From a bacterium (GTDB taxonomy: Bacteria > Zhuqueibacterota > QNDG01 > JABMRT01), in the NCBI GenBank assembly GCA_016931355.1, contig JAFGEX010000343.1, positions 1-41,813 of the forward strand: a stretch of DNA of 41,813 nt, in the 5' to 3' direction. Under the pieces are notes generated by a model, which had not been told where the DNA came from, did not search any database, and was given only the letters and a program-made list of their open reading frames with translations. Of the stretch, positions 1 to 41,813 are shown in pieces. The position numbers and the translations under genes were made by a program. How positions within the stretch are numbered: the first letter of the stretch is position 1; the number at the start of each line of letters is the position of its first letter.

Positions 1-124
1 AAAGTCGCTCGAGGCACTCAAGAACGCGGTACTGCTCAATCCCAAACTCAAGACCCAGGCGAAGAAAGACAATGATCTGGCAGGATTGAGAGAGCAGGAG
101 GAATTTCGGGAAATATTGAAGTGA
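1..124 (+). CDS. 3' end of a probable TPR-repeat protein (partial)
   Basis: The frame starting at base 2 is open from the window edge to a TGA at 122-124 and encodes 40 residues ending in EEFREILK. The tail, with NPKLKTQAKKDNDLAGLR followed by a short EFREIL, resembles the usual end of a tetratricopeptide-repeat protein, where the last helix carries a D-x-DL-x-x-LR-x-x-x-x-F pattern. The function of the whole protein cannot be read from this fragment; TPR proteins generally serve as protein-interaction scaffolds. It is absent from the ORF track because it lacks a start inside the window. The gene ends more than 500 bases before arsR and is not part of the arsenic operon. Confidence 0.6.
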   Translation, partial: KSLEALKNAVLLNPKLKTQAKKDNDLAGLREQEEFREILK

Positions 125-352
125 TGCGTCCCCGCAGGGACGGTACGTCCATGCGGGCAAGTGATAAGCATGCAGTTCGTTTTGGTTATGAGAAGCAAGA
201 TGGATTCCACTATTACCCAGGAATAATGAAAAATCATTTATTCCTTGAAATCCGGCTGAACAACGAGGATCCGATTGGACGATTCTTCATTTTTTGACTT
301 CAAAATATCCCATCTGCGTACCCCATCAATCGGAAAATATACTCCTGCCTTT
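125..352. other. Intergenic stretch with no recognised gene
   Basis: Nothing convincing is encoded between the end of the TPR fragment and the first repeat element. The ORFs listed here on either strand (for example 238-531 minus and 275-460 plus) run into the structured repeat and have low-complexity, arginine-rich translations typical of chance reading frames. A short segment, GGCTGAACAACGAGGAT near 251, resembles sequence straddling the acr3 stop codon near 5262, but the match is too short to interpret. Confidence 0.5.
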
Positions 353-432
353 GAATCTGACAGCGAGCGCATTCCCCACGGCAAGCCGCGGGGTAAGCAC
401 GCGAGCAAACGAACGACCGCGGAGCAGGCGGC

Positions 433-461
433 TTCATCGGCGGCTTTTGGACGCCGATGAA
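433..461 (+). other. Hairpin 1 inside repeat copy A
   Basis: Arms TTCATCGGCG and CGCCGATGAA form a perfect 10-bp stem around a 9-base loop. A second short hairpin (GGCGC/GCGCC, 466-480) follows directly. No run of T follows either, so they do not look like intrinsic terminators. Confidence 0.7.
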
Positions 462-497
462 GAAAGGCGCTTGATGCGCCGGCCAGTTTAAGATCGA

Positions 498-522
498 GAC
501 TCCCGTGCGGAGCACGGGAGTC
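498..522 (+). other. Hairpin 3 inside repeat copy A
   Basis: Arms GACTCCCGTGC and GCACGGGAGTC form a perfect 11-bp stem with a GGA loop. The flanks (AGATCGA before, GAAGATCAAT after) resemble the right module of the dispersed repeat, suggesting a diverged second copy of its hairpin. There is no U-tract. Confidence 0.75.
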
Positions 523-606
523 GAAGATCAATCCAAATGTCTTTTCCTTATGGATCGAAGGTTCCCTGCCGCTTGCTGCCGGGGAGGTCCATTTTTAAAT
601 AAATCG

Positions 607-635
607 TTGCATTCCTTATTTAATGTTTTTATATT
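607..635 (+). promoter_or_regulatory. Promoter of the arsenic operon
   Basis: TTGCAT (607-612) and TATATT (630-635) are separated by exactly 17 bases, a good sigma-70-type promoter. The -10 box overlaps the inverted repeat at 633-652, and the ArsR start codon lies 31 bases downstream of the -10 box. Confidence 0.75.
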
Positions 636-652
636 TCGTTTAATAACGAAAT
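633..652 (+). promoter_or_regulatory. Candidate ArsR operator
   Basis: ATTTCGTT-TAAT-AACGAAAT is a perfect inverted repeat with 8-bp arms. It overlaps the -10 box and the expected transcription start, just where an autoregulating ArsR repressor would bind. Binding is inferred from position and symmetry only. Confidence 0.7.
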
Positions 653-666
653 GAGGACAAGAGAAG

Positions 667-1020
667 ATGAAAACAATCGTTAGAATTTTCAAGGCGCTTT
701 CGGATCAGAACCGGATCCGCATCTTGAAGATGCTTCAATCCAGGCCGCTTTGCGTGTGCGAAATCACATCCATCCTGGGTTTGGCCACATCGACGGTATC
801 CAAACACCTTTCCATACTCAAGACGTCCGGATTGATCTCGGACCGGAAGGATGCCAAATGGGTCAATTACGAAATCGATTTAAATTCCGGAGATCCGGAG
901 GTTGACCGTGTTCTTCGGCTCATGCGGGGCATGCTGGAAAAAGACGAAGTAATCAGGACGGACCGTAAAAAAGTTACCACGGTCGACCGAAACCGCATCT
1001 GCAGCACGGAATCGTCTTGA
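667..1020 (+). CDS. arsR: ArsR/SmtB-family metalloregulator
   Basis: This 117-residue protein is a winged-helix ArsR-family repressor. Residues 8-75 contain the family pattern: ALSDQNRIRILKML, then PLCVCEI, then the recognition helix TSTVSKHLSILKTSGLI and the wing RKDAKWVNYEI. Cys29 and Cys31 in the LCVCE motif match the As(III)-binding cysteines of the alpha3 helix in classical ArsR proteins, and a third Cys (112) near the C terminus could be the extra ligand. In such repressors arsenite or antimonite binding releases DNA. It is the first gene of the operon and lies directly after a promoter whose -10 box overlaps a perfect inverted repeat, so autoregulation is likely. The arsenic assignment rests on the motif plus downstream acr3 and arsC. 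Confidence 0.92.
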   Translation: MKTIVRIFKALSDQNRIRILKMLQSRPLCVCEITSILGLATSTVSKHLSILKTSGLISDRKDAKWVNYEIDLNSGDPEVDRVLRLMRGMLEKDEVIRTDRKKVTTVDRNRICSTESS

Positions 1021-1054
1021 TTTGAATCAAATGAAAAGAGATTGGATCTGAATC

Positions 1055-2356
1055 ATGGATCTGAAAAAAGAATGGAAGCCCCTTTCCCTGATCGTTTCTG
1101 TCTTTCTTCTCGCGTATTTTCTTCCGGTCGGCAGGGTCCGCTTCGACAACGCGGTCATGGAGGCGCTGCATCTGTTCAAATGGTACGCCCGCGAACATGT
1201 TCTGCTCTGCCTGATCCCCGCGTTTTTCATCGCAGGCGTCATCAGCGTTTTCGTCAGCCAGGCTTCGGTCATCAGGTACTTCGGTGTAAACGCCAGGAAA
1301 TGGCTGGCTTACGGGGTTGCGGCCGTTTCCGGGACCATACTCGCGGTCTGCTCCTGCACCATCCTGCCTTTGTTCTCAGGCATTTACAGGCGCGGTGCAG
1401 GCCTGGGACCCGCCATTGCGTTTCTCTATTCCGGTCCGGCCGTCAATATCCTGGCCATCATCCTGACCGCCCGTATCCTTGGATTCGAACTGGGCATCGC
1501 GCGCGTCATCGGGGCTGTGATTTTCAGCGTGGCGATCGGGCTGATCATGCATTTCATCTACCGGAAGGAAGAAGCGGTCAAGGCGGAGAAACAGCTTGCC
1601 ATGCCCGCGCCTAAAGAGACGCGACCCCTGTGGCAGACGGCTGTTCATTTCTTCGTGCTGGTCGCGATCCTGGTGTTCGCCAACTGGGGCAGGCCGGACA
1701 CGGACTCCGGTTTCTGGCATGCGGTTTGGTCCTCCAAATGGGCGATCACATCCGTGTTCGGGCTGATGTTCGGGGTTTCGCTGATCTTCATCCTCAAATT
1801 GGACTGGAGGAAAGTGCTGCTCGCCGCCCTTCCCGTGATCCTGGCAGCATTGTTTTTTCCACGCAATCCGCTCATCCCCTTTGCAGCCGGCGTGCTGGCT
1901 ACATCCGTCCTGATCAGCCGGAAAGAAGGCGAACCTGCCTTGTGGATGTCCTCCACCTGGGATTTTACCAAACAGATCCTGCCTCTTCTCGGGGCCGGCG
2001 TTCTGGTTGCAGGGTTGCTTCTCGGATCCCATGAAGATGGAGAAGGTTTGATACCGGGCAGGTGGATATCCTCCCTGGTCGGCGGGAATTCCCTGTTCGC
2101 CAATTTCTTTGCATCCCTGGCGGGCGCTTTCATGTACTTTGCGACTCTGACGGAGGTGCCCATCCTGCAGGGGCTGATCGCAAACGGCATGGGCAAGGGG
2201 CCTGCGCTGGCATTGCTTCTGGCCGGACCGGCTCTGAGCCTCCCCAACATGCTGGTCATCCGCAGCGTCATCGGAACCCAAAAAACGGTGGTATATGTTT
2301 CGTTGGTCGTGATCATGGCCACTGTAACCGGGCTTATTTTCGGGAAATTATTCTAG
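1055..2356 (+). CDS. COG0701-family permease (ArsP-type, DUF318)
   Basis: A 433-residue polytopic inner-membrane protein with the COG0701 hallmark CSCTILPLFSGIYRRGAG early in the chain and a second related half (GAFMYFATLTEVPILQGL, LLAGPALSLPNMLVI) near the C terminus. Family members include ArsP, which exports trivalent organoarsenicals, but many homologues have unknown substrates. The paired cysteines in CSC are compatible with thiol or metalloid handling. It starts 34 bases after arsR and is followed 10 bases later by a CPKC redox protein, the usual partner of this permease type. It is therefore probably co-transcribed and arsenic-induced. The ArsP substrate is inference; a general transporter or a redox-linked role is equally possible. 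Confidence 0.85.
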   Translation: MDLKKEWKPLSLIVSVFLLAYFLPVGRVRFDNAVMEALHLFKWYAREHVLLCLIPAFFIAGVISVFVSQASVIRYFGVNARKWLAYGVAAVSGTILAVCSCTILPLFSGIYRRGAGLGPAIAFLYSGPAVNILAIILTARILGFELGIARVIGAVIFSVAIGLIMHFIYRKEEAVKAEKQLAMPAPKETRPLWQTAVHFFVLVAILVFANWGRPDTDSGFWHAVWSSKWAITSVFGLMFGVSLIFILKLDWRKVLLAALPVILAALFFPRNPLIPFAAGVLATSVLISRKEGEPALWMSSTWDFTKQILPLLGAGVLVAGLLLGSHEDGEGLIPGRWISSLVGGNSLFANFFASLAGAFMYFATLTEVPILQGLIANGMGKGPALALLLAGPALSLPNMLVIRSVIGTQKTVVYVSLVVIMATVTGLIFGKLF

Positions 2357-2366
2357 GAGTCTGACA

Positions 2367-2600
2367 ATGAAAAAGCTTCAAATTCTGGGCACGGGCTGTC
2401 CCAAATGCAAGAAACTGACCGAACTCACGGAGCAGGCGGCCAAAGAACTGGGTATGGAATACGAACTCGTCAAGGTGACGGACATCGGCGAAATCATGGG
2501 ATTCGGAGTCATGATGACTCCTGCCCTGGCCGTGGACGGAGAGGTGAAATCGGCAGGAAAGATCCCCGCTGTAAATGAAATCAAGAAACTCATCCAATAA
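2367..2600 (+). CDS. Small thioredoxin-like redox protein (CPKC)
   Basis: This 77-residue cytoplasmic protein has a minimal thioredoxin fold: beta strand MKKLQILGTG, active site CPKC at residues 11-14, a long helix, and the cis-Pro region VMMTPALAVDGEV. It matches the family of small redox-active disulfide proteins (TM0996/MTH895 type), which is commonly encoded next to COG0701 permeases. It likely exchanges dithiols with a partner, here possibly the permease, ArsC or the downstream CcdA-like protein. The start follows a TAGGAGT ribosome-binding site overlapping the permease stop. No signal peptide is present. Confidence 0.88.
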   Translation: MKKLQILGTGCPKCKKLTELTEQAAKELGMEYELVKVTDIGEIMGFGVMMTPALAVDGEVKSAGKIPAVNEIKKLIQ

Positions 2601-2774
2601 TCAAGCCCTGATGAGCAGACGGGGGAACACGTGTCCGAGATGATCGTGTCAACCGCACCGGATGCCGCCGGGGACGGCCGTTCTCTGGCTTCGAAAAACG
2701 GATGCAGCTGCGGCCTTTGCCGATTGAACGGGACCAGGCAGCGGGCCCATTTACATAGCACAGGAGACAACCGC

Positions 2775-3221
2775 ATGAGGACTGAAATCCGCACAGCGAT
2801 CTATTTTCTGATGCCTGTTTTCCTTGCGGCCGGATGCTCCAGCCAGAAGAATGAACAATCAAAAAATACTCCGCCCTTTTCGATCGCCGGAGGCGATACG
2901 GAGAAATCGGCAGCATTGGCCGAGACAGAAGCGGAAAAACCATGGGTCACATTCATCGAGCTGGGGTCCGTGAATTGCATCCCCTGCAAGATGATGCAGC
3001 CGGTCATGAAGGAGATTGAGGAGGAATATGCAGGACAGGTTCAGGTGGTGTTTTACGATGTCTGGACCCAGGCAGGCAAGCCGTATGCCGAGCAATACAG
3101 GATTCGGGCCATTCCAACACAAATCTTTCTAGACAGCGAGGGAAAGGAATATTCCCGCCATGAAGGCTATTTCCCGAAGGAGGAACTGGTCAAGGTCCTG
3201 AAACAGAAAGGCGTGAAATGA
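2775..3221 (+). CDS. Thioredoxin-fold lipoprotein (CIPC)
   Basis: The track ORF opens at 2631, but the ATG at 2775 has an AGGAG site 8 bases upstream and begins a lipoprotein signal peptide (MPVFLAAGC, lipidated Cys21), giving 148 residues. The mature protein holds a thioredoxin domain with active site CIPC (Cys68, Cys71), a cis-Pro segment IRAIPTQIFLD and a C-terminal helix EELVKVLKQ. It should sit on the periplasmic face and exchange dithiols with the CcdA-like membrane protein encoded next. An arsenic-related reductive role is inferred from the operon. The open frame extending 144 bases upstream encodes a CSCGLC motif, so an N-terminal extension cannot be fully excluded. Confidence 0.85.
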   Translation: MRTEIRTAIYFLMPVFLAAGCSSQKNEQSKNTPPFSIAGGDTEKSAALAETEAEKPWVTFIELGSVNCIPCKMMQPVMKEIEEEYAGQVQVVFYDVWTQAGKPYAEQYRIRAIPTQIFLDSEGKEYSRHEGYFPKEELVKVLKQKGVK

Positions 3222-3235
3222 GACTCTATTGCTGA

Positions 3236-3403
3236 ATGACGAACATCCTGATCTTCCTTGCTTTTCCGGTCTTCCTCTCCCTTTCCGGATGCAGCCGGTC
3301 GGATTCCTTTCAGGACGGCCTTTCCATTGCGGGCAGCCGGCGGATCTTTCATTCCAAACATCGTCACGGAGTTCCTGAATGCAGAATCTTTTCATCTGGC
3401 TGA
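3236..3403 (+). CDS. Possible small lipoprotein ORF
   Basis: This 55-residue reading frame starts with a convincing lipoprotein signal, MTNILIFLAFPVFLSLSGC, with lipobox LSGC and Cys19. It has only about 36 residues after the cysteine, without recognisable domain, and overlaps the next gene by 25 bases. It fills the gap between the thioredoxin lipoprotein and the CcdA-like gene. No strong ribosome-binding site precedes it. It may be a genuine small lipoprotein or the relic of a second periplasmic thioredoxin whose body has been lost. It is too short for the ORF track. Confidence 0.35.
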   Translation: MTNILIFLAFPVFLSLSGCSRSDSFQDGLSIAGSRRIFHSKHRHGVPECRIFSSG

Positions 3404-4080
3404 CCGAGAGTCTGAGCGGCGCGGCGTGGCTCGCGCTGACCGCATCCTTTTTATGGGGCATTTTGAGCATCCTGCTCAGCCCCTGCCATCTGGCTTCCAT
3501 CCCGTTGATCGTGGGATTCATTGACGGCCAGGGGATCGTCACGAAGAAACGCGCGTTCATCCTGGCCGCCCTTTTCTCAGTCGGCATCCTCATCACCATC
3601 GCGGTTATCGGCCTGATCACGGGGCTGATGGGACGCATGATGGGCGATGTCGGGAAGATCGGGAATTTTATTGTGGCCGTGATTTTCTTCGTGATCGGAC
3701 TGCATCTGCTCGAAATTATTAATCTGCCCTTTCCCGGCATGTCCAATCAGCCGAAGTTAAAAAAGAAAGGCGCGCTTGCCGCGTTTGTGATCGGCCTTGT
3801 TTTCGGAGTGGCCCTGGGTCCCTGCACCTTCGCCTACATGGCCCCCATGCTTGGGATCGCATTCAACACGGCCTCGACCCGCCCCGTATTTGCCGCATCG
3901 CTGATCCTGGTTTTTGCCGTGGGACACTGCTCGATTATTGTGCTGGCAGGCACGTTCACCAGCATGGTGCAAAAATACCTGCACTGGAACGAACGCTCCA
4001 AAGGCGCTTTGATTTTAAAGAAAGTCTGCGGGGTTCTGGTTATATGGGGTGGTATCTATCTGATCTGCAGCGTCCATTAA
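3379..4080 (+). CDS. CcdA/DsbD-type transmembrane thiol transporter
   Basis: A 233-residue membrane protein with about six hydrophobic helices. It has the paired family motifs LSPCHLASIPLIVGF (Cys36) and GVALGPCTFAYMAPM (Cys149), which form the intramembrane redox pair of CcdA proteins. CcdA passes electrons from cytoplasmic thioredoxin to periplasmic thioredoxin-like partners. Here the neighbours offer both sides: a cytoplasmic CPKC protein and a periplasmic CIPC lipoprotein. A role in supplying reductant for arsenic handling is inferred; general cytochrome c or disulfide functions are possible. CcdA-like ArsG transporters of aromatic arsenicals are known from other ars operons, but the motifs here look closer to ordinary CcdA. 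Confidence 0.82.
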   Translation: MQNLFIWLTESLSGAAWLALTASFLWGILSILLSPCHLASIPLIVGFIDGQGIVTKKRAFILAALFSVGILITIAVIGLITGLMGRMMGDVGKIGNFIVAVIFFVIGLHLLEIINLPFPGMSNQPKLKKKGALAAFVIGLVFGVALGPCTFAYMAPMLGIAFNTASTRPVFAASLILVFAVGHCSIIVLAGTFTSMVQKYLHWNERSKGALILKKVCGVLVIWGGIYLICSVH

Positions 4081-4094
4081 GAAAAAGGATTTCG

Positions 4095-4196
4095 GTGCGT
4101 CTATTTTGGATGACCGAAGCTGTGATACTCCTGATCGCGCCGGCCATGGAACGCTTGACGAAAAAAGACCGTTTTTCGATTGAAGATCCGGTATGA
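4095..4196 (+). CDS. Possible 33-residue single-helix peptide
   Basis: A GTG-initiated frame encodes [33 protein letters not shown], with one short hydrophobic stretch and a charged tail. It fills the otherwise empty 148 bases between the CcdA-like gene and acr3. A weak AAGGAT lies upstream. It may be chance; I recognise no family. Confidence 0.22.
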
Positions 4197-4228
4197 CCCT
4201 GGCGCTCCATAAAAAAGAGGAAGCATTC

Positions 4229-5266
4229 ATGAGTCCCATTTCGAAAAAACTGTCAAGACTGGATCGATTCCTGACCCTTTGGATATTCCTGGCCATGGCA
4301 TTCGGAATCTTCCTGGGATATGCATGTCCGTCCGTTACAGGATTCATCACACGCCTCCAGGCCGGGACGACATCCATCCCCATTGCCGCCGGACTGATTC
4401 TGATGATGTATCCGCCGCTGGCGAAAGTCAGGTACGAGGAATTGGGGGATGTATTCAAGAATGGGAAGGTTCTCAGCCTCTCTTTGATACAGAACTGGGT
4501 GATCGGTCCGATACTGATGTTCCTCCTTGCCGTGCTCTTTCTCCCGAATCACCCCGAATACAGGACCGGCCTGATTCTGATCGGACTCGCCCGATGCATC
4601 GCCATGGTCATTGTCTGGAACGACCTGGCCGAGGGCGATTCCGAATATGCGGCAGGCCTGGTCGCCTTCAACAGCATCTTCCAGGTTTTGTTTTATTCGG
4701 TTTATGCATGGATTTTCATCACCCTGCTGCCTCCCCTGTTCGGATTGAAGGGGATGGTCGTCCACATCACCATCGGCCAGATTGCCGAAAGTGTTTTCAT
4801 TTACCTGGGCATCCCCTTCCTGGCCGGAGCCTTGACCCGTTTGATTCTCGTGAAAGCAAAAGGGAAGGAGTGGTATCATTCCAAATTCATCCCGGTGATC
4901 AGTCCGGTCACGTTGATCGCGCTTCTGTTCACCATCATCGTGATGTTCAGTCTGAAAGGGGAAACCATCATCCGGATCCCGCTGGACGTCGCCCGGATCG
5001 CGTTGCCGCTGCTGATCTATTTTGTGGTCATGTTTCTGGTGAGCTTCTTCATGGGGAGGAAGATCAACGCCGGATACGGCAGATCGGCAACCCTGGCCTT
5101 CACGGCAGCCAGCAATAATTTTGAGCTTGCCATCGCCGTCGCGGTGGCTGTTTTCGGAATCCATTCGGGAGAGGCCTTTACAGCCGTGATAGGCCCGCTG
5201 GTGGAAGTCCCCGTGATGATCGGCCTGGTGAATGTGGCTTTGAGGTTGAAGGAAAAGTCAGGTTGA
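4229..5266 (+). CDS. acr3: ACR3-family arsenite efflux permease
   Basis: The chosen ATG at 4229 is preceded by an AGAGGAAG site and gives 345 residues; the track's earlier ATG at 4193 has no good site. The protein has ten or so membrane helices of the BASS/ACR3 fold, with the family signatures [19 protein letters not shown] (conserved Cys123 in the helix needed for As(III) transport) and [23 protein letters not shown]3 exports arsenite using the proton-motive force. It lies directly upstream of arsC, so arsenate reduced by ArsC can be expelled. Its length is normal for bacterial ACR3 proteins. Confidence 0.93.
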
Positions 5267-5303
5267 ACAACGAAAAGGCGACTGAGGGAGAAAGGGATAC
5301 GGT

Positions 5304-5741
5304 ATGGATAGACTGAAAATTTTATTTCTCTGCACAGGAAATTCATGCCGCAGTCAAATGGCTGAAGGCTGGACAAGACATCTCAAAGGCGATCGGATTG
5401 AACCTTGGTCTGCGGGAATCGCACCGAAGGGGATGGATCCGCTTGCCGTCCGGGTCATGGCGGAAGTGGGTGTGGACATATCCAACCACCGCTCCAAGCA
5501 TTTGAAGGAACTGATGGATACAGAATTCGATTATGTCATCACCGTCTGTGATTCAGCCAATGAAAGCTGCCCCTTTTTCCCCGGCAAAACAAAACGGATT
5601 CATAAGGGTTTCGATGATCCGCCGAAATTGGCAAGATCAGCCGGGAGTGAGGAGGAGGCATTGGACTCTTACCGAAGGGTGCGCGATGAAATAAGGGCTT
5701 ATGTGGATGGCATGCCGATGAACCTGAAGAACGATTTATGA
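5304..5741 (+). CDS. arsC: Thioredoxin-coupled arsenate reductase
   Basis: This 145-residue protein belongs to the low-molecular-weight tyrosine phosphatase fold class of arsenate reductases. The P-loop LCTGNSCRS supplies nucleophile Cys10, and TVCDSANESCPFFPG supplies Cys82 and Cys89. These three positions coincide with the Cys10-Cys82-Cys89 relay of the S. aureus pI258 ArsC, which is regenerated by thioredoxin. It reduces arsenate to arsenite in the cytoplasm for export by the adjacent ACR3. A GGGAGAAAGG site precedes the ATG. It is the last gene of the arsenic operon. Confidence 0.95.
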   Translation: MDRLKILFLCTGNSCRSQMAEGWTRHLKGDRIEPWSAGIAPKGMDPLAVRVMAEVGVDISNHRSKHLKELMDTEFDYVITVCDSANESCPFFPGKTKRIHKGFDDPPKLARSAGSEEEALDSYRRVRDEIRAYVDGMPMNLKNDL

Positions 5742-5742
5742 A

Positions 5743-5758
5743 CTGTCTCCGCAGACAG
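5743..5758 (+). terminator. Weak candidate hairpin after arsC
   Basis: CTGTCT-CCGC-AGACAG forms a 6-bp stem immediately after the arsC stop codon. A T-rich stretch (CTTTTATATCTT) follows only about 16 bases later, so it is a poor intrinsic terminator but the best one here. Confidence 0.3.
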
Positions 5759-5830
5759 GGTCTGCGCATACGGCTTTTATATCTTAAAATTATATTTATC
5801 GAACAGGGGAAATCCTAGCGTTCCCTTGTT

Positions 5831-5880
5831 GAATCTGACAGCGAGCGCATTCCCCGCCGCTTGCGGCGGGGAGCTTCAAT
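5831..5880 (+). repeat. Dispersed intergenic repeat, copy B (internally deleted)
   Basis: The left module GAATCTGACAGCGAGCGCAT runs straight into the right hairpin CCCCGCCGC/GCGGCGGGG and the end module AGCTTCAAT, lacking the middle modules found in full copies. The junction falls in ATTCCCC, a string that ends both the left module and the third module, so a deletion between short direct repeats explains this 50-bp form. Confidence 0.85.
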
Positions 5881-6206
5881 CCCTATGTTCGTATATTCGG
5901 AGGGCAAAGCCCTCGCGATGATTCGCCCTGGGGCAGAGCCACAGGGCGATCAGGGGGTCCTGTCCGGCAGAAGCGCCAAGGATGATCGCACCGGGGCTGT
6001 GCTCCGGTGTGCATAAAAAGGGGGAGCAGGGAGAAGAATCAGTCGCCGGTTTTGTGATGATATCCATTGGCTCCCCGGACTCCGACAAACCTTTCTGCCA
6101 CGACCAGAGTGACAAAACGCTCTGCCGGAATCCTTGCCCGGCCCCTCCCGGTTTTCCTGAACGGCCGCAACAACCGGGAGCCCGCCGTCCATGCGTGCTT
6201 TCCATC
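5881..6206. other. Intergenic stretch between arsC and the ABC cassette
   Basis: No gene is supported. Overlapping ORFs on both strands (5876-6205, 5950-6330, 5982-6227) have proline/arginine-rich, compositionally random translations and none has a good start site. The convergent ends of arsC (plus) and the outer-membrane barrel gene (minus) meet here. Confidence 0.5.
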
Positions 6207-7478
6207 CTAGAAATAAATTCTGAATGAAGAATAAAACATGTCCGGATAAACGCCGAATTCCGATTGCAGGGTCATTACCGGCGGCAGGCCGGATTCGGAC
6301 CGGTATTCGGGTCGGCCGCCGAGACTCCAATAGACGCCGGCGGAAAGATAGATGTTTTCGGAAATATTGTACTCGACCTGAGGAGCGGCGAACAGGGACC
6401 GGTCGCCGAGGTTGATCAGAATCTGTCCGGAGGCGACGGTCAAGGGCGTCAACTGGCAGGTGGCCCCCGGGATGAGATAATGCCGCCCCATGAGATAAAT
6501 ACAGCCGCGGGAGATCGCCGGGTTATTGAAAATGTCGAGATAGTGTTCCGGCTGAACGCCGCCGGCGCCGTTGAAATGATATTCGATAAATCCGTACGTT
6601 TGATCGTTCAAATGATAATCAACACCGACGGTGGCGCGGAAATAATTCGTCGGTTGGTCGATCCGGAGGCGTCGAAAACCGTCGGCGATGACATAGGCTG
6701 CCTCGCACCAGCCGCCGGCACCGCCGATGGACCGGGCCAGATCGATGCCGGCCAGCATATTCTCCTGAAAATCAACGAGCAACAGACTCATGTCCGTTTT
6801 CGCAAAATAAAATTTTCCGCGCAGATACCAGGCGCTGTTTGGATATTGAAAGTCTTTTCCGAAAACGGCGCCGGCATCCAACTCGCCCATGAATCCCATG
6901 GGTATGCGCAGCCGGACGGCGTCCACGCCGATCCGGTCTTCGGTATCCAGATCCTCGAAAGTAAACGGCGCGATGACATCGGTGGGATTGACCGCCCGGG
7001 CACTGCCCCAGGCGATGGCCTGGCGGCCGATATCCAGATCGGCCCATCCGGTTTTCAGGGTGAGAAAGGCCCGGTCCAAATTCTGGAACAGGCCGAACGA
7101 TTCGGTGTCTTCCTTCTTTGAAGGGTAGAGACGGGAATGCAGATCGGTCGCTCGATAATGATACGGGTTGATGTCCGCGATGAAAGCAGGCTGATCAAAA
7201 AGGGAGGGATCCTGAATCCGCGGCGACAGGTCATACGCCAAAGCGAAAGATAAGATTTGTTTGAACGCCGTGGATACATGCAAGCGCAGCCGGTTGTTCA
7301 CCAATCCCAAGGGGGAATCGCCTGCATAGGGCGAGGCAGCGTTACGGACGCCCGGCGGGACAAGGACGACTGAAAAGTTTTTGTAATATCCGCCGAGAGT
7401 AGTCGGACCTTCCGCAGCCATGCCCGGCAGCGCGGAAAAAAGCAGGAACGGGCACCAGAGGATTTTCAGCGCTTTCAT
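6207..7478 (-). CDS. Outer-membrane beta-barrel protein of the ABC cassette
   Basis: I choose the ATG at 7478 (423 residues) because it begins a signal peptide, MKALKILWCPFLLFSALPGMAA; the track start at 7571 would bury it. The mature sequence is rich in alternating strands (LRLHVSTAFKQILSFALAYDL, DMSLLLVDFQENML, QILINLGDRSLFAAPQVEYNI) and ends FYSSFRIYF, with the terminal aromatic residue typical of barrels. The segment GRQAIAWGSARAVNPTDVIAPF resembles DUF1302-like outer-membrane proteins. It is the distal member of a minus-strand group with ABC and LolA-like genes, but a dispersed repeat separates it from the ATPase gene, so it may have its own promoter. A role as the outer-membrane partner is inferred. 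Confidence 0.75.
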   Translation of the reverse strand: MKALKILWCPFLLFSALPGMAAEGPTTLGGYYKNFSVVLVPPGVRNAASPYAGDSPLGLVNNRLRLHVSTAFKQILSFALAYDLSPRIQDPSLFDQPAFIADINPYHYRATDLHSRLYPSKKEDTESFGLFQNLDRAFLTLKTGWADLDIGRQAIAWGSARAVNPTDVIAPFTFEDLDTEDRIGVDAVRLRIPMGFMGELDAGAVFGKDFQYPNSAWYLRGKFYFAKTDMSLLLVDFQENMLAGIDLARSIGGAGGWCEAAYVIADGFRRLRIDQPTNYFRATVGVDYHLNDQTYGFIEYHFNGAGGVQPEHYLDIFNNPAISRGCIYLMGRHYLIPGATCQLTPLTVASGQILINLGDRSLFAAPQVEYNISENIYLSAGVYWSLGGRPEYRSESGLPPVMTLQSEFGVYPDMFYSSFRIYF

Positions 7479-7584
7479 TTTCCGACGATCCGACACGACT
7501 CTTGGTGCGGAAAGACCGCCGGCCCGCCGGACCTGCGCGATGAGTACACGGATGACGGCCATTCCCTTCATTTAATCCCCAGGT

Positions 7585-7698
7585 GAATCTGAGAGCGAGC
7601 ATATTCCGCGGGGCTTGCCCCGGGAAAAGCGAATGAATATCAATGTCTTTTTCCCTCTAGATCGAAGATTCCCCGCCGCTTGCGGCGGGAGCTTCAAT
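7585..7698 (+). repeat. Dispersed intergenic repeat, copy C (full length)
   Basis: All modules are present: GAATCTGAGAGCGAGC, a first hairpin (CGGGGCTTGCCCCG), the middle part ATCAATGTCTTTTTCCCT, then AGATCGAAGATTCCCC, the second hairpin (CCGCCGCTTGCGGCGG) and AGCTTCAAT. It sits between the ATPase and barrel genes, inside what would otherwise be one operon. Confidence 0.88.
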
Positions 7699-7710
7699 CC
7701 GGAGGTTTCT

Positions 7711-8415
7711 TTATGAACGTGCCTCATCATGCACGATCGTCCCGTCCTGTAACGTGACGAGTCGTCGCGCCTTCCGGATGACCAATTCATCATGGGTGGA
7801 AAAAATAAAGGTCATGCCGGTTTGCCGGTTCAGCTCCCTCATCATATCGAGCAGCCCGGCGCCTGTCTTGGAATCGAGGTTGGCCGTCGGTTCATCGGCG
7901 AGAATCAGGGACGGTTTCGATACCATGGCGCGGGCGACCGCCACCCGCTGCTGCTGGCCTCCTGAGAGCTTGGGCGGACGGCGGTTCTCGTAACCGGCCA
8001 ATCCGACCTGTTTCAGAATGTCCGCGACGCGGCGATGCCGTTCCGTTTTCGGAACACCCTGAAGAAGCATGATATAATCAATGTTTTCCTCCACGCTCAA
8101 TACGGGAATGAGGTTGTAGGCCTGGAAAATAAATCCAATGTGATCCCGCCGGAAGTCCGACAGCCGCCGTCCGCTCATGGCCGAGAGAAGTTCGCCACTC
8201 AGCCATACCTCACCGGACGTCGGCGTATCCAGGCCGGAAATCACGTTGAGCAGGGTCGTCTTGCCCGAGCCGGAGGGGCCGACAATGGCGGTAAATTCAC
8301 CGCGCCGGATCGTCAAGTCCACATGCGTCAGAGCGTGAACGGGAACGCCGTTTTCAGAATAGGTCTTGGATATCGCTTTCGTTTCAATGATTGTGTCGTA
8401 TTCGCTTGTCACCAT
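7711..8415 (-). CDS. ABC transporter ATPase, LolD/MacB type
   Basis: The ATG at 8415 has an AGAGGAG site 6-7 bases upstream and gives 234 residues; the track start at 8517 overlaps the permease gene. Walker A is GPSGSGKTT, the Q-loop follows FIFQAYNLIP, the signature is LSGGQQQR, Walker B is LILADEPTANLD and the H-loop is FSTHD. The sequence is typical of the LolD/MacB/FtsE group, whose members work with FtsX-fold permeases to extract or push substrates from the inner membrane rather than pump through it. Two such permeases and a LolA-like protein precede it, so it probably powers transfer of a lipid or lipoprotein to a periplasmic carrier. Confidence 0.93.
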   Translation of the reverse strand: MVTSEYDTIIETKAISKTYSENGVPVHALTHVDLTIRRGEFTAIVGPSGSGKTTLLNVISGLDTPTSGEVWLSGELLSAMSGRRLSDFRRDHIGFIFQAYNLIPVLSVEENIDYIMLLQGVPKTERHRRVADILKQVGLAGYENRRPPKLSGGQQQRVAVARAMVSKPSLILADEPTANLDSKTGAGLLDMMRELNRQTGMTFIFSTHDELVIRKARRLVTLQDGTIVHDEARS

Positions 8416-8470
8416 CGATTGCTCCTCTGCGCCGGATCCTTGGATGTCATCTGAACGACAGCAGCCCGGT

Positions 8471-9697
8471 TTATAATGATTTTCGAATGGCCGTCGCCGG
8501 AGACAGTTTTGCCGCATAAACAGCCGGATAAATTCCGACGATGATGGTCAACAAAAAGGTCCAGCTTGGATAAATCACAAATTGCCTCATTTCCATCACC
8601 GGATAAATCAATCGGCGAAAAGTGACACCGGCCCATTCAATCCCGCTGTAGTCGATGCCCATTTTGCCCACAGCCGCGGTGACGATGAAGCCGATACTGT
8701 TTCCCAGGAGTATGCTCAAAACCGCCAGGGCGCCCGCCTCGCATAAAATCAGTTTTGCCACCCCAAACGGACGCGTTCCGACCGCACGCAGCACGCCGAA
8801 TTCGAACATGCGCTCGTAAAGCGACATGAAGAGGGTGTTGACGATCCCCAACGCCACCACGCCGAATAAAACGGCTCCGATGAGCAAGGTGCTGAAATCC
8901 GACAAGTCCAACGCCGCTTTCAGTTCCGAACAAATTTTTGTCCATCCCAAGGCCTCATTCCCATTTTGAGAGTATTTCTCCCAGAAGGGAAGGGATTCAT
9001 CGCCGCCGTACTGGGATCCGGTGAATTGGATGGCGATTTCATGCACGTTGTCCGGGATGCCAAATATCTGTTGCGCTTTGATCAGACGGATGAACGCCAT
9101 GCCGGCGTCCATTTCCCGGATATTGAAACGAGTGATGCCGGAAACCCGGAACATTTCCTGCGAGAGGTCGCCGGTACGGGCTTCCGAAACGGTCACCACA
9201 ACCCGGTCTCCGAGTCCGACCTCGAGAAGATCCGCCAATTTGCTGCCGATCACGATGTCGTGGTCGTTCGGGCCGCTGAAAAACGAGCCCCTGATGATCG
9301 CCTCGTCCACCTGGGAAACGGCCGCCTCCGTCTCCGGCTGAATGCCGACCAATTCCACGGCGCTGAAATTGGCGGCGGAGCTGATCATGCCCAGATTCAT
9401 GACCCGCAGCGTGAAATGCCGGACAATCGGCTCTTTCTTCAGATCGGCCACGACGTCGTCGAGTCCGTTGATGGTCGCCTCCACGGATTGAGTCTGTCGA
9501 AACCCCTTCCGATGGATCTGGCCTTCTCCAAGAAAAGAGGCGGTCGCCGATTGGATCATATTCTCATTCATGCCGATGATCAGGGCGTCGGTGAAAATCA
9601 AGGCCGCCAATCCCAGGCCGATGGCTGTGCCCGCGATGAAGGAGCGGCGCTTGTTTCGGAACAGGTTCCGCCAGGCCAGTTTGAAATAAATCCACAT
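8471..9697 (-). CDS. FtsX/LolCE-type ABC permease 2
   Basis: The second in-frame ATG (9697) sits 8 bases from an AGAGG site that overlaps the stop codon of the preceding gene, giving 408 residues. The layout is that of the MacB/LolC fold: an N-terminal helix (AWRNLFRNKRRSFIAGTAIGLGLAALIF), a periplasmic domain of about 200 residues, and three C-terminal helices beginning at LLIGAVLFGVVALGIVNTLFMSLYER. The ERMFEFGVLRAVGTRP segment is the conserved coupling region. It pairs with the permease encoded just upstream to make a heterodimer, as in LolCE. The periplasmic domain would hand substrate to the LolA-like protein. Confidence 0.88.
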   Translation of the reverse strand: MWIYFKLAWRNLFRNKRRSFIAGTAIGLGLAALIFTDALIIGMNENMIQSATASFLGEGQIHRKGFRQTQSVEATINGLDDVVADLKKEPIVRHFTLRVMNLGMISSAANFSAVELVGIQPETEAAVSQVDEAIIRGSFFSGPNDHDIVIGSKLADLLEVGLGDRVVVTVSEARTGDLSQEMFRVSGITRFNIREMDAGMAFIRLIKAQQIFGIPDNVHEIAIQFTGSQYGGDESLPFWEKYSQNGNEALGWTKICSELKAALDLSDFSTLLIGAVLFGVVALGIVNTLFMSLYERMFEFGVLRAVGTRPFGVAKLILCEAGALAVLSILLGNSIGFIVTAAVGKMGIDYSGIEWAGVTFRRLIYPVMEMRQFVIYPSWTFLLTIIVGIYPAVYAAKLSPATAIRKSL

Positions 9698-9708
9698 CGC
9701 CATAACCT

Positions 9709-10923
9709 CTAGTGGATTCTCATCGCCTTGGCCGGTCGGATATGCGCCGCCCGCAAGGCCGGGAAGACGCTGACCAGCGATGCGGACAGGAAGACCGACA
9801 AACCCGGCAGATACAACGTGCGCGCATTTACGGCCGAGTACATCTTGTCAAACGTGACGCCTCCGTAGGTAAACGGAGTCGGTATCGTGACTCCATGAAC
9901 GGACAAAAACCGGTTGATCAGCATGCTGACGCAGATCCCCAGAACGATGCTTGCCAGCGTGATGAGGTTGACCTCGCATACGACCTGCCAGAAAATCTGG
10001 CTCGGGCGGGTGCCGACGGCCTTTGCCATGCCGTATTCCCGGGTGCGCTCCAGCACCGACATCAGAACCGTGTTCAACACGCCGATGGACACAATCAGCA
10101 CGATCACAAAGATCATGATCCACATGCCCTCCAGATCGGCTTTCATCGCGTGATAAAAGGATCTGGCGAATTCCTGCCAGGGTTCCACCGACAATCCCGG
10201 TGCATGGAGCCGTTCCCTGATTGTTCGGGTCAGCCTGTCGATCGAATGAAGGTTTTTGGCAATCACGGCGATTTCATGAACCTGCGAGGGAAGGACGAAC
10301 AGTGCCTGGGCGTCCGCAAGATGCATGTAAACGGACATGCGGTCGCTCGTCTCCTCCCCGCTTTGAATGATGCCGACGATGCGGTACAAATCGTTGGCGA
10401 TGGAGCCGTCGGCTGCCTGCGACACCATGATCAATTCGTCGTCAACCGTCGCCTTCAGAACCTCCGCCAATGATTTTCCCAAAATGACACCGTGTTCCGC
10501 CCGCCCGCCGAAGGCCTTTCCGGAAATGATTTTTTGATTGAACCGCGTCGCCCGCTGTTCCCTTTCCGGATCGATCCCGATGATCTGAACGGCCGCGCTG
10601 TTGTCGCCGACGGATGCCAATCCCGCCGAATACAGCCTCGGCGTCCAGGTCTCCACGCCGGCCAGTCCCTGAATGGCCTGCCCGATTTGTTCGTAACGTT
10701 TGATGGAATTGTAAATCGAAGGCTTGTCCAGGTACCCTTTGCCGTGCACCTGAATATGACCCAGGCGATTCCGCGTGAACATGTCGATGATGTTGTTGTA
10801 AGTGCCGTCCGACCAGCCGATTGAAATCGCGGACAGGACGAAGCCGCCGAACATGGTAAGCAGGGTGAGGACAGTCCTCCGTTTCTGACGAAGGGTGTTT
10901 CGGAGTGCAATTTTGAATATCAT
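9709..10923 (-). CDS. FtsX/LolCE-type ABC permease 1
   Basis: 404 residues with the same fold as its neighbour: N-terminal IALRNTLRQKRRTVLTLLTMFGGFVLSAISI, a periplasmic domain, then MIFVIVLIVSIGVLNTVLMSVLERTREYGMAKAVGTRPSQI and two further helices. The ATG follows the stop codon of the LolA-like gene after one base, so the two are translationally linked. The protein and permease 2 share the coupling motif but are otherwise diverged, consistent with a heterodimer that arose by duplication. Substrate unknown; lipoprotein or lipid release is inferred from the adjacent carrier. Confidence 0.88.
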   Translation of the reverse strand: MIFKIALRNTLRQKRRTVLTLLTMFGGFVLSAISIGWSDGTYNNIIDMFTRNRLGHIQVHGKGYLDKPSIYNSIKRYEQIGQAIQGLAGVETWTPRLYSAGLASVGDNSAAVQIIGIDPEREQRATRFNQKIISGKAFGGRAEHGVILGKSLAEVLKATVDDELIMVSQAADGSIANDLYRIVGIIQSGEETSDRMSVYMHLADAQALFVLPSQVHEIAVIAKNLHSIDRLTRTIRERLHAPGLSVEPWQEFARSFYHAMKADLEGMWIMIFVIVLIVSIGVLNTVLMSVLERTREYGMAKAVGTRPSQIFWQVVCEVNLITLASIVLGICVSMLINRFLSVHGVTIPTPFTYGGVTFDKMYSAVNARTLYLPGLSVFLSASLVSVFPALRAAHIRPAKAMRIH

Positions 10924-10924
10924 G

Positions 10925-11692
10925 TCACCGTCCGGATTGCAGGTTTCTCAAATTGAAAACGTCATCCGCGACAGGAACGTCGAACGCGGCATCCAGGTAT
11001 CGAATGATCGTTTTCTGCCCTTCCTTGTTCTGCGGAATCAGTTCCATCACGGTCGGAATCCTGCGGTTGCCCAGCACTTGAATATCCTTAAAATGAATCA
11101 GGCGCATCAGCCCGCCTTTTTCATCATAATATTCTTCCCACACCGGCAGCGTGTCCTCACGCCGCACCGCCACGACAACCTTGCCCCAGACGACGGCCAC
11201 ATTTTCATTGGGGATCAACCGAAGATAAATCAAGCTGTCCTGCGCGTCTTCCCCGCGGATCCGTTCAAACTGATAGTCGTCCGTCCAGGTATATTCTTTG
11301 ACGAGATCATCATTGGTAAAATCGGATCCCATCCAGGAGCTCATCATCATGGAAGGGGGGACCTTGATGACCTTGTTGATCTTGGGCAGGTAATTCCACA
11401 TCTCATTCTTGATTCGCAGAGTCGCCACGCCTTCATCCTTGGCGGGTGCCAAAATGCGGATGAAGGTCTTGTCCATCCCCTTGAACCAGGCCTTCATCTT
11501 GAGGGTGCGCTCCCAATGAGGGGTTTGGATCACCATCTCCATTCGGACATAACTGGAGTTGCTTCGGTAGAGTGCATCCAGTCGCCGGACCATTTCCTGG
11601 ACATCCGGCGCTGCGTTGTTCTCTCCCGCCCCGAGCCTGAAGGGGACGTGAACGGCGGCGATCCATACGAATAAGAATCTTTTCATGAGCAT
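10925..11692 (-). CDS. LolA-like outer-membrane lipoprotein-sorting protein (COG2834)
   Basis: I start at 11692, where AAGGAG lies 6 bases upstream (255 residues; 11686 is an alternative). After a short signal sequence (MKRFLFVWIAAVHVPFRLGAG) the chain shows the COG2834/LolA-like layout: helix VQEMVRRLDALYRS, strands RMEMVIQTPHWERTLKMKAWFKG, then MWNYLPKINKVIKVPPSMMMSSWMGSDFTNDDLVKE, which is the recognisable signature of this subfamily, and a final strand pair. LolA-fold proteins bind acyl chains in a half-barrel and carry lipidated cargo through the periplasm. It leads the ABC cassette and is expected to accept cargo from the two permeases. Confidence 0.88.
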   Translation of the reverse strand: MLMKRFLFVWIAAVHVPFRLGAGENNAAPDVQEMVRRLDALYRSNSSYVRMEMVIQTPHWERTLKMKAWFKGMDKTFIRILAPAKDEGVATLRIKNEMWNYLPKINKVIKVPPSMMMSSWMGSDFTNDDLVKEYTWTDDYQFERIRGEDAQDSLIYLRLIPNENVAVVWGKVVVAVRREDTLPVWEEYYDEKGGLMRLIHFKDIQVLGNRRIPTVMELIPQNKEGQKTIIRYLDAAFDVPVADDVFNLRNLQSGR

Positions 11693-11813
11693 CCTTCGCT
11701 CCTTGGCGGAAAAAATCAACGGTTTTAAAGTTCTGTTTAAAAGGGAAATTCGACGGATCCAGTCCCGGGTCCTGCCGCGGGACCGTCCGGAAGGGGCGCA
11801 CGGCCGGGCGTCC

Positions 11814-13256
11814 CTACAAAGTCCGGTCCGGCACCCACATGTCCTGCCAGGTCAATCCGCATTTCCGCGCCATATCCAGGCAGTACTCCAGCCTCCCCAA
11901 ATCCGCATCCGCGTTGTTCGTGCCGAACGTGAATTTCACGCCTGCCTCTTTTGCGCGCCTGATGAAGGCTTCGCTTGGGATCCGGTAGCGCGCATTGATT
12001 TCGACCGCCACTCCGTTACTGACCGCCGCATCGATCACCTGCTGCATGCGCTCAGGAGTCCAGAGCGAATCGTACTCAGAAGCCAGCGTGTCCGGCAGGA
12101 AGGTCGCGTTGACGTAGATGTCGATCGGTTCATTTTCCATGATCGATGCGATGCGGTTCACCAGCATGTCCATGAATGCCTGCCTGTCCCCGACATGCAC
12201 TTCTTCGGGTATCCAAAGCCGCATGCGCCTGCCCTGATCGTCTGTGAATGTCATGGCGTCCGTGAACACATAATCGAAACGGTCGATCATTTTCCTGGAG
12301 AAAAGGCCTGTCCATTCGCGGCCCTCGGCCTGCATGCCGATAAAGGCCGGGATGCCCTGCATGGATTTCAAATACGCTTCGATCCCGCGGTCGTCTGAGA
12401 TGGGGAAACCGAGTCCGCAGTTGGCTGCGATTCCGTAGAAAATCCCGGTCTTTCTCGAATTCTCCAGCGCCTTTTCAGGCGTCAAACCGCCCTTGGCGTG
12501 CACATGCAGATCCAGAACCGGGAAATTCTCCATGCCCAGACGCACGATTTCCTCATCGATGGAGTCCGCAGCAGCGGCATACCCTGAATAGCCCGGATCA
12601 TCCGGAAGAATCTTCACCCGGATGTTTCGGTAATGGACTTCGCTGCCCGGATCATGGCATTGCAGGGCGAATGTGCCGGATGAAAGGCTGCGTCCCGGTT
12701 CCCCGGACTCCAGTTTTTCCGGCTCCGTGTAGTCCACGACCGGGATACCGTCCAGAGACACCTGGATCCGTTTGCCGCGTACTGAAATCCCGATGCGGAA
12801 CCATTTGTCGTCCCGGGCCATGGCCTTGTACAGGTTGCGTACACCGTACAGGCTCGCGGTTTTCTTCAGTTCGCGGTAATCCCCTTCCCCTTTATGAGAA
12901 TTATTGACCTGGACTTCGTAGCCTTGCGACGGCCAGCCATCCTCCTGGAAGCGGGTGTGAAAATAGATGCCGGAATTGGCGCCTGGTTTTGTCAGCACTT
13001 CAGCGCTGAATTCGAAATTGCTGATATCCGCCTGCTCTTGGTCGCCCTTATAAAAGAGATGGGCCCTGGGCCCCCTGCATATCAATTCGCCGTTTTCCAC
13101 AGAGAACGAACCCGGATTCTCGGAGGCCTTCCATCCGTCCAGGTTTTTACCGTTGAAAAGGGAGGTCCATCCAGTTTCGGTCGTGCAGGACAACAATCCG
13201 GATAACAGGACGAATCCGGAGAGGAAAAGGAACACCCGCATTTTTAAATCAGTCAT
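11814..13256 (-). CDS. DUF1080-PHP fusion lipoprotein
   Basis: Start at 13256 (480 residues) is supported by GGGAGA 7 bases upstream and by a lipoprotein signal ending LLSC (Cys24). Residues about 27-215 form a DUF1080 (3-keto-glycoside hydrolase-like, concanavalin fold) domain: WTSLFNGKNLDGWKA, NSGIYFHTRF, GYEVQVNNS, IPVVDYTEP and HYRNIRVK. Residues about 235-480 form a PHP-like metal-dependent domain beginning VLDLHVHAKGGLTPEKAL, with later ANCGLG and FTFGTNNADADLGRLEYCL segments. The fusion suggests sugar binding or cleavage joined to a hydrolase or amidohydrolase. Its ATG overlaps the stop of the pentapeptide gene (ATGA), so the two are co-translated. The actual substrate is unknown. Confidence 0.82.
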   Translation of the reverse strand: MTDLKMRVFLFLSGFVLLSGLLSCTTETGWTSLFNGKNLDGWKASENPGSFSVENGELICRGPRAHLFYKGDQEQADISNFEFSAEVLTKPGANSGIYFHTRFQEDGWPSQGYEVQVNNSHKGEGDYRELKKTASLYGVRNLYKAMARDDKWFRIGISVRGKRIQVSLDGIPVVDYTEPEKLESGEPGRSLSSGTFALQCHDPGSEVHYRNIRVKILPDDPGYSGYAAAADSIDEEIVRLGMENFPVLDLHVHAKGGLTPEKALENSRKTGIFYGIAANCGLGFPISDDRGIEAYLKSMQGIPAFIGMQAEGREWTGLFSRKMIDRFDYVFTDAMTFTDDQGRRMRLWIPEEVHVGDRQAFMDMLVNRIASIMENEPIDIYVNATFLPDTLASEYDSLWTPERMQQVIDAAVSNGVAVEINARYRIPSEAFIRRAKEAGVKFTFGTNNADADLGRLEYCLDMARKCGLTWQDMWVPDRTL

Positions 13257-14359
13257 GATTTGTCTCCCATGAGCCACTCGACGATGTAGGGATTTCCGAA
13301 ATCCACATTCCCGAGTTCCGTCTGGCTGAAATCCACGCCTTTGAATGATGTATCCTTCAGGTTCGCATGCCCGAGCTTTGCATAGGACATGCCCGCTTTT
13401 TCGAAATTGGCGGAAGACAGATTGGCGCTCGTGAAATCCGCGGAATGGCAGTCAGCCCCGGTAAAATCCGCTCCGGAACAATCCGCGAGGCTCACATTGG
13501 CGCCGTGAAAATCCGCATGCTGAAACACGGCCATGGCCAGAGTGGCGCGTGAAAGATTGGCGCCGTAGAGAACCGTCCTTTCCCCGACTGCTCCGGAAAG
13601 ATTGGCCATGGACAGATTCGCCTCCCTGAGGTTGCAGTCGGACAGAACCGCCTTTTCCAGGTCCGCTTCCTCGAGATCCGCCTTCCGGAGATTCACATTC
13701 TTGAACACCTTGCCTTTCAGGGGCATGCCGGACAGATTGCATTCGGAAAAATCCGCTCCGGCGAAATGGCAGGAGGAGAGGTTCAGGCTGCGCAGGTCCT
13801 GGCCCGGCATCTTCGTGTTTTCCAGATTGAGCTGCGCCATCCGGCAGCCGTTCATCGCTGCTTTGGTCAGATCCGCTGCGAACAGGTTCGAACCCTTGAG
13901 CAGGGCGCCGGAGAGATCGGCCTGGCGCAGAACGGTGTGCTTCAGGATCGTGCCTGTCAGGTTGGCCTGCACCAGCTTCGCGCCGGAAAGGTTGGCGCCG
14001 CTGAAATCCGCTCCGGAGAGGTCCGCACCGCGCAGGTCCGCGCCTCTCAGGTCCGCGCTGGAGAAATCCGCGTCGCGGAGAATCGCTTTGAATAAGATGC
14101 AACCGCCGGCACTCGCGATTTTCAGCATGGCCCCGGTCAGATCCGCACCGCGCAGATCCGTGCCGCTTAAGTTGGCGGATTTGAAGCGTACGAACCGGAG
14201 ATTGGCATGATGCATCCTGAATCCGCTGAGATCCAGGTTCTCCTCCACCATGGCCTCCAGGTTCAGGGGCTCCTGGAGGCTGTCGAGCTGCTGGCGCCTC
14301 ATCATCCCCAGGGCTTTTCTTGTGCTGAGGACGAGCTTCACGTGCTTCGGATTGGCCAT
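13253..14359 (-). CDS. Pentapeptide-repeat protein
   Basis: 368 residues built almost wholly of A(D/N)LXX pentapeptides from about residue 40 to 350 (for example ADFSSADLRGADLRGADLSG and ANLSGAKLVQANLTG). Such repeats fold into a right-handed four-sided beta-helix. A short N-terminal segment (MANPKHVKLVLSTRKALGMM) precedes the repeats and has no signal peptide, so the protein should be cytoplasmic unless exported by an unseen route. Pentapeptide proteins include DNA-gyrase protectors and scaffolds, but function cannot be inferred from repeats alone. AAGGATAC precedes the ATG. It is coupled through a 4-base overlap to a DUF1080-PHP lipoprotein, an odd pairing of cytoplasmic and envelope proteins. 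Confidence 0.93.
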   Translation of the reverse strand: MANPKHVKLVLSTRKALGMMRRQQLDSLQEPLNLEAMVEENLDLSGFRMHHANLRFVRFKSANLSGTDLRGADLTGAMLKIASAGGCILFKAILRDADFSSADLRGADLRGADLSGADFSGANLSGAKLVQANLTGTILKHTVLRQADLSGALLKGSNLFAADLTKAAMNGCRMAQLNLENTKMPGQDLRSLNLSSCHFAGADFSECNLSGMPLKGKVFKNVNLRKADLEEADLEKAVLSDCNLREANLSMANLSGAVGERTVLYGANLSRATLAMAVFQHADFHGANVSLADCSGADFTGADCHSADFTSANLSSANFEKAGMSYAKLGHANLKDTSFKGVDFSQTELGNVDFGNPYIVEWLMGDKS

Positions 14360-14622
14360 GACAGTATCCTTTTTTTCAGAGAAGAAAGAGGCCTGCTACC
14401 GGTCGGGTTTCAGATGATTCCGCGTGTGCTCTGCGAAATATTTTGTAAAATGCAGGCCGTTCCCTGTTGATGATCTTCAGCCGGTGCGTTCAAGAGTAAG
14501 AAAATCAATCCTCCTGAAAATATCAAGATATTCTTTCAGAAAAGGAACCAAATCCGCGGGCGGGAGTTTAGAGATGTTCGGGGAATGTGAAGCAAGGTCG
14601 AGAGGCAAAAGGGGTGACTGTC
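14360..14622. other. Divergent intergenic region between pentapeptide and msr genes
   Basis: This 263-base gap must hold the promoters for both divergent units. An imperfect inverted repeat at 14514-14539 (CTGAAAATATC facing GATATTCTTTCAG) lies upstream of the msr start and could be an operator. No convincing -35/-10 pair was found by eye. Confidence 0.4.
14514..14539 (+). promoter_or_regulatory. Imperfect inverted repeat upstream of msrBA
   Basis: CTGAAAATATC and GATATTCTTTCAG pair apart from a two-base bulge. It lies about 85 bases upstream of the chosen start codon and AT-rich sequence surrounds it, which would suit a regulator site; no known family consensus is recognised. Confidence 0.35.
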
Positions 14623-15555
14623 ATGAAACGGAAACCATTCGGAATGGCGGCAGGCCTGCTGTGCCTGCTTTTCATCGCGTTAAAAATCGGAGCCCAGGAC
14701 AACATGAAACAGAAACCATTGACCCGGGAAGAGGAGCGGGTGATTCTCCACAAAGGGACGGAGGCGCCCTTTACAGGCGAATACGTCGATCATCATGAAA
14801 AAGGAACGTATGTGTGCAGGCAATGCGGTGCGGCTCTCTACAAGTCCGAGGACAAGTTCGAATCCCATTGCGGGTGGCCCTCCTTCGACGACGAGATCGA
14901 GGGCGCGGTGAAACGCGTCCCGGACCGGGACGGGATGCGGACGGAAATCGTATGCGCGAAATGCGGCGGGCATCTCGGACATGTTTTTCTCAATGAAGGG
15001 TTCACTTCAAAGAACACGCGGCATTGCGTGAATTCGATTTCCATGGATTTCATCCCAGCCGCTTCTGCTGCTGCAGAAGAGACGGCTGTATTCGCGGGCG
15101 GCTGTTTCTGGGGCGTGGAGCATCATTTCGCCGGGAAGAAAGGTGTGATTTCAACAGAGGTCGGGTACACGGGCGGGCATACTCAGAATCCGACCTACGA
15201 GGAGGTGTGTTCGCACGGCACAGGCCACGCGGAGGCGCTCAAGGTCGTATTCGATCCCTCGCAAACCTCTTTCGAGGAATTGGCCAAACTGTTCTTCGAA
15301 ATACACGATCCCACGCAGGTAAACCGCCAGGGCCCGGACATCGGAGACCAGTACCGAAGCCAAATATTCTATCAGAGCGAATCGCAAAAAAAGACGGCTG
15401 AAAAACTGATACGCATCCTGGTGGAAAAGGGATTGCGCATCGCCACGAAGCTCACGAAGGCGGGCGAATTCTGGAAGGCGGAGGACTACCACCAGGATTA
15501 TTACGAGAAAACCGGAAAGCAGCCTTACTGCCATGTGTACACGAAGCGGTTCTGA
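14623..15555 (+). CDS. msrBA: Exported bifunctional methionine sulfoxide reductase MsrB-MsrA
   Basis: The ATG at 14623 (AAGGGG upstream) gives 310 residues with a signal peptide, MKRKPFGMAAGLLCLLFIALKIGAQ, so the enzyme is probably periplasmic. Residues about 33-145 are MsrB: zinc cysteines C65/C68 and C111/C114, HCGWPSF, HLGHVF and catalytic Cys135 in RHCVNS. Residues about 153-308 are MsrA with catalytic Cys161 in GGCFWG and the downstream YTGGHTQNPTYEEVCSHGTGHAE segment. The two domains reduce methionine-R- and -S-sulfoxide respectively. The B-then-A order is the reverse of the common PilB/MsrAB arrangement. It stands alone on its strand. A G-quadruplex motif begins 8 bases after its stop. 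Confidence 0.95.
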   Translation: MKRKPFGMAAGLLCLLFIALKIGAQDNMKQKPLTREEERVILHKGTEAPFTGEYVDHHEKGTYVCRQCGAALYKSEDKFESHCGWPSFDDEIEGAVKRVPDRDGMRTEIVCAKCGGHLGHVFLNEGFTSKNTRHCVNSISMDFIPAASAAAEETAVFAGGCFWGVEHHFAGKKGVISTEVGYTGGHTQNPTYEEVCSHGTGHAEALKVVFDPSQTSFEELAKLFFEIHDPTQVNRQGPDIGDQYRSQIFYQSESQKKTAEKLIRILVEKGLRIATKLTKAGEFWKAEDYHQDYYEKTGKQPYCHVYTKRF

Positions 15556-15562
15556 GCAGAAC

Positions 15563-15587
15563 GGGGATCGGGGACCGGGGATAGGGG
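15563..15587 (+). other. Perfect four-run G-quadruplex motif
   Basis: Four GGGG runs are separated by the three-base loops ATC, ACC and ATA. This fits the strongest class of intramolecular G4 motif and lies just after the msrBA stop codon on the sense strand. It is also a short heptamer-like repeat (GGGGAYN), so slippage may have created it. Confidence 0.8.
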
Positions 15588-15921
15588 TTCGGGAAAGATG
15601 CGCTTCAAGCATCGAAGGGGTTTGGAAAATTTTCCTCCGGGAGGTCAGCCCATTACCGATGCTTCATGTGCACAAAGGTTTGGACTGGTCAGCGAAGGGG
15701 AAGACCTACCGGAGGTGATGGTATCAGATCTTTCAATAAATCTGAAATCGTGAATCTGCTATCTGGATTCTGAGATAATTTTGGGGACGCTGTCATCCCG
15801 GGCCAACAGGGCAGGCAGATTTACAGTCCTGGTTGAGATTCCTCAATGCCTTCGGTGCATACAAGCCTCACGCCCGGGATACAGGGAGGGAATTACCGGA
15901 GGATTCATTTCTGACGATGCA
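15588..15921. other. Intergenic stretch between convergent msrBA and PHP genes
   Basis: Apart from the G-quadruplex motif at its start I see no gene, repeat copy or clear terminator here. The ORF at 15533-15718 crosses the end of msrBA and has no coding character. Confidence 0.5.
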
Positions 15922-16914
15922 TCACCGCACGACAAACACCGGCTGCATCCATGCAGCGCGCCCCTTTGAATCCGTGATTTTCGCGCGTACGTAATTTCTT
16001 TCGTCTGACAGATGATAAACGGCAGGATTTCTTTTTGTCGAACGCAGGATTTTCCCGCCCGAACCGATGAACTCGGTTTTATATTCCAGCCCCGCTTCCC
16101 GCTCGATCAAAATCTCGATTTTCCGTTGCTGAATGTGGAGATTCCGGATCCCGACTCCTGTGCTGGAATAGAAAAGCCCGGATTCGAGGCTCCTGAGTAT
16201 GTCCTCCGGTTCCAGCCGCATCGCCTGAACAACGATCCATCCCCTGCCCGGATTGGAAAGTTCCGGCGAGAACCTCTTATACTCATGGCCGTCGTCCGAG
16301 GCGATGCCGTACATGCGCCTGCCCGAAGTGAGCACGAAATCCCAGACTTCCTCCAGTCCCGGATGGTTTTCATCCCCCTCATTGTTGGTGCCCGGGCACC
16401 CGTTGTACAGTTCGAACAAATTGCAGTTTTCCGCGCCGGACAGGGCGTACCGGTCCAGCCTCCACTGGAAATTCGGATGATTGATCACAGGGACGCCGTT
16501 CTGCCTGCGCACATCATCGATCAATTCCTGGAGCACTGTGGATACGGTTTCGCCATGCCAGGGCAGTATCGCTTCGCGGATGTTAAGGCCGTTGATTTCG
16601 AGCAGGTCCTCTCCGGAATATCCCATGATTTCCTCTCCCGGCATGAGAAGAAACGAGGAGTCCGCGAGAGCGGTCAGTTCCGGCGGGTATGTGACGACGG
16701 AGTGATCCGTGATAACGAGGAATGAATAGCCGCGGTCCTTGTACCATTGCGCGACCCCCGGCACTGTGGAATCACTTTCCCCCTCGCGCGCATGTGTGTG
16801 CGTATTGCCCTTGTACCAGCGCATGCCCGCCGTGTCGCGGATTTCGAAACGAAGGCGAGGGGAGGTGCAGTATATAATAAAAAGGAGGATGAACAGGATT
16901 GAATACCGTTTCAT
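15922..16914 (-). CDS. Membrane-anchored or exported PHP-domain metallohydrolase
   Basis: 330 residues with the PHP/CehA-like metal-binding pattern: KGNTHTHAREG near residue 36, FLVITDHSVVTYP, MPGEEIMGY, VPVINHPNFQW and GIASDDGHEYK. These histidines, aspartates and glutamate would bind two or three metals for phosphoester or related hydrolysis. The N terminus MKRYSILFILLFIIYC is a hydrophobic export signal; the cysteine could be lipidated although tyrosine at -1 is not a normal lipobox residue. The C-terminal 80 residues look like a small beta-domain. AAAGGAAA precedes the ATG. It follows the ATPase gene by 65 bases on the same strand but a functional link is not evident. Confidence 0.85.
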   Translation of the reverse strand: MKRYSILFILLFIIYCTSPRLRFEIRDTAGMRWYKGNTHTHAREGESDSTVPGVAQWYKDRGYSFLVITDHSVVTYPPELTALADSSFLLMPGEEIMGYSGEDLLEINGLNIREAILPWHGETVSTVLQELIDDVRRQNGVPVINHPNFQWRLDRYALSGAENCNLFELYNGCPGTNNEGDENHPGLEEVWDFVLTSGRRMYGIASDDGHEYKRFSPELSNPGRGWIVVQAMRLEPEDILRSLESGLFYSSTGVGIRNLHIQQRKIEILIEREAGLEYKTEFIGSGGKILRSTKRNPAVYHLSDERNYVRAKITDSKGRAAWMQPVFVVR

Positions 16915-16979
16915 TCGATTTTCCTTTTCACTTTCAGCACGGCGTTCTCGTGATGTTGTCGATTCACGAACGGTTCCGG

Positions 16980-18488
16980 CTAAACCAGGAGCATCAACGA
17001 ACTCAACGGCAGGCTGACGATTCTCGGATCGTCGATCCGGGTTTCCTCGGTTTGTGTGACCAACAACCCGAAAGGCGCATTGTTCTGAGTTTTTTCTATG
17101 AAAGAGCGCAATCCCTCGGTATCCCGGAGGGGATCAATCCTGCGCTGGTACTTGACCTCAATGGGGATGCGCTTTGCGCCGATGGTAATGACAAAATCGA
17201 CTTCCGGTTCGTTCTTTCTTTCCGGAAAATGGGACAAATCCAGGCCACCAAGAGTGGATAGGACGGAGCCGGTCACGCTTTCGGCAATATATCCGGCCAT
17301 TGTCGTCAGATGCGGCTCATTCTGAAGCGCAGTCGGATCGAGGGGGATTTTTTCCTGCAGCCAGCTCATCCGAAGACCATGGTCGGCGAGACAGATTTTG
17401 GAAGCGCCTCGTTTCCTTTTCAGGCGTATTTCGAGCGGTGGGATGAGGCGGATGAGCAGGGTATTGTCAAGAAACTTCAAGTATTGAGTGATTCTATGAG
17501 GACCGACGTTTGCTCCGATGGCCCGATGAACCTCGCGGGCATAGGTTTCCGGCGGTGTGGATTGGCCCGCATAACGGCATGCGAGGCGGAATGTTTCTTC
17601 GAGCAATTGAGGATCCCGCTTGCGGCCTTTTTCTCCGATCCGCAGGTCATGCTGAATGACGCGCCTGATCACGTTTTCGTTGAGCTGATCCGCGATGTAC
17701 TCCCATTGGATATCCATCCTTTCATGACCGATGGGGTACCCGCCTCTCTCGGAGAACCATGAAAATGCCCGGTCTTTTTTGTCTTTTTTGTTTTCTCCAT
17801 GATTCTTCAGGTCGAGCCAGAAATCCTTGCGCGTCAGGGCTTCGAGCCCGTTTTCCTCCCAGAACGGATTTCCGAGATCGACAGAATGGAATTTTGCAAT
17901 GTCCGTCAGCGACAGGACGCCGGCGTCAATCGTGGAGATTCTTCCCGCAAGGCTGTCCCTGCCCATTTCGAGCCTCAAGGCCGAACTGCCGGTGACGATC
18001 ATTTGAAGCGTGGAATGATCGACGAGAAATTTCAATTGCGCATCCCAATCTTCGAGATTCTGGACCTCGTCCAAAAAAATGCATGCGGGCGTTCCGGCGT
18101 GGGCCGCTTCGTTTAAGGTCTTCCGGAGGACCGTTCTTTCATACCATTCCACAATTCGGAGAATGGGTTCGGAAAGCCGCTTGAAGGAGGGTATTTCCTC
18201 GAACTGCAGGCGCATGATTCGATCGGGCGCAATGCCCTTTTTCAGCAGATCGCTGATCATCTGTTTCTGGGCTACTGTTTTGCCGATCTGCCTGGGGCCT
18301 CGGACAATGACGATGGGTGCCAGCCGCCTTTCAAATCGTGTTTTCATCTGATCGACAAGGTGGCGCCGCGTTTCGGGCAGCACGGACATCGGCTTGTCCT
18401 GCCACCAGGGATTCATCTCCAGAATGTCCGAAACCAGAACATCGGAGAGTTCCATGCCGCTGAAGTAAAACGATTTATCTTCCTGCAT
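16980..18488 (-). CDS. AAA_14/DUF4143-family ATPase
   Basis: The ATG at 18488 follows AGGAGG by 7 bases and gives 502 residues. The N-terminal half is a P-loop ATPase: Walker A IVRGPRQIGKTV near residue 67, Walker B ACIFLDEVQNLED, and sensor VTGSSALRLEMGRDSLAGR. The C-terminal half matches DUF4143, ending in FPERKNEPEVDFVI and RIPIEVKYQ, a D-(x)n-E-x-K arrangement reminiscent of PD-(D/E)XK nucleases. This family is widespread, often present in many copies and highly mobile, with no settled role; links to defence or toxin-antitoxin function have been proposed. It lies downstream of a possible 80-residue ORF that shares the same promoter. Confidence 0.9.
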   Translation of the reverse strand: MQEDKSFYFSGMELSDVLVSDILEMNPWWQDKPMSVLPETRRHLVDQMKTRFERRLAPIVIVRGPRQIGKTVAQKQMISDLLKKGIAPDRIMRLQFEEIPSFKRLSEPILRIVEWYERTVLRKTLNEAAHAGTPACIFLDEVQNLEDWDAQLKFLVDHSTLQMIVTGSSALRLEMGRDSLAGRISTIDAGVLSLTDIAKFHSVDLGNPFWEENGLEALTRKDFWLDLKNHGENKKDKKDRAFSWFSERGGYPIGHERMDIQWEYIADQLNENVIRRVIQHDLRIGEKGRKRDPQLLEETFRLACRYAGQSTPPETYAREVHRAIGANVGPHRITQYLKFLDNTLLIRLIPPLEIRLKRKRGASKICLADHGLRMSWLQEKIPLDPTALQNEPHLTTMAGYIAESVTGSVLSTLGGLDLSHFPERKNEPEVDFVITIGAKRIPIEVKYQRRIDPLRDTEGLRSFIEKTQNNAPFGLLVTQTEETRIDDPRIVSLPLSSLMLLV

Positions 18489-18717
18489 GGTCCATCCTCC
18501 TGAAATCCAGGGCCAAATTCCCTGCAATCACGCCGGCTATCCGGTGTTTCTCATCCGTGCAGGACGGATAGAGAGCTGAAACCGCCGGGCCGGGTTGCCC
18601 TGATCGCATAATCTTTGCTTCCTGTGCGGAGATAACCTCTGAGGTGTCAGGGAAAAGGGCACTCCGGAGAAGCGTATTCGGCAGAAATTTTTTTTCGATT
18701 GTGTTCAGAGTTGTCAC
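18475..18717 (-). CDS. Possible small leader ORF ahead of the ATPase
   Basis: An 80-residue GTG-initiated frame begins 23 bases downstream of a strong promoter and overlaps the ATPase start by 14 bases. Its translation (MTTLNTIEKKFLPNTLLRSALFP and so on) matches nothing I recognise and its ribosome-binding site is weak. It could be a genuine small partner, a translated leader coupling to the ATPase, or simply untranslated leader. Overlap with the ATPase start would permit translational coupling. Confidence 0.35.
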   Translation of the reverse strand: MTTLNTIEKKFLPNTLLRSALFPDTSEVISAQEAKIMRSGQPGPAVSALYPSCTDEKHRIAGVIAGNLALDFRRMDHAGR

Positions 18718-18740
18718 TGTTGAGCTCTAATATTATTTGA

Positions 18741-18768
18741 ATTAAAATAAATCCATCGTCAATGTCAA
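18741..18768 (-). promoter_or_regulatory. Promoter of the ATPase transcript
   Basis: On the minus strand TTGACA (18763-18768) and TTTAAT (18741-18746) are separated by 16 bases, in an AT-rich segment that contrasts with its GC-rich surroundings. The transcript would begin about 18735, just ahead of the GTG at 18717. Confidence 0.7.
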
Positions 18769-18780
18769 GGCTGATTTTCT

Positions 18781-19190
18781 GATGCTCCAATCCCGGGGTG
18801 GGCCCCGGGGATCCGCTTGAAAACAAATCATGGATCCCGGGTTTTGATGCTTTCTGGTACTTTATGCATGGAGGAATCCTGTCTGGTGCACCGAATCACA
18901 GTTTTCCCGGGCACCCGGGATGACATTTCCTGGGATTCTTCAACCCCGGGGTTGACCCGGGAGATCGGGGTTGCACTCAGGAATCTTCGGGTGGATTCCC
19001 GATAAAAGATTTCTGGAATGACAGCAGGGTGATGCTCCCACCCCGGGGTGGACCCCGGGGTCTGTTCGACTCTGGATCCCGGATTTTGAGGTTCGCAGTC
19101 TCCTGGGGCATCAATGAATCATGACCGGAGCACAGAATCCACAAATCCGGCAGACCCGGGATGATTCTCCAACCCCGGGGTGCATCTTCC
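18781..19190. repeat. Duplicated GC-palindrome-rich intergenic unit
   Basis: Two diverged direct copies lie about 240-250 bases apart. GATGCTCC followed by a CCCCGGGG-rich pair starts at 18781 and 19031; TGGATCCCGG(G/A)TTTTGA occurs at 18831 and 19073; TTCT(T/C)CAACCCCGGGG occurs at 18937 and 19165. The units are rich in CCCGGG/CCCCGGGG palindromes and encode no credible protein. It differs in sequence from the dispersed 115-bp repeat. Confidence 0.7.
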
Positions 19191-19212
19191 AATTGATTTT
19201 CAAAAAAAAGTC

Positions 19213-19241
19213 TTGCAAATAACAGAAAATTTTTTTAAGAT
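19213..19241 (+). promoter_or_regulatory. Candidate promoter of the envelope operon
   Basis: TTGCAA (19213-19218) and TAAGAT (19236-19241) are spaced by 17 bases in an A/T-rich patch after the GC-rich repeats. The -10 is a moderate match. The AAACGTTT site at 19257 lies just downstream, a repressor-like position. Confidence 0.5.
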
Positions 19242-19252
19242 TGATTCACACA

Positions 19253-19307
19253 TCTTAAACGTTTTCGCTAACGATTAAGGAGGACGGGAAATGCCCCTTA
19301 AACGTTT
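19253..19307 (+). promoter_or_regulatory. Two LacI-like half-palindromes flanking the operon start
   Basis: The palindrome AAACGTTT, both times as part of CTTAAACGTTT, occurs at 19257-19264 and again at 19300-19307, the second inside the first codons of the barrel gene. The 43-base spacing is about four helical turns. LacI-family operators are typically palindromes centred on CG, so these are candidate operators, perhaps for the LacI-family regulator encoded at 26833. Confidence 0.45.
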
Positions 19308-19959
19308 GATTATTGGATTATTAGTCTGTATCCTGATCCCTGTTGAGTCATTCGGAAAATCCTGGACCTTCATTACAGGTGGCAGCTATGCGCAGAAATT
19401 TGGAGCGCAGAGCCAATACTGGAATGCAGGATTCAGCGCCGGCATATCCGGATTTCACCGTTTTTCCGATATCTGGTCCGCGGGACTGCGGCTGGGTTAC
19501 TGCCGCTGGACCCCGGACGGCTACAGGATGATGGACCTCGCCCCGCCGATACGCATGAAGGCCATTTACACGGTGCGCGTGGACGGAGTCGATTCCCTGG
19601 ATTATGACAATCTCTATCTGTTCGACAGCAAGTCCGGCGGTACAACGGTGCTGGAATTCGTTCCATCCGTCCGGTTCAAGGCGCTGAAGGATGCGGGCGA
19701 AACGCTGGCGCTGTCCGGGCAGGTTGGAGCCGGGCTTTTTATGATCCGCTCGGACGCCAGGGCGGTTGGAAGATACGGCCCGAATGTGGCGGAAGTCCGG
19801 CTGGATGAGGTGTCCGAGGTCAAACCGGGGATTCAACTGGGAATTTCCCTCGTGGTCAGGAAGCAGCTCGAATTCATGCCTCTGTGGACCTTTGTCTTCA
19901 CAGAATCGAATAGAAGATCCTATTTTCTGATGAACCTCGGATTCCTGTTTGAACTGTGA
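19291..19959 (+). CDS. Small outer-membrane beta-barrel protein
   Basis: 222 residues with signal peptide MPLKRLIIGLLVCILIPVESFGK and a strong AAGGAGG site 7 bases upstream of the ATG. The mature chain is a run of amphipathic strands (SWTFITGGSYAQKFGA, NAGFSAGISGFHRF, SAGLRLGYCRW, LALSGQVGAGLFMI, PGIQLGISLVVRKQLEFMPLW) and ends MNLGFLFEL, compatible with an eight- to ten-stranded barrel. No specific family is recognised. It opens a four-gene plus-strand group with a TonB-receptor-like protein, a secreted FlgD-tail protein and a PorV-like barrel, so it is likely part of the same surface system. Confidence 0.75.
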   Translation: MPLKRLIIGLLVCILIPVESFGKSWTFITGGSYAQKFGAQSQYWNAGFSAGISGFHRFSDIWSAGLRLGYCRWTPDGYRMMDLAPPIRMKAIYTVRVDGVDSLDYDNLYLFDSKSGGTTVLEFVPSVRFKALKDAGETLALSGQVGAGLFMIRSDARAVGRYGPNVAEVRLDEVSEVKPGIQLGISLVVRKQLEFMPLWTFVFTESNRRSYFLMNLGFLFEL

Positions 19960-20032
19960 TCCCGGCGCGGTCCGCTGCCGCGGCTTCCGCAGCAGCGCTT
20001 CAACCCGTTGGATGATTGGGAGACAAAAAGCC

Positions 20033-23000
20033 ATGAGTCGTTTCATCAATCGGATCGCAATGAGATGGGCCGTACTTCTGTTGGCCGCATGCCCGCTGTG
20101 GGCTCCCCGTTCGTTCTGCGCTACAACCGGCAAGATAGCCGGCCGGGTGACGGACGCCCAGACCGGGGATCCCCTGTCCGGGGCGAATGTGCTGGTTGTG
20201 GGGACAGCCCTGGGTGCGGCCTGCGACGGGGACGGGCGCTATTTCATCATCAATGTTCCGCCCGGCGTTTACGATATCCGCGTGAGCATGATGGGGTATG
20301 CGACCCTGACGAAAACCGGTGTCGAAGTGATGGTCAACCGGACCCAGGACATCCACTTCAACCTCAATCCCGCTGTGCTGGAGGGGCAGGAAGTGATTGT
20401 CGTGGCCGAGCGTCCGCTGGTGGAAATGGACGTGACCGGCAGCGAGATGGTGGTCAACGCCGCGGCCCTGGCGCGCACCCCCATCACGGAGATGGAGGAC
20501 GTGGTCCGGCAGCAGAGGGGCATTTTTTACACCGGGACGGTCACCTACATCCGGGGCGGCATCGGGAGCGAGGTTGCCTACAACATGGACGGCAATTCCA
20601 TGACCGGAGGCGTCCTGAGTGACAGCTGGAAGGGCATCAACACCACGGCCATACAGGAAGTATCCGTGATGACCGGAGGCTACAACGCGGAGTACGGAAA
20701 CGCCATGTCCGGCGTGGTCAATGTGGTGACCAAGGAGGCCAGGAGCGACCGGATCAACCTCAGCGGGACGCTCAAGTACAGGTACAGGCCGGCCGGCCAG
20801 TACCATTGGGGCCGGAACATGTTCGATCAAACGCTGAAAAAATACACGGATTTCGACCTGGCCTACTGGGAGAGCACGCTCGCGAAAAGGCCGGAAATGG
20901 GCGCCAACTATTTCAGGAGCTACTACGGCTGGCCGGAGGGCCGTACGCCGACCGTGGAGGAAGTGCATCAGGCCTTCCTGCATCAGGCGGACGGCAACAA
21001 AATACTGACGGATTACGTCAACCGGCCTGACCAGGAAGTGGAGGGAACCTTTTTCGGCTCTTTCGCCAGGAACACGAATTTCCTCCTTTCCGGAAATTAC
21101 AAGAAGGCCGTTTCGATCTATCCGACCCTCGAACCCTATCAGCCGGAATACAACGTGCAGGCCAAGTTCAACTGGCTCATATCCCCCAGCATCAAGCTGT
21201 CCTACAACCTGGTCAGCGGCTGGTACAAGAACTCGGCGTTCCGGCCGGACAACACGGCTACCAGCAGGGAGATGGGAACGGCCGGCGGCGGGGCTGTGCC
21301 GAACTGGATGCTCGATCCCTACATGGGGGGCGGTTACTGGTCCATGTGGGGCTCCACGTACGGCAGGGGCACGACCCGGTACAACATCGGCGTGCACACC
21401 TTGAAGTGGCAGCACACGCTGAGCCCTTCCACTTTTTACACCCTGAACCTGAATGTTTACCGGGACAGGATGTATATCATTCCGGACTATTCGCACGAGC
21501 GGCTTCCGGCTGCCAAGATCGACGAAAGCTGGGGCTGGCAGTCCCTCAACAACGCATTCAGCCTCGGCGGCGGGAGCCCCTATCCGTCCAATGTCCTGCG
21601 CTCCCAAAGCCTGTCTTTCGGCGGAGACCTCACCAGCCAGTTGCACAGGGCCCATCAGATCAAGAGCGGCGCGGTTCTCAAGCTGAACGACATGGATTAT
21701 GAGAGCATCGACGTGGCCCATTCCGGGATAGACAACTGCATTGTCACGACCAACATCTGGAAGGGGAGCCCGCTGGAAACGGCGTTCTACCTGCAGGACA
21801 AGATCGAATATTCCGGAATCACGCTGAACCTGGGCGTCCGCGTGGACGGATTCGACACGCGGCGGAAATTCCCGGAAAACCCGGTTTTCGATCCTCTCGG
21901 ACAGACCGCCGCATCGGGCTCGGACGGCCAGATGCCCACCAACAGCGCGGACCTGTGGTTCCTGAACCGCGATCTTCCGGATTACGCCCATTTTTACACG
22001 TATGACTCGCTCATGGCCGGCCTGGACCAGGCGGGCCTTTCCCGGGACGCCTGGATCCCCTCCATGCTGAGGGACCGCAACACGCTTTCCTCTGAATGGA
22101 AATGGGCGATTGCTCCCCGGATCGGAGTGTCCTTCCCGGTCACAGCCAGCTCGAAGATCCGGTTCAGCTACGGGCATTTCTATCAGAGGCCTGCCTGGAC
22201 CAAATTCTACGGCGCGCCGTTCCAGTTCACGCTTCCCTACAATAAAAAGACGCCGGATCCCCTGGCGGACGCGGCCGTGATTTTCCAGACGATTCATCCC
22301 GTGGGGGGCATGTACTGGGGCCAGCCTGGACTCACCTTTGAGAAGGCCATCCAATATGAATTCGGGTACGACCAGGATATTTTCGATGTCGTGCGACTCA
22401 ATTTGACCGCCTATTACAAGGACCAGACCCGCCTGACCCGGTTTTCGAACCGGCCCCTGCTGGATTACGGACAGGCGCATCAATTCGCTGCAGGCGGGGG
22501 CATCTCCCAGACCGGATTCGCGGGTGAGGACATCGCCATGGAGGTTGTGCCGGATCTCCAGAGGATGGGAAGCGGTTATGTGTACCTGTTCGCCAACGAC
22601 ATGTACAAGGATACGCGCGGCCTGGAATTAAACGTGGAGCGTCTTTTCAACAACCGCTGGTCCGCCTCCGTGACCTTCGACTACGGGTTGAGCTCCGGCG
22701 CCAAGTACGGATTCCAGTCCCTGAGCGCAAATCCGGAGGTCCAGTCCCTCATGGCGTTCGCGAACCAGGACGGCGAAACCAAGCTTCGCTGGCTCAGCAG
22801 TTACAAGCTCAAGGCCAATTTCAGCCTGGTCACGCCGAAAAAATTCCTGATCGCAATGGGGGACCTTTCCCTGGGATTGTACTACGAGTATTTCGCCGGA
22901 GACCAGTATACCTATTATGCAGTCGATTATACGGGCGTCCGGTATCCGGACAACAGGCGCTGGTACCCCCATCAGCGGACGGATCTGAAGATCAGCAAAC

Positions 23001-23224
23001 GGATCAAGTTCCGGGACATGAACACGGTATTGGGAGTCGACGTGATCAATTTGTTCAACAACTACGACCGTTATCTGCTCTCCGGCCAGGATCTGCAGAA
23101 CTGGGAGGAACAGGAGCAGATCCCCCTGCTCACACAAAGCGGGGAACCGCATGTCTGGCATTTTTACAGTTCCCTGTCCAATCCCAAACGGATGTTCTAT
23201 TTCACGGTCGCATTGGAATTTTAA
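20033..23224 (+). CDS. TonB-dependent-receptor-like outer-membrane protein
   Basis: The ATG at 20033 begins signal sequence MSRFINRIAMRWAVLLLAACPLWAPRSFCA (1063 residues). Residues about 35-115 form a CarboxypepD_reg-like beta-sandwich (GKIAGRVTDAQTGDPLSGANVLV ... PPGVYDIRVSMMGYAT). Residues about 120-230 form a plug domain (VAERPLVEMDVTGSEMV, YIRGGIGSEVAYNMDGNSMTGG, EVSVMTGGYNAEYGNAMSGVVNVVTKE). The rest is a large barrel ending RMFYFTVALEF. This architecture is common in FCB bacteria, where such proteins import or display large substrates; SusC is a relative. No SusD-like gene follows. The substrate is unknown; the co-encoded secreted and PorV-like proteins suggest a surface complex. Confidence 0.9.
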   Translation: MSRFINRIAMRWAVLLLAACPLWAPRSFCATTGKIAGRVTDAQTGDPLSGANVLVVGTALGAACDGDGRYFIINVPPGVYDIRVSMMGYATLTKTGVEVMVNRTQDIHFNLNPAVLEGQEVIVVAERPLVEMDVTGSEMVVNAAALARTPITEMEDVVRQQRGIFYTGTVTYIRGGIGSEVAYNMDGNSMTGGVLSDSWKGINTTAIQEVSVMTGGYNAEYGNAMSGVVNVVTKEARSDRINLSGTLKYRYRPAGQYHWGRNMFDQTLKKYTDFDLAYWESTLAKRPEMGANYFRSYYGWPEGRTPTVEEVHQAFLHQADGNKILTDYVNRPDQEVEGTFFGSFARNTNFLLSGNYKKAVSIYPTLEPYQPEYNVQAKFNWLISPSIKLSYNLVSGWYKNSAFRPDNTATSREMGTAGGGAVPNWMLDPYMGGGYWSMWGSTYGRGTTRYNIGVHTLKWQHTLSPSTFYTLNLNVYRDRMYIIPDYSHERLPAAKIDESWGWQSLNNAFSLGGGSPYPSNVLRSQSLSFGGDLTSQLHRAHQIKSGAVLKLNDMDYESIDVAHSGIDNCIVTTNIWKGSPLETAFYLQDKIEYSGITLNLGVRVDGFDTRRKFPENPVFDPLGQTAASGSDGQMPTNSADLWFLNRDLPDYAHFYTYDSLMAGLDQAGLSRDAWIPSMLRDRNTLSSEWKWAIAPRIGVSFPVTASSKIRFSYGHFYQRPAWTKFYGAPFQFTLPYNKKTPDPLADAAVIFQTIHPVGGMYWGQPGLTFEKAIQYEFGYDQDIFDVVRLNLTAYYKDQTRLTRFSNRPLLDYGQAHQFAAGGGISQTGFAGEDIAMEVVPDLQRMGSGYVYLFANDMYKDTRGLELNVERLFNNRWSASVTFDYGLSSGAKYGFQSLSANPEVQSLMAFANQDGETKLRWLSSYKLKANFSLVTPKKFLIAMGDLSLGLYYEYFAGDQYTYYAVDYTGVRYPDNRRWYPHQRTDLKISKRIKFRDMNTVLGVDVINLFNNYDRYLLSGQDLQNWEEQEQIPLLTQSGEPHVWHFYSSLSNPKRMFYFTVALEF

Positions 23225-23396
23225 CGCCGGATCGCCGCCGGTGATGCGGATTTGGGAGGCCTTGGTCCTTGAGGGAAAAGGGATAATGGCAGGCATATTC
23301 TGGAATCCGGCGCGCTTGGTTTCGGGCCGAACGGCATGTTCGAGCATTTTGACCAAACTGCAGGCCCAGCCTCAGGCAGAAAGCAAGGAGAGGTCC

Positions 23397-25541
23397 ATGA
23401 CGGATTTTAATTCCAAAAGACGACGGATCAGCGGAATCCTGCTGGTTATGATTGTCATGAGCGGATTCCACGCCTATTCCCAAACCCAGTTCCAGACGTT
23501 CGTACGTCTGAACCGGGGCCGGATGTGGTACGATCTCTTCAGCTACGGCGGTCACGGCGACCGGCTGCCCAATGACCGGTATTCCAGGCTGGACTATCCC
23601 GGATGCGCCTTTACGGCTGCGCGCCAGGTTTACAATCCCCTGATTCCCGAATACCCGGGGATGGACGGCTACATGTTCGCAGGGGAGGTCAACGACAGCC
23701 TGGTGCTGTACCGGATTCCCTTCAGGTCCGAATGGTTCAGGCCCCATGAAATTCTGGAGAAGAAAAAGGTGACGCTCAAGAACAATCTCAATCTTTCCAA
23801 GGAAGGGCCTGAACAGTCCGCGTCCGGAAGCGTTTTCCTGGTGTACTACGGCCTCGAAATGAGCTGGACCGCCATGGTCTGGAGCGCGGAGAAGTACGAC
23901 GATTTCATCATCTGGGAATACACCTTCTCCAATCCGGACACAGGCGCCTCAATCACCGGTTTCCGCTTCGCCCGCGCCTGCGAGATCAGCATCGGGTGCA
24001 ACACCGTGGACAACGCCTCCAGGCGCAGCAATACGGAAGACGATTACTTCGAGTGGGATCCGGCCCGGCAGCTCTTCTATTTCCGCGACGGCATCCAGCT
24101 CGATCCGTCCACGAACCAGCCCGTGGAACAGCCCTACGGATGGACCGGAAACGACCAGGGCGAGCCGTCGGATTACGAACACCCCGCTTCCATCACGCAT
24201 GATTTCAAGGCACCGCAGTATCTGACGTTCGCCTGGCTCTCACGGTCCAAGGAACCGGGCGAGCCCGATCACATGAACTGCACGGCCCGGTGGTTCTGGC
24301 CCCAGCCGCCCAACGAGGATGAAGGGACCTTCTGGTGGTTTCAGAGCGGGACGGACGACCCGTACATGCTGTCTCTGACCTATGACGAGCACCCGCCCCT
24401 GATCCGCGAGGAGGGGACGCCGATGCCAGCGGATTCCGTGCGGAACACGCCCCGGGCGAGGCGTTTTATCGACTGCTACCCCCTGTACATTTTCGAAACC
24501 GGGCCCTATGACATTGCCCCTGGAGAGAAGCTGAAGCTTGTCCTGGCCACGGTCGGCGGGCACATGGAATGGGAACGCGTGGCCAACTTGGTGAACAATG
24601 AGGATGACGCGCAGGAAAACGCCCGGCATCTGATAGACGGCAGGGCGCATCTGTTCGCGAACCTCGATGCGGCCAGGGAGCTGATGCAGAACCAGTACAG
24701 CTGTCCCTGCCCGCCGCCGACTCCGACTGCCATGGACAAGACCTACGATCTCAAAAAACCGGAAACAGTGGGCAACAATTCCCTGCTGGTCACGCCCCTG
24801 GTGAATGCGTGCAAGGTCCAGTGGTACCCCATCCCGACAGGGTACAAGGACAGGGATTACGCGATCAACGACGTGGCCGGCTACCGGATATACCGGTCCA
24901 GGTTTGATTGCTTCGGACCCTGGGAGCGCGTTCTGGAGATACCGGCCGATTCCGCGGACGCTTATCTGGATGCGGCAGAGGGGATGGAATCCGATTCGAT
25001 GATGACCTTTGTGGACGCGGATCTGGATCCCTCCAGGCCCCTCCATTACGTGGTCACGGCTTTTGACACGGGGCATGACGCGCCCTGGAAGCTGGACCGG
25101 ACAGGCGTATACGCCACGCTGCCCTCCCTGGAGAGCGCGAAGAACAATTTCAACGTGGTCCCGGTGTTCGCCCTGGGCCCGGCGGACAACGAAAATTTCC
25201 GGAACACGCTCCGCGTCTATCCGAATCCTTTCAAGCTGCACAGCCAGATACCCAACGAGCAATGGAAGCTGGATTTCGTGAATGTCCCCTCCCAATGCAC
25301 GATACGGATCTACACCCTGGCCGGGGACCTGGTCAATGTGCTGGAGCACAATGAAATTTCAGGCGTGCACGAATGGGCCAGCACCCATCATGCCGAGCTC
25401 GGCGTGCTGGTCGCCAAGGGACAGATGCTCAACCGGAACTGGCAGCGCGTGGTCCCTGGCATCTACATCTTCCATGTGGAGTCCCATGCGCCGGGGCACG
25501 AGGGAGAGAGCAAGATCGGAAAATTCGTGGTGATTCGTTAG
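23397..25541 (+). CDS. Large secreted protein with FlgD/T9SS-like C-terminal domain
   Basis: The ATG at 23397 (AAGGAG 7 bases upstream) gives 714 residues; the longer track start overlaps the receptor gene. After a signal peptide (ISGILLVMIVMSGFHAYSQ) comes a large region without known family, rich in Trp, Tyr and Asp (VFLVYYGLEMSWTAMVWSAEKYDDFIIWEYTFSNP). Then a fibronectin-III-like stretch (VAGYRIYRSRFDCFGPWERVLEI ... HYVVTAFDTG). The last 100 residues are a FlgD-Ig/type-IX-like sorting domain: LRVYPNPFK, CTIRIYTLAGDLVNVLEH, GVHEWAS and PGIYIFHVES. Such tails target proteins for type IX secretion or surface attachment in FCB bacteria. A PorV-like gene follows after 14 bases. Confidence 0.85.
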   Translation: MTDFNSKRRRISGILLVMIVMSGFHAYSQTQFQTFVRLNRGRMWYDLFSYGGHGDRLPNDRYSRLDYPGCAFTAARQVYNPLIPEYPGMDGYMFAGEVNDSLVLYRIPFRSEWFRPHEILEKKKVTLKNNLNLSKEGPEQSASGSVFLVYYGLEMSWTAMVWSAEKYDDFIIWEYTFSNPDTGASITGFRFARACEISIGCNTVDNASRRSNTEDDYFEWDPARQLFYFRDGIQLDPSTNQPVEQPYGWTGNDQGEPSDYEHPASITHDFKAPQYLTFAWLSRSKEPGEPDHMNCTARWFWPQPPNEDEGTFWWFQSGTDDPYMLSLTYDEHPPLIREEGTPMPADSVRNTPRARRFIDCYPLYIFETGPYDIAPGEKLKLVLATVGGHMEWERVANLVNNEDDAQENARHLIDGRAHLFANLDAARELMQNQYSCPCPPPTPTAMDKTYDLKKPETVGNNSLLVTPLVNACKVQWYPIPTGYKDRDYAINDVAGYRIYRSRFDCFGPWERVLEIPADSADAYLDAAEGMESDSMMTFVDADLDPSRPLHYVVTAFDTGHDAPWKLDRTGVYATLPSLESAKNNFNVVPVFALGPADNENFRNTLRVYPNPFKLHSQIPNEQWKLDFVNVPSQCTIRIYTLAGDLVNVLEHNEISGVHEWASTHHAELGVLVAKGQMLNRNWQRVVPGIYIFHVESHAPGHEGESKIGKFVVIR

Positions 25542-25555
25542 AGGAGAGCGGAAGC

Positions 25556-26572
25556 ATGACCCCCAAAATGCTTGTGCAGGCCGCGATGGCCGTCTGGATC
25601 GGAATCGCGGCGGGACACGCCCAGAACAGTAATTATGATTTCTCCCGGCTGGACCCGGTTTCTTTTTCCAGGGCGGGCTTGAGCGGGTGGCAGTTTCTCC
25701 ACCTCCCCGCGTCCGCGCGCAGCGCGGCCCTGGCAAACATCAAATGCGGCATGCTGGACAGCGACGCATCCGCTGTGTTTACGAATCCTTCGCGGCTGAC
25801 GGAAATCCGCAGCATCAGCGCCTCATTCACCCGGATCCGGTACATCGCGGACATCGGGTACATGACCGCTTCCGTGGCCAAAAATTTCGGGGCATGGGGG
25901 GTTTTCGGGATCTCCTTCGCCGGGCTGGACGCAGGGGAAATGATCCGGACCGAAAACCTTGTTTCAGGCGGCCGGAGCGGGGATCTGGGTACTTTCACGG
26001 CCGGGGACATCCTGCTGGGTGTCACCTATGCACGCCGCGTGACGGACCGGCTTTCCATCGGCGGGAACATCAACTATATCGAGGAGAATCTGGACGATGT
26101 GAAGGCCAGGAACTGGGATCTGGATTTCGGAGTAAGTTTTCAGACAGGCTTTCGCGGACTGCGCTTCGACCTCCTCACACGGAATTTCGGTCCGGACGTC
26201 CGTTTCGTGGGATTCACGGAGCAGTACCAGAACCCCGCGGACGTGCGCATGCCGCTGGATTTTTTCATGGGGATCGGAATGGATTTGGCGGGTGGCGGGG
26301 ATGCTGACAAACATACGCTGACTGGGTACCTGGAGGCCGGCCATCCGAACGACACGCCGGAAAGGCTGCATGCGGCCATGGAATACCGGTTTCGTGAATT
26401 TTTCAGCCTGCGGGGCGGATACAAATTCTTCTATGACGAGGCCGGCCTGACCCTCGGCTGCGGCCTTCAATATTATATTTCCGGAATCGAAGGAAGAATC
26501 GATTACGCATTCATGGATTACGGCCGCCTGAACTCGGTTCACCTGTTCACCCTCGGATTAAACATTCGATAA
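25556..26572 (+). CDS. PorV/PorQ-like outer-membrane barrel
   Basis: The ATG at 25556 has GAGGAGAG upstream, follows the previous stop by 14 bases and yields 338 residues with signal peptide MTPKMLVQAAMAVWIGIAAGHAQ. The segment FLHLPASARSAALANIKCGMLDSDASAVFTNPSRLTEI is the recognisable N-terminal signature of the PorV/PorQ (UPF0164-like) barrels. It is followed by repeated strands and a final VHLFTLGLNIR. PorV shuttles type IX cargo to the attachment complex in Bacteroidota, and paralogues in other FCB phyla lie next to FlgD-tail proteins, as here. The adjacent FlgD-tailed protein is the obvious candidate cargo. Core type IX genes are not in this window. Confidence 0.85.
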   Translation: MTPKMLVQAAMAVWIGIAAGHAQNSNYDFSRLDPVSFSRAGLSGWQFLHLPASARSAALANIKCGMLDSDASAVFTNPSRLTEIRSISASFTRIRYIADIGYMTASVAKNFGAWGVFGISFAGLDAGEMIRTENLVSGGRSGDLGTFTAGDILLGVTYARRVTDRLSIGGNINYIEENLDDVKARNWDLDFGVSFQTGFRGLRFDLLTRNFGPDVRFVGFTEQYQNPADVRMPLDFFMGIGMDLAGGGDADKHTLTGYLEAGHPNDTPERLHAAMEYRFREFFSLRGGYKFFYDEAGLTLGCGLQYYISGIEGRIDYAFMDYGRLNSVHLFTLGLNIR

Positions 26573-26656
26573 TCATCAAAAAATTCCGGAAATTCAGAAA
26601 GAATTTTACGGATATTCAAGGTGACGACTGTTGATTTTTGCATTTCGAAAGATTTC

Positions 26657-26807
26657 GAATCTCTCCTCTGGCCTGTTCCCCGCGATCTGCCGCGCGGGAG
26701 CGGGCGCGAGAACGGTCCGGATCACTGCGACGCATCTTCAAGGCGCGTCGCAGTTCACGAAACTGCGGATCGAAGATTCCCCGCCTTTTGAAGCGGTGAG
26801 CTTCAAT
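26657..26807 (+). repeat. Dispersed intergenic repeat, copy D (diverged, with insert)
   Basis: A diverged left module (GAATCTCTCCTCTGGCC, TTCCCCGCG) is followed by a hairpin at 26725-26753 (arms CTGCGACGC/GCGTCGCAG), then a clear right module GGATCGAAGATTCCCCGCC and GAGCTTCAAT. It ends 25 bases before the LacI start codon, so it would lie in the 5' leader of that gene. Confidence 0.7.
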
Positions 26808-26832
26808 CCAATAACGGATTGAAAGGACTTCC

Positions 26833-27846
26833 ATGAGAAGCAAAAAGGTGACTCTCAAAATGATCGCCGAGCAGCTCGGCATGACGCCCGCCACCATTTC
26901 CAAGGCCCTGCGGGACAGCACGGACATATCGGAGGAAACGAAGCGGCGCGTCAAGGAAGTTGCGGACAATCTGGGATATCATCCCAATCTCATGGCGCGC
27001 AGCCTGGTTCAGAGGAGAAGCTATCTGCTCGGCGTGATGGTGCCCGATCTGCGCATTTCCTTTTTTTCGGAAGCGGTCCGGGGCATTTACGAAAGAGCCC
27101 GCGAAAAAGGATACGAGGCCATTATTGTGGTCAACGACGAGGATCTCGAGAACGAGGAGCGGAACCTCAAATTCCTGGCCGCCCTGCCCGTGGACGGGAT
27201 CCTCATCAATGCAGTCCCTGCCACGACCAACTGCAGGCTCATGCAGCGCATGCGGGACCAGGGCATCCCGTTCGTGAGCTGGGACAGGACCATCGACGGA
27301 TTCGATACGAGCTCTGTGACCATAGACGACGAGGCTGCAGCTTTTGAAGTCATGGAATATTTTGTGAAAAACGGCCGAAGGGACATCCTGTTCCTGGGAC
27401 CCACGGACCACCCTTCAGTCGTACGCGGCAGATACAACGGCTTCTGCAAAGGCAGGAACCTATTCGGCATCCCGGAAAGAGCGGACCGCGTCGCGACCTG
27501 CAAAATTGATTATGAGGCTGCCCGGGACACGATGCAGCGCGTTCTGGAGTCGGGCATCCGGCCGGATGCCGTGCTCTGCGTCGGCGGCCTGATCGCCCAC
27601 GGAGCGGGCAGGGCCATTCTGGACGCCGGGCTCAGGATACCGCAGGACATCCTGCTGGCGGAGTTCGGGGACAACGACGTGGTGGCCAGGCTCGGGGTAC
27701 CCTTCGTCACCATCCATCAATTCCCGCTCGAAATCGGACGCAGGGCAGTGGACATCCTGCTCGAGGAGATTGATCTCAAGCCGCGGCCGCATGCGTATCA
27801 TCATGAGATCATCCCGGCAAAACTGCTGGAGCGAACCCTGGGCTGA
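26833..27846 (+). CDS. LacI-family transcriptional regulator
   Basis: 337 residues. The N-terminal helix-turn-helix is VTLKMIAEQLGMTPATISKALRDSTDISEETKRRVKEVADNLGY, followed by the hinge helix HPNLMARSLVQRRS. Residues 60-337 are a periplasmic-binding-protein-like sugar-sensing domain (LLGVMVPDLRISFFSEAVRGI, VDGILINAV, VTIDDEAAAFEVMEYF, PDAVLCVGG, VTIHQFPLEIGRRAVDILL). AAAGGA lies 7 bases ahead of the ATG. It follows the envelope operon and precedes an MFS transporter, so it may regulate either; the AAACGTTT palindromes before the envelope operon are candidate targets. The ligand is not deducible but is probably a sugar. Confidence 0.92.
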   Translation: MRSKKVTLKMIAEQLGMTPATISKALRDSTDISEETKRRVKEVADNLGYHPNLMARSLVQRRSYLLGVMVPDLRISFFSEAVRGIYERAREKGYEAIIVVNDEDLENEERNLKFLAALPVDGILINAVPATTNCRLMQRMRDQGIPFVSWDRTIDGFDTSSVTIDDEAAAFEVMEYFVKNGRRDILFLGPTDHPSVVRGRYNGFCKGRNLFGIPERADRVATCKIDYEAARDTMQRVLESGIRPDAVLCVGGLIAHGAGRAILDAGLRIPQDILLAEFGDNDVVARLGVPFVTIHQFPLEIGRRAVDILLEEIDLKPRPHAYHHEIIPAKLLERTLG

Positions 27847-27889
27847 CCGGGGCGCACCGTTTCTTTCCTTCCCGATTTTGAAATCCGGC

Positions 27890-28022
27890 GGCGGGCCCTT
27901 TCCCCGGGGCTTTCCGCTGGGCTTGCCCCGGGCCTTGTCCCGCGGCAAGCGGGCGAATGCGAACAGCCATTTTTCCTGAAGATCAAAAATTCTCCGGAAG
28001 CCGGCTTCCGGGGGGCTTCAAA
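27890..28022 (+). repeat. Dispersed intergenic repeat, copy E (diverged)
   Basis: Tandem GC hairpins (TCCCCGGGGC, GGGCTTGCCCCGGG) precede CAAGCGGGCGAATGCGAACA, a TTTTTCCT tract, AAGATCAAAAATTC and a final hairpin CCGGAAGCCGGCTTCCGG ending GGCTTCAA. The module order matches the consensus, although the sequence is diverged. It follows the LacI stop codon by about 45 bases. Confidence 0.65.
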
Positions 28023-28156
28023 AACACCTTCACTCTTCTTCTGTACTACGAAAACGCGGGGATACTTCTTTCCCTCCCAAATGGAGGCCGTTGCGATTTT
28101 CCTTGCGGAATTGACTGAATTCCATTATTTTATACTGTTTTTACGGAGGATGGACC

Positions 28157-28271
28157 GAATCGGACGGCGCGCGCATTTTCCGCGGCTTGCCGCGGGGCGT
28201 ATAAGCGTCTATTCATGTCTTATCCTTGCAGATCGAAGATTCTTCTCCGGGAGCTGCCGGGGAGATTCAAT
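28157..28271 (+). repeat. Dispersed intergenic repeat, copy F (full length)
   Basis: Contains GAATCGGACGGCGCGCGCAT, hairpin CCGCGGCTTGCCGCGG, a middle part TATTCATGTCTTATCC, then GCAGATCGAAGATTCTTC, a second hairpin around CTCCGGGAGCTGCCGGGG and end AGATTCAAT. It ends 20 bases before the MFS start codon, close to its ribosome-binding site. Confidence 0.8.
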
Positions 28272-28291
28272 TATAGGTAGGTAATAGTTAT

Positions 28292-29473
28292 ATGTCCATG
28301 CCTGCCAAGCGGGCCATCCGAATCAATTATTTCTTTTTCGCATTCGCCATGGGGGGCGCATTCCCCTACCTGGCTCCGTATTTCAAGGAAAATCTCGGCG
28401 TCACCGATTATACGCTGGGCCTGCTGCTCATGCTGAGGCCTGCAGTGGCCATTCTGTCCCAGCCTTTCTGGAGCTATTTCGCGGACAGGCACGGCCACAG
28501 GGCGCGCATAGCGGCCGGCCTGGCCGTGGCGGCCGGCGTTCTGTTCCCGCTCGTCTGGTTGGCCAGACCCATGGGCCTGTTGGTACTGGCCATCATGGCC
28601 TTTGCCTTCTTCAATGCCCCGCTCAACACGCTTGCAGACAGCCTGACCTTCGACTATCTCGGCCATCACAAGCGGATGCGTTTCGCCAATTTCCGCATTT
28701 TTGCATCGCTCGGTTTCGTCACAGCCGTGGCACTGATCGGCAAGGTGTACGACCGGTTCGGCATCCATTGGCTGTTCGCCGCGTATTCGATCAGCACCCT
28801 GATCGCGGTCTTTTTTCTCCTGAAAATCCCCTCCAACGGCAATTCGAGACCCTCCAGCTCCGGATGGAAAGAACTCGTGCTCCTGCTGCGGAAGCGGAAC
28901 GTGCTGCTCTTCCTGATATCCGTGCTGCTTGTCGAGACGGCAAACCAGATGTCCCACGCCTATCTGAGCGTGTACGGCAAGGCGCTGGGCGCCAATAATG
29001 CGCAGGCCGGATGGATCTGGGCTGTGGCGACACTGGCGGAAATGGTGACCATGTACCATTTCTCGAAGATAGCGGGTCGGCACGGCATCTGGAACATCCT
29101 TGCCGTGGGCATGGGAACCGCCATCCTCCGCTGGACGCTTTTCGCGTTCATGCGCGTCTGGTGGCAGCTTATCCCGCTGCAGCTCATGCATATCTTCACA
29201 TTGACCTTCGTGTATGTCGGATCCGCCATTTTTATGGATCTGGAAAGCCCGGCCTCGATACGCTTCACGGCCCAGGCCTTTTACAGCACATTCGTGCTCA
29301 ACGCCGGCATGATCATCGGCAGCATCGCGGGCGGAGCCATCGCGCATCGCTGGGGCTATTCGTCGATTTTCCTGTTTTCCGGGGGATTGTCGCTGATCGG
29401 CACCCTGGTCTTCATCCTGTTCGTCAAACCGCCGCAGGCCCATGAATCCCACGGGCAACCGGTTCAGGCATGA
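28292..29473 (+). CDS. MFS transporter (MFS_1-like, sugar/nucleoside type)
   Basis: 393 residues with about twelve hydrophobic segments, starting INYFFFAFAMGGAFPYLAPYF. The loop after helix 2 holds FWSYFADRHGHRAR, the major-facilitator signature, and the second half repeats it at MVTMYHFSKIAGRHG. The short N terminus and overall pattern fit the MFS_1-like group that includes LacY-type and nucleoside permeases. It likely imports a sugar across the inner membrane. The LacI regulator 445 bases upstream and the pentose operon convergent downstream make a carbohydrate substrate plausible, but both links are inferred. Start region is AGGTAGG...ATG; a slightly later ATG (MPAKRA) is possible. Confidence 0.88.
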   Translation: MSMPAKRAIRINYFFFAFAMGGAFPYLAPYFKENLGVTDYTLGLLLMLRPAVAILSQPFWSYFADRHGHRARIAAGLAVAAGVLFPLVWLARPMGLLVLAIMAFAFFNAPLNTLADSLTFDYLGHHKRMRFANFRIFASLGFVTAVALIGKVYDRFGIHWLFAAYSISTLIAVFFLLKIPSNGNSRPSSSGWKELVLLLRKRNVLLFLISVLLVETANQMSHAYLSVYGKALGANNAQAGWIWAVATLAEMVTMYHFSKIAGRHGIWNILAVGMGTAILRWTLFAFMRVWWQLIPLQLMHIFTLTFVYVGSAIFMDLESPASIRFTAQAFYSTFVLNAGMIIGSIAGGAIAHRWGYSSIFLFSGGLSLIGTLVFILFVKPPQAHESHGQPVQA

Positions 29474-29474
29474 G

Positions 29475-29492
29475 GGGCGGCTGAAGCTGCCC
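29475..29492. terminator. Hairpin between convergent genes
   Basis: GGGCGGCT-GA-AGCTGCCC forms an 8-bp stem with one G:T pair directly after the MFS stop codon and against the stop of the convergent DUF481 gene. It lacks a U-tract on either strand, so terminator activity is uncertain. Confidence 0.35.
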
Positions 29493-30250
29493 TATCCGCC
29501 GAAATCCACCAGAAGCACATTTTTAAAGGAATAGACGGACCGGACCACGCCTTCGGGCGGCCGTGTGTCGTGGAGGTTATTGAAGCTCAATGAGATCGAG
29601 AAGCGTTTGGAAATCCGCATCAGGAAATCCGTTTGCGAGGCTGTCCTGAAGTCCGCCGGATCATCGATGCGGGGCTGAAAATAAGTGGTCTGAACCAGAG
29701 TGACGATGTCCGACAGCTTCCAGGTCCAGGAGGCATAGCTGCTCAGGCGGAATTGATCGGCGATGATGCCGGCCGTCTCCAGTTCCTCGTGTTCGAACAT
29801 GGGCAGGGCCGCCAGATAAAGACGGAATGATTCCACCGCGACGATCCGGAACCGCGGGCCCGCGCCCAGAAGTCCCCTGAAACGGACCGCCAGGATCTTG
29901 TTGGACTGCGCCTGCGTGAACGCCTCAGCCGTGAACCAGGGCCTGAACTTACGGTTGAAACGAAAATGCACGAACCCCGAGTTTGAAAAGTCCGAACGGT
30001 CCGCACGCAAAAATCCGTAATCGGCCAGAAACAGCGACAGGGTGCGCTGCGTCTTGAACTGGACGTGGAACCTTCCGCTCAGATTCAGCACCTGTTTCTG
30101 GTTCTTGATGATGTCGAAGGAGACCCTGGCGTTTCCGGACCAGCCGGTGGTATCCGTGCGGATGCGCTCCTGCTCGATGTTGAGGACCTGGCCTGATGAG
30201 GCCCCGGCCAGGATGGAGAAAAAGATGAAGGCAAGAAACGGCTTGTTCAT
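29492..30250 (-). CDS. DUF481-family outer-membrane protein
   Basis: The ATG at 30250 gives 252 residues with signal peptide MNKPFLAFIFFSILAGASSGQ; the longer track start is arginine-rich and implausible. The body matches DUF481 (salt-induced outer-membrane protein type): SGNARVSFDIIKNQKQVLNLSGRFHVQFKTQ, then LFLADYGFLRAD, NSGFVHFRFNRKFRPWFTAEAFTQAQSNKIL and RFRGLLGAGPRFRI. DUF481 proteins are small barrels of unsettled function. It is transcribed in the same direction as the pentose operon and lies 138 bases after the kinase gene, but its ribosome-binding site is weak and it may be independent. Confidence 0.82.
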   Translation of the reverse strand: MNKPFLAFIFFSILAGASSGQVLNIEQERIRTDTTGWSGNARVSFDIIKNQKQVLNLSGRFHVQFKTQRTLSLFLADYGFLRADRSDFSNSGFVHFRFNRKFRPWFTAEAFTQAQSNKILAVRFRGLLGAGPRFRIVAVESFRLYLAALPMFEHEELETAGIIADQFRLSSYASWTWKLSDIVTLVQTTYFQPRIDDPADFRTASQTDFLMRISKRFSISLSFNNLHDTRPPEGVVRSVYSFKNVLLVDFGG

Positions 30251-30388
30251 GGGTGTACCCGAACGGGATGCGGATGAGGGAGAAGAAGCGCAATCCGTCC
30301 CGCGGCGGATTGAAGCACCCCGGTATCGTGCCGCCGGGGGATAGTCGATCGGCAAGGATGATCACTTTTGTATTTGTTTGCGGTCAGA

Positions 30389-31462
30389 TCATCTCTTGAC
30401 CCGCGCATTCCCCTCCCAGATGCTCCAGATTTCCTCTTCATCCGCGGGCTGCGCGTAATCGGTGAGCAGGGTAGTGGCCAGCGCGCCGCCGGCCCAGCCG
30501 AATTGAACCCATTTTTCAGGCTCCCATCCCCTGAGCACAGCGTGGAGAAGGCCGCCCACAAACGCGTCCCCGCCTCCGATGCGGTCGAGCACGGCGATTT
30601 CGCGCGGCCCCACGACATGCCAGCTGTCCCCTGCATACAGGATGGCGCCCCATTTGTGCAGGTTGGCGTTCACGACTTCGCGCAGGGTTGTGGCGAATAC
30701 GGACGCTGCGGGATAGGCTTTCCTGACCCGTCCGATCATTTCCTTGAAGCTGTCGATCTTGCCCGCCAGCCCCTTGCCGCCCGCCTCGGGCCCCTCGATC
30801 CCCAGGGCCAGCTGGAAGTCCTCCTCGTTCCCCACGAGGATATCCGCAGATCCGGCGATCTGGTGGAAAATGTCCCTGAGTTCCTTCTGCCGGTTTTTCC
30901 AGAACGAGGCCCTGTAGTTGAGGTCGAATGAGATTCGGGTACCGTGCTTTTTCGCTGCCTTCGCCAGCCCCAGGCAGAATTCGCCTGTTTCCGGTGAAAG
31001 TGCTGCGATCAGGCCGGACAGGTGCAGGATCTGCACGCCTTCCTTTCCGAAGATGCGCTCCAGATCGAAATCCCTGACGTTCAGCGTGCGGCCCACCTCG
31101 CCGGCGCGGTCGTTGTGCACGCGCGGGCCGCGCGAACCTTTCCCGCTGTCCGCGATGTTGAACTGATGCCGGAATCCCCACGGGCCGCCCTGTTCGACCT
31201 CTTTGCCTTCGACATCCATGTGCCGGCCCGCGAGATCGTCCTTGATCAGGCGCGCCACCGGGCTGCCCTTGACGAATGTGGTGAGCACCTTCACGCGCAT
31301 GCCGAGAAACGCAGGGATGCTCGCCACATTCGTTTCAGCGCTGGTGGCCTGGAGGAAGAAGTTCCTGCTTGCGTGCACGGGCTGTCCTTCTGCAGGCGTG
31401 ATTCGCACGCCCATGCTCGAAGGCACGAGCAGGGCATATCGCGAGTCTTTGCGGAGTTCCAT
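30389..31462 (-). CDS. PfkB-family sugar kinase (KDG-kinase-like)
   Basis: The second ATG (31462) lies 6 bases after AAAGGA and gives 357 residues. PfkB features are visible: SIPAFLGMRVKVLTTFVKGSPVARLIKDDL (the N-terminal substrate region), ISFDLNYRASFWKNRQKELRDIF, DILVGNEEDFQLALG, and the catalytic anion-hole motif DRIGGGDAFVGGLLHAVL. The sequence is closest in style to 2-keto-3-deoxygluconate kinases. It lies 154 bases downstream of the isomerase gene in the pentose operon. Because the AraBAD-type route needs no such enzyme, it may extend the operon to uronates or another sugar acid, or phosphorylate a side substrate. Confidence 0.87.
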   Translation of the reverse strand: MELRKDSRYALLVPSSMGVRITPAEGQPVHASRNFFLQATSAETNVASIPAFLGMRVKVLTTFVKGSPVARLIKDDLAGRHMDVEGKEVEQGGPWGFRHQFNIADSGKGSRGPRVHNDRAGEVGRTLNVRDFDLERIFGKEGVQILHLSGLIAALSPETGEFCLGLAKAAKKHGTRISFDLNYRASFWKNRQKELRDIFHQIAGSADILVGNEEDFQLALGIEGPEAGGKGLAGKIDSFKEMIGRVRKAYPAASVFATTLREVVNANLHKWGAILYAGDSWHVVGPREIAVLDRIGGGDAFVGGLLHAVLRGWEPEKWVQFGWAGGALATTLLTDYAQPADEEEIWSIWEGNARVKR

Positions 31463-31497
31463 GTCCATCCTTTCGGTTCGGGCGACCCCGGGGTACT

Positions 31498-31552
31498 GAC
31501 AATTCCGGGGCTTGCCCCGGAATCAGCGAGCGAATCCAAATGTCTACATCCA
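31498..31552 (+). repeat. Dispersed intergenic repeat, copy I (left-middle fragment)
   Basis: GACAATTCCGGGGCTTGCCCCGGAATCAGCGAGCGAATCC and AAATGTCTACATCC reproduce the first hairpin and middle module of the repeat, without the right hairpin. It lies between the isomerase and kinase genes. Just beyond it a pair of (A/T)TGCGACGCA motifs, framed by CTGAAA and TTTCAG (31580-31620), echoes the insert hairpin in copy D. Confidence 0.65.
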
Positions 31553-31616
31553 AACGGACCCCGGGGTACAATCCGGGACGCTGAAACTGCGACGCAACTC
31601 GAAATTGCGACGCATT

Positions 31617-33101
31617 TCAGCCGGCGAACGGATTCTCAGTCGGGTAATACGTCCCCTTCGGCAGGTTGAAGGAAATGTCCGGTACGCCGAGCGCCTTCAT
31701 GACTTCGAAAATGGATTTGCCCGCATGCCGGAACGCGACCGCCGTGTGATGCGGGAAGCGTTTTTCGATCAGCACATGGCGGTAGAAACGTCCCATTTCC
31801 CGCACCGCGAAGATGCCGATCCCGCCGAAGGATTTGGGATCCAGGTCCAGAACCTCCGCCTCCGCGATATAACCCTTGAGCTGCGTGTCCGCAGTGGACT
31901 GGATGCGGAATATCGTGGCTTCGCCCGGCCGGATCCGGCCTTCGAGCGTGCCGCGCGTGATGTCCGGATTCTTCCCCGGCTCCATGAGCCGGTGCATGAT
32001 GAGCTGGTATTTCATCTCGATGTTCGCCATGCATGAGGCGGGCGTATTCCCGCAGTGGAACCCCATGAACAGGTCGGTCGGCTTGTAGTCCCCCACGGTT
32101 TTCCTGCCCGCCTCGATCAGGTCATAGGGCACCGTATTGTTGATGTCCAGTAAAGTGGCGGGCATTTCCGTGACGCAGCCGGCCACATATTCGCTGAGCA
32201 CGCCGTATATGTCCACTTCGCAGGAAACGGGTATGCCGCGGCCGGCCAGCCTGGAATTCACGTAGCAGGGCACGAATCCGAAGTATTTCTCGAAAGACGG
32301 CCAGCATTTGTTTGCGAAAACGCCGTATTCTGAGGCGCCGAGATTTTTTTCCATGAAATGGAGCAGTGCCACCTCGTGCTGGGCCAGCTTTTTCAGAATG
32401 TCCGGATGCTTGTTCCCGACACCGAGTTCCTTTGCCATGTCCTTTGCAACAGCCTCGATTTCCGCGCTGTCCTTTGCGGACAGGAAGGCATCGTACAGAT
32501 CCAGTTCGCTGTTCTCCATGATTTCGACGCCCAGGTCGTAGAGCGCCTTGACGGGCGCATTGCAGGCGAGGAAATCCTGCGGCCTGGGACCGAACGAAAA
32601 AATCTTCAGCCTGCGCAGGCCCAGCAGGGCGCGTGCAACAGGCATGAAATCCGCGATCATGCCAGCGATTTCATCCGGCGTTCCGACCGGATACTCCGGG
32701 ATGTAGGGGCGCAGCTTCCTGAGCCCGATGTTGTAGGAGGCGTTCAGCATGCCGCAATAGGCATCCCCGCGGCCTCCGACCAGGTCCTTCCCCGTCTCCT
32801 CCGCAGCAGCCGCGAACATGACCGGGCCGCCGAATTTCTGCGCCAGCAGGGTTTCAGGGCCTTCGGGCCCGAAATTCCCCAGATAAACGAGCAGGGCGTT
32901 GACGCCTTCCTTCTCGATTTCCTTCAATGCCTTGAGCGCATCCGCTTCGTTTTCAACCGTTGTCTTGAGCTCTGTGACAGGGATTTTCTTCGCCTTGCAT
33001 GCTGCGGCGACAAGGGAGCGCCGCTTCTGGGAAAGCTCGATGGGGAAGCAGTCCCGGCTGACCGCCGTGATTCCCATGCGAACCTGGGGGACATTGTTCA
33101 T
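31617..33101 (-). CDS. L-fucose/L-arabinose isomerase-family protein
   Basis: 494 residues of the FucI/AraA-like isomerase superfamily (COG2407). Recognisable segments include ALLVYLGNFGPEGPETLLAQKFGGPVMFAAA, GRGDAYCGMLNASYNIGLRKL, LRRLKIFSFGPRPQDFLACN, VSCEVDIYGVLSEYVAGCVT and LFMGFHCGNTPASC. The last supplies the histidine expected among the metal ligands with the E and D of CEVDIYG. These Mn-dependent enzymes interconvert aldoses and ketoses. Between ribulokinase and ribulose-5-phosphate epimerase genes it most likely converts L-arabinose to L-ribulose, replacing classical AraA. L-fucose or D-arabinose are alternatives. AGGAGA lies 7 bases ahead of the ATG. Confidence 0.87.
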   Translation of the reverse strand: MNNVPQVRMGITAVSRDCFPIELSQKRRSLVAAACKAKKIPVTELKTTVENEADALKALKEIEKEGVNALLVYLGNFGPEGPETLLAQKFGGPVMFAAAAEETGKDLVGGRGDAYCGMLNASYNIGLRKLRPYIPEYPVGTPDEIAGMIADFMPVARALLGLRRLKIFSFGPRPQDFLACNAPVKALYDLGVEIMENSELDLYDAFLSAKDSAEIEAVAKDMAKELGVGNKHPDILKKLAQHEVALLHFMEKNLGASEYGVFANKCWPSFEKYFGFVPCYVNSRLAGRGIPVSCEVDIYGVLSEYVAGCVTEMPATLLDINNTVPYDLIEAGRKTVGDYKPTDLFMGFHCGNTPASCMANIEMKYQLIMHRLMEPGKNPDITRGTLEGRIRPGEATIFRIQSTADTQLKGYIAEAEVLDLDPKSFGGIGIFAVREMGRFYRHVLIEKRFPHHTAVAFRHAGKSIFEVMKALGVPDISFNLPKGTYYPTENPFAG

Positions 33102-33294
33102 GTGTATTCTCCTGTTTTTTTAATCTCTAAGGGTAAAATTCGCCTCCTGGGGGTCATTGTGTTTTGGATTTTCGCTTGATACCCCACTGCCTGCAGCGGA
33201 GCGGTTCATGCGATGCGTGTATCATTCCCCGCTTCCCGGGGCTGATGATGTTTCCGGTTTTCTTTTACTGCCCCGCTTCCTGCTGCAGGGGCAA

Positions 33295-33993
33295 TCATTT
33301 TTTCTGCCCGTAGGTTGCGTCCCTGCCGTGCTTGCGCAGATAATGTTTGTCGATCAGGGACTTGTTCAGCCGCGGTGCGCCGGGACGGATCTCGAGGGTC
33401 ATCCAGGCCATGCGGGCGATCTCCTCCAGCATGACGCTGTTATAGACCGCCTTTTCGGCCGTGGCCCCCCATGTGAATGGGCCGTGGCCCGCGACCAGCG
33501 CCATCTCGATTTCGCGGCAGGTTCTTCCGGCCAGGGCCTTCACGATCGCCAGTCCGGTCTCCTCCTCATAATCGCCCTTGACCGATCTGTTTGTCAGGGG
33601 CCTGGTGCAGGGGATGTCGAATGCGAGATGGTCCGCATGCGTGGTCCCGAGAATAGGTATGGGCAGGCCGGCCTGGGCCCACGCAACAGCGCAACCCGAA
33701 TGCGTGTGGCAAACGCCCCCGATTTCCGGGAAATGCCTGTACAGCACAGCATGGGTTTTTGTGTCCGACGACGGCCTGAGCTTTCCCTCCACAATCCGGT
33801 TTTCCAGATCCACGACGACCATATCGGAGGGCTTGAGCGCATCGTAGGGGATCCCGCTCGGCTTGATGGCGAACACGGCCCTGTCCCGGTCCGCAGCGCT
33901 GACATTCCCGAAAGAATACCGGACCAGGCCCTGCACCGGGAGGTCCATGTTGGCTTCCCAGGCGATGCGCTTCAACTCGCGGAAACGGTTCAT
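33295..33993 (-). CDS. araD: L-ribulose-5-phosphate 4-epimerase
   Basis: The ATG at 33993 overlaps the araB stop (ATGA), giving 232 residues. The class II aldolase/AraD fold is clear: LVRYSFGNVSAADRD, FAIKPSGIPYDALKPSDMVVVDL, SDTKTHAVLYRHFPEIGGVCHTHSGCAVAWAQAG (zinc-binding His pair), GTTHADHLAFDIP and LVAGHGPFTWGATAEKAV. It converts L-ribulose-5-phosphate to D-xylulose-5-phosphate, feeding the pentose phosphate pathway. Overlap with araB indicates translational coupling and a common L-arabinose (L-ribulose) route. An isomerase gene follows after 193 bases. Confidence 0.94.
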   Translation of the reverse strand: MNRFRELKRIAWEANMDLPVQGLVRYSFGNVSAADRDRAVFAIKPSGIPYDALKPSDMVVVDLENRIVEGKLRPSSDTKTHAVLYRHFPEIGGVCHTHSGCAVAWAQAGLPIPILGTTHADHLAFDIPCTRPLTNRSVKGDYEEETGLAIVKALAGRTCREIEMALVAGHGPFTWGATAEKAVYNSVMLEEIARMAWMTLEIRPGAPRLNKSLIDKHYLRKHGRDATYGQKK

Positions 33994-35660
33994 GGGGTGA
34001 ATTCCTTTTCGACCCATGTACTGAGCCTGGAATAGCGCTCGTAAAGCGCCATGTATTTCTTGCGGCTGGATGCATCCGGCTTGTAGGTTTTTTCGAATCC
34101 GTTTCCCATGGCCTTTTGGGCGGACGGGATGTCCTTGTATATCCCGGCCGCAACTGCTGCGAACATGGCGGCGCCGAGAGCAGTGGCCTGCTCCAGGCGC
34201 GCGACCTGAATCGGCATATCCAGAACATCCGCCACCACCTGCATGACATAGGGCGCCTTTTTGGGAATGCCCCCGATGGCGATGACCCCCTGGATGGGTA
34301 TGCCTTCCTCCGTGAAACGGTCCACGATTTTCCTGGCGCCGAATGCCGTGGATTCCACAAGCGCCTTGAATACGCGCGGCGCATCCGATCCCAGATTCAT
34401 GGATGCGATCGCGCCCTTCAGCATCTGATTGGCGTAGGGTGTGCGCCTTCCGTTGAACCAGTCCAGGGCCACGATCCCGGTCTCATCCGGCGGGATCTGG
34501 GCAGCCGCCTTGGAAAGGGCCGGGATAACTGCCGAGGAGATCTGCCTGTAAAGCTCCTCTGAGTCCTTGAACGGGGAGGTCTGCATGAGCAGGTTGTCAA
34601 TGGGCCACAGGATCAATTTTTTGAACCAGGCATATACGTCTCCGAAGGCGGATTGTCCGGCTTCCATCCCGAGCATGCCCGGTATGATGGAACCGTCCAC
34701 CTGCCCGCAAATGCCCTTGATGAGCTTATCCCCGATTTCCTTGTTCGGAGCCACCAGCATGTCGCAGGTGGATGTGCCCATGGCCTTGCACAGGATGTAG
34801 GGCTTGATTTCCCCCCCGACCGCTCCCATGTGCGCGTCAAAAGCCCCCACACTGACCGGGATGCCTTCCGGGAGGCCCAGCCTGCCCGCCCATTCCGCGG
34901 AAAGGCCCCCGAATACAGCGTCCGATGTATAGGTTTCGCTGAACAGCCTCTGCCTCAGGCCCTGAAGCGCAGGATCCAGCCGGGTCAGGAAAGCCTCTGA
35001 GGGGAGCCCGCCCCAGGAGGGATGCCACATGGCCTTGTGTCCAGCTGCGCAGCGGCTGCGCTTGAGGGTCAGGGGATCTGCGAGCCCGGTCAGAAGGGCG
35101 GGGATCCAGTCGCAATGTTCCACCCAGGAGAAGGCGGCCTCCCGCACCTTTCTGTCTTTTCTCAGCGTATTGAGGATTTTCGCCCAGAACCATTCAGAGG
35201 AGTACACGCCGCCCTCGAACCGGGTAAAATCCCCTTCCGGCCATGTCCCGGCCAGCGCATTGATCTCCTCCGCCTCCCGCACAGCCGTATGATCCTTCCA
35301 CAGGATGAACATGGCGTTCGGATTGTTCTTGAATTCCTCCAGCAGCGCAAGCGGAGTTCCGCTCTTGTCCACAGCCACGGGCGTGGACCCGGTCGTGTCC
35401 ACGGCTATGCCCGCCACGCTTTCCGCAACGCCCTTGGGGCATTTGGATAGGGCTTCCCGGACCGCTGCTTCGAGGGATTCGATGTAGTCCAGCGGATGCT
35501 GGCGGAACTGGTTGGCGTTCGGATCGCAGTACCGGCCCTCCGACCAGCGCCTGTAATGGGAAACGGCATTGGCGGTTTCCTCGCCGTTGCGGGCGTTCAC
35601 CACGACCGCGCGTACGGAATCCGTGCCGTAATCCATGCCGATGACGAATGGATCTTTCAT
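33990..35660 (-). CDS. araB: Ribulokinase
   Basis: 556 residues of the FGGY kinase family with AraB-specific length and motifs: IGMDYGTDSVRAVVVNARNG at the N terminus, IAVDTTGSTPVAVDK, MFILWKDHTAVREAEEIN, GAFDAHMGAVGG (catalytic Asp region), CKAMGTSTCDML (phosphate-binding) and VIAIGGIPKKAPYVMQVVADVL (adenosine). It phosphorylates L-ribulose with ATP. GGGGAAG precedes the ATG. The gene follows the LacI-type regulator by 103 bases on the same strand and overlaps araD by 4 bases, so all are probably read from the promoter at 36835-36863. Confidence 0.94.
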   Translation of the reverse strand: MKDPFVIGMDYGTDSVRAVVVNARNGEETANAVSHYRRWSEGRYCDPNANQFRQHPLDYIESLEAAVREALSKCPKGVAESVAGIAVDTTGSTPVAVDKSGTPLALLEEFKNNPNAMFILWKDHTAVREAEEINALAGTWPEGDFTRFEGGVYSSEWFWAKILNTLRKDRKVREAAFSWVEHCDWIPALLTGLADPLTLKRSRCAAGHKAMWHPSWGGLPSEAFLTRLDPALQGLRQRLFSETYTSDAVFGGLSAEWAGRLGLPEGIPVSVGAFDAHMGAVGGEIKPYILCKAMGTSTCDMLVAPNKEIGDKLIKGICGQVDGSIIPGMLGMEAGQSAFGDVYAWFKKLILWPIDNLLMQTSPFKDSEELYRQISSAVIPALSKAAAQIPPDETGIVALDWFNGRRTPYANQMLKGAIASMNLGSDAPRVFKALVESTAFGARKIVDRFTEEGIPIQGVIAIGGIPKKAPYVMQVVADVLDMPIQVARLEQATALGAAMFAAVAAGIYKDIPSAQKAMGNGFEKTYKPDASSRKKYMALYERYSRLSTWVEKEFTP

Positions 35661-35763
35661 GTCTTCCCCGTTTTAATCTCTATGGATCAAATGACCCGCC
35701 CTTCGGGGCGCGTCCTGTTTCCCTCGTTTTTGGGCACGCCGCTGCTTGCGGCGGGATCGTTCA

Positions 35764-36795
35764 TTATTGATAATAATCGATATTCTCCCGGGTCAGGATG
35801 TCCAGCGGCATCATGATGCGGCTTTCCACCTTCTCCCGGAAGAGAAGATGCCTGCACAGGCAGTCGATGCTCCGGTATCCCTGGAGGTCCGGTTTCTGGC
35901 TGATCAGAAAGTCGATGGATCCCTCCCTGAGCAGCCGGACGTTCCGGGGTATCAGGTCGTATCCGATCAGGCGGAATTTCCGTTTTGATCGTATTTCCTG
36001 CAGGGCCCCGACAATGCGGTGCATGGAGGCGTCGGTTACGAATATCCCTTCCAGGTCCGGCAGGGATTCGATTTGGGATGCAAACCGCTTTGTAAACAGC
36101 GCGGGGCTTTCCTCGCCCTGCATGCTGATCGTGAAAACCGGCGCGATCCCGCAGTCCCGGTAATGGGAGAGGAAGCCGGCCGCGCGCCGGTCGATATGAT
36201 AATCCTCGGGAAGTACGCGCAGGACCGCCACATCCATTCCTTCACGGATGATGTTTTTCATGAGCGAGGCGGCCAGGACGCCCCCCTGGAAGGGATCCTG
36301 TCCGATGAAACTCAAGGGCTCGACCGTGGGGATGGATGAATCGATGAACACAAAGGCGAGGTCCTGCGGTAATTTCCGGATGAACCGTTCCGTGGCCCAT
36401 GGCAACACGGGCGCGATGACGAGGCCGTCCACCCTGTCCGCCAGAGCCTGCTTTCCGGCCTCCACGAAGGAGGCCTCCGAATACCGGTCGAAATGATAGG
36501 CCTGCGTGCGGATATGGTAGGATTGGAAATCCCTGCCTGCTTTTTCAATGCCCGCCATGGGGATTTCCCAGTATCCCCCGTCCTGCGCAGGCTCGGGCGT
36601 CAGGATGCCGAATGTGAACACACGGGTTCTTTTCAGGTTCTGGGCGAATGCATTGGGTTTGTATTTCATTTCCTCGATGATGAACCGGACTTTTTCCTCG
36701 GTCTCTTTGGACACGCGGCCGCGTTTATGAATGACGCGGTCCACTGTTCCGATGGAAACATGCGCTTTTTTTGCTATGTCTTTGATTGTCGTCAA
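35764..36795 (-). CDS. LacI-family regulator of the pentose operon
   Basis: 343 residues; initiation is at a TTG because the first codons (TTG ACG ACA ATC) begin the canonical helix-turn-helix TTIKDIAKKAHVSIGTVDRVIHKRGRVSKETEEKVRFIIEEMKYKPN. The ligand-binding domain (FTFGILTPEPAQDGGYWEIPMAGIEKAG, VDGLVIAPVLPW, FVFIDSSIPTVEPLSFIGQDPFQGGVLAASLM, EGIFVTDASMHRIVGALQEI) is sugar-sensing and resembles the LacI subgroup with periplasmic-binding-protein type sensors. It heads the araB-araD-isomerase-kinase group and its promoter carries an overlapping inverted repeat, so it is probably an autoregulated pentose repressor. There is no good ribosome-binding site ahead of the TTG. Confidence 0.9.
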   Translation of the reverse strand: MTTIKDIAKKAHVSIGTVDRVIHKRGRVSKETEEKVRFIIEEMKYKPNAFAQNLKRTRVFTFGILTPEPAQDGGYWEIPMAGIEKAGRDFQSYHIRTQAYHFDRYSEASFVEAGKQALADRVDGLVIAPVLPWATERFIRKLPQDLAFVFIDSSIPTVEPLSFIGQDPFQGGVLAASLMKNIIREGMDVAVLRVLPEDYHIDRRAAGFLSHYRDCGIAPVFTISMQGEESPALFTKRFASQIESLPDLEGIFVTDASMHRIVGALQEIRSKRKFRLIGYDLIPRNVRLLREGSIDFLISQKPDLQGYRSIDCLCRHLLFREKVESRIMMPLDILTRENIDYYQ

Positions 36796-36796
36796 G

Positions 36797-36851
36797 TTAA
36801 AACCAATAAAATCAGATTGCGTTATGGTTCACGCAATATAACAGGTTTTAA
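36797..36851 (-). promoter_or_regulatory. Nested inverted repeats over the pentose-operon start
   Basis: The inner repeat is ATTGCGT-8-ACGCAAT (36816-36837), abutting the -10 box; its central spacing and G/C steps suit a dimeric LacI protein. An outer pair TTAAAACC (36797-36804) and GGTTTTAA (36844-36851) encloses it with nearly the same centre. The arrangement could allow looping or two-site occupancy near the regulator's own start codon. Confidence 0.6.
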
Positions 36852-36863
36852 TGGATTAGTCAA
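36835..36863 (-). promoter_or_regulatory. Promoter of the pentose operon
   Basis: On the minus strand TTGACT (36858-36863) and TATATT (36835-36840) are 17 bases apart, near consensus. The operator-like inverted repeat begins at the -10 box. Initiation would fall about 30 bases before the TTG start of the regulator. Confidence 0.75.
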
Positions 36864-36894
36864 GTGGAAATCGGAAAGGAATCCGGCTTTATGT

Positions 36895-37010
36895 GAATCG
36901 GACAGCGAGCGCATTCCCCTTTTAGCCTGCTCCGGGATAAGCGAGCGAATCCAAATGTCTTTTTTTGCAGATCGCAGATTCCCCGCCGCGGGCTGCCGGG
37001 GAGCTTCAAT
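36895..37010 (+). repeat. Dispersed intergenic repeat, copy G (full length)
   Basis: GAATCGGACAGCGAGCGCAT and a degraded first hairpin are followed by AAGCGAGCGAATCC, AAATGTCTTTTTTTGC, AGATCGCAGATTCCCC and a final hairpin around GCCGCGGGCTGCCGGGG, ending AGCTTCAAT. It sits between the pentose promoter and the promoter of the 37232 gene. Confidence 0.85.
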
Positions 37011-37029
37011 CAGGGTGCATACCCTGAGT

Positions 37030-37112
37030 CTTGCCGCCGGCAAGCGAGCGGGCAGGCGTGTCTTTTTCCCGGAGAGACCGAAGTCTCCCCGCTTCGAGTC
37101 GGCCGGGAATCC
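37030..37112 (+). repeat. Dispersed intergenic repeat, copy G2 (tandem partial)
   Basis: Immediately after copy G a diverged second copy supplies TTGCCGCCGGCAAGCGAGCG, GTGTCTTTTTCCC, AGACCGAAGTCTCCCCGC and CGGCCGGG. The tandem pairing recalls the nested layout of copy A and the pair at 40690-40868. Confidence 0.6.
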
Positions 37113-37137
37113 TATTATCCTGGATTCATAAATGTCC

Positions 37138-37166
37138 TTGACATTCAACAATAGGTTTTATATATA
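37138..37166 (+). promoter_or_regulatory. Promoter of the coiled secreted-protein gene
   Basis: TTGACA (37138-37143) and TATATA (37161-37166) are spaced by 17 bases, a strong sigma-70-type promoter about 65 bases before the ATG at 37232. Confidence 0.75.
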
Positions 37167-37231
37167 TCCTTTGTACGCTATCCTTTTGCCCGGCTTCCAT
37201 TCATGCTGTTTCACTCAAGACAGGAGGATCT

Positions 37232-38479
37232 ATGAGTACGGAGATTCCGTTCATCGCAGCATCCTGTATCCTGCTGCTTTCCCTGGCATCGGCAGACGGC
37301 GGTCAGCCTGTGGACATCAAGGTGCTTTGCAAGGAAGTGAACGCGGACATTCGCGCCGTTGAAAAGATGAGGGATAAAGACACGGCTGTGGCCAAAATTG
37401 CGGAAATCCGCAAAAAAATTGATGCCATAGCGAAGCTGGATCCGGGTTACTTCGAGCTGCGCGGCCTCGAGACCAAGTACAAGCGGCTCACAGGCATATA
37501 CGGGGCGCCTGCGGGAACGGCTGCTCCCGCCGCGAAACCTGCGCCGGACCCGGGCCGGTCCGCCTCTTCTCCTGAAAGGGAGCAGGCATTGAAGGACTGG
37601 CAGGAGATCAGTCAATTGAGAAGGGGCTTCCTCAAGGACGTGGAAACGGTCATCCCCTCCTATGTGAAAAACGTCATATACAGCGACAGCGACATCGACG
37701 AGGTCATTGCCAAAATACGTTCATTCCAGGCCCAGGCCCCCGGTGTCAAGGCCAGGCTGGAGGCGTTCCGCAAAAAGTACGGTTCGGACCCGGATGAAAT
37801 TGACAGGAAAATGGAGGATCTGAAACCCGGAAACCAAAGGCCCCCGGACTCGGCCGGACGATGCTTCTCCGAATTGTCAAACGGATTGACGAACCTGGAA
37901 GAGGCGCCGAAGATAGAAGCGAAAAAAATCCTGGCGGGCGTGCTTTCGAGCCTGGACCGGATTGAGAACTTCATTGCGGACACGGAGCGCGACAGGAGAT
38001 ATCAGGAACTGGAGGCGAGCATACAGAAAGGGCTCAAATTCAATCCCCAGGACGCGGAACTCAAGGAATGGGCCTTGAAGATCAAAACGCTCAGGCAGAA
38101 ATCGCAGGCGGACATTGAAAAATCTCTGGATGCGGCGCGCTTTCCGGGTCACATGACCGGTTTCGCAGGGCCGGGCGGCGTGGATGAGCTCGCGGCTTCC
38201 TGCGTTAAATATTTCAATGAGTCGGATCCCTCCCAGACCACGGTCAAGGTCAGCATTGCGGGCAACTGGGTCGTGGCGAAGGAGAACATTTTCGGGGAGC
38301 CGGTTCAATGGGGACTGCCCATATGGGCGGTCGGATACAAGAACGACAACCGGGAGATCGCCCGGGTATTCAAACTGACCATTTTGACAGGGGAAGCATT
38401 GGGAATTTCCAAGAGCCCGCCCTGGACCGGCCAGTGGGTGGGCGATTCCTACAGGATGCGCACGGCCAATATTAAATGA
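37232..38479 (+). CDS. Secreted helical protein of unknown function
   Basis: 415 residues with AGGAGG 4 bases ahead of the ATG and signal peptide MSTEIPFIAASCILLLSLASADGG. Residues about 25-320 are mostly charged helix, likely coiled coil (IRAVEKMRDKDTAVAKIAEIRKKIDAIAKL, DEVIAKIRSFQAQAPGVKARLEAFRKKYG, KIEAKKILAGVLSSLDRIENFI). A proline/alanine linker near 90-110 interrupts them. The last 90 residues form a Trp-rich beta domain (STVK-like VSIAGNWVVAKENIFGEPVQWGLPIWAVGYK ... ILTGEALGISKSPPWTGQWVGDSYRM). I recognise no family. A periplasmic structural or adaptor role is possible but unsupported. It has its own promoter. Confidence 0.8.
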   Translation: MSTEIPFIAASCILLLSLASADGGQPVDIKVLCKEVNADIRAVEKMRDKDTAVAKIAEIRKKIDAIAKLDPGYFELRGLETKYKRLTGIYGAPAGTAAPAAKPAPDPGRSASSPEREQALKDWQEISQLRRGFLKDVETVIPSYVKNVIYSDSDIDEVIAKIRSFQAQAPGVKARLEAFRKKYGSDPDEIDRKMEDLKPGNQRPPDSAGRCFSELSNGLTNLEEAPKIEAKKILAGVLSSLDRIENFIADTERDRRYQELEASIQKGLKFNPQDAELKEWALKIKTLRQKSQADIEKSLDAARFPGHMTGFAGPGGVDELAASCVKYFNESDPSQTTVKVSIAGNWVVAKENIFGEPVQWGLPIWAVGYKNDNREIARVFKLTILTGEALGISKSPPWTGQWVGDSYRMRTANIK

Positions 38480-38553
38480 TTTATCCCGCCAGGGGGGTGC
38501 TTCGCCGAGTGCTCCTGCGGACAAACGGCCCGGACGCGTGTAGCGTGTGTTTT

Positions 38554-38660
38554 TTGAAACCTCCCGGAAGCGGGGAGAGTTGGATTTTTGATCTCTCCGG
38601 GGAGAAGACATTTAAGCTGCTTGCTTACGCAGCAGCAGGCTGTGGGGGATGCGCTCGCAG
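38554..38660 (-). repeat. Dispersed intergenic repeat, copy J (minus orientation)
   Basis: Read on the minus strand it gives GCGAGCGCATCCCCC, a CTGCTGCTGCGTAAGCAAGCAG hairpin region, AAATGTCTTCTCCCC, AGAGATCAAAAATCC, TCTCCCCGCTTCCGGGAGG and TTTCAA. Modules appear in the consensus order. It is the only clear minus-strand copy and lies between two plus-strand genes; further bases to 38816 hold no gene. Confidence 0.65.
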
Positions 38661-38749
38661 CCCGATGGATTTTCATTTTGAAGAACCACGATGTTTTATA
38701 TTCGGAACGGTTTTTGCATATTTGTCATAAATTACGAAGTACATGGAAA

Positions 38750-38772
38750 TTGAAACGATATGCATCGTTCAA
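38750..38772 (+). promoter_or_regulatory. Inverted repeat upstream of the sensor kinase
   Basis: TTGAAACGAT-ATGC-ATCGTTCAA is an inverted repeat with a perfect AACGAT/ATCGTT core, 45 bases before the kinase start codon. It is a candidate operator, with no family consensus recognised. Confidence 0.4.
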
Positions 38773-38816
38773 AGCCGTTTTTGATTTCATTTTGGGATGC
38801 GTGATGGGGTCATCAG

Positions 38817-40253
38817 ATGGCCAGGCTGCTCATTGTTGACGACGAAGCGGTTATTCTGATTCAACTCAAGGAATATCTCCGCGACATGGGGTACGAGGTG
38901 GCGGGAACCGCCGTGTCCGGAGAGGACGCTGTGGAAAAAGCCAGGGAGTTGAATCCGGACCTGATCCTGATGGACATCTACCTGGCGGGCAGAAAGCTCG
39001 ACGGGATCTCGGCTGCCGTCAAGATCAAGGATGAGATGAACATCCCCGTTATTTTTATGACGGCTTTCGGCGGCGATCAGGTTCTGGAGCGCGTAAAAAA
39101 CGTCGAGCCCTACGGCTTTGTCCTCAAGCCCTTTCAGAACACGGAACTGAAGGCTGCCATTGACGTGGCCATGATACGCAAGGACATGGAATCCCGCCTG
39201 AGGGAGTCCGAGGCGAAGCTCCGGTCCGTGGTCGATACAGCCAACGAGGCCATCATCACAACGAACAATCTCAATCAGATCATTTTCTGGAACCGGGCCG
39301 CGCATTCCTATTTCGGCTACACGGAACAGGAAGCCCTGGGCCGGACCCCGCGGCTGCTGTTTCCGGGAAAGGACGCGGATTACATCGAACCGGAGATGGA
39401 GAGGATCATCGCTTCAGGTAAATCCGAACTGCTGGGGATAAATTTCGAAGTGACCGGCCGCCGGAAGAACGGAAGCGAATTTCCCATGGAATGCTCGCTG
39501 GCGACCTGGAGGGTGAACCGCCAGGTTTTCATGACCCTGATCGGCAAGGACATCACGGAACGGAAGAAGATCGATCAGATGAAGAGCGATTTTGTGTCCC
39601 TGGTCTCCCATCAGCTGCGCACGCCCCTGGCCGGGATCATGGGCTGCGTGGACAACATGCTCTGGGGCCTGACCGGGACGCTGAGCTTCAAGCAGATGGA
39701 ATACCTGCAGGTCATGAAGGAAATCAGTTCGCGCGGATACCGGATCATTGCGAACCTCCTCAACATTTCGCGCCTGGAACGCGGCGTCATCTCCATGGAC
39801 ATACGGCCGGTTGATTTGTGCTATGTGGCGAGGAATGCGGCGAATGAGCACAGCGCTGCGATCGAAAGCAAAGGCCTCAAGCTCACAGTCGAAGCTCCGG
39901 ACGGGCAGATCCTCGTCCTGGCGGACAAGGACAAACTTTTCGAGGCGATCAGCAACGTGGTTCACAACGCCTCCAAATTCACGGATGCGGGGAAAATTTC
40001 CGTACGCATCTTCAGTGACGATTCTCACGGGAAGGTCAAAATTTCAGACACGGGCCCCGGCATTGAACCGGCGGGCATGAAATACCTGTTCAGCCGGAAC
40101 CAGATTCTGTCCGGAAACGCCACTTACAAGGGCGGATGCGGGCTCGGCCTGTTCATTTCCAAGCAATTCATGCAGCTTCAGAACGGGGACGTGGACGTTC
40201 AATCCAGGCGGGGAAAGGGCGCGGCGTTTACTTTTCGCATCCCCCTGGCTTAA
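38817..40253 (+). CDS. REC-PAS-histidine kinase (hybrid sensor)
   Basis: 478 residues, cytoplasmic, with no membrane segment. Residues 1-120 are a receiver (acidic D8/D9, phospho-acceptor Asp53 in LILMDIY, FMTAF, FVLKPF). Residues about 125-245 are a PAS domain (RSVVDTANEAIITTNNLNQIIFWNRAAHSYFGYTEQEALGR, then a PAC-like FMTLIGKDITERK). A HisKA dimer helix with SHQLRTPLAGI follows and the HATPase ends the chain (N-box NVVHNASKF, G1 ISDTGPGIEP, G2 GCGLGLFISK). A receiver at the N terminus suggests it takes phosphate or a signal from another kinase. The adjacent receiver protein, 35 bases downstream, is the likely output partner. Confidence 0.93.
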   Translation: MARLLIVDDEAVILIQLKEYLRDMGYEVAGTAVSGEDAVEKARELNPDLILMDIYLAGRKLDGISAAVKIKDEMNIPVIFMTAFGGDQVLERVKNVEPYGFVLKPFQNTELKAAIDVAMIRKDMESRLRESEAKLRSVVDTANEAIITTNNLNQIIFWNRAAHSYFGYTEQEALGRTPRLLFPGKDADYIEPEMERIIASGKSELLGINFEVTGRRKNGSEFPMECSLATWRVNRQVFMTLIGKDITERKKIDQMKSDFVSLVSHQLRTPLAGIMGCVDNMLWGLTGTLSFKQMEYLQVMKEISSRGYRIIANLLNISRLERGVISMDIRPVDLCYVARNAANEHSAAIESKGLKLTVEAPDGQILVLADKDKLFEAISNVVHNASKFTDAGKISVRIFSDDSHGKVKISDTGPGIEPAGMKYLFSRNQILSGNATYKGGCGLGLFISKQFMQLQNGDVDVQSRRGKGAAFTFRIPLA

Positions 40254-40288
40254 GGCGGCTCAAGGGTGAGATCATTAAGGAGGAACAT

Positions 40289-40672
40289 ATGGATGAGGAC
40301 CGCAAACCGAAGATTCTGATCATCGAAGACGAGGCCGTGTTCCGGCTCATCTATCGCGGCGTGCTCGAGAGCCACAATTACAAGGTTTTCGAGGCGGACA
40401 CGGGGATGGCGGGCCTGGATCTCGCCAAGACCGAGCGTCCGGACATGATTCTGCTCGACCTCATCCTGCCGGACATCAGCGGGTACGAGGTGCTCAAGAA
40501 GATCAAGGCGCACGACCTGACCTGCACCATCCCCGTCATCGTCTTTTCCGTCATGGGGACGGAGGAGAACATTGAGAAGGCCAAGGAACTGGGCGCGGAT
40601 TATTACCGGGTCAAGGGAGCCAATTCGCCCAGCGATATCCTGAAGGAAATCGAGAGGATCATCGGCGCTTGA
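40289..40672 (+). CDS. Single-domain response regulator (CheY-like)
   Basis: The ATG at 40289 has AAGGAGG ahead of it and gives 127 residues; the track ORF extends upstream in error. It is a lone receiver: ILIIEDEAVFRLIYRGV with acidic pocket E13/D14, Asp57 in MILLDLILPDISGYEV, and PVIVFSVMGTEENIEKAKELGADYYRVKGAN carrying the Ser and Lys switch positions. It has no DNA-binding output, so it must act by protein contact or as a phosphate shuttle. It follows the hybrid kinase directly and is probably co-transcribed with it. Confidence 0.93.
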   Translation: MDEDRKPKILIIEDEAVFRLIYRGVLESHNYKVFEADTGMAGLDLAKTERPDMILLDLILPDISGYEVLKKIKAHDLTCTIPVIVFSVMGTEENIEKAKELGADYYRVKGANSPSDILKEIERIIGA

Positions 40673-40689
40673 ACCTGACCGTGCGAGTC

Positions 40690-40760
40690 GGTGAGCGAAT
40701 CCGGATGTCTCTTTCCCCGCAGATCGAAGATCCCCCGGCAGCCCGGTTCGGGGGCTTACA
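40690..40760 (+). repeat. Dispersed intergenic repeat, copy H1 (right part)
   Basis: GTGAGCGAATCCGGATGTCTCTTTCCCC, AGATCGAAGATCCCCC and a final hairpin around CGGCAGCCCGGTTCGGGGG are the middle and right modules of the repeat. The left module is absent. It starts about 18 bases after the response-regulator stop codon. Confidence 0.7.
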
Positions 40761-40769
40761 CCTGGGGGC

Positions 40770-40868
40770 GGGCGCATCCCCCGGGGCTTGCTCCGGGGCA
40801 GACGGTCGAATACGCATGTTTTTGCCTTCAGGATCGAAGAGATGAAGGCGGCTTGTCCGGGACTTCAA
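40770..40868 (+). repeat. Dispersed intergenic repeat, copy H2 (tandem)
   Basis: Directly following H1: GCGCATCCCCCGGGGCTTGC with hairpin CCCCGGGGCTTGCTCCGGGG, then GGTCGAATACGCATGTTTTTGCC, AGGATCGAAGAGATGAAGG and a weak right end GGACTTCAAAC. A third left-end fragment (CCGCATCCCCCGGGG) follows at about 40880, so this gap is a tandem array of repeat modules. Confidence 0.65.
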
Positions 40869-41071
40869 ACTGACGGAGGCCGCATCCCCCGGGGATTGCA
40901 GCGAAAAAACATGGGGGATCCGTTCGGATTTGTTCAGGCGGATCGGGGATTCATCGCTGTGCTGAAAAACAAAACTTCGGTTTTATATATTGCATGGATG
41001 TTTCTTTTACAACGCATGTTCAGGCTAATGGAAAAGGCCCGGGATTCCAAATCCCCGAGGAGGGAACAGTC

Positions 41072-41813
41072 ATGAAAACCATCCGGGTGTTTCTGCTGCT
41101 GGCGGGAGCGTTTTTTTTCAGGCCGGACTCTGTCCCCGCGCAGGAAGCCGCGGCCTCGAAGCAGGAAAGCCGCCTGTCGATTCCCTGGGAGGAATTCAAG
41201 AATCTGATCCGTCTGGACGACAAGCAGATGGTCCTGACACTCGAGACTTTTCAGAAACTGGTGGAACAGACGGGGACACGGACAACACCCGCGCACACCC
41301 TGCAGGGTGGCATGGTGACACTGACGCGTGCGGAGTTCGAAAATCTGGTGGGTCAGATGAAGCCCCCCGCGTCCGCGGAAATCCCTCCGGTGGATTACCT
41401 GGTCACCCGGGCCGTTTACAGCGGACGGATGGGCAGGACCAGCGCCTCCTTCACGGCCGAATGGCTGGTTTTTGTTCTCAAGAAGGACGCCTTCGTCAAG
41501 GTCCCCGTGCTGCCGCAGGGGGCTGCACTCGAGGACATCCGCATCGGCCGGGAACAGGCGCCCGTCATCAATGAGAACGGCTTGCATCAGGTGCTTTTCC
41601 GCGAATCCGGCGAATACAGGGTATCGGCACGCTTCTCCACGCCCTGGGTGGAGAAGGGACCCCAGAAACTGGACTTCCAAATCATACAGACGCCCGTGAC
41701 GCTTCTGGATCTTTTGATCCCCATGAAACCCATTGACGTGGAAATCCCGCAGGCCCGGAGCATTGAGACCCGGATTCAGGGCTCCGACACCCGGGTATCC
41801 GCGGTCATGCAGA
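41072..41813 (+). CDS. N-terminal part of an unknown exported protein (runs off the window)
   Basis: The ATG at 41072 has GAGGAGG 9-10 bases upstream; the frame is open to the window edge (247 codons) and so is missing from the ORF track. The signal peptide is MKTIRVFLLLAGAFFFRPDSVPA. Two short helical motifs echo each other, IPWEEFKNLIRLDD and LTRAEFENLVGQMK, followed by a beta-rich domain (VDYLVTRAVYSGRMGRTSASFTAEWLVFVLKKDAFVKVPVLPQG ... GLHQVLFRESGEYRVSARF). I recognise no family. It stands about 400 bases after the two-component pair, behind repeat copies, so co-regulation is uncertain. Confidence 0.8.
   Translation, partial: MKTIRVFLLLAGAFFFRPDSVPAQEAAASKQESRLSIPWEEFKNLIRLDDKQMVLTLETFQKLVEQTGTRTTPAHTLQGGMVTLTRAEFENLVGQMKPPASAEIPPVDYLVTRAVYSGRMGRTSASFTAEWLVFVLKKDAFVKVPVLPQGAALEDIRIGREQAPVINENGLHQVLFRESGEYRVSARFSTPWVEKGPQKLDFQIIQTPVTLLDLLIPMKPIDVEIPQARSIETRIQGSDTRVSAVMQ

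Follow-up and report, generated by a model that had tools for sequence, protein, structure and literature searches.

The stretch of DNA analysed here (the window; 41,813 nucleotides, contig JAFGEX010000343.1 of assembly GCA_016931355.1) holds several copies of a short intergenic repeat, for which a covariance model (R1) was built from genome-wide copies, including the window copy at 7583. An unfiltered scan of the window with this model yielded 13 matches at E<0.005, two of which (351–413 and 474–593) represent one interrupted copy. The original prediction of a dispersed intergenic repeat family of about 115 bp was thereby borne out (the element measures ~118 nt in the window's genome), as was the fixed order of its modules, while the single minus-strand copy then reported has to be corrected to two. 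The copies and their parts are as follows:

7588–7697, plus strand: best-preserved full copy, TCTGAGAG...AGCTTCAA (R1 match 7583–7699, 112.5 bits; ends set by empty-site comparisons)
7584–7587, plus strand: target and putative left cleavage site (CL) TGAA flanking this copy (from the sequence, and retained as target in the empty/occupied comparisons of relatives)
7667–7670, plus strand: putative right guide GATT, located upstream (5′) of the right hairpin; its suggested pairing partner is the cleavage site TCAA at 7694–7697 (from the sequence and the rule given in passages of PMC5934647)
7658–7662, plus strand: right strand of helix B, TAGAT, pairing with A7587–G7591 (ATCTG), the last pair being G.T (sequence; covariation across genomes)
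36898–37009, plus strand: full copy (R1 match 36893–37011, 98.9 bits; sequence), with target TGAA at 36894–36897, putative left guide CATT at 36912–36915, helix B strand CAGAT at 36968–36972, putative right guide GATT at 36977–36980 and right end TCAA at 37006–37009
37012–37110, plus strand: probable second tandem copy, strongly decayed (recognised by eye; no covariance-model match at E<1)
351–593, plus strand: copy split by an insert of ~115 nt into a left part (351–413) and a right part (~530–593) (R1 matches 351–413, 46.4 bits, and 474–593, 31.1 bits); L019 holds a similar insert
5829–5882, plus strand: internal-deletion derivative, in which the left end is fused to the right hairpin and the AGCTTCAA end (sequence; R1 match 5829–5940, 31.6 bits); L068 shows a similar fusion
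26655–26808, plus strand: decayed copy with a palindrome inserted between its left and right parts (R1 match 26763–26808, 36.5 bits; sequence)
27879–28023, plus strand: decayed copy carrying an additional left hairpin (R1 match 27892–28023, 27.6 bits unfiltered and 42.2 bits with default filters)
28155–28272, plus strand: diverged full-length copy (R1, 59.6 bits)
30308–30425, minus strand: decayed copy (R1, 33.2 bits)
31482–31573, plus strand: partial copy consisting of the left hairpin and the AGCGAGCGAATCCAAATGTCT linker (R1, 20.7 bits, E 0.004)
38552–38670, minus strand: decayed copy (R1, 25.2 bits, E 3.9e-4)
40669–40870, plus strand: two decayed copies, head-to-tail, at 40669–40752 (R1 match 40669–40732, 23.3 bits) and 40756–40870 (48.8 bits); the first TGAA of this pair shares bases with the stop codon (TGA) of ORF 40136–40672

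Further copies proved to be abundant outside the window, and in numbers that control sequence did not yield: the core GATCGAAGATTCCCC, allowing at most one mismatch, was matched 264 times genome-wide vs. 0 times for the reversed pattern, and the approximate left and right modules occurred dozens of times in 380 kb vs. 0 times for the reversed sequence. For the 3.9 Mb MAG as a whole, ~440 copies are estimated. Copies identical across 117–118 nt occupy different sites, most copies are decayed, and they lie in gaps in both orientations next to unrelated genes. The plus-strand excess originally noticed exists in the window but is not a genome-wide rule; relative to GC skew, 42 of 73 copies were located on the positive-skew strand (p=0.24), i.e., no significant bias, with lagging-strand use being expected. 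Related copies were also found in Thermodesulfobacteriota, Nitrospirota and other lineages, with a patchy spread.

The repeat is mobile, since orthologous sites are empty in a congeneric genome. When 10 occupied loci of G009 were aligned to the orthologous loci of the congeneric G004, most were empty in the latter: six of the ten provided a clean empty site (i.e., X-TGAA-Y vs. X-TGAA-TCTG...GCTTCAA-Y, one with CGGAA), two fitted with a mutated target, and two were uninformative. Insertion converts TGAA into TGAA-TCTG…AGCTTCAA, i.e., it occurs directly 3′ of TGAA, which is retained as the left flank. In three genomes the target was TGAA, and only ~4–5 nt of it are fixed. A preference for TGA stop codons was considered and rejected (8 of 72 copies vs. 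10.5% of all TGAA sites). The empty/occupied comparison revealed no terminal inverted repeats (TCTG... and ...CTTCAA not being inverted), and the G004/G009 loci showed no target duplication beyond two A's common to both junctions, for which a 2-nt duplication is formally indistinguishable from insertion without TSD.

Of the earlier suggestion of a MITE- or REP-like element, the mobility stands, whereas the repeat is neither a classical MITE nor a REP with a GTAG/CGTC tag. A classical MITE that a DDE transposase moves while duplicating 2 bp of the target (AA) would match the AA at both junctions and the lack of internal genes. This reading is hardly credible, however, for an element that inserts at one fixed position of a 4-mer target (TGAA) and lacks inverted repeats at its ends (TCTG... 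and ...CTTC). IS110-type enzymes, in turn, read long targets via a bridge RNA. Mobilisation of a small element by such an enzyme, using a 2-nt core (AA) common to the target and both ends, would fit equally well with the core sharing and with tandem genomic copies, which display a circular-junction-like RE-LE junction; it is nevertheless extremely unlikely, since only ~TGAA is fixed in the target and it would not explain a pair of asymmetric subterminal hairpins, each with a matching putative guide.

A subterminal hairpin is present at each end of the element. The GCGAGCG core that had been read as an internal duplication is accounted for by the two arms of an imperfect palindrome, the left one. 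For IS608, passages of PMC5934647 give the left cleavage site TTAC with guide AAAG and the right cleavage site TCAA with guide GAAT, the left guide covering +16 and +17 (A16:T-3 and A17:T-4). The CATT of our element is located at +15 to +18, and in the majority of copies the combinations CATT/TGAA and GATT/TCAA, with the tetranucleotide 5′ of each hairpin and its cleavage site, appear to obey the relation described in those passages, with complementarity at positions 1 and 2, suggesting that CATT (left) and GATT (right) may be the DNA guides for cleavage at TGAA and TCAA. Conservation in the window's genome was 0.87–0.99 for CATT, GATT and TCAA and 0.84–0.96 for TGAA, vs. a mean of 0.84. CTAA replaces CATT in a minority of copies, in which the target is still TGAA.

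Besides both hairpins there is a third helix (helix B), in which the left terminus is base-paired to the stretch immediately upstream (5′) of the right hairpin; compensatory changes keep it intact in ~30 genomes, and across the carrier phyla. Such changes, which the original prediction had proposed to look for, gave a structure covariation of 0.214 vs. 0.087±0.007 for shuffled data (0/500) and at most 0.065 for slid partners, and pairing in helix B was better for cognate than for swapped ends (permutation p 5e-5). The three-helix structure is the fold of the integrated strand (z -3.3); the RE-LE junction, which tandem copies in the genome display, folds into an extended hairpin (z -4.8). In the window's genome, the bases that follow the copies on the 3′ side showed a preference for TC.G (T in 39/45, C in 32/45 and G in 23/45). 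This preference suggested extended targeting, in which downstream target bases would pair with the CAGAT strand, but G042 did not show it (T in 19/20 where C was predicted), and it was rejected as a general rule.

A strong conserved structure with compensatory changes might also be expected of a structured regulatory RNA, as earlier put forward, or of a cis-regulatory leader, either being multi-copy by chance. However, such an RNA is not needed to explain the data and is very unlikely in view of the precise empty sites, the tandem units, the occurrence in both orientations beside unrelated neighbours without a common gene context, the decay of most copies, and the presence at both hairpins of the conserved tetranucleotides expected of transposon ends; moreover, Rfam models gave no match to the element, whether at gathering scores or with E<=1. 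Selection acting on a transposition substrate offers the best explanation of the compensatory changes.

We consider the repeat to be, very probably, a non-autonomous, PATE-like transposable element of the IS200/IS605 type. The moving form would be a single-stranded DNA of ~110 nt (TCTG...TTCAA) that carries one hairpin on the left and another on the right. A Y1 (HUH) TnpA supplied in trans would excise it as a single-stranded circle, and this circle would reinsert directly 3′ of a TGAA that remains at the left flank. Helix B, in which the last A of TGAA and the first ~4 nt pair with the segment 5′ of the right hairpin, would clasp both ends of the short element and, in the excised RE-LE junction, turn into an extension of the right hairpin.

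This assignment draws on a series of likenesses. As in the passages on IS200/IS605 members (IS608, ISDra2), insertion takes place 3′ of a retained tetranucleotide, the right end is TCAA and the hairpins are subterminal, and the putative guide tetranucleotides share with those of IS608/ISDra2 their position 5′ of each hairpin, the pairing rule and a nearly equal spacing. Unlike IS200/IS605, the element carries neither tnpA nor tnpB, is only ~110 nt long and targets TGAA. The passages on PATEs (PMC3119063, PMC7290912) describe short, ends-only IS200/IS605 derivatives that are likewise presumed to be mobilised in trans; the PATE-like example, in the passages on it, is single-copy and visibly derived from an IS605 of the same genome, whereas our element, whose copies in a genome can number in the hundreds, occurs in several phyla and possesses a conserved internal fold of its own.

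A search for the transposase in the window's genome revealed no intact cognate tnpA, its sole result being one truncated, RAYT-like fragment at the edge of a contig. Among several dozen Y1 loci inspected, no tnpA/Y1 gene was flanked by exactly these ends. A resemblance was seen at IS200-type tnpA loci of the carriers G042 and G097, which have near-identical hairpins and the AGCTTCA end but differ in their guides (GATA etc.). In G042 this tnpA is multi-copy, with right end ...GATA-CCCCGC...GCGGGG-AGCTTCAT and left end ...AATA-CCCCGTCGGCTTGCGGCGGGG-TTA, while the look-alike ends in G097 (L285) include a 3′ end that was weakly matched by R2 (E 0.007).

RAYT-like Y1 genes are present in most carriers and, together with the fragment in the window's genome and a REP-like number of hundreds of copies, could point towards movement by TnpA_REP/RAYT (a domesticated Y1 enzyme instead of an IS200-type one), as in a REP/BIME-type repeat. 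The element indeed shares with REPs, BIMEs and REPINs a high copy number, an intergenic location, palindromes and a Y1-linked logic. Yet REPs are single palindromes of 20–40 bp with a GTAG or CGTC tag (PMC3733652), whereas the element consensus lacks either tag and comprises two unlike hairpins and a linker in a two-ended, precisely inserting unit of ~110 nt. Moreover, the Y1 classes vary among carriers, their ~330-aa Y1 genes bear other inverted repeats, and Y1 genes are missing from two (0 Y1_Tnp with 23 element copies in the complete genome of Ca. Manganitrophus GAC4, and 0 with 27 copies in nzgw269), making RAYT-driven movement unlikely. For class 3 and subclass 2.6 TnpA_Y1, 'atypical secondary structures' have been reported at up to ~600 in one genome (PMC6006769); these resemble our element in copy number, but the feet of class 3 (CnGA) do not, and no class 3 or subclass 2.6 TnpA_Y1 protein could be tied to the element in the analysed genomes.

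With the PATE-like reading, an intergenic repeat that had been anonymous in uncultured Desulfobacterota and Nitrospirota and in related MAGs becomes a mobile element with defined ends, target and structure, which can be annotated and taken out of spurious gene calls. In the open-access literature, neither the sequence nor a repeat of this kind from the carrier phyla was found described, which is weak evidence of novelty given that scope, and neither was an end-bridging helix; the passages on IS608 do not describe one, and none is evident in the G042 element. We are evenly divided on whether single-strand transposons have, in helix B, a new functional part, which would pair the ends before excision and refold as a hairpin extension across the junction. 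A gene-less element of ~110 nt would then be able to bring its own ends into synapsis and, with a borrowed TnpA, to multiply to hundreds of copies in different phyla. Natural variants of the end pairing (ATCTG/CAGAT, ACCG/CGGT, ACTG/CAGT, AAATG/CATTT, ACATG/CATGT and more) make the role of end-to-end DNA pairing in single-strand transposition directly testable.

The modules for which the original prediction had claimed a fixed order join into a single consensus of ~118 nt, TTGAATCTGACAGCGAGCGCATTCCCCGCGGCTTGCCGCGGGGTAAGCGAGCGAATCCAAATGTCTTTTTCCCTACAGATCGAAGATTCCCCGCCGCTTGCGGCGGGGAGCTTCAATC, and the dispersed repeat family itself was confirmed, with 264 genome-wide matches to the core GATCGAAGATTCCCC (≤1 mismatch) versus 0 for the reversed pattern. 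The window's genome is a MAG of 3.89 Mb in 412 contigs (84% complete), of which the window is one entire contig (C76). A covariance model of its copies (R1) gave at least 150 matches in this genome (best E 5.9e-30). Given 93 non-overlapping matches per 56 core matches in 380 kb of sampled sequence, copy number was extrapolated to ~440, although only roughly, as this sample was picked for copies. The window holds 13 matches at E<0.005 (R1), mostly decayed and two of them on the minus strand. Its altered or paired copies include:
5829, internal-deletion variant, left end joined to right hairpin
351-593 and 26655-26808, copies interrupted by other palindromes
40669-40870, head-to-tail pair of copies

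The element is precisely mobile, with a defined target and defined ends. For eleven copies from G009, the two flanks were fused with the element omitted and used as queries against the congeneric G004; ten pairs were then aligned. Clear empty sites (locus pair, empty-site sequence) were:
L033/L208, GTG-AA-CCGCATCC
L037/L212, CGG-AA-TCCGGAG
L038/L209, TTG-AA-TCCGTTG
L039/L205, CCTG-AA-CGGTCC
L040/L207, GCTG-AA-AGAAATC
L042/L210, CATG-AA-CCAACGG

In all clear pairs (one with a CGGAA target), X-TGAA-Y in the empty site corresponds to X-TGAA-TCTG...AGCTTCAA-Y in the occupied one, so that the element spans TCTG...TTCAA and is inserted directly 3′ of TGAA. L032/L211 and L039/L206 were consistent with insertion at targets that had mutated, while L041/L213 and L035/L214 were not clean, with element-like sequence still present in the relative. 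Across three genomes, TGAA was the sole strongly fixed target part, with a species-specific preference for a T before and a T after it. The 3′ flank of copies in the window's genome prefers T, C, N, G (39/45, 32/45, -, 23/45), which looks like the element's own TCTG start and is partly accounted for by tandem copies; elsewhere, it prefers T alone (G042, 19/20) or nothing clear (G039).

According to PMC5934647, IS608 inserts 3′ of TTAC, which is kept at the left, has guides AAAG and GAAT 5′ of its hairpins with cleavage sites TTAC and TCAA, and pairs guide bases +16 and +17 with target bases –3 and –4. Guide/cleavage-site pairing is stated in general form in PMC6006769, and PMC8266576 speaks of 'linear and cross complementarity'. 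The element has cleavage site TGAA with CATT at +15 to +18 on the left, and TCAA with GATT on the right, and both putative guide/cleavage pairs (CATT/TGAA, GATT/TCAA) obey the same relation as in IS608. By our own reading of the IS608 tetranucleotides, the last guide base complements the last cleavage-site base, as in the element. Among 97 strong copies, conservation was 0.87–0.99 for CATT, GATT and TCAA and 0.84–0.96 for TGAA (all-column mean 0.84). A minority of copies carries CTAA in place of CATT, creating a perfect left palindrome (GCTAACCCC...GGGGTTAGC in L139, L151, L102, L088, L094 and L037). Judging from their sequence, these copies look like quasipalindrome correction (template switch) after insertion, and they also count against a strict guide rule.

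The fold of the element is conserved. Alignment A5, with forty copies drawn from about 30 genomes, supports six helix segments with 94.4% of cells paired. The compensatory changes that the original prediction had proposed to look for were found in a fold comprising both hairpins and a third helix (helix B), with 80 two-sided changes versus 28 expected by shuffling (0/500 shuffles as high) and a covariation score of 0.214 versus 0.087 shuffled (slid partners ≤0.065). The invariance of the right hairpin stems partly from the search pattern requiring it, a choice that leaves the left hairpin and helix B unaffected. In helix B, the final A of TGAA, together with the element's first ~4 nt, pairs with a segment one nt 5′ of GAAG, as ATCTG/CAGAT in the window's genome and as ACCG/CGGT, ACTG/CAGT, AAATG/CATTT, ACATG/CATGT or ATATG/CATAT elsewhere. 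Left-anchored pair counts were:
Pair 2: CG 25, TA 8, AT 4
Pair 3: CG 19, AT 9, TA 3, GC 2
Pair 4: GC 16, TA 14, CG 3

Cognate partners formed 4.36 bp versus 2.64 bp when swapped between genomes (permutation p 5e-5). Covariation was weak inside the window's genome alone, as expected because its copies decay from one source. DNA folding of the integrated strand yielded the same three-helix structure (z –3.3), and that of the right-left end junction a single long right hairpin, CAGAT-c-GAAG-...-CTTC-a-ATCTG (z –4.8); this junction is also present as tandem copies (...GCTTCAA-TCTGACAG...).

The element is also widely but patchily spread. Among 39 genomes, mostly relatives, the only carriers were the window's genome, G004 and G009 (congeneric, of another family) and G007; two same-family genomes had no element by R1, and G002 gave just two weak matches to the cross-genome model R2. 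The right-hairpin pattern matched 104 stretches in public genomes, in Desulfobacterales, Desulfobulbales and Nitrospirota (among them the complete chromosome of Ca. Manganitrophus GAC4) and in MAGs labelled Myxococcia, Proteobacteria and Verrucomicrobia. R2 matched 28 of 58 genomes (a Ca. Desulfaltia MAG and relatives). Among carriers, copy counts reach:
G039, at least 150 (2.0 Mb)
G042, 126
G047, 92
G050, 90

Different sites hold copies identical across 117–118 nt, and one such sequence is common to two genomes (identical pairs L125/L146 and L132/L143).

Y1 transposase genes (PF01797) were found in 22 of the 24 genomes examined, the search detecting none in GAC4 or nzgw269. The Desulfobacteraceae MAG G042 carries a multi-copy, partly broken IS200-type tnpA (L217, L220, L221, L223, L228; in-frame stop after HVHIF in at least one copy), whose bounds, ...CAATA-CCCCGTCGGCTTGCGGCGGGG-TTAA... 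and ...GATA-CCCCGC..GCTCTGCGGCGGGG-AGCTTCAT, are conserved between copies with differing outer flanks, suggesting that this autonomous family, whose ends resemble those of the element, is decaying. Another IS200-type tnpA, in G097, is preceded by ...CAATACCCCGCAGCTTGCTGCG... and followed by a similar hairpin plus TTCAT, the latter end being a weak R2 match (E 0.0067). From their sequences, both would be relatives of the element and not its parent, because their guides differ. The sole Y1 trace in the window's genome is a RAYT-like gene fragment, truncated and lying at the edge of its contig (L031, G000:C40:1-320); inside or beside it is a GTAG-type palindrome of another kind (CGTAGGGGCGGCCCCCTGTGGCCGCCC). 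Two explanations are offered: the parent has been lost or left out of the assembly (repeats interrupt MAG contigs), or else a distant TnpA serves the element.

The element is best filed as a PATE-like, non-autonomous IS200/IS605-type family, to which its cross-phylum spread and end-bridging helix are new features. Of the earlier 'MITE/REP-like' guess, the mobile element is upheld by the precise empty sites, but the kind is not. Helix B and the two hairpins would fold when the strand becomes single-stranded during replication, bringing the ends together, after which a TnpA dimer acting in trans might cut after TGAA and TCAA, directed by CATT and GATT. The donor would then be sealed and a circle released, its junction retaining helix B, and CATT would next pair with a new TGAA. 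No strand bias of the copies was detected, so the link of transposition to replication is tentative.

Other repeats accompany the element. G004 and G009 hold a second mini-element of ~45 nt (...TCTTCAATAA...ACAATAGCTTGATCCCGC..GCGGG), nested exactly in hairpin loops in both orientations, which looks like a hairpin-loop-targeting element in its own right. In Desulfobacterota and in a Zodletone MAG, the loop of the left hairpin is occupied by other short inserts, several with ATCCCG...CGGG. Loci with the mini-element or other short inserts are:
Left-hairpin loop: L038, L039, L040, L043, L046-L048
Right-hairpin loop: L032, L041, L042, L045
Also: L093, L096, L097, L115, L127

Within the window, a further palindromic repeat (TGATGCTCCAACCCCGGGGTGGACCCCGGGG...GGATCCCGG) is present in several copies, crowded into one large intergenic gap (18777-19182), and a short dispersed palindrome (AACTGCGACGCA...TGCGTCGCAGTT) lies at 26726-26755 and 31585-31614, one of these copies being inside a decayed element; the element copy in L001 is flanked by a similar string. 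Finally, positions 13253-14359 repeat with a 15-base period, as genes for pentapeptide-repeat proteins typically do.

Follow-up and report, generated by a model that had tools for sequence, protein, structure and literature searches.

A recurrent three-gene module in a member of the Zhuqueibacterota: TonB-dependent receptor, sorting-tailed secreted protein and putative dedicated PorV/PorQ-like anchor

Why should a secreted protein with a sorting-like C-terminal domain be encoded between a TonB-dependent receptor and an outer-membrane barrel of the PorV family? The question is raised by a contig from a member of the Zhuqueibacterota (JAFGEX010000343.1, 41,813 nucleotides; this whole stretch of DNA is termed the window). 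A first-pass annotation, made from the sequence alone, had described an operon at 19291-26572 in which a TonB-receptor-like protein, a 714-residue secreted protein (SEC hereafter) and a PorV/PorQ-like barrel might form a cargo-specific surface complex. The features identified here are collected in Table 1. On the plus strand the order was a 222-aa protein, receptor, SEC and barrel, followed by a LacI regulator and an MFS transporter. The genes lay where the annotation had placed them, SEC being exactly 714 aa long, with 14 bases between the SEC stop and the barrel start. The 222-aa protein matched no Pfam or NCBIfam family and had no homologue at the other module loci examined. The conserved unit is therefore three genes, receptor, SEC and barrel, and a four-gene module that includes 19291-19959, as the annotated extent of the operon would have it, was rejected.

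Upstream of the operon, the sequence TTAAACGTTTTCGCTAA is weakly predicted as a LacI-type operator. The prediction is suggestive only, and no such site preceded the receptor gene in the orthologues that were inspected. The non-coding stretch at 18790-19180 contained repeated motifs like CCCCGGGGTGGACCCCGGGGTC, possibly a dispersed repeat or a terminator-like element. No Rfam matches were found within the window.

Table 1. Features of the window and, in the last row, genes following the barrel at four other loci
Feature	Position	Strand	Basis and remarks
Weak LacI-type operator-like sequence TTAAACGTTTTCGCTAA (predicted)	19255..19271	+	Single site in window; imperfect palindrome
Small exported protein, 222 aa, barrel-like	19291..19959	+	First operon gene; no family match
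TonB-dependent receptor, 1063 aa	20033..23224	+	Pfam: N-terminal CarboxypepD_reg and plug; conserved first module gene
Secreted surface protein (SEC), 714 aa	23397..25541	+	Signal-peptide-like N-terminus; 15 paralogues in genome; orthologues 41-42% identical
SEC N-terminal beta-rich domain, residues ~91-389, supersandwich-like (tentative)	23667..24563	+	AlphaFold2 and Foldseek
SEC fibronectin-III-like domain, residues ~460-560	24774..25076	+	Profile match to FN3-like protein 3mpc, E 0.032; Foldseek FN3 matches
SEC C-terminal sorting/anchoring domain, seven strands, PorZ/PorU-like (predicted), ends KIGKFVVIR	25194..25538	+	Profiles and model
PorV/PorQ-family outer-membrane barrel, 338 aa, putative dedicated anchor	25556..26572	+	NF033709, AF2, Foldseek, profile
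LacI-family regulator, likely local regulator	26833..27846	+	PF00356/PF00532
MFS sugar/nucleoside-type transporter	28292..29473	+	PF12832, PF03825, PF01306
Lipoprotein-like genes after barrel	L062:582-1781, L063:6743-7927, L065:3055-4275, L068:3711-4892		

The receptor was identified by its CarbopepD_reg_2 (9.8e-19) and Plug (1.9e-7) domains in Pfam. Its score against the SusC/RagA model TIGR04056 was 69.5 bits, far below the cut-off of 368. Description of the receptor as lacking a SusD partner held for the whole host genome assembly, in which no SusD (PF07980) was found; among 59 relatives SusD was absent from 41, and no genome had more than two. SEC itself was considered as a SusD homologue and rejected, as it had no Pfam match and the genome is without SusD. 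The module nonetheless resembles SusCD systems in that a TonB-dependent receptor with an N-terminal CarboxypepD_reg domain is co-encoded with a surface partner, in many copies and in a sugar-type context. It differs in the receptor, which falls far under the SusC/RagA cut-off, and in the partner, which is a protein with a type IX secretion system (T9SS) tail and its own barrel rather than a lipoprotein. In four modules a lipoprotein-like gene of ~400 aa lay directly 3' of the barrel. The N-terminus of these proteins read ..CEYD or CEYE after a hydrophobic stretch, and a TIG domain was found in the two tested; the gene is possibly a fourth, SusE-like surface component.

The module is not confined to the window. 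A search of the host genome (3.9 Mb, 412 contigs, 84% complete) with SEC recovered 15 paralogues, sharing mainly the last ~110 residues, and thus 16 modules in all. PorV-family genes were found independently, and one lay just 3' of each SEC paralogue. In 16/16 modules a PorV-family gene followed the SEC gene in the same orientation, against 1/149 for other cargo genes recognized by TIGR04183 (Fisher p 2.5e-21); two of 150 such tails preceded a PorV-family gene, one being itself a module member, which leaves 1/149 as ordinary cargo. Because of this difference, the arrangement of SEC and barrel is not due to chance. The barrel immediately adjoined SEC in 14 modules, and one or two small genes intervened in the other two (C229, C42). 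A receptor was present upstream in 10 of the 16, the remaining six reaching a contig end; one of these six, C228, retained only a C-terminal receptor-like fragment. Gene calling therefore gave the order receptor-SEC-barrel wherever the contig permitted it.

Co-occurrence of the three genes elsewhere, which the first-pass annotation had proposed as a test, was borne out in relatives and in named genomes of several lineages. SEC-like matches (E<1e-12) were obtained in 35/59 relatives, including full-length orthologues of the window SEC. Across 20 regions from these relatives, the barrel adjoined 21/22 SEC genes and the receptor 18/22. A scan of named genomes, based on close SEC orthologues, returned 29 loci in records labelled KSB1, Calditrichota, Neomarinimicrobiota, Rhodothermales/Rhodothermaceae and a few other labels; a few of these loci are identical to loci counted among the relatives. 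Here the barrel adjoined 26 of 29 module-tailed SEC genes, and the receptor 25 of the 28 that could be evaluated. The tail profile detected 6 to 31 copies in each of 18 named genomes, and when 30 loci were chosen from these by tail score alone, the barrel was again adjacent in 25/28 evaluable cases. The module was also seen in L141, L143 and L155, records labelled Planctomycetota, Caldisericaceae and Actinomycetota, which are probably mislabelled or mixed MAGs.

Exceptions to the adjacency were mostly tandem SEC arrays that apparently share one barrel (L135, L161, L162). In these loci and in G074:C154, two or three paralogous SEC genes stood in tandem with one barrel. The pairing is thus not strictly one to one, suggesting that a single barrel may serve several SEC partners.

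Divergence within the modules of the host genome was compared by Mantel tests. Tail and barrel distances were correlated (r 0.84, p 5e-5, n=15 modules), as were those of receptor and barrel (r 0.81, p 1e-4, n=10), receptor and tail (r 0.83, n=10) and SEC body and barrel (r 0.89, n=10). This parallel divergence shows that the genes are inherited as a unit; by itself it is no proof of contact, as co-inheritance of an operon alone would produce the same pattern. The proposal of a cargo-specific surface complex is well supported genetically; a physical complex would be a further step.

The barrel scored 160 bits against the PorV family model NF033709 (cut-off 90), in agreement with the first-pass reading. 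Scores were well below the equivalog cut-offs for canonical PorV (NF033710, 42.7 bits, cut-off 250) and PorQ (NF033711, 103 bits, cut-off 220). Annotators have already named one PorV paralogue, NF052325 PorVQ2 ('putative type IX sorting system protein PorV2'), but module barrels C228 and C302 reached only 54-64 bits against its cut-off of 325. The AF2 model (pLDDT 82) had a FadL-type barrel fold, and its best Foldseek match was PorV in complex with a cargo tail (8gl6_F, E 1.9e-15, TM 0.70). As FadL, TodX and CymD were the next matches, and PorV belongs to the same fold family, the barrel could instead let a hydrophobic or small nutrient through, as a FadL-like channel that shares its regulation with the receptor and plays no part in holding SEC. 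We regard this as quite unlikely: PorV gave the best fold match and was alone in the PDB in matching the family profile strongly (6h3i, 5.7e-26), and barrel and tail occur together in genome after genome, their divergence running in parallel. Other PorV-family genes of the host also lay directly 3' of proteins with sorting-like tails: L076 (C412), L071 (C17), L075 (C6), L077 (C131) and L074 (C41). The protein preceding the C412 gene is PorU-like, with 1568 aa.

A T9SS core, the other test that the first-pass annotation had proposed, was looked for in the host genome. PorU (865 bits, cut-off 420) and a canonical PorV, the C334 gene (254 bits, cut-off 250), were both encoded, together with ~150 type A cargo genes (TIGR04183), a very large T9SS secretome in an organism probably outside Bacteroidota proper. 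The best SprA score in the host's 84%-complete assembly was 39.7 bits, and no full-length gene was found there. Of 13 genomes with modules in which SprA was tested, 12 scored above its cut-off, one of the 12 belonging to the same family; the exception was the host. At the level of the lineage this test, too, went in favour of the first-pass annotation. Host genes on C251 and C404 were rejected as SprA, because only a stretch of ~70 residues matched, and C251 has a Pfam Reg_prop match. For SprA, a PF14349 search gave no match in its controls. The type B tail model TIGR04131 likewise matched neither the host genome nor the controls. The canonical PorV gene (L070, C334) adjoins an M6-like inactivated metalloprotease homologue with a type A tail, which scored slightly below the cut-off of NF052323.

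Does SEC carry the same tail as this ordinary cargo? The first-pass annotation had called the C-terminus both sorting-like and FlgD-like. The sorting-like domain stood, as a type A-like tail; the FlgD name was dropped, as no FlgD_ig match was found. In the model, residues 606-712 formed seven strands of an Ig-like fold ending in a basic motif, as in type A tails. SEC was not among the TIGR04183 matches of the host genome, and its match to Pfam Por_Secre_tail (PF18962) stayed below the cut-off of 27 bits (12.7 bits, E 0.17). In profile-profile comparison, module tails and TIGR04183 tails were remotely related (97% probability). The signature of the module tails, VVPNPY...F..LP..CTIRIF...G.LV..I.H...G...W...GIYIYHVE..G..KIGKFAIIK, is unlike that of ordinary cargo tails of the host, QNYPNPFNP...TRKMILMK. 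By sequence comparison, the module tails form a type A-like class of their own, separate from ordinary cargo tails.

The nearest structures to this class were PorZ and PorU, though at weak E-values. A profile of 15 module tails (A1) matched only PorZ 5m11 (1.8e-5) and PorU 6za2 (0.0035) in the PDB at E<0.1. The same two proteins were the top PDB matches (PorZ 0.0057, PorU 0.0075) of a profile made from different sequences, 12 tails of other genomes (A9). A profile of ordinary host tails (A8) instead matched EndoI, gingipain, an ice-binding protein and FlgD, not PorZ or PorU; EndoI and gingipain are cleaved or released cargo. As a caution, the tails of some ordinary cargo scored at least as well against the module-tail profile as did host PorU. 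Among T9SS proteins, PorZ and PorU are the two whose tails are known to stay in place, held by PorQ and PorV respectively (PMC5562754, PMC10202324). It is mainly because the tail class is closest to these two that an anchoring role of the barrel is favoured over that of a simple delivery shuttle, the role suggested by the first-pass annotation.

SEC could alternatively be ordinary type A cargo, handled by canonical PorV (C334) and PorU, cleaved and then either released or lipid-linked, with the adjacent barrel only adding shuttle capacity. Both proteins are encoded in the host, and the SEC tail retains the type A fold and terminal basic residues. Against this, a PorV-family neighbour was found for only 1/149 ordinary cargo genes, and the module tails formed a separate class matching the retained tails of PorZ and PorU. 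We therefore consider such conventional processing unlikely.

The description of SEC as Trp-rich was only mildly justified (19/714, 2.7%), and no Pfam or NCBIfam model matched the N-terminal ~450 residues, consistent with the earlier remark that they belong to no recognizable family. Structure modelling with AlphaFold2, also suggested then, gave a low-confidence model (mean pLDDT 65, many loops <50), in which a large N-terminal beta domain was followed by a helical linker, an FN3-like domain and the seven-strand tail. Foldseek matched the model to GH149/GH94/GH116 enzymes (glycoside phosphorylases and GH116; E 3.9e-6), in addition to FN3 domains. Tentatively, the N-terminal half resembles the supersandwich domain and helical linker of glycoside phosphorylases, with the catalytic barrel missing. 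Sequence profiles of SEC did not confirm the supersandwich resemblance; if correct, it would suggest that SEC binds sugar.

A sugar context was also apparent in the neighbourhood. On the minus strand at 31617-36795, the window encodes a ribulokinase (L-ribulokinase, AraB), AraD (L-ribulose-5-phosphate 4-epimerase), a fucose-isomerase-type protein and a second LacI regulator, with a PfkB kinase just beside them. In orthologue neighbourhoods, PfkB kinases, RhaT- or ureide-permease-like transporters, ADP-ribosylglycohydrolase-type proteins and LacI regulators recurred, and in the C228 module a GH106 rhamnosidase gene lay 3' of the barrel. A pentose or riboside would be our guess for the ligand of the window module. 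Alternatively, the products of the modules might be adhesins, form a surface layer or act as a signalling receptor of the anti-sigma type, rather than take up nutrients. SEC proteins differ from one another and are of considerable size (about 660 to 1250 aa across the host genome and relatives), and the type B/SprF pairs of Flavobacterium are adhesins (PMC12618676). Such functions seem improbable, given that the first gene, which is conserved, encodes a TonB-dependent receptor and that sugar-catabolism or LacI genes recur close by.

Taken together, it is rather probable that the three genes form an uptake module similar to SusCD, in which SEC, exported by the T9SS, is kept uncleaved by its own PorV/PorQ-like barrel beside the TonB receptor. 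SEC would be exported by Sec and then pass through the T9SS translocon via its C-terminal domain, a route that is strongly indicated, as are the family assignments. Its tail would then be captured and retained by the adjacent barrel, instead of being cleaved by PorU, much as PorQ keeps PorZ and PorV keeps PorU. Anchored beside the co-encoded receptor, SEC may offer it a sugar-type ligand and so stand in for the lipoprotein SusD that serves SusC. Gene families, pairing, paralogy, gene order, parallel divergence and the T9SS genes (SprA only in relatives) are observed directly, whereas we infer that SEC stays uncleaved, that each barrel is specific to the SEC encoded beside it, that the receptor joins them in a complex, and what the ligand is.

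For the anchor, the closest precedents are PorZ-PorQ and PorU-PorV; for the genetics of a dedicated cargo-barrel pair, the closest is SprB-SprF. The first two share with the module a tailed secreted protein with a type A fold, whose unremoved tail is bound to a PorV/PorQ-family barrel (as the module tail would be; PMC5562754, PMC10202324). They occur once each per genome, as parts of the secretion machine, whereas the module exists in ~16 paralogous versions, and every pair has a secreted protein of its own and comes with a TonB receptor. Type B cargo and its PorP/SprF-like shuttles share the order of a cargo gene followed by its own barrel gene (PMC12618676, PMC9143113), with many paralogous pairs per genome and some sharing, but there tail and barrel come from other families (TIGR04131, PorP/SprF). 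Canonical PorV and its type A cargo (TIGR04183) have the barrel family and tail fold in common with the module, but a single PorV serves all such cargo, and the module barrels lie under the PorV/PorQ equivalog cut-offs.

In the current view, one PorV is common to type A tails and private barrels exist only for type B (PMC12618676). We give about an even chance to the broader proposal of another branch of type IX cargo handling, in which, in several FCB lineages, dozens of dedicated PorV/PorQ-like barrels hold type A-like tails permanently and each builds a TonB uptake complex independent of SusD. No paper in the literature searched tied PorV-family paralogues to TonB receptors. According to a 2023 review, how PorZ keeps its tail is unexplained, and protection by cognate PorV-like barrels was suggested (PMC10202324). 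The module family provides some 6-31 natural candidate tail-barrel pairs per genome for this idea. If the proposal is true, a protein delivered through T9SS takes the place of the lipoprotein that Sus systems have at the surface. The module family also suggests that uncultured FCB lineages poor in SusD capture nutrients at the surface by means of a T9SS-secreted partner protein.
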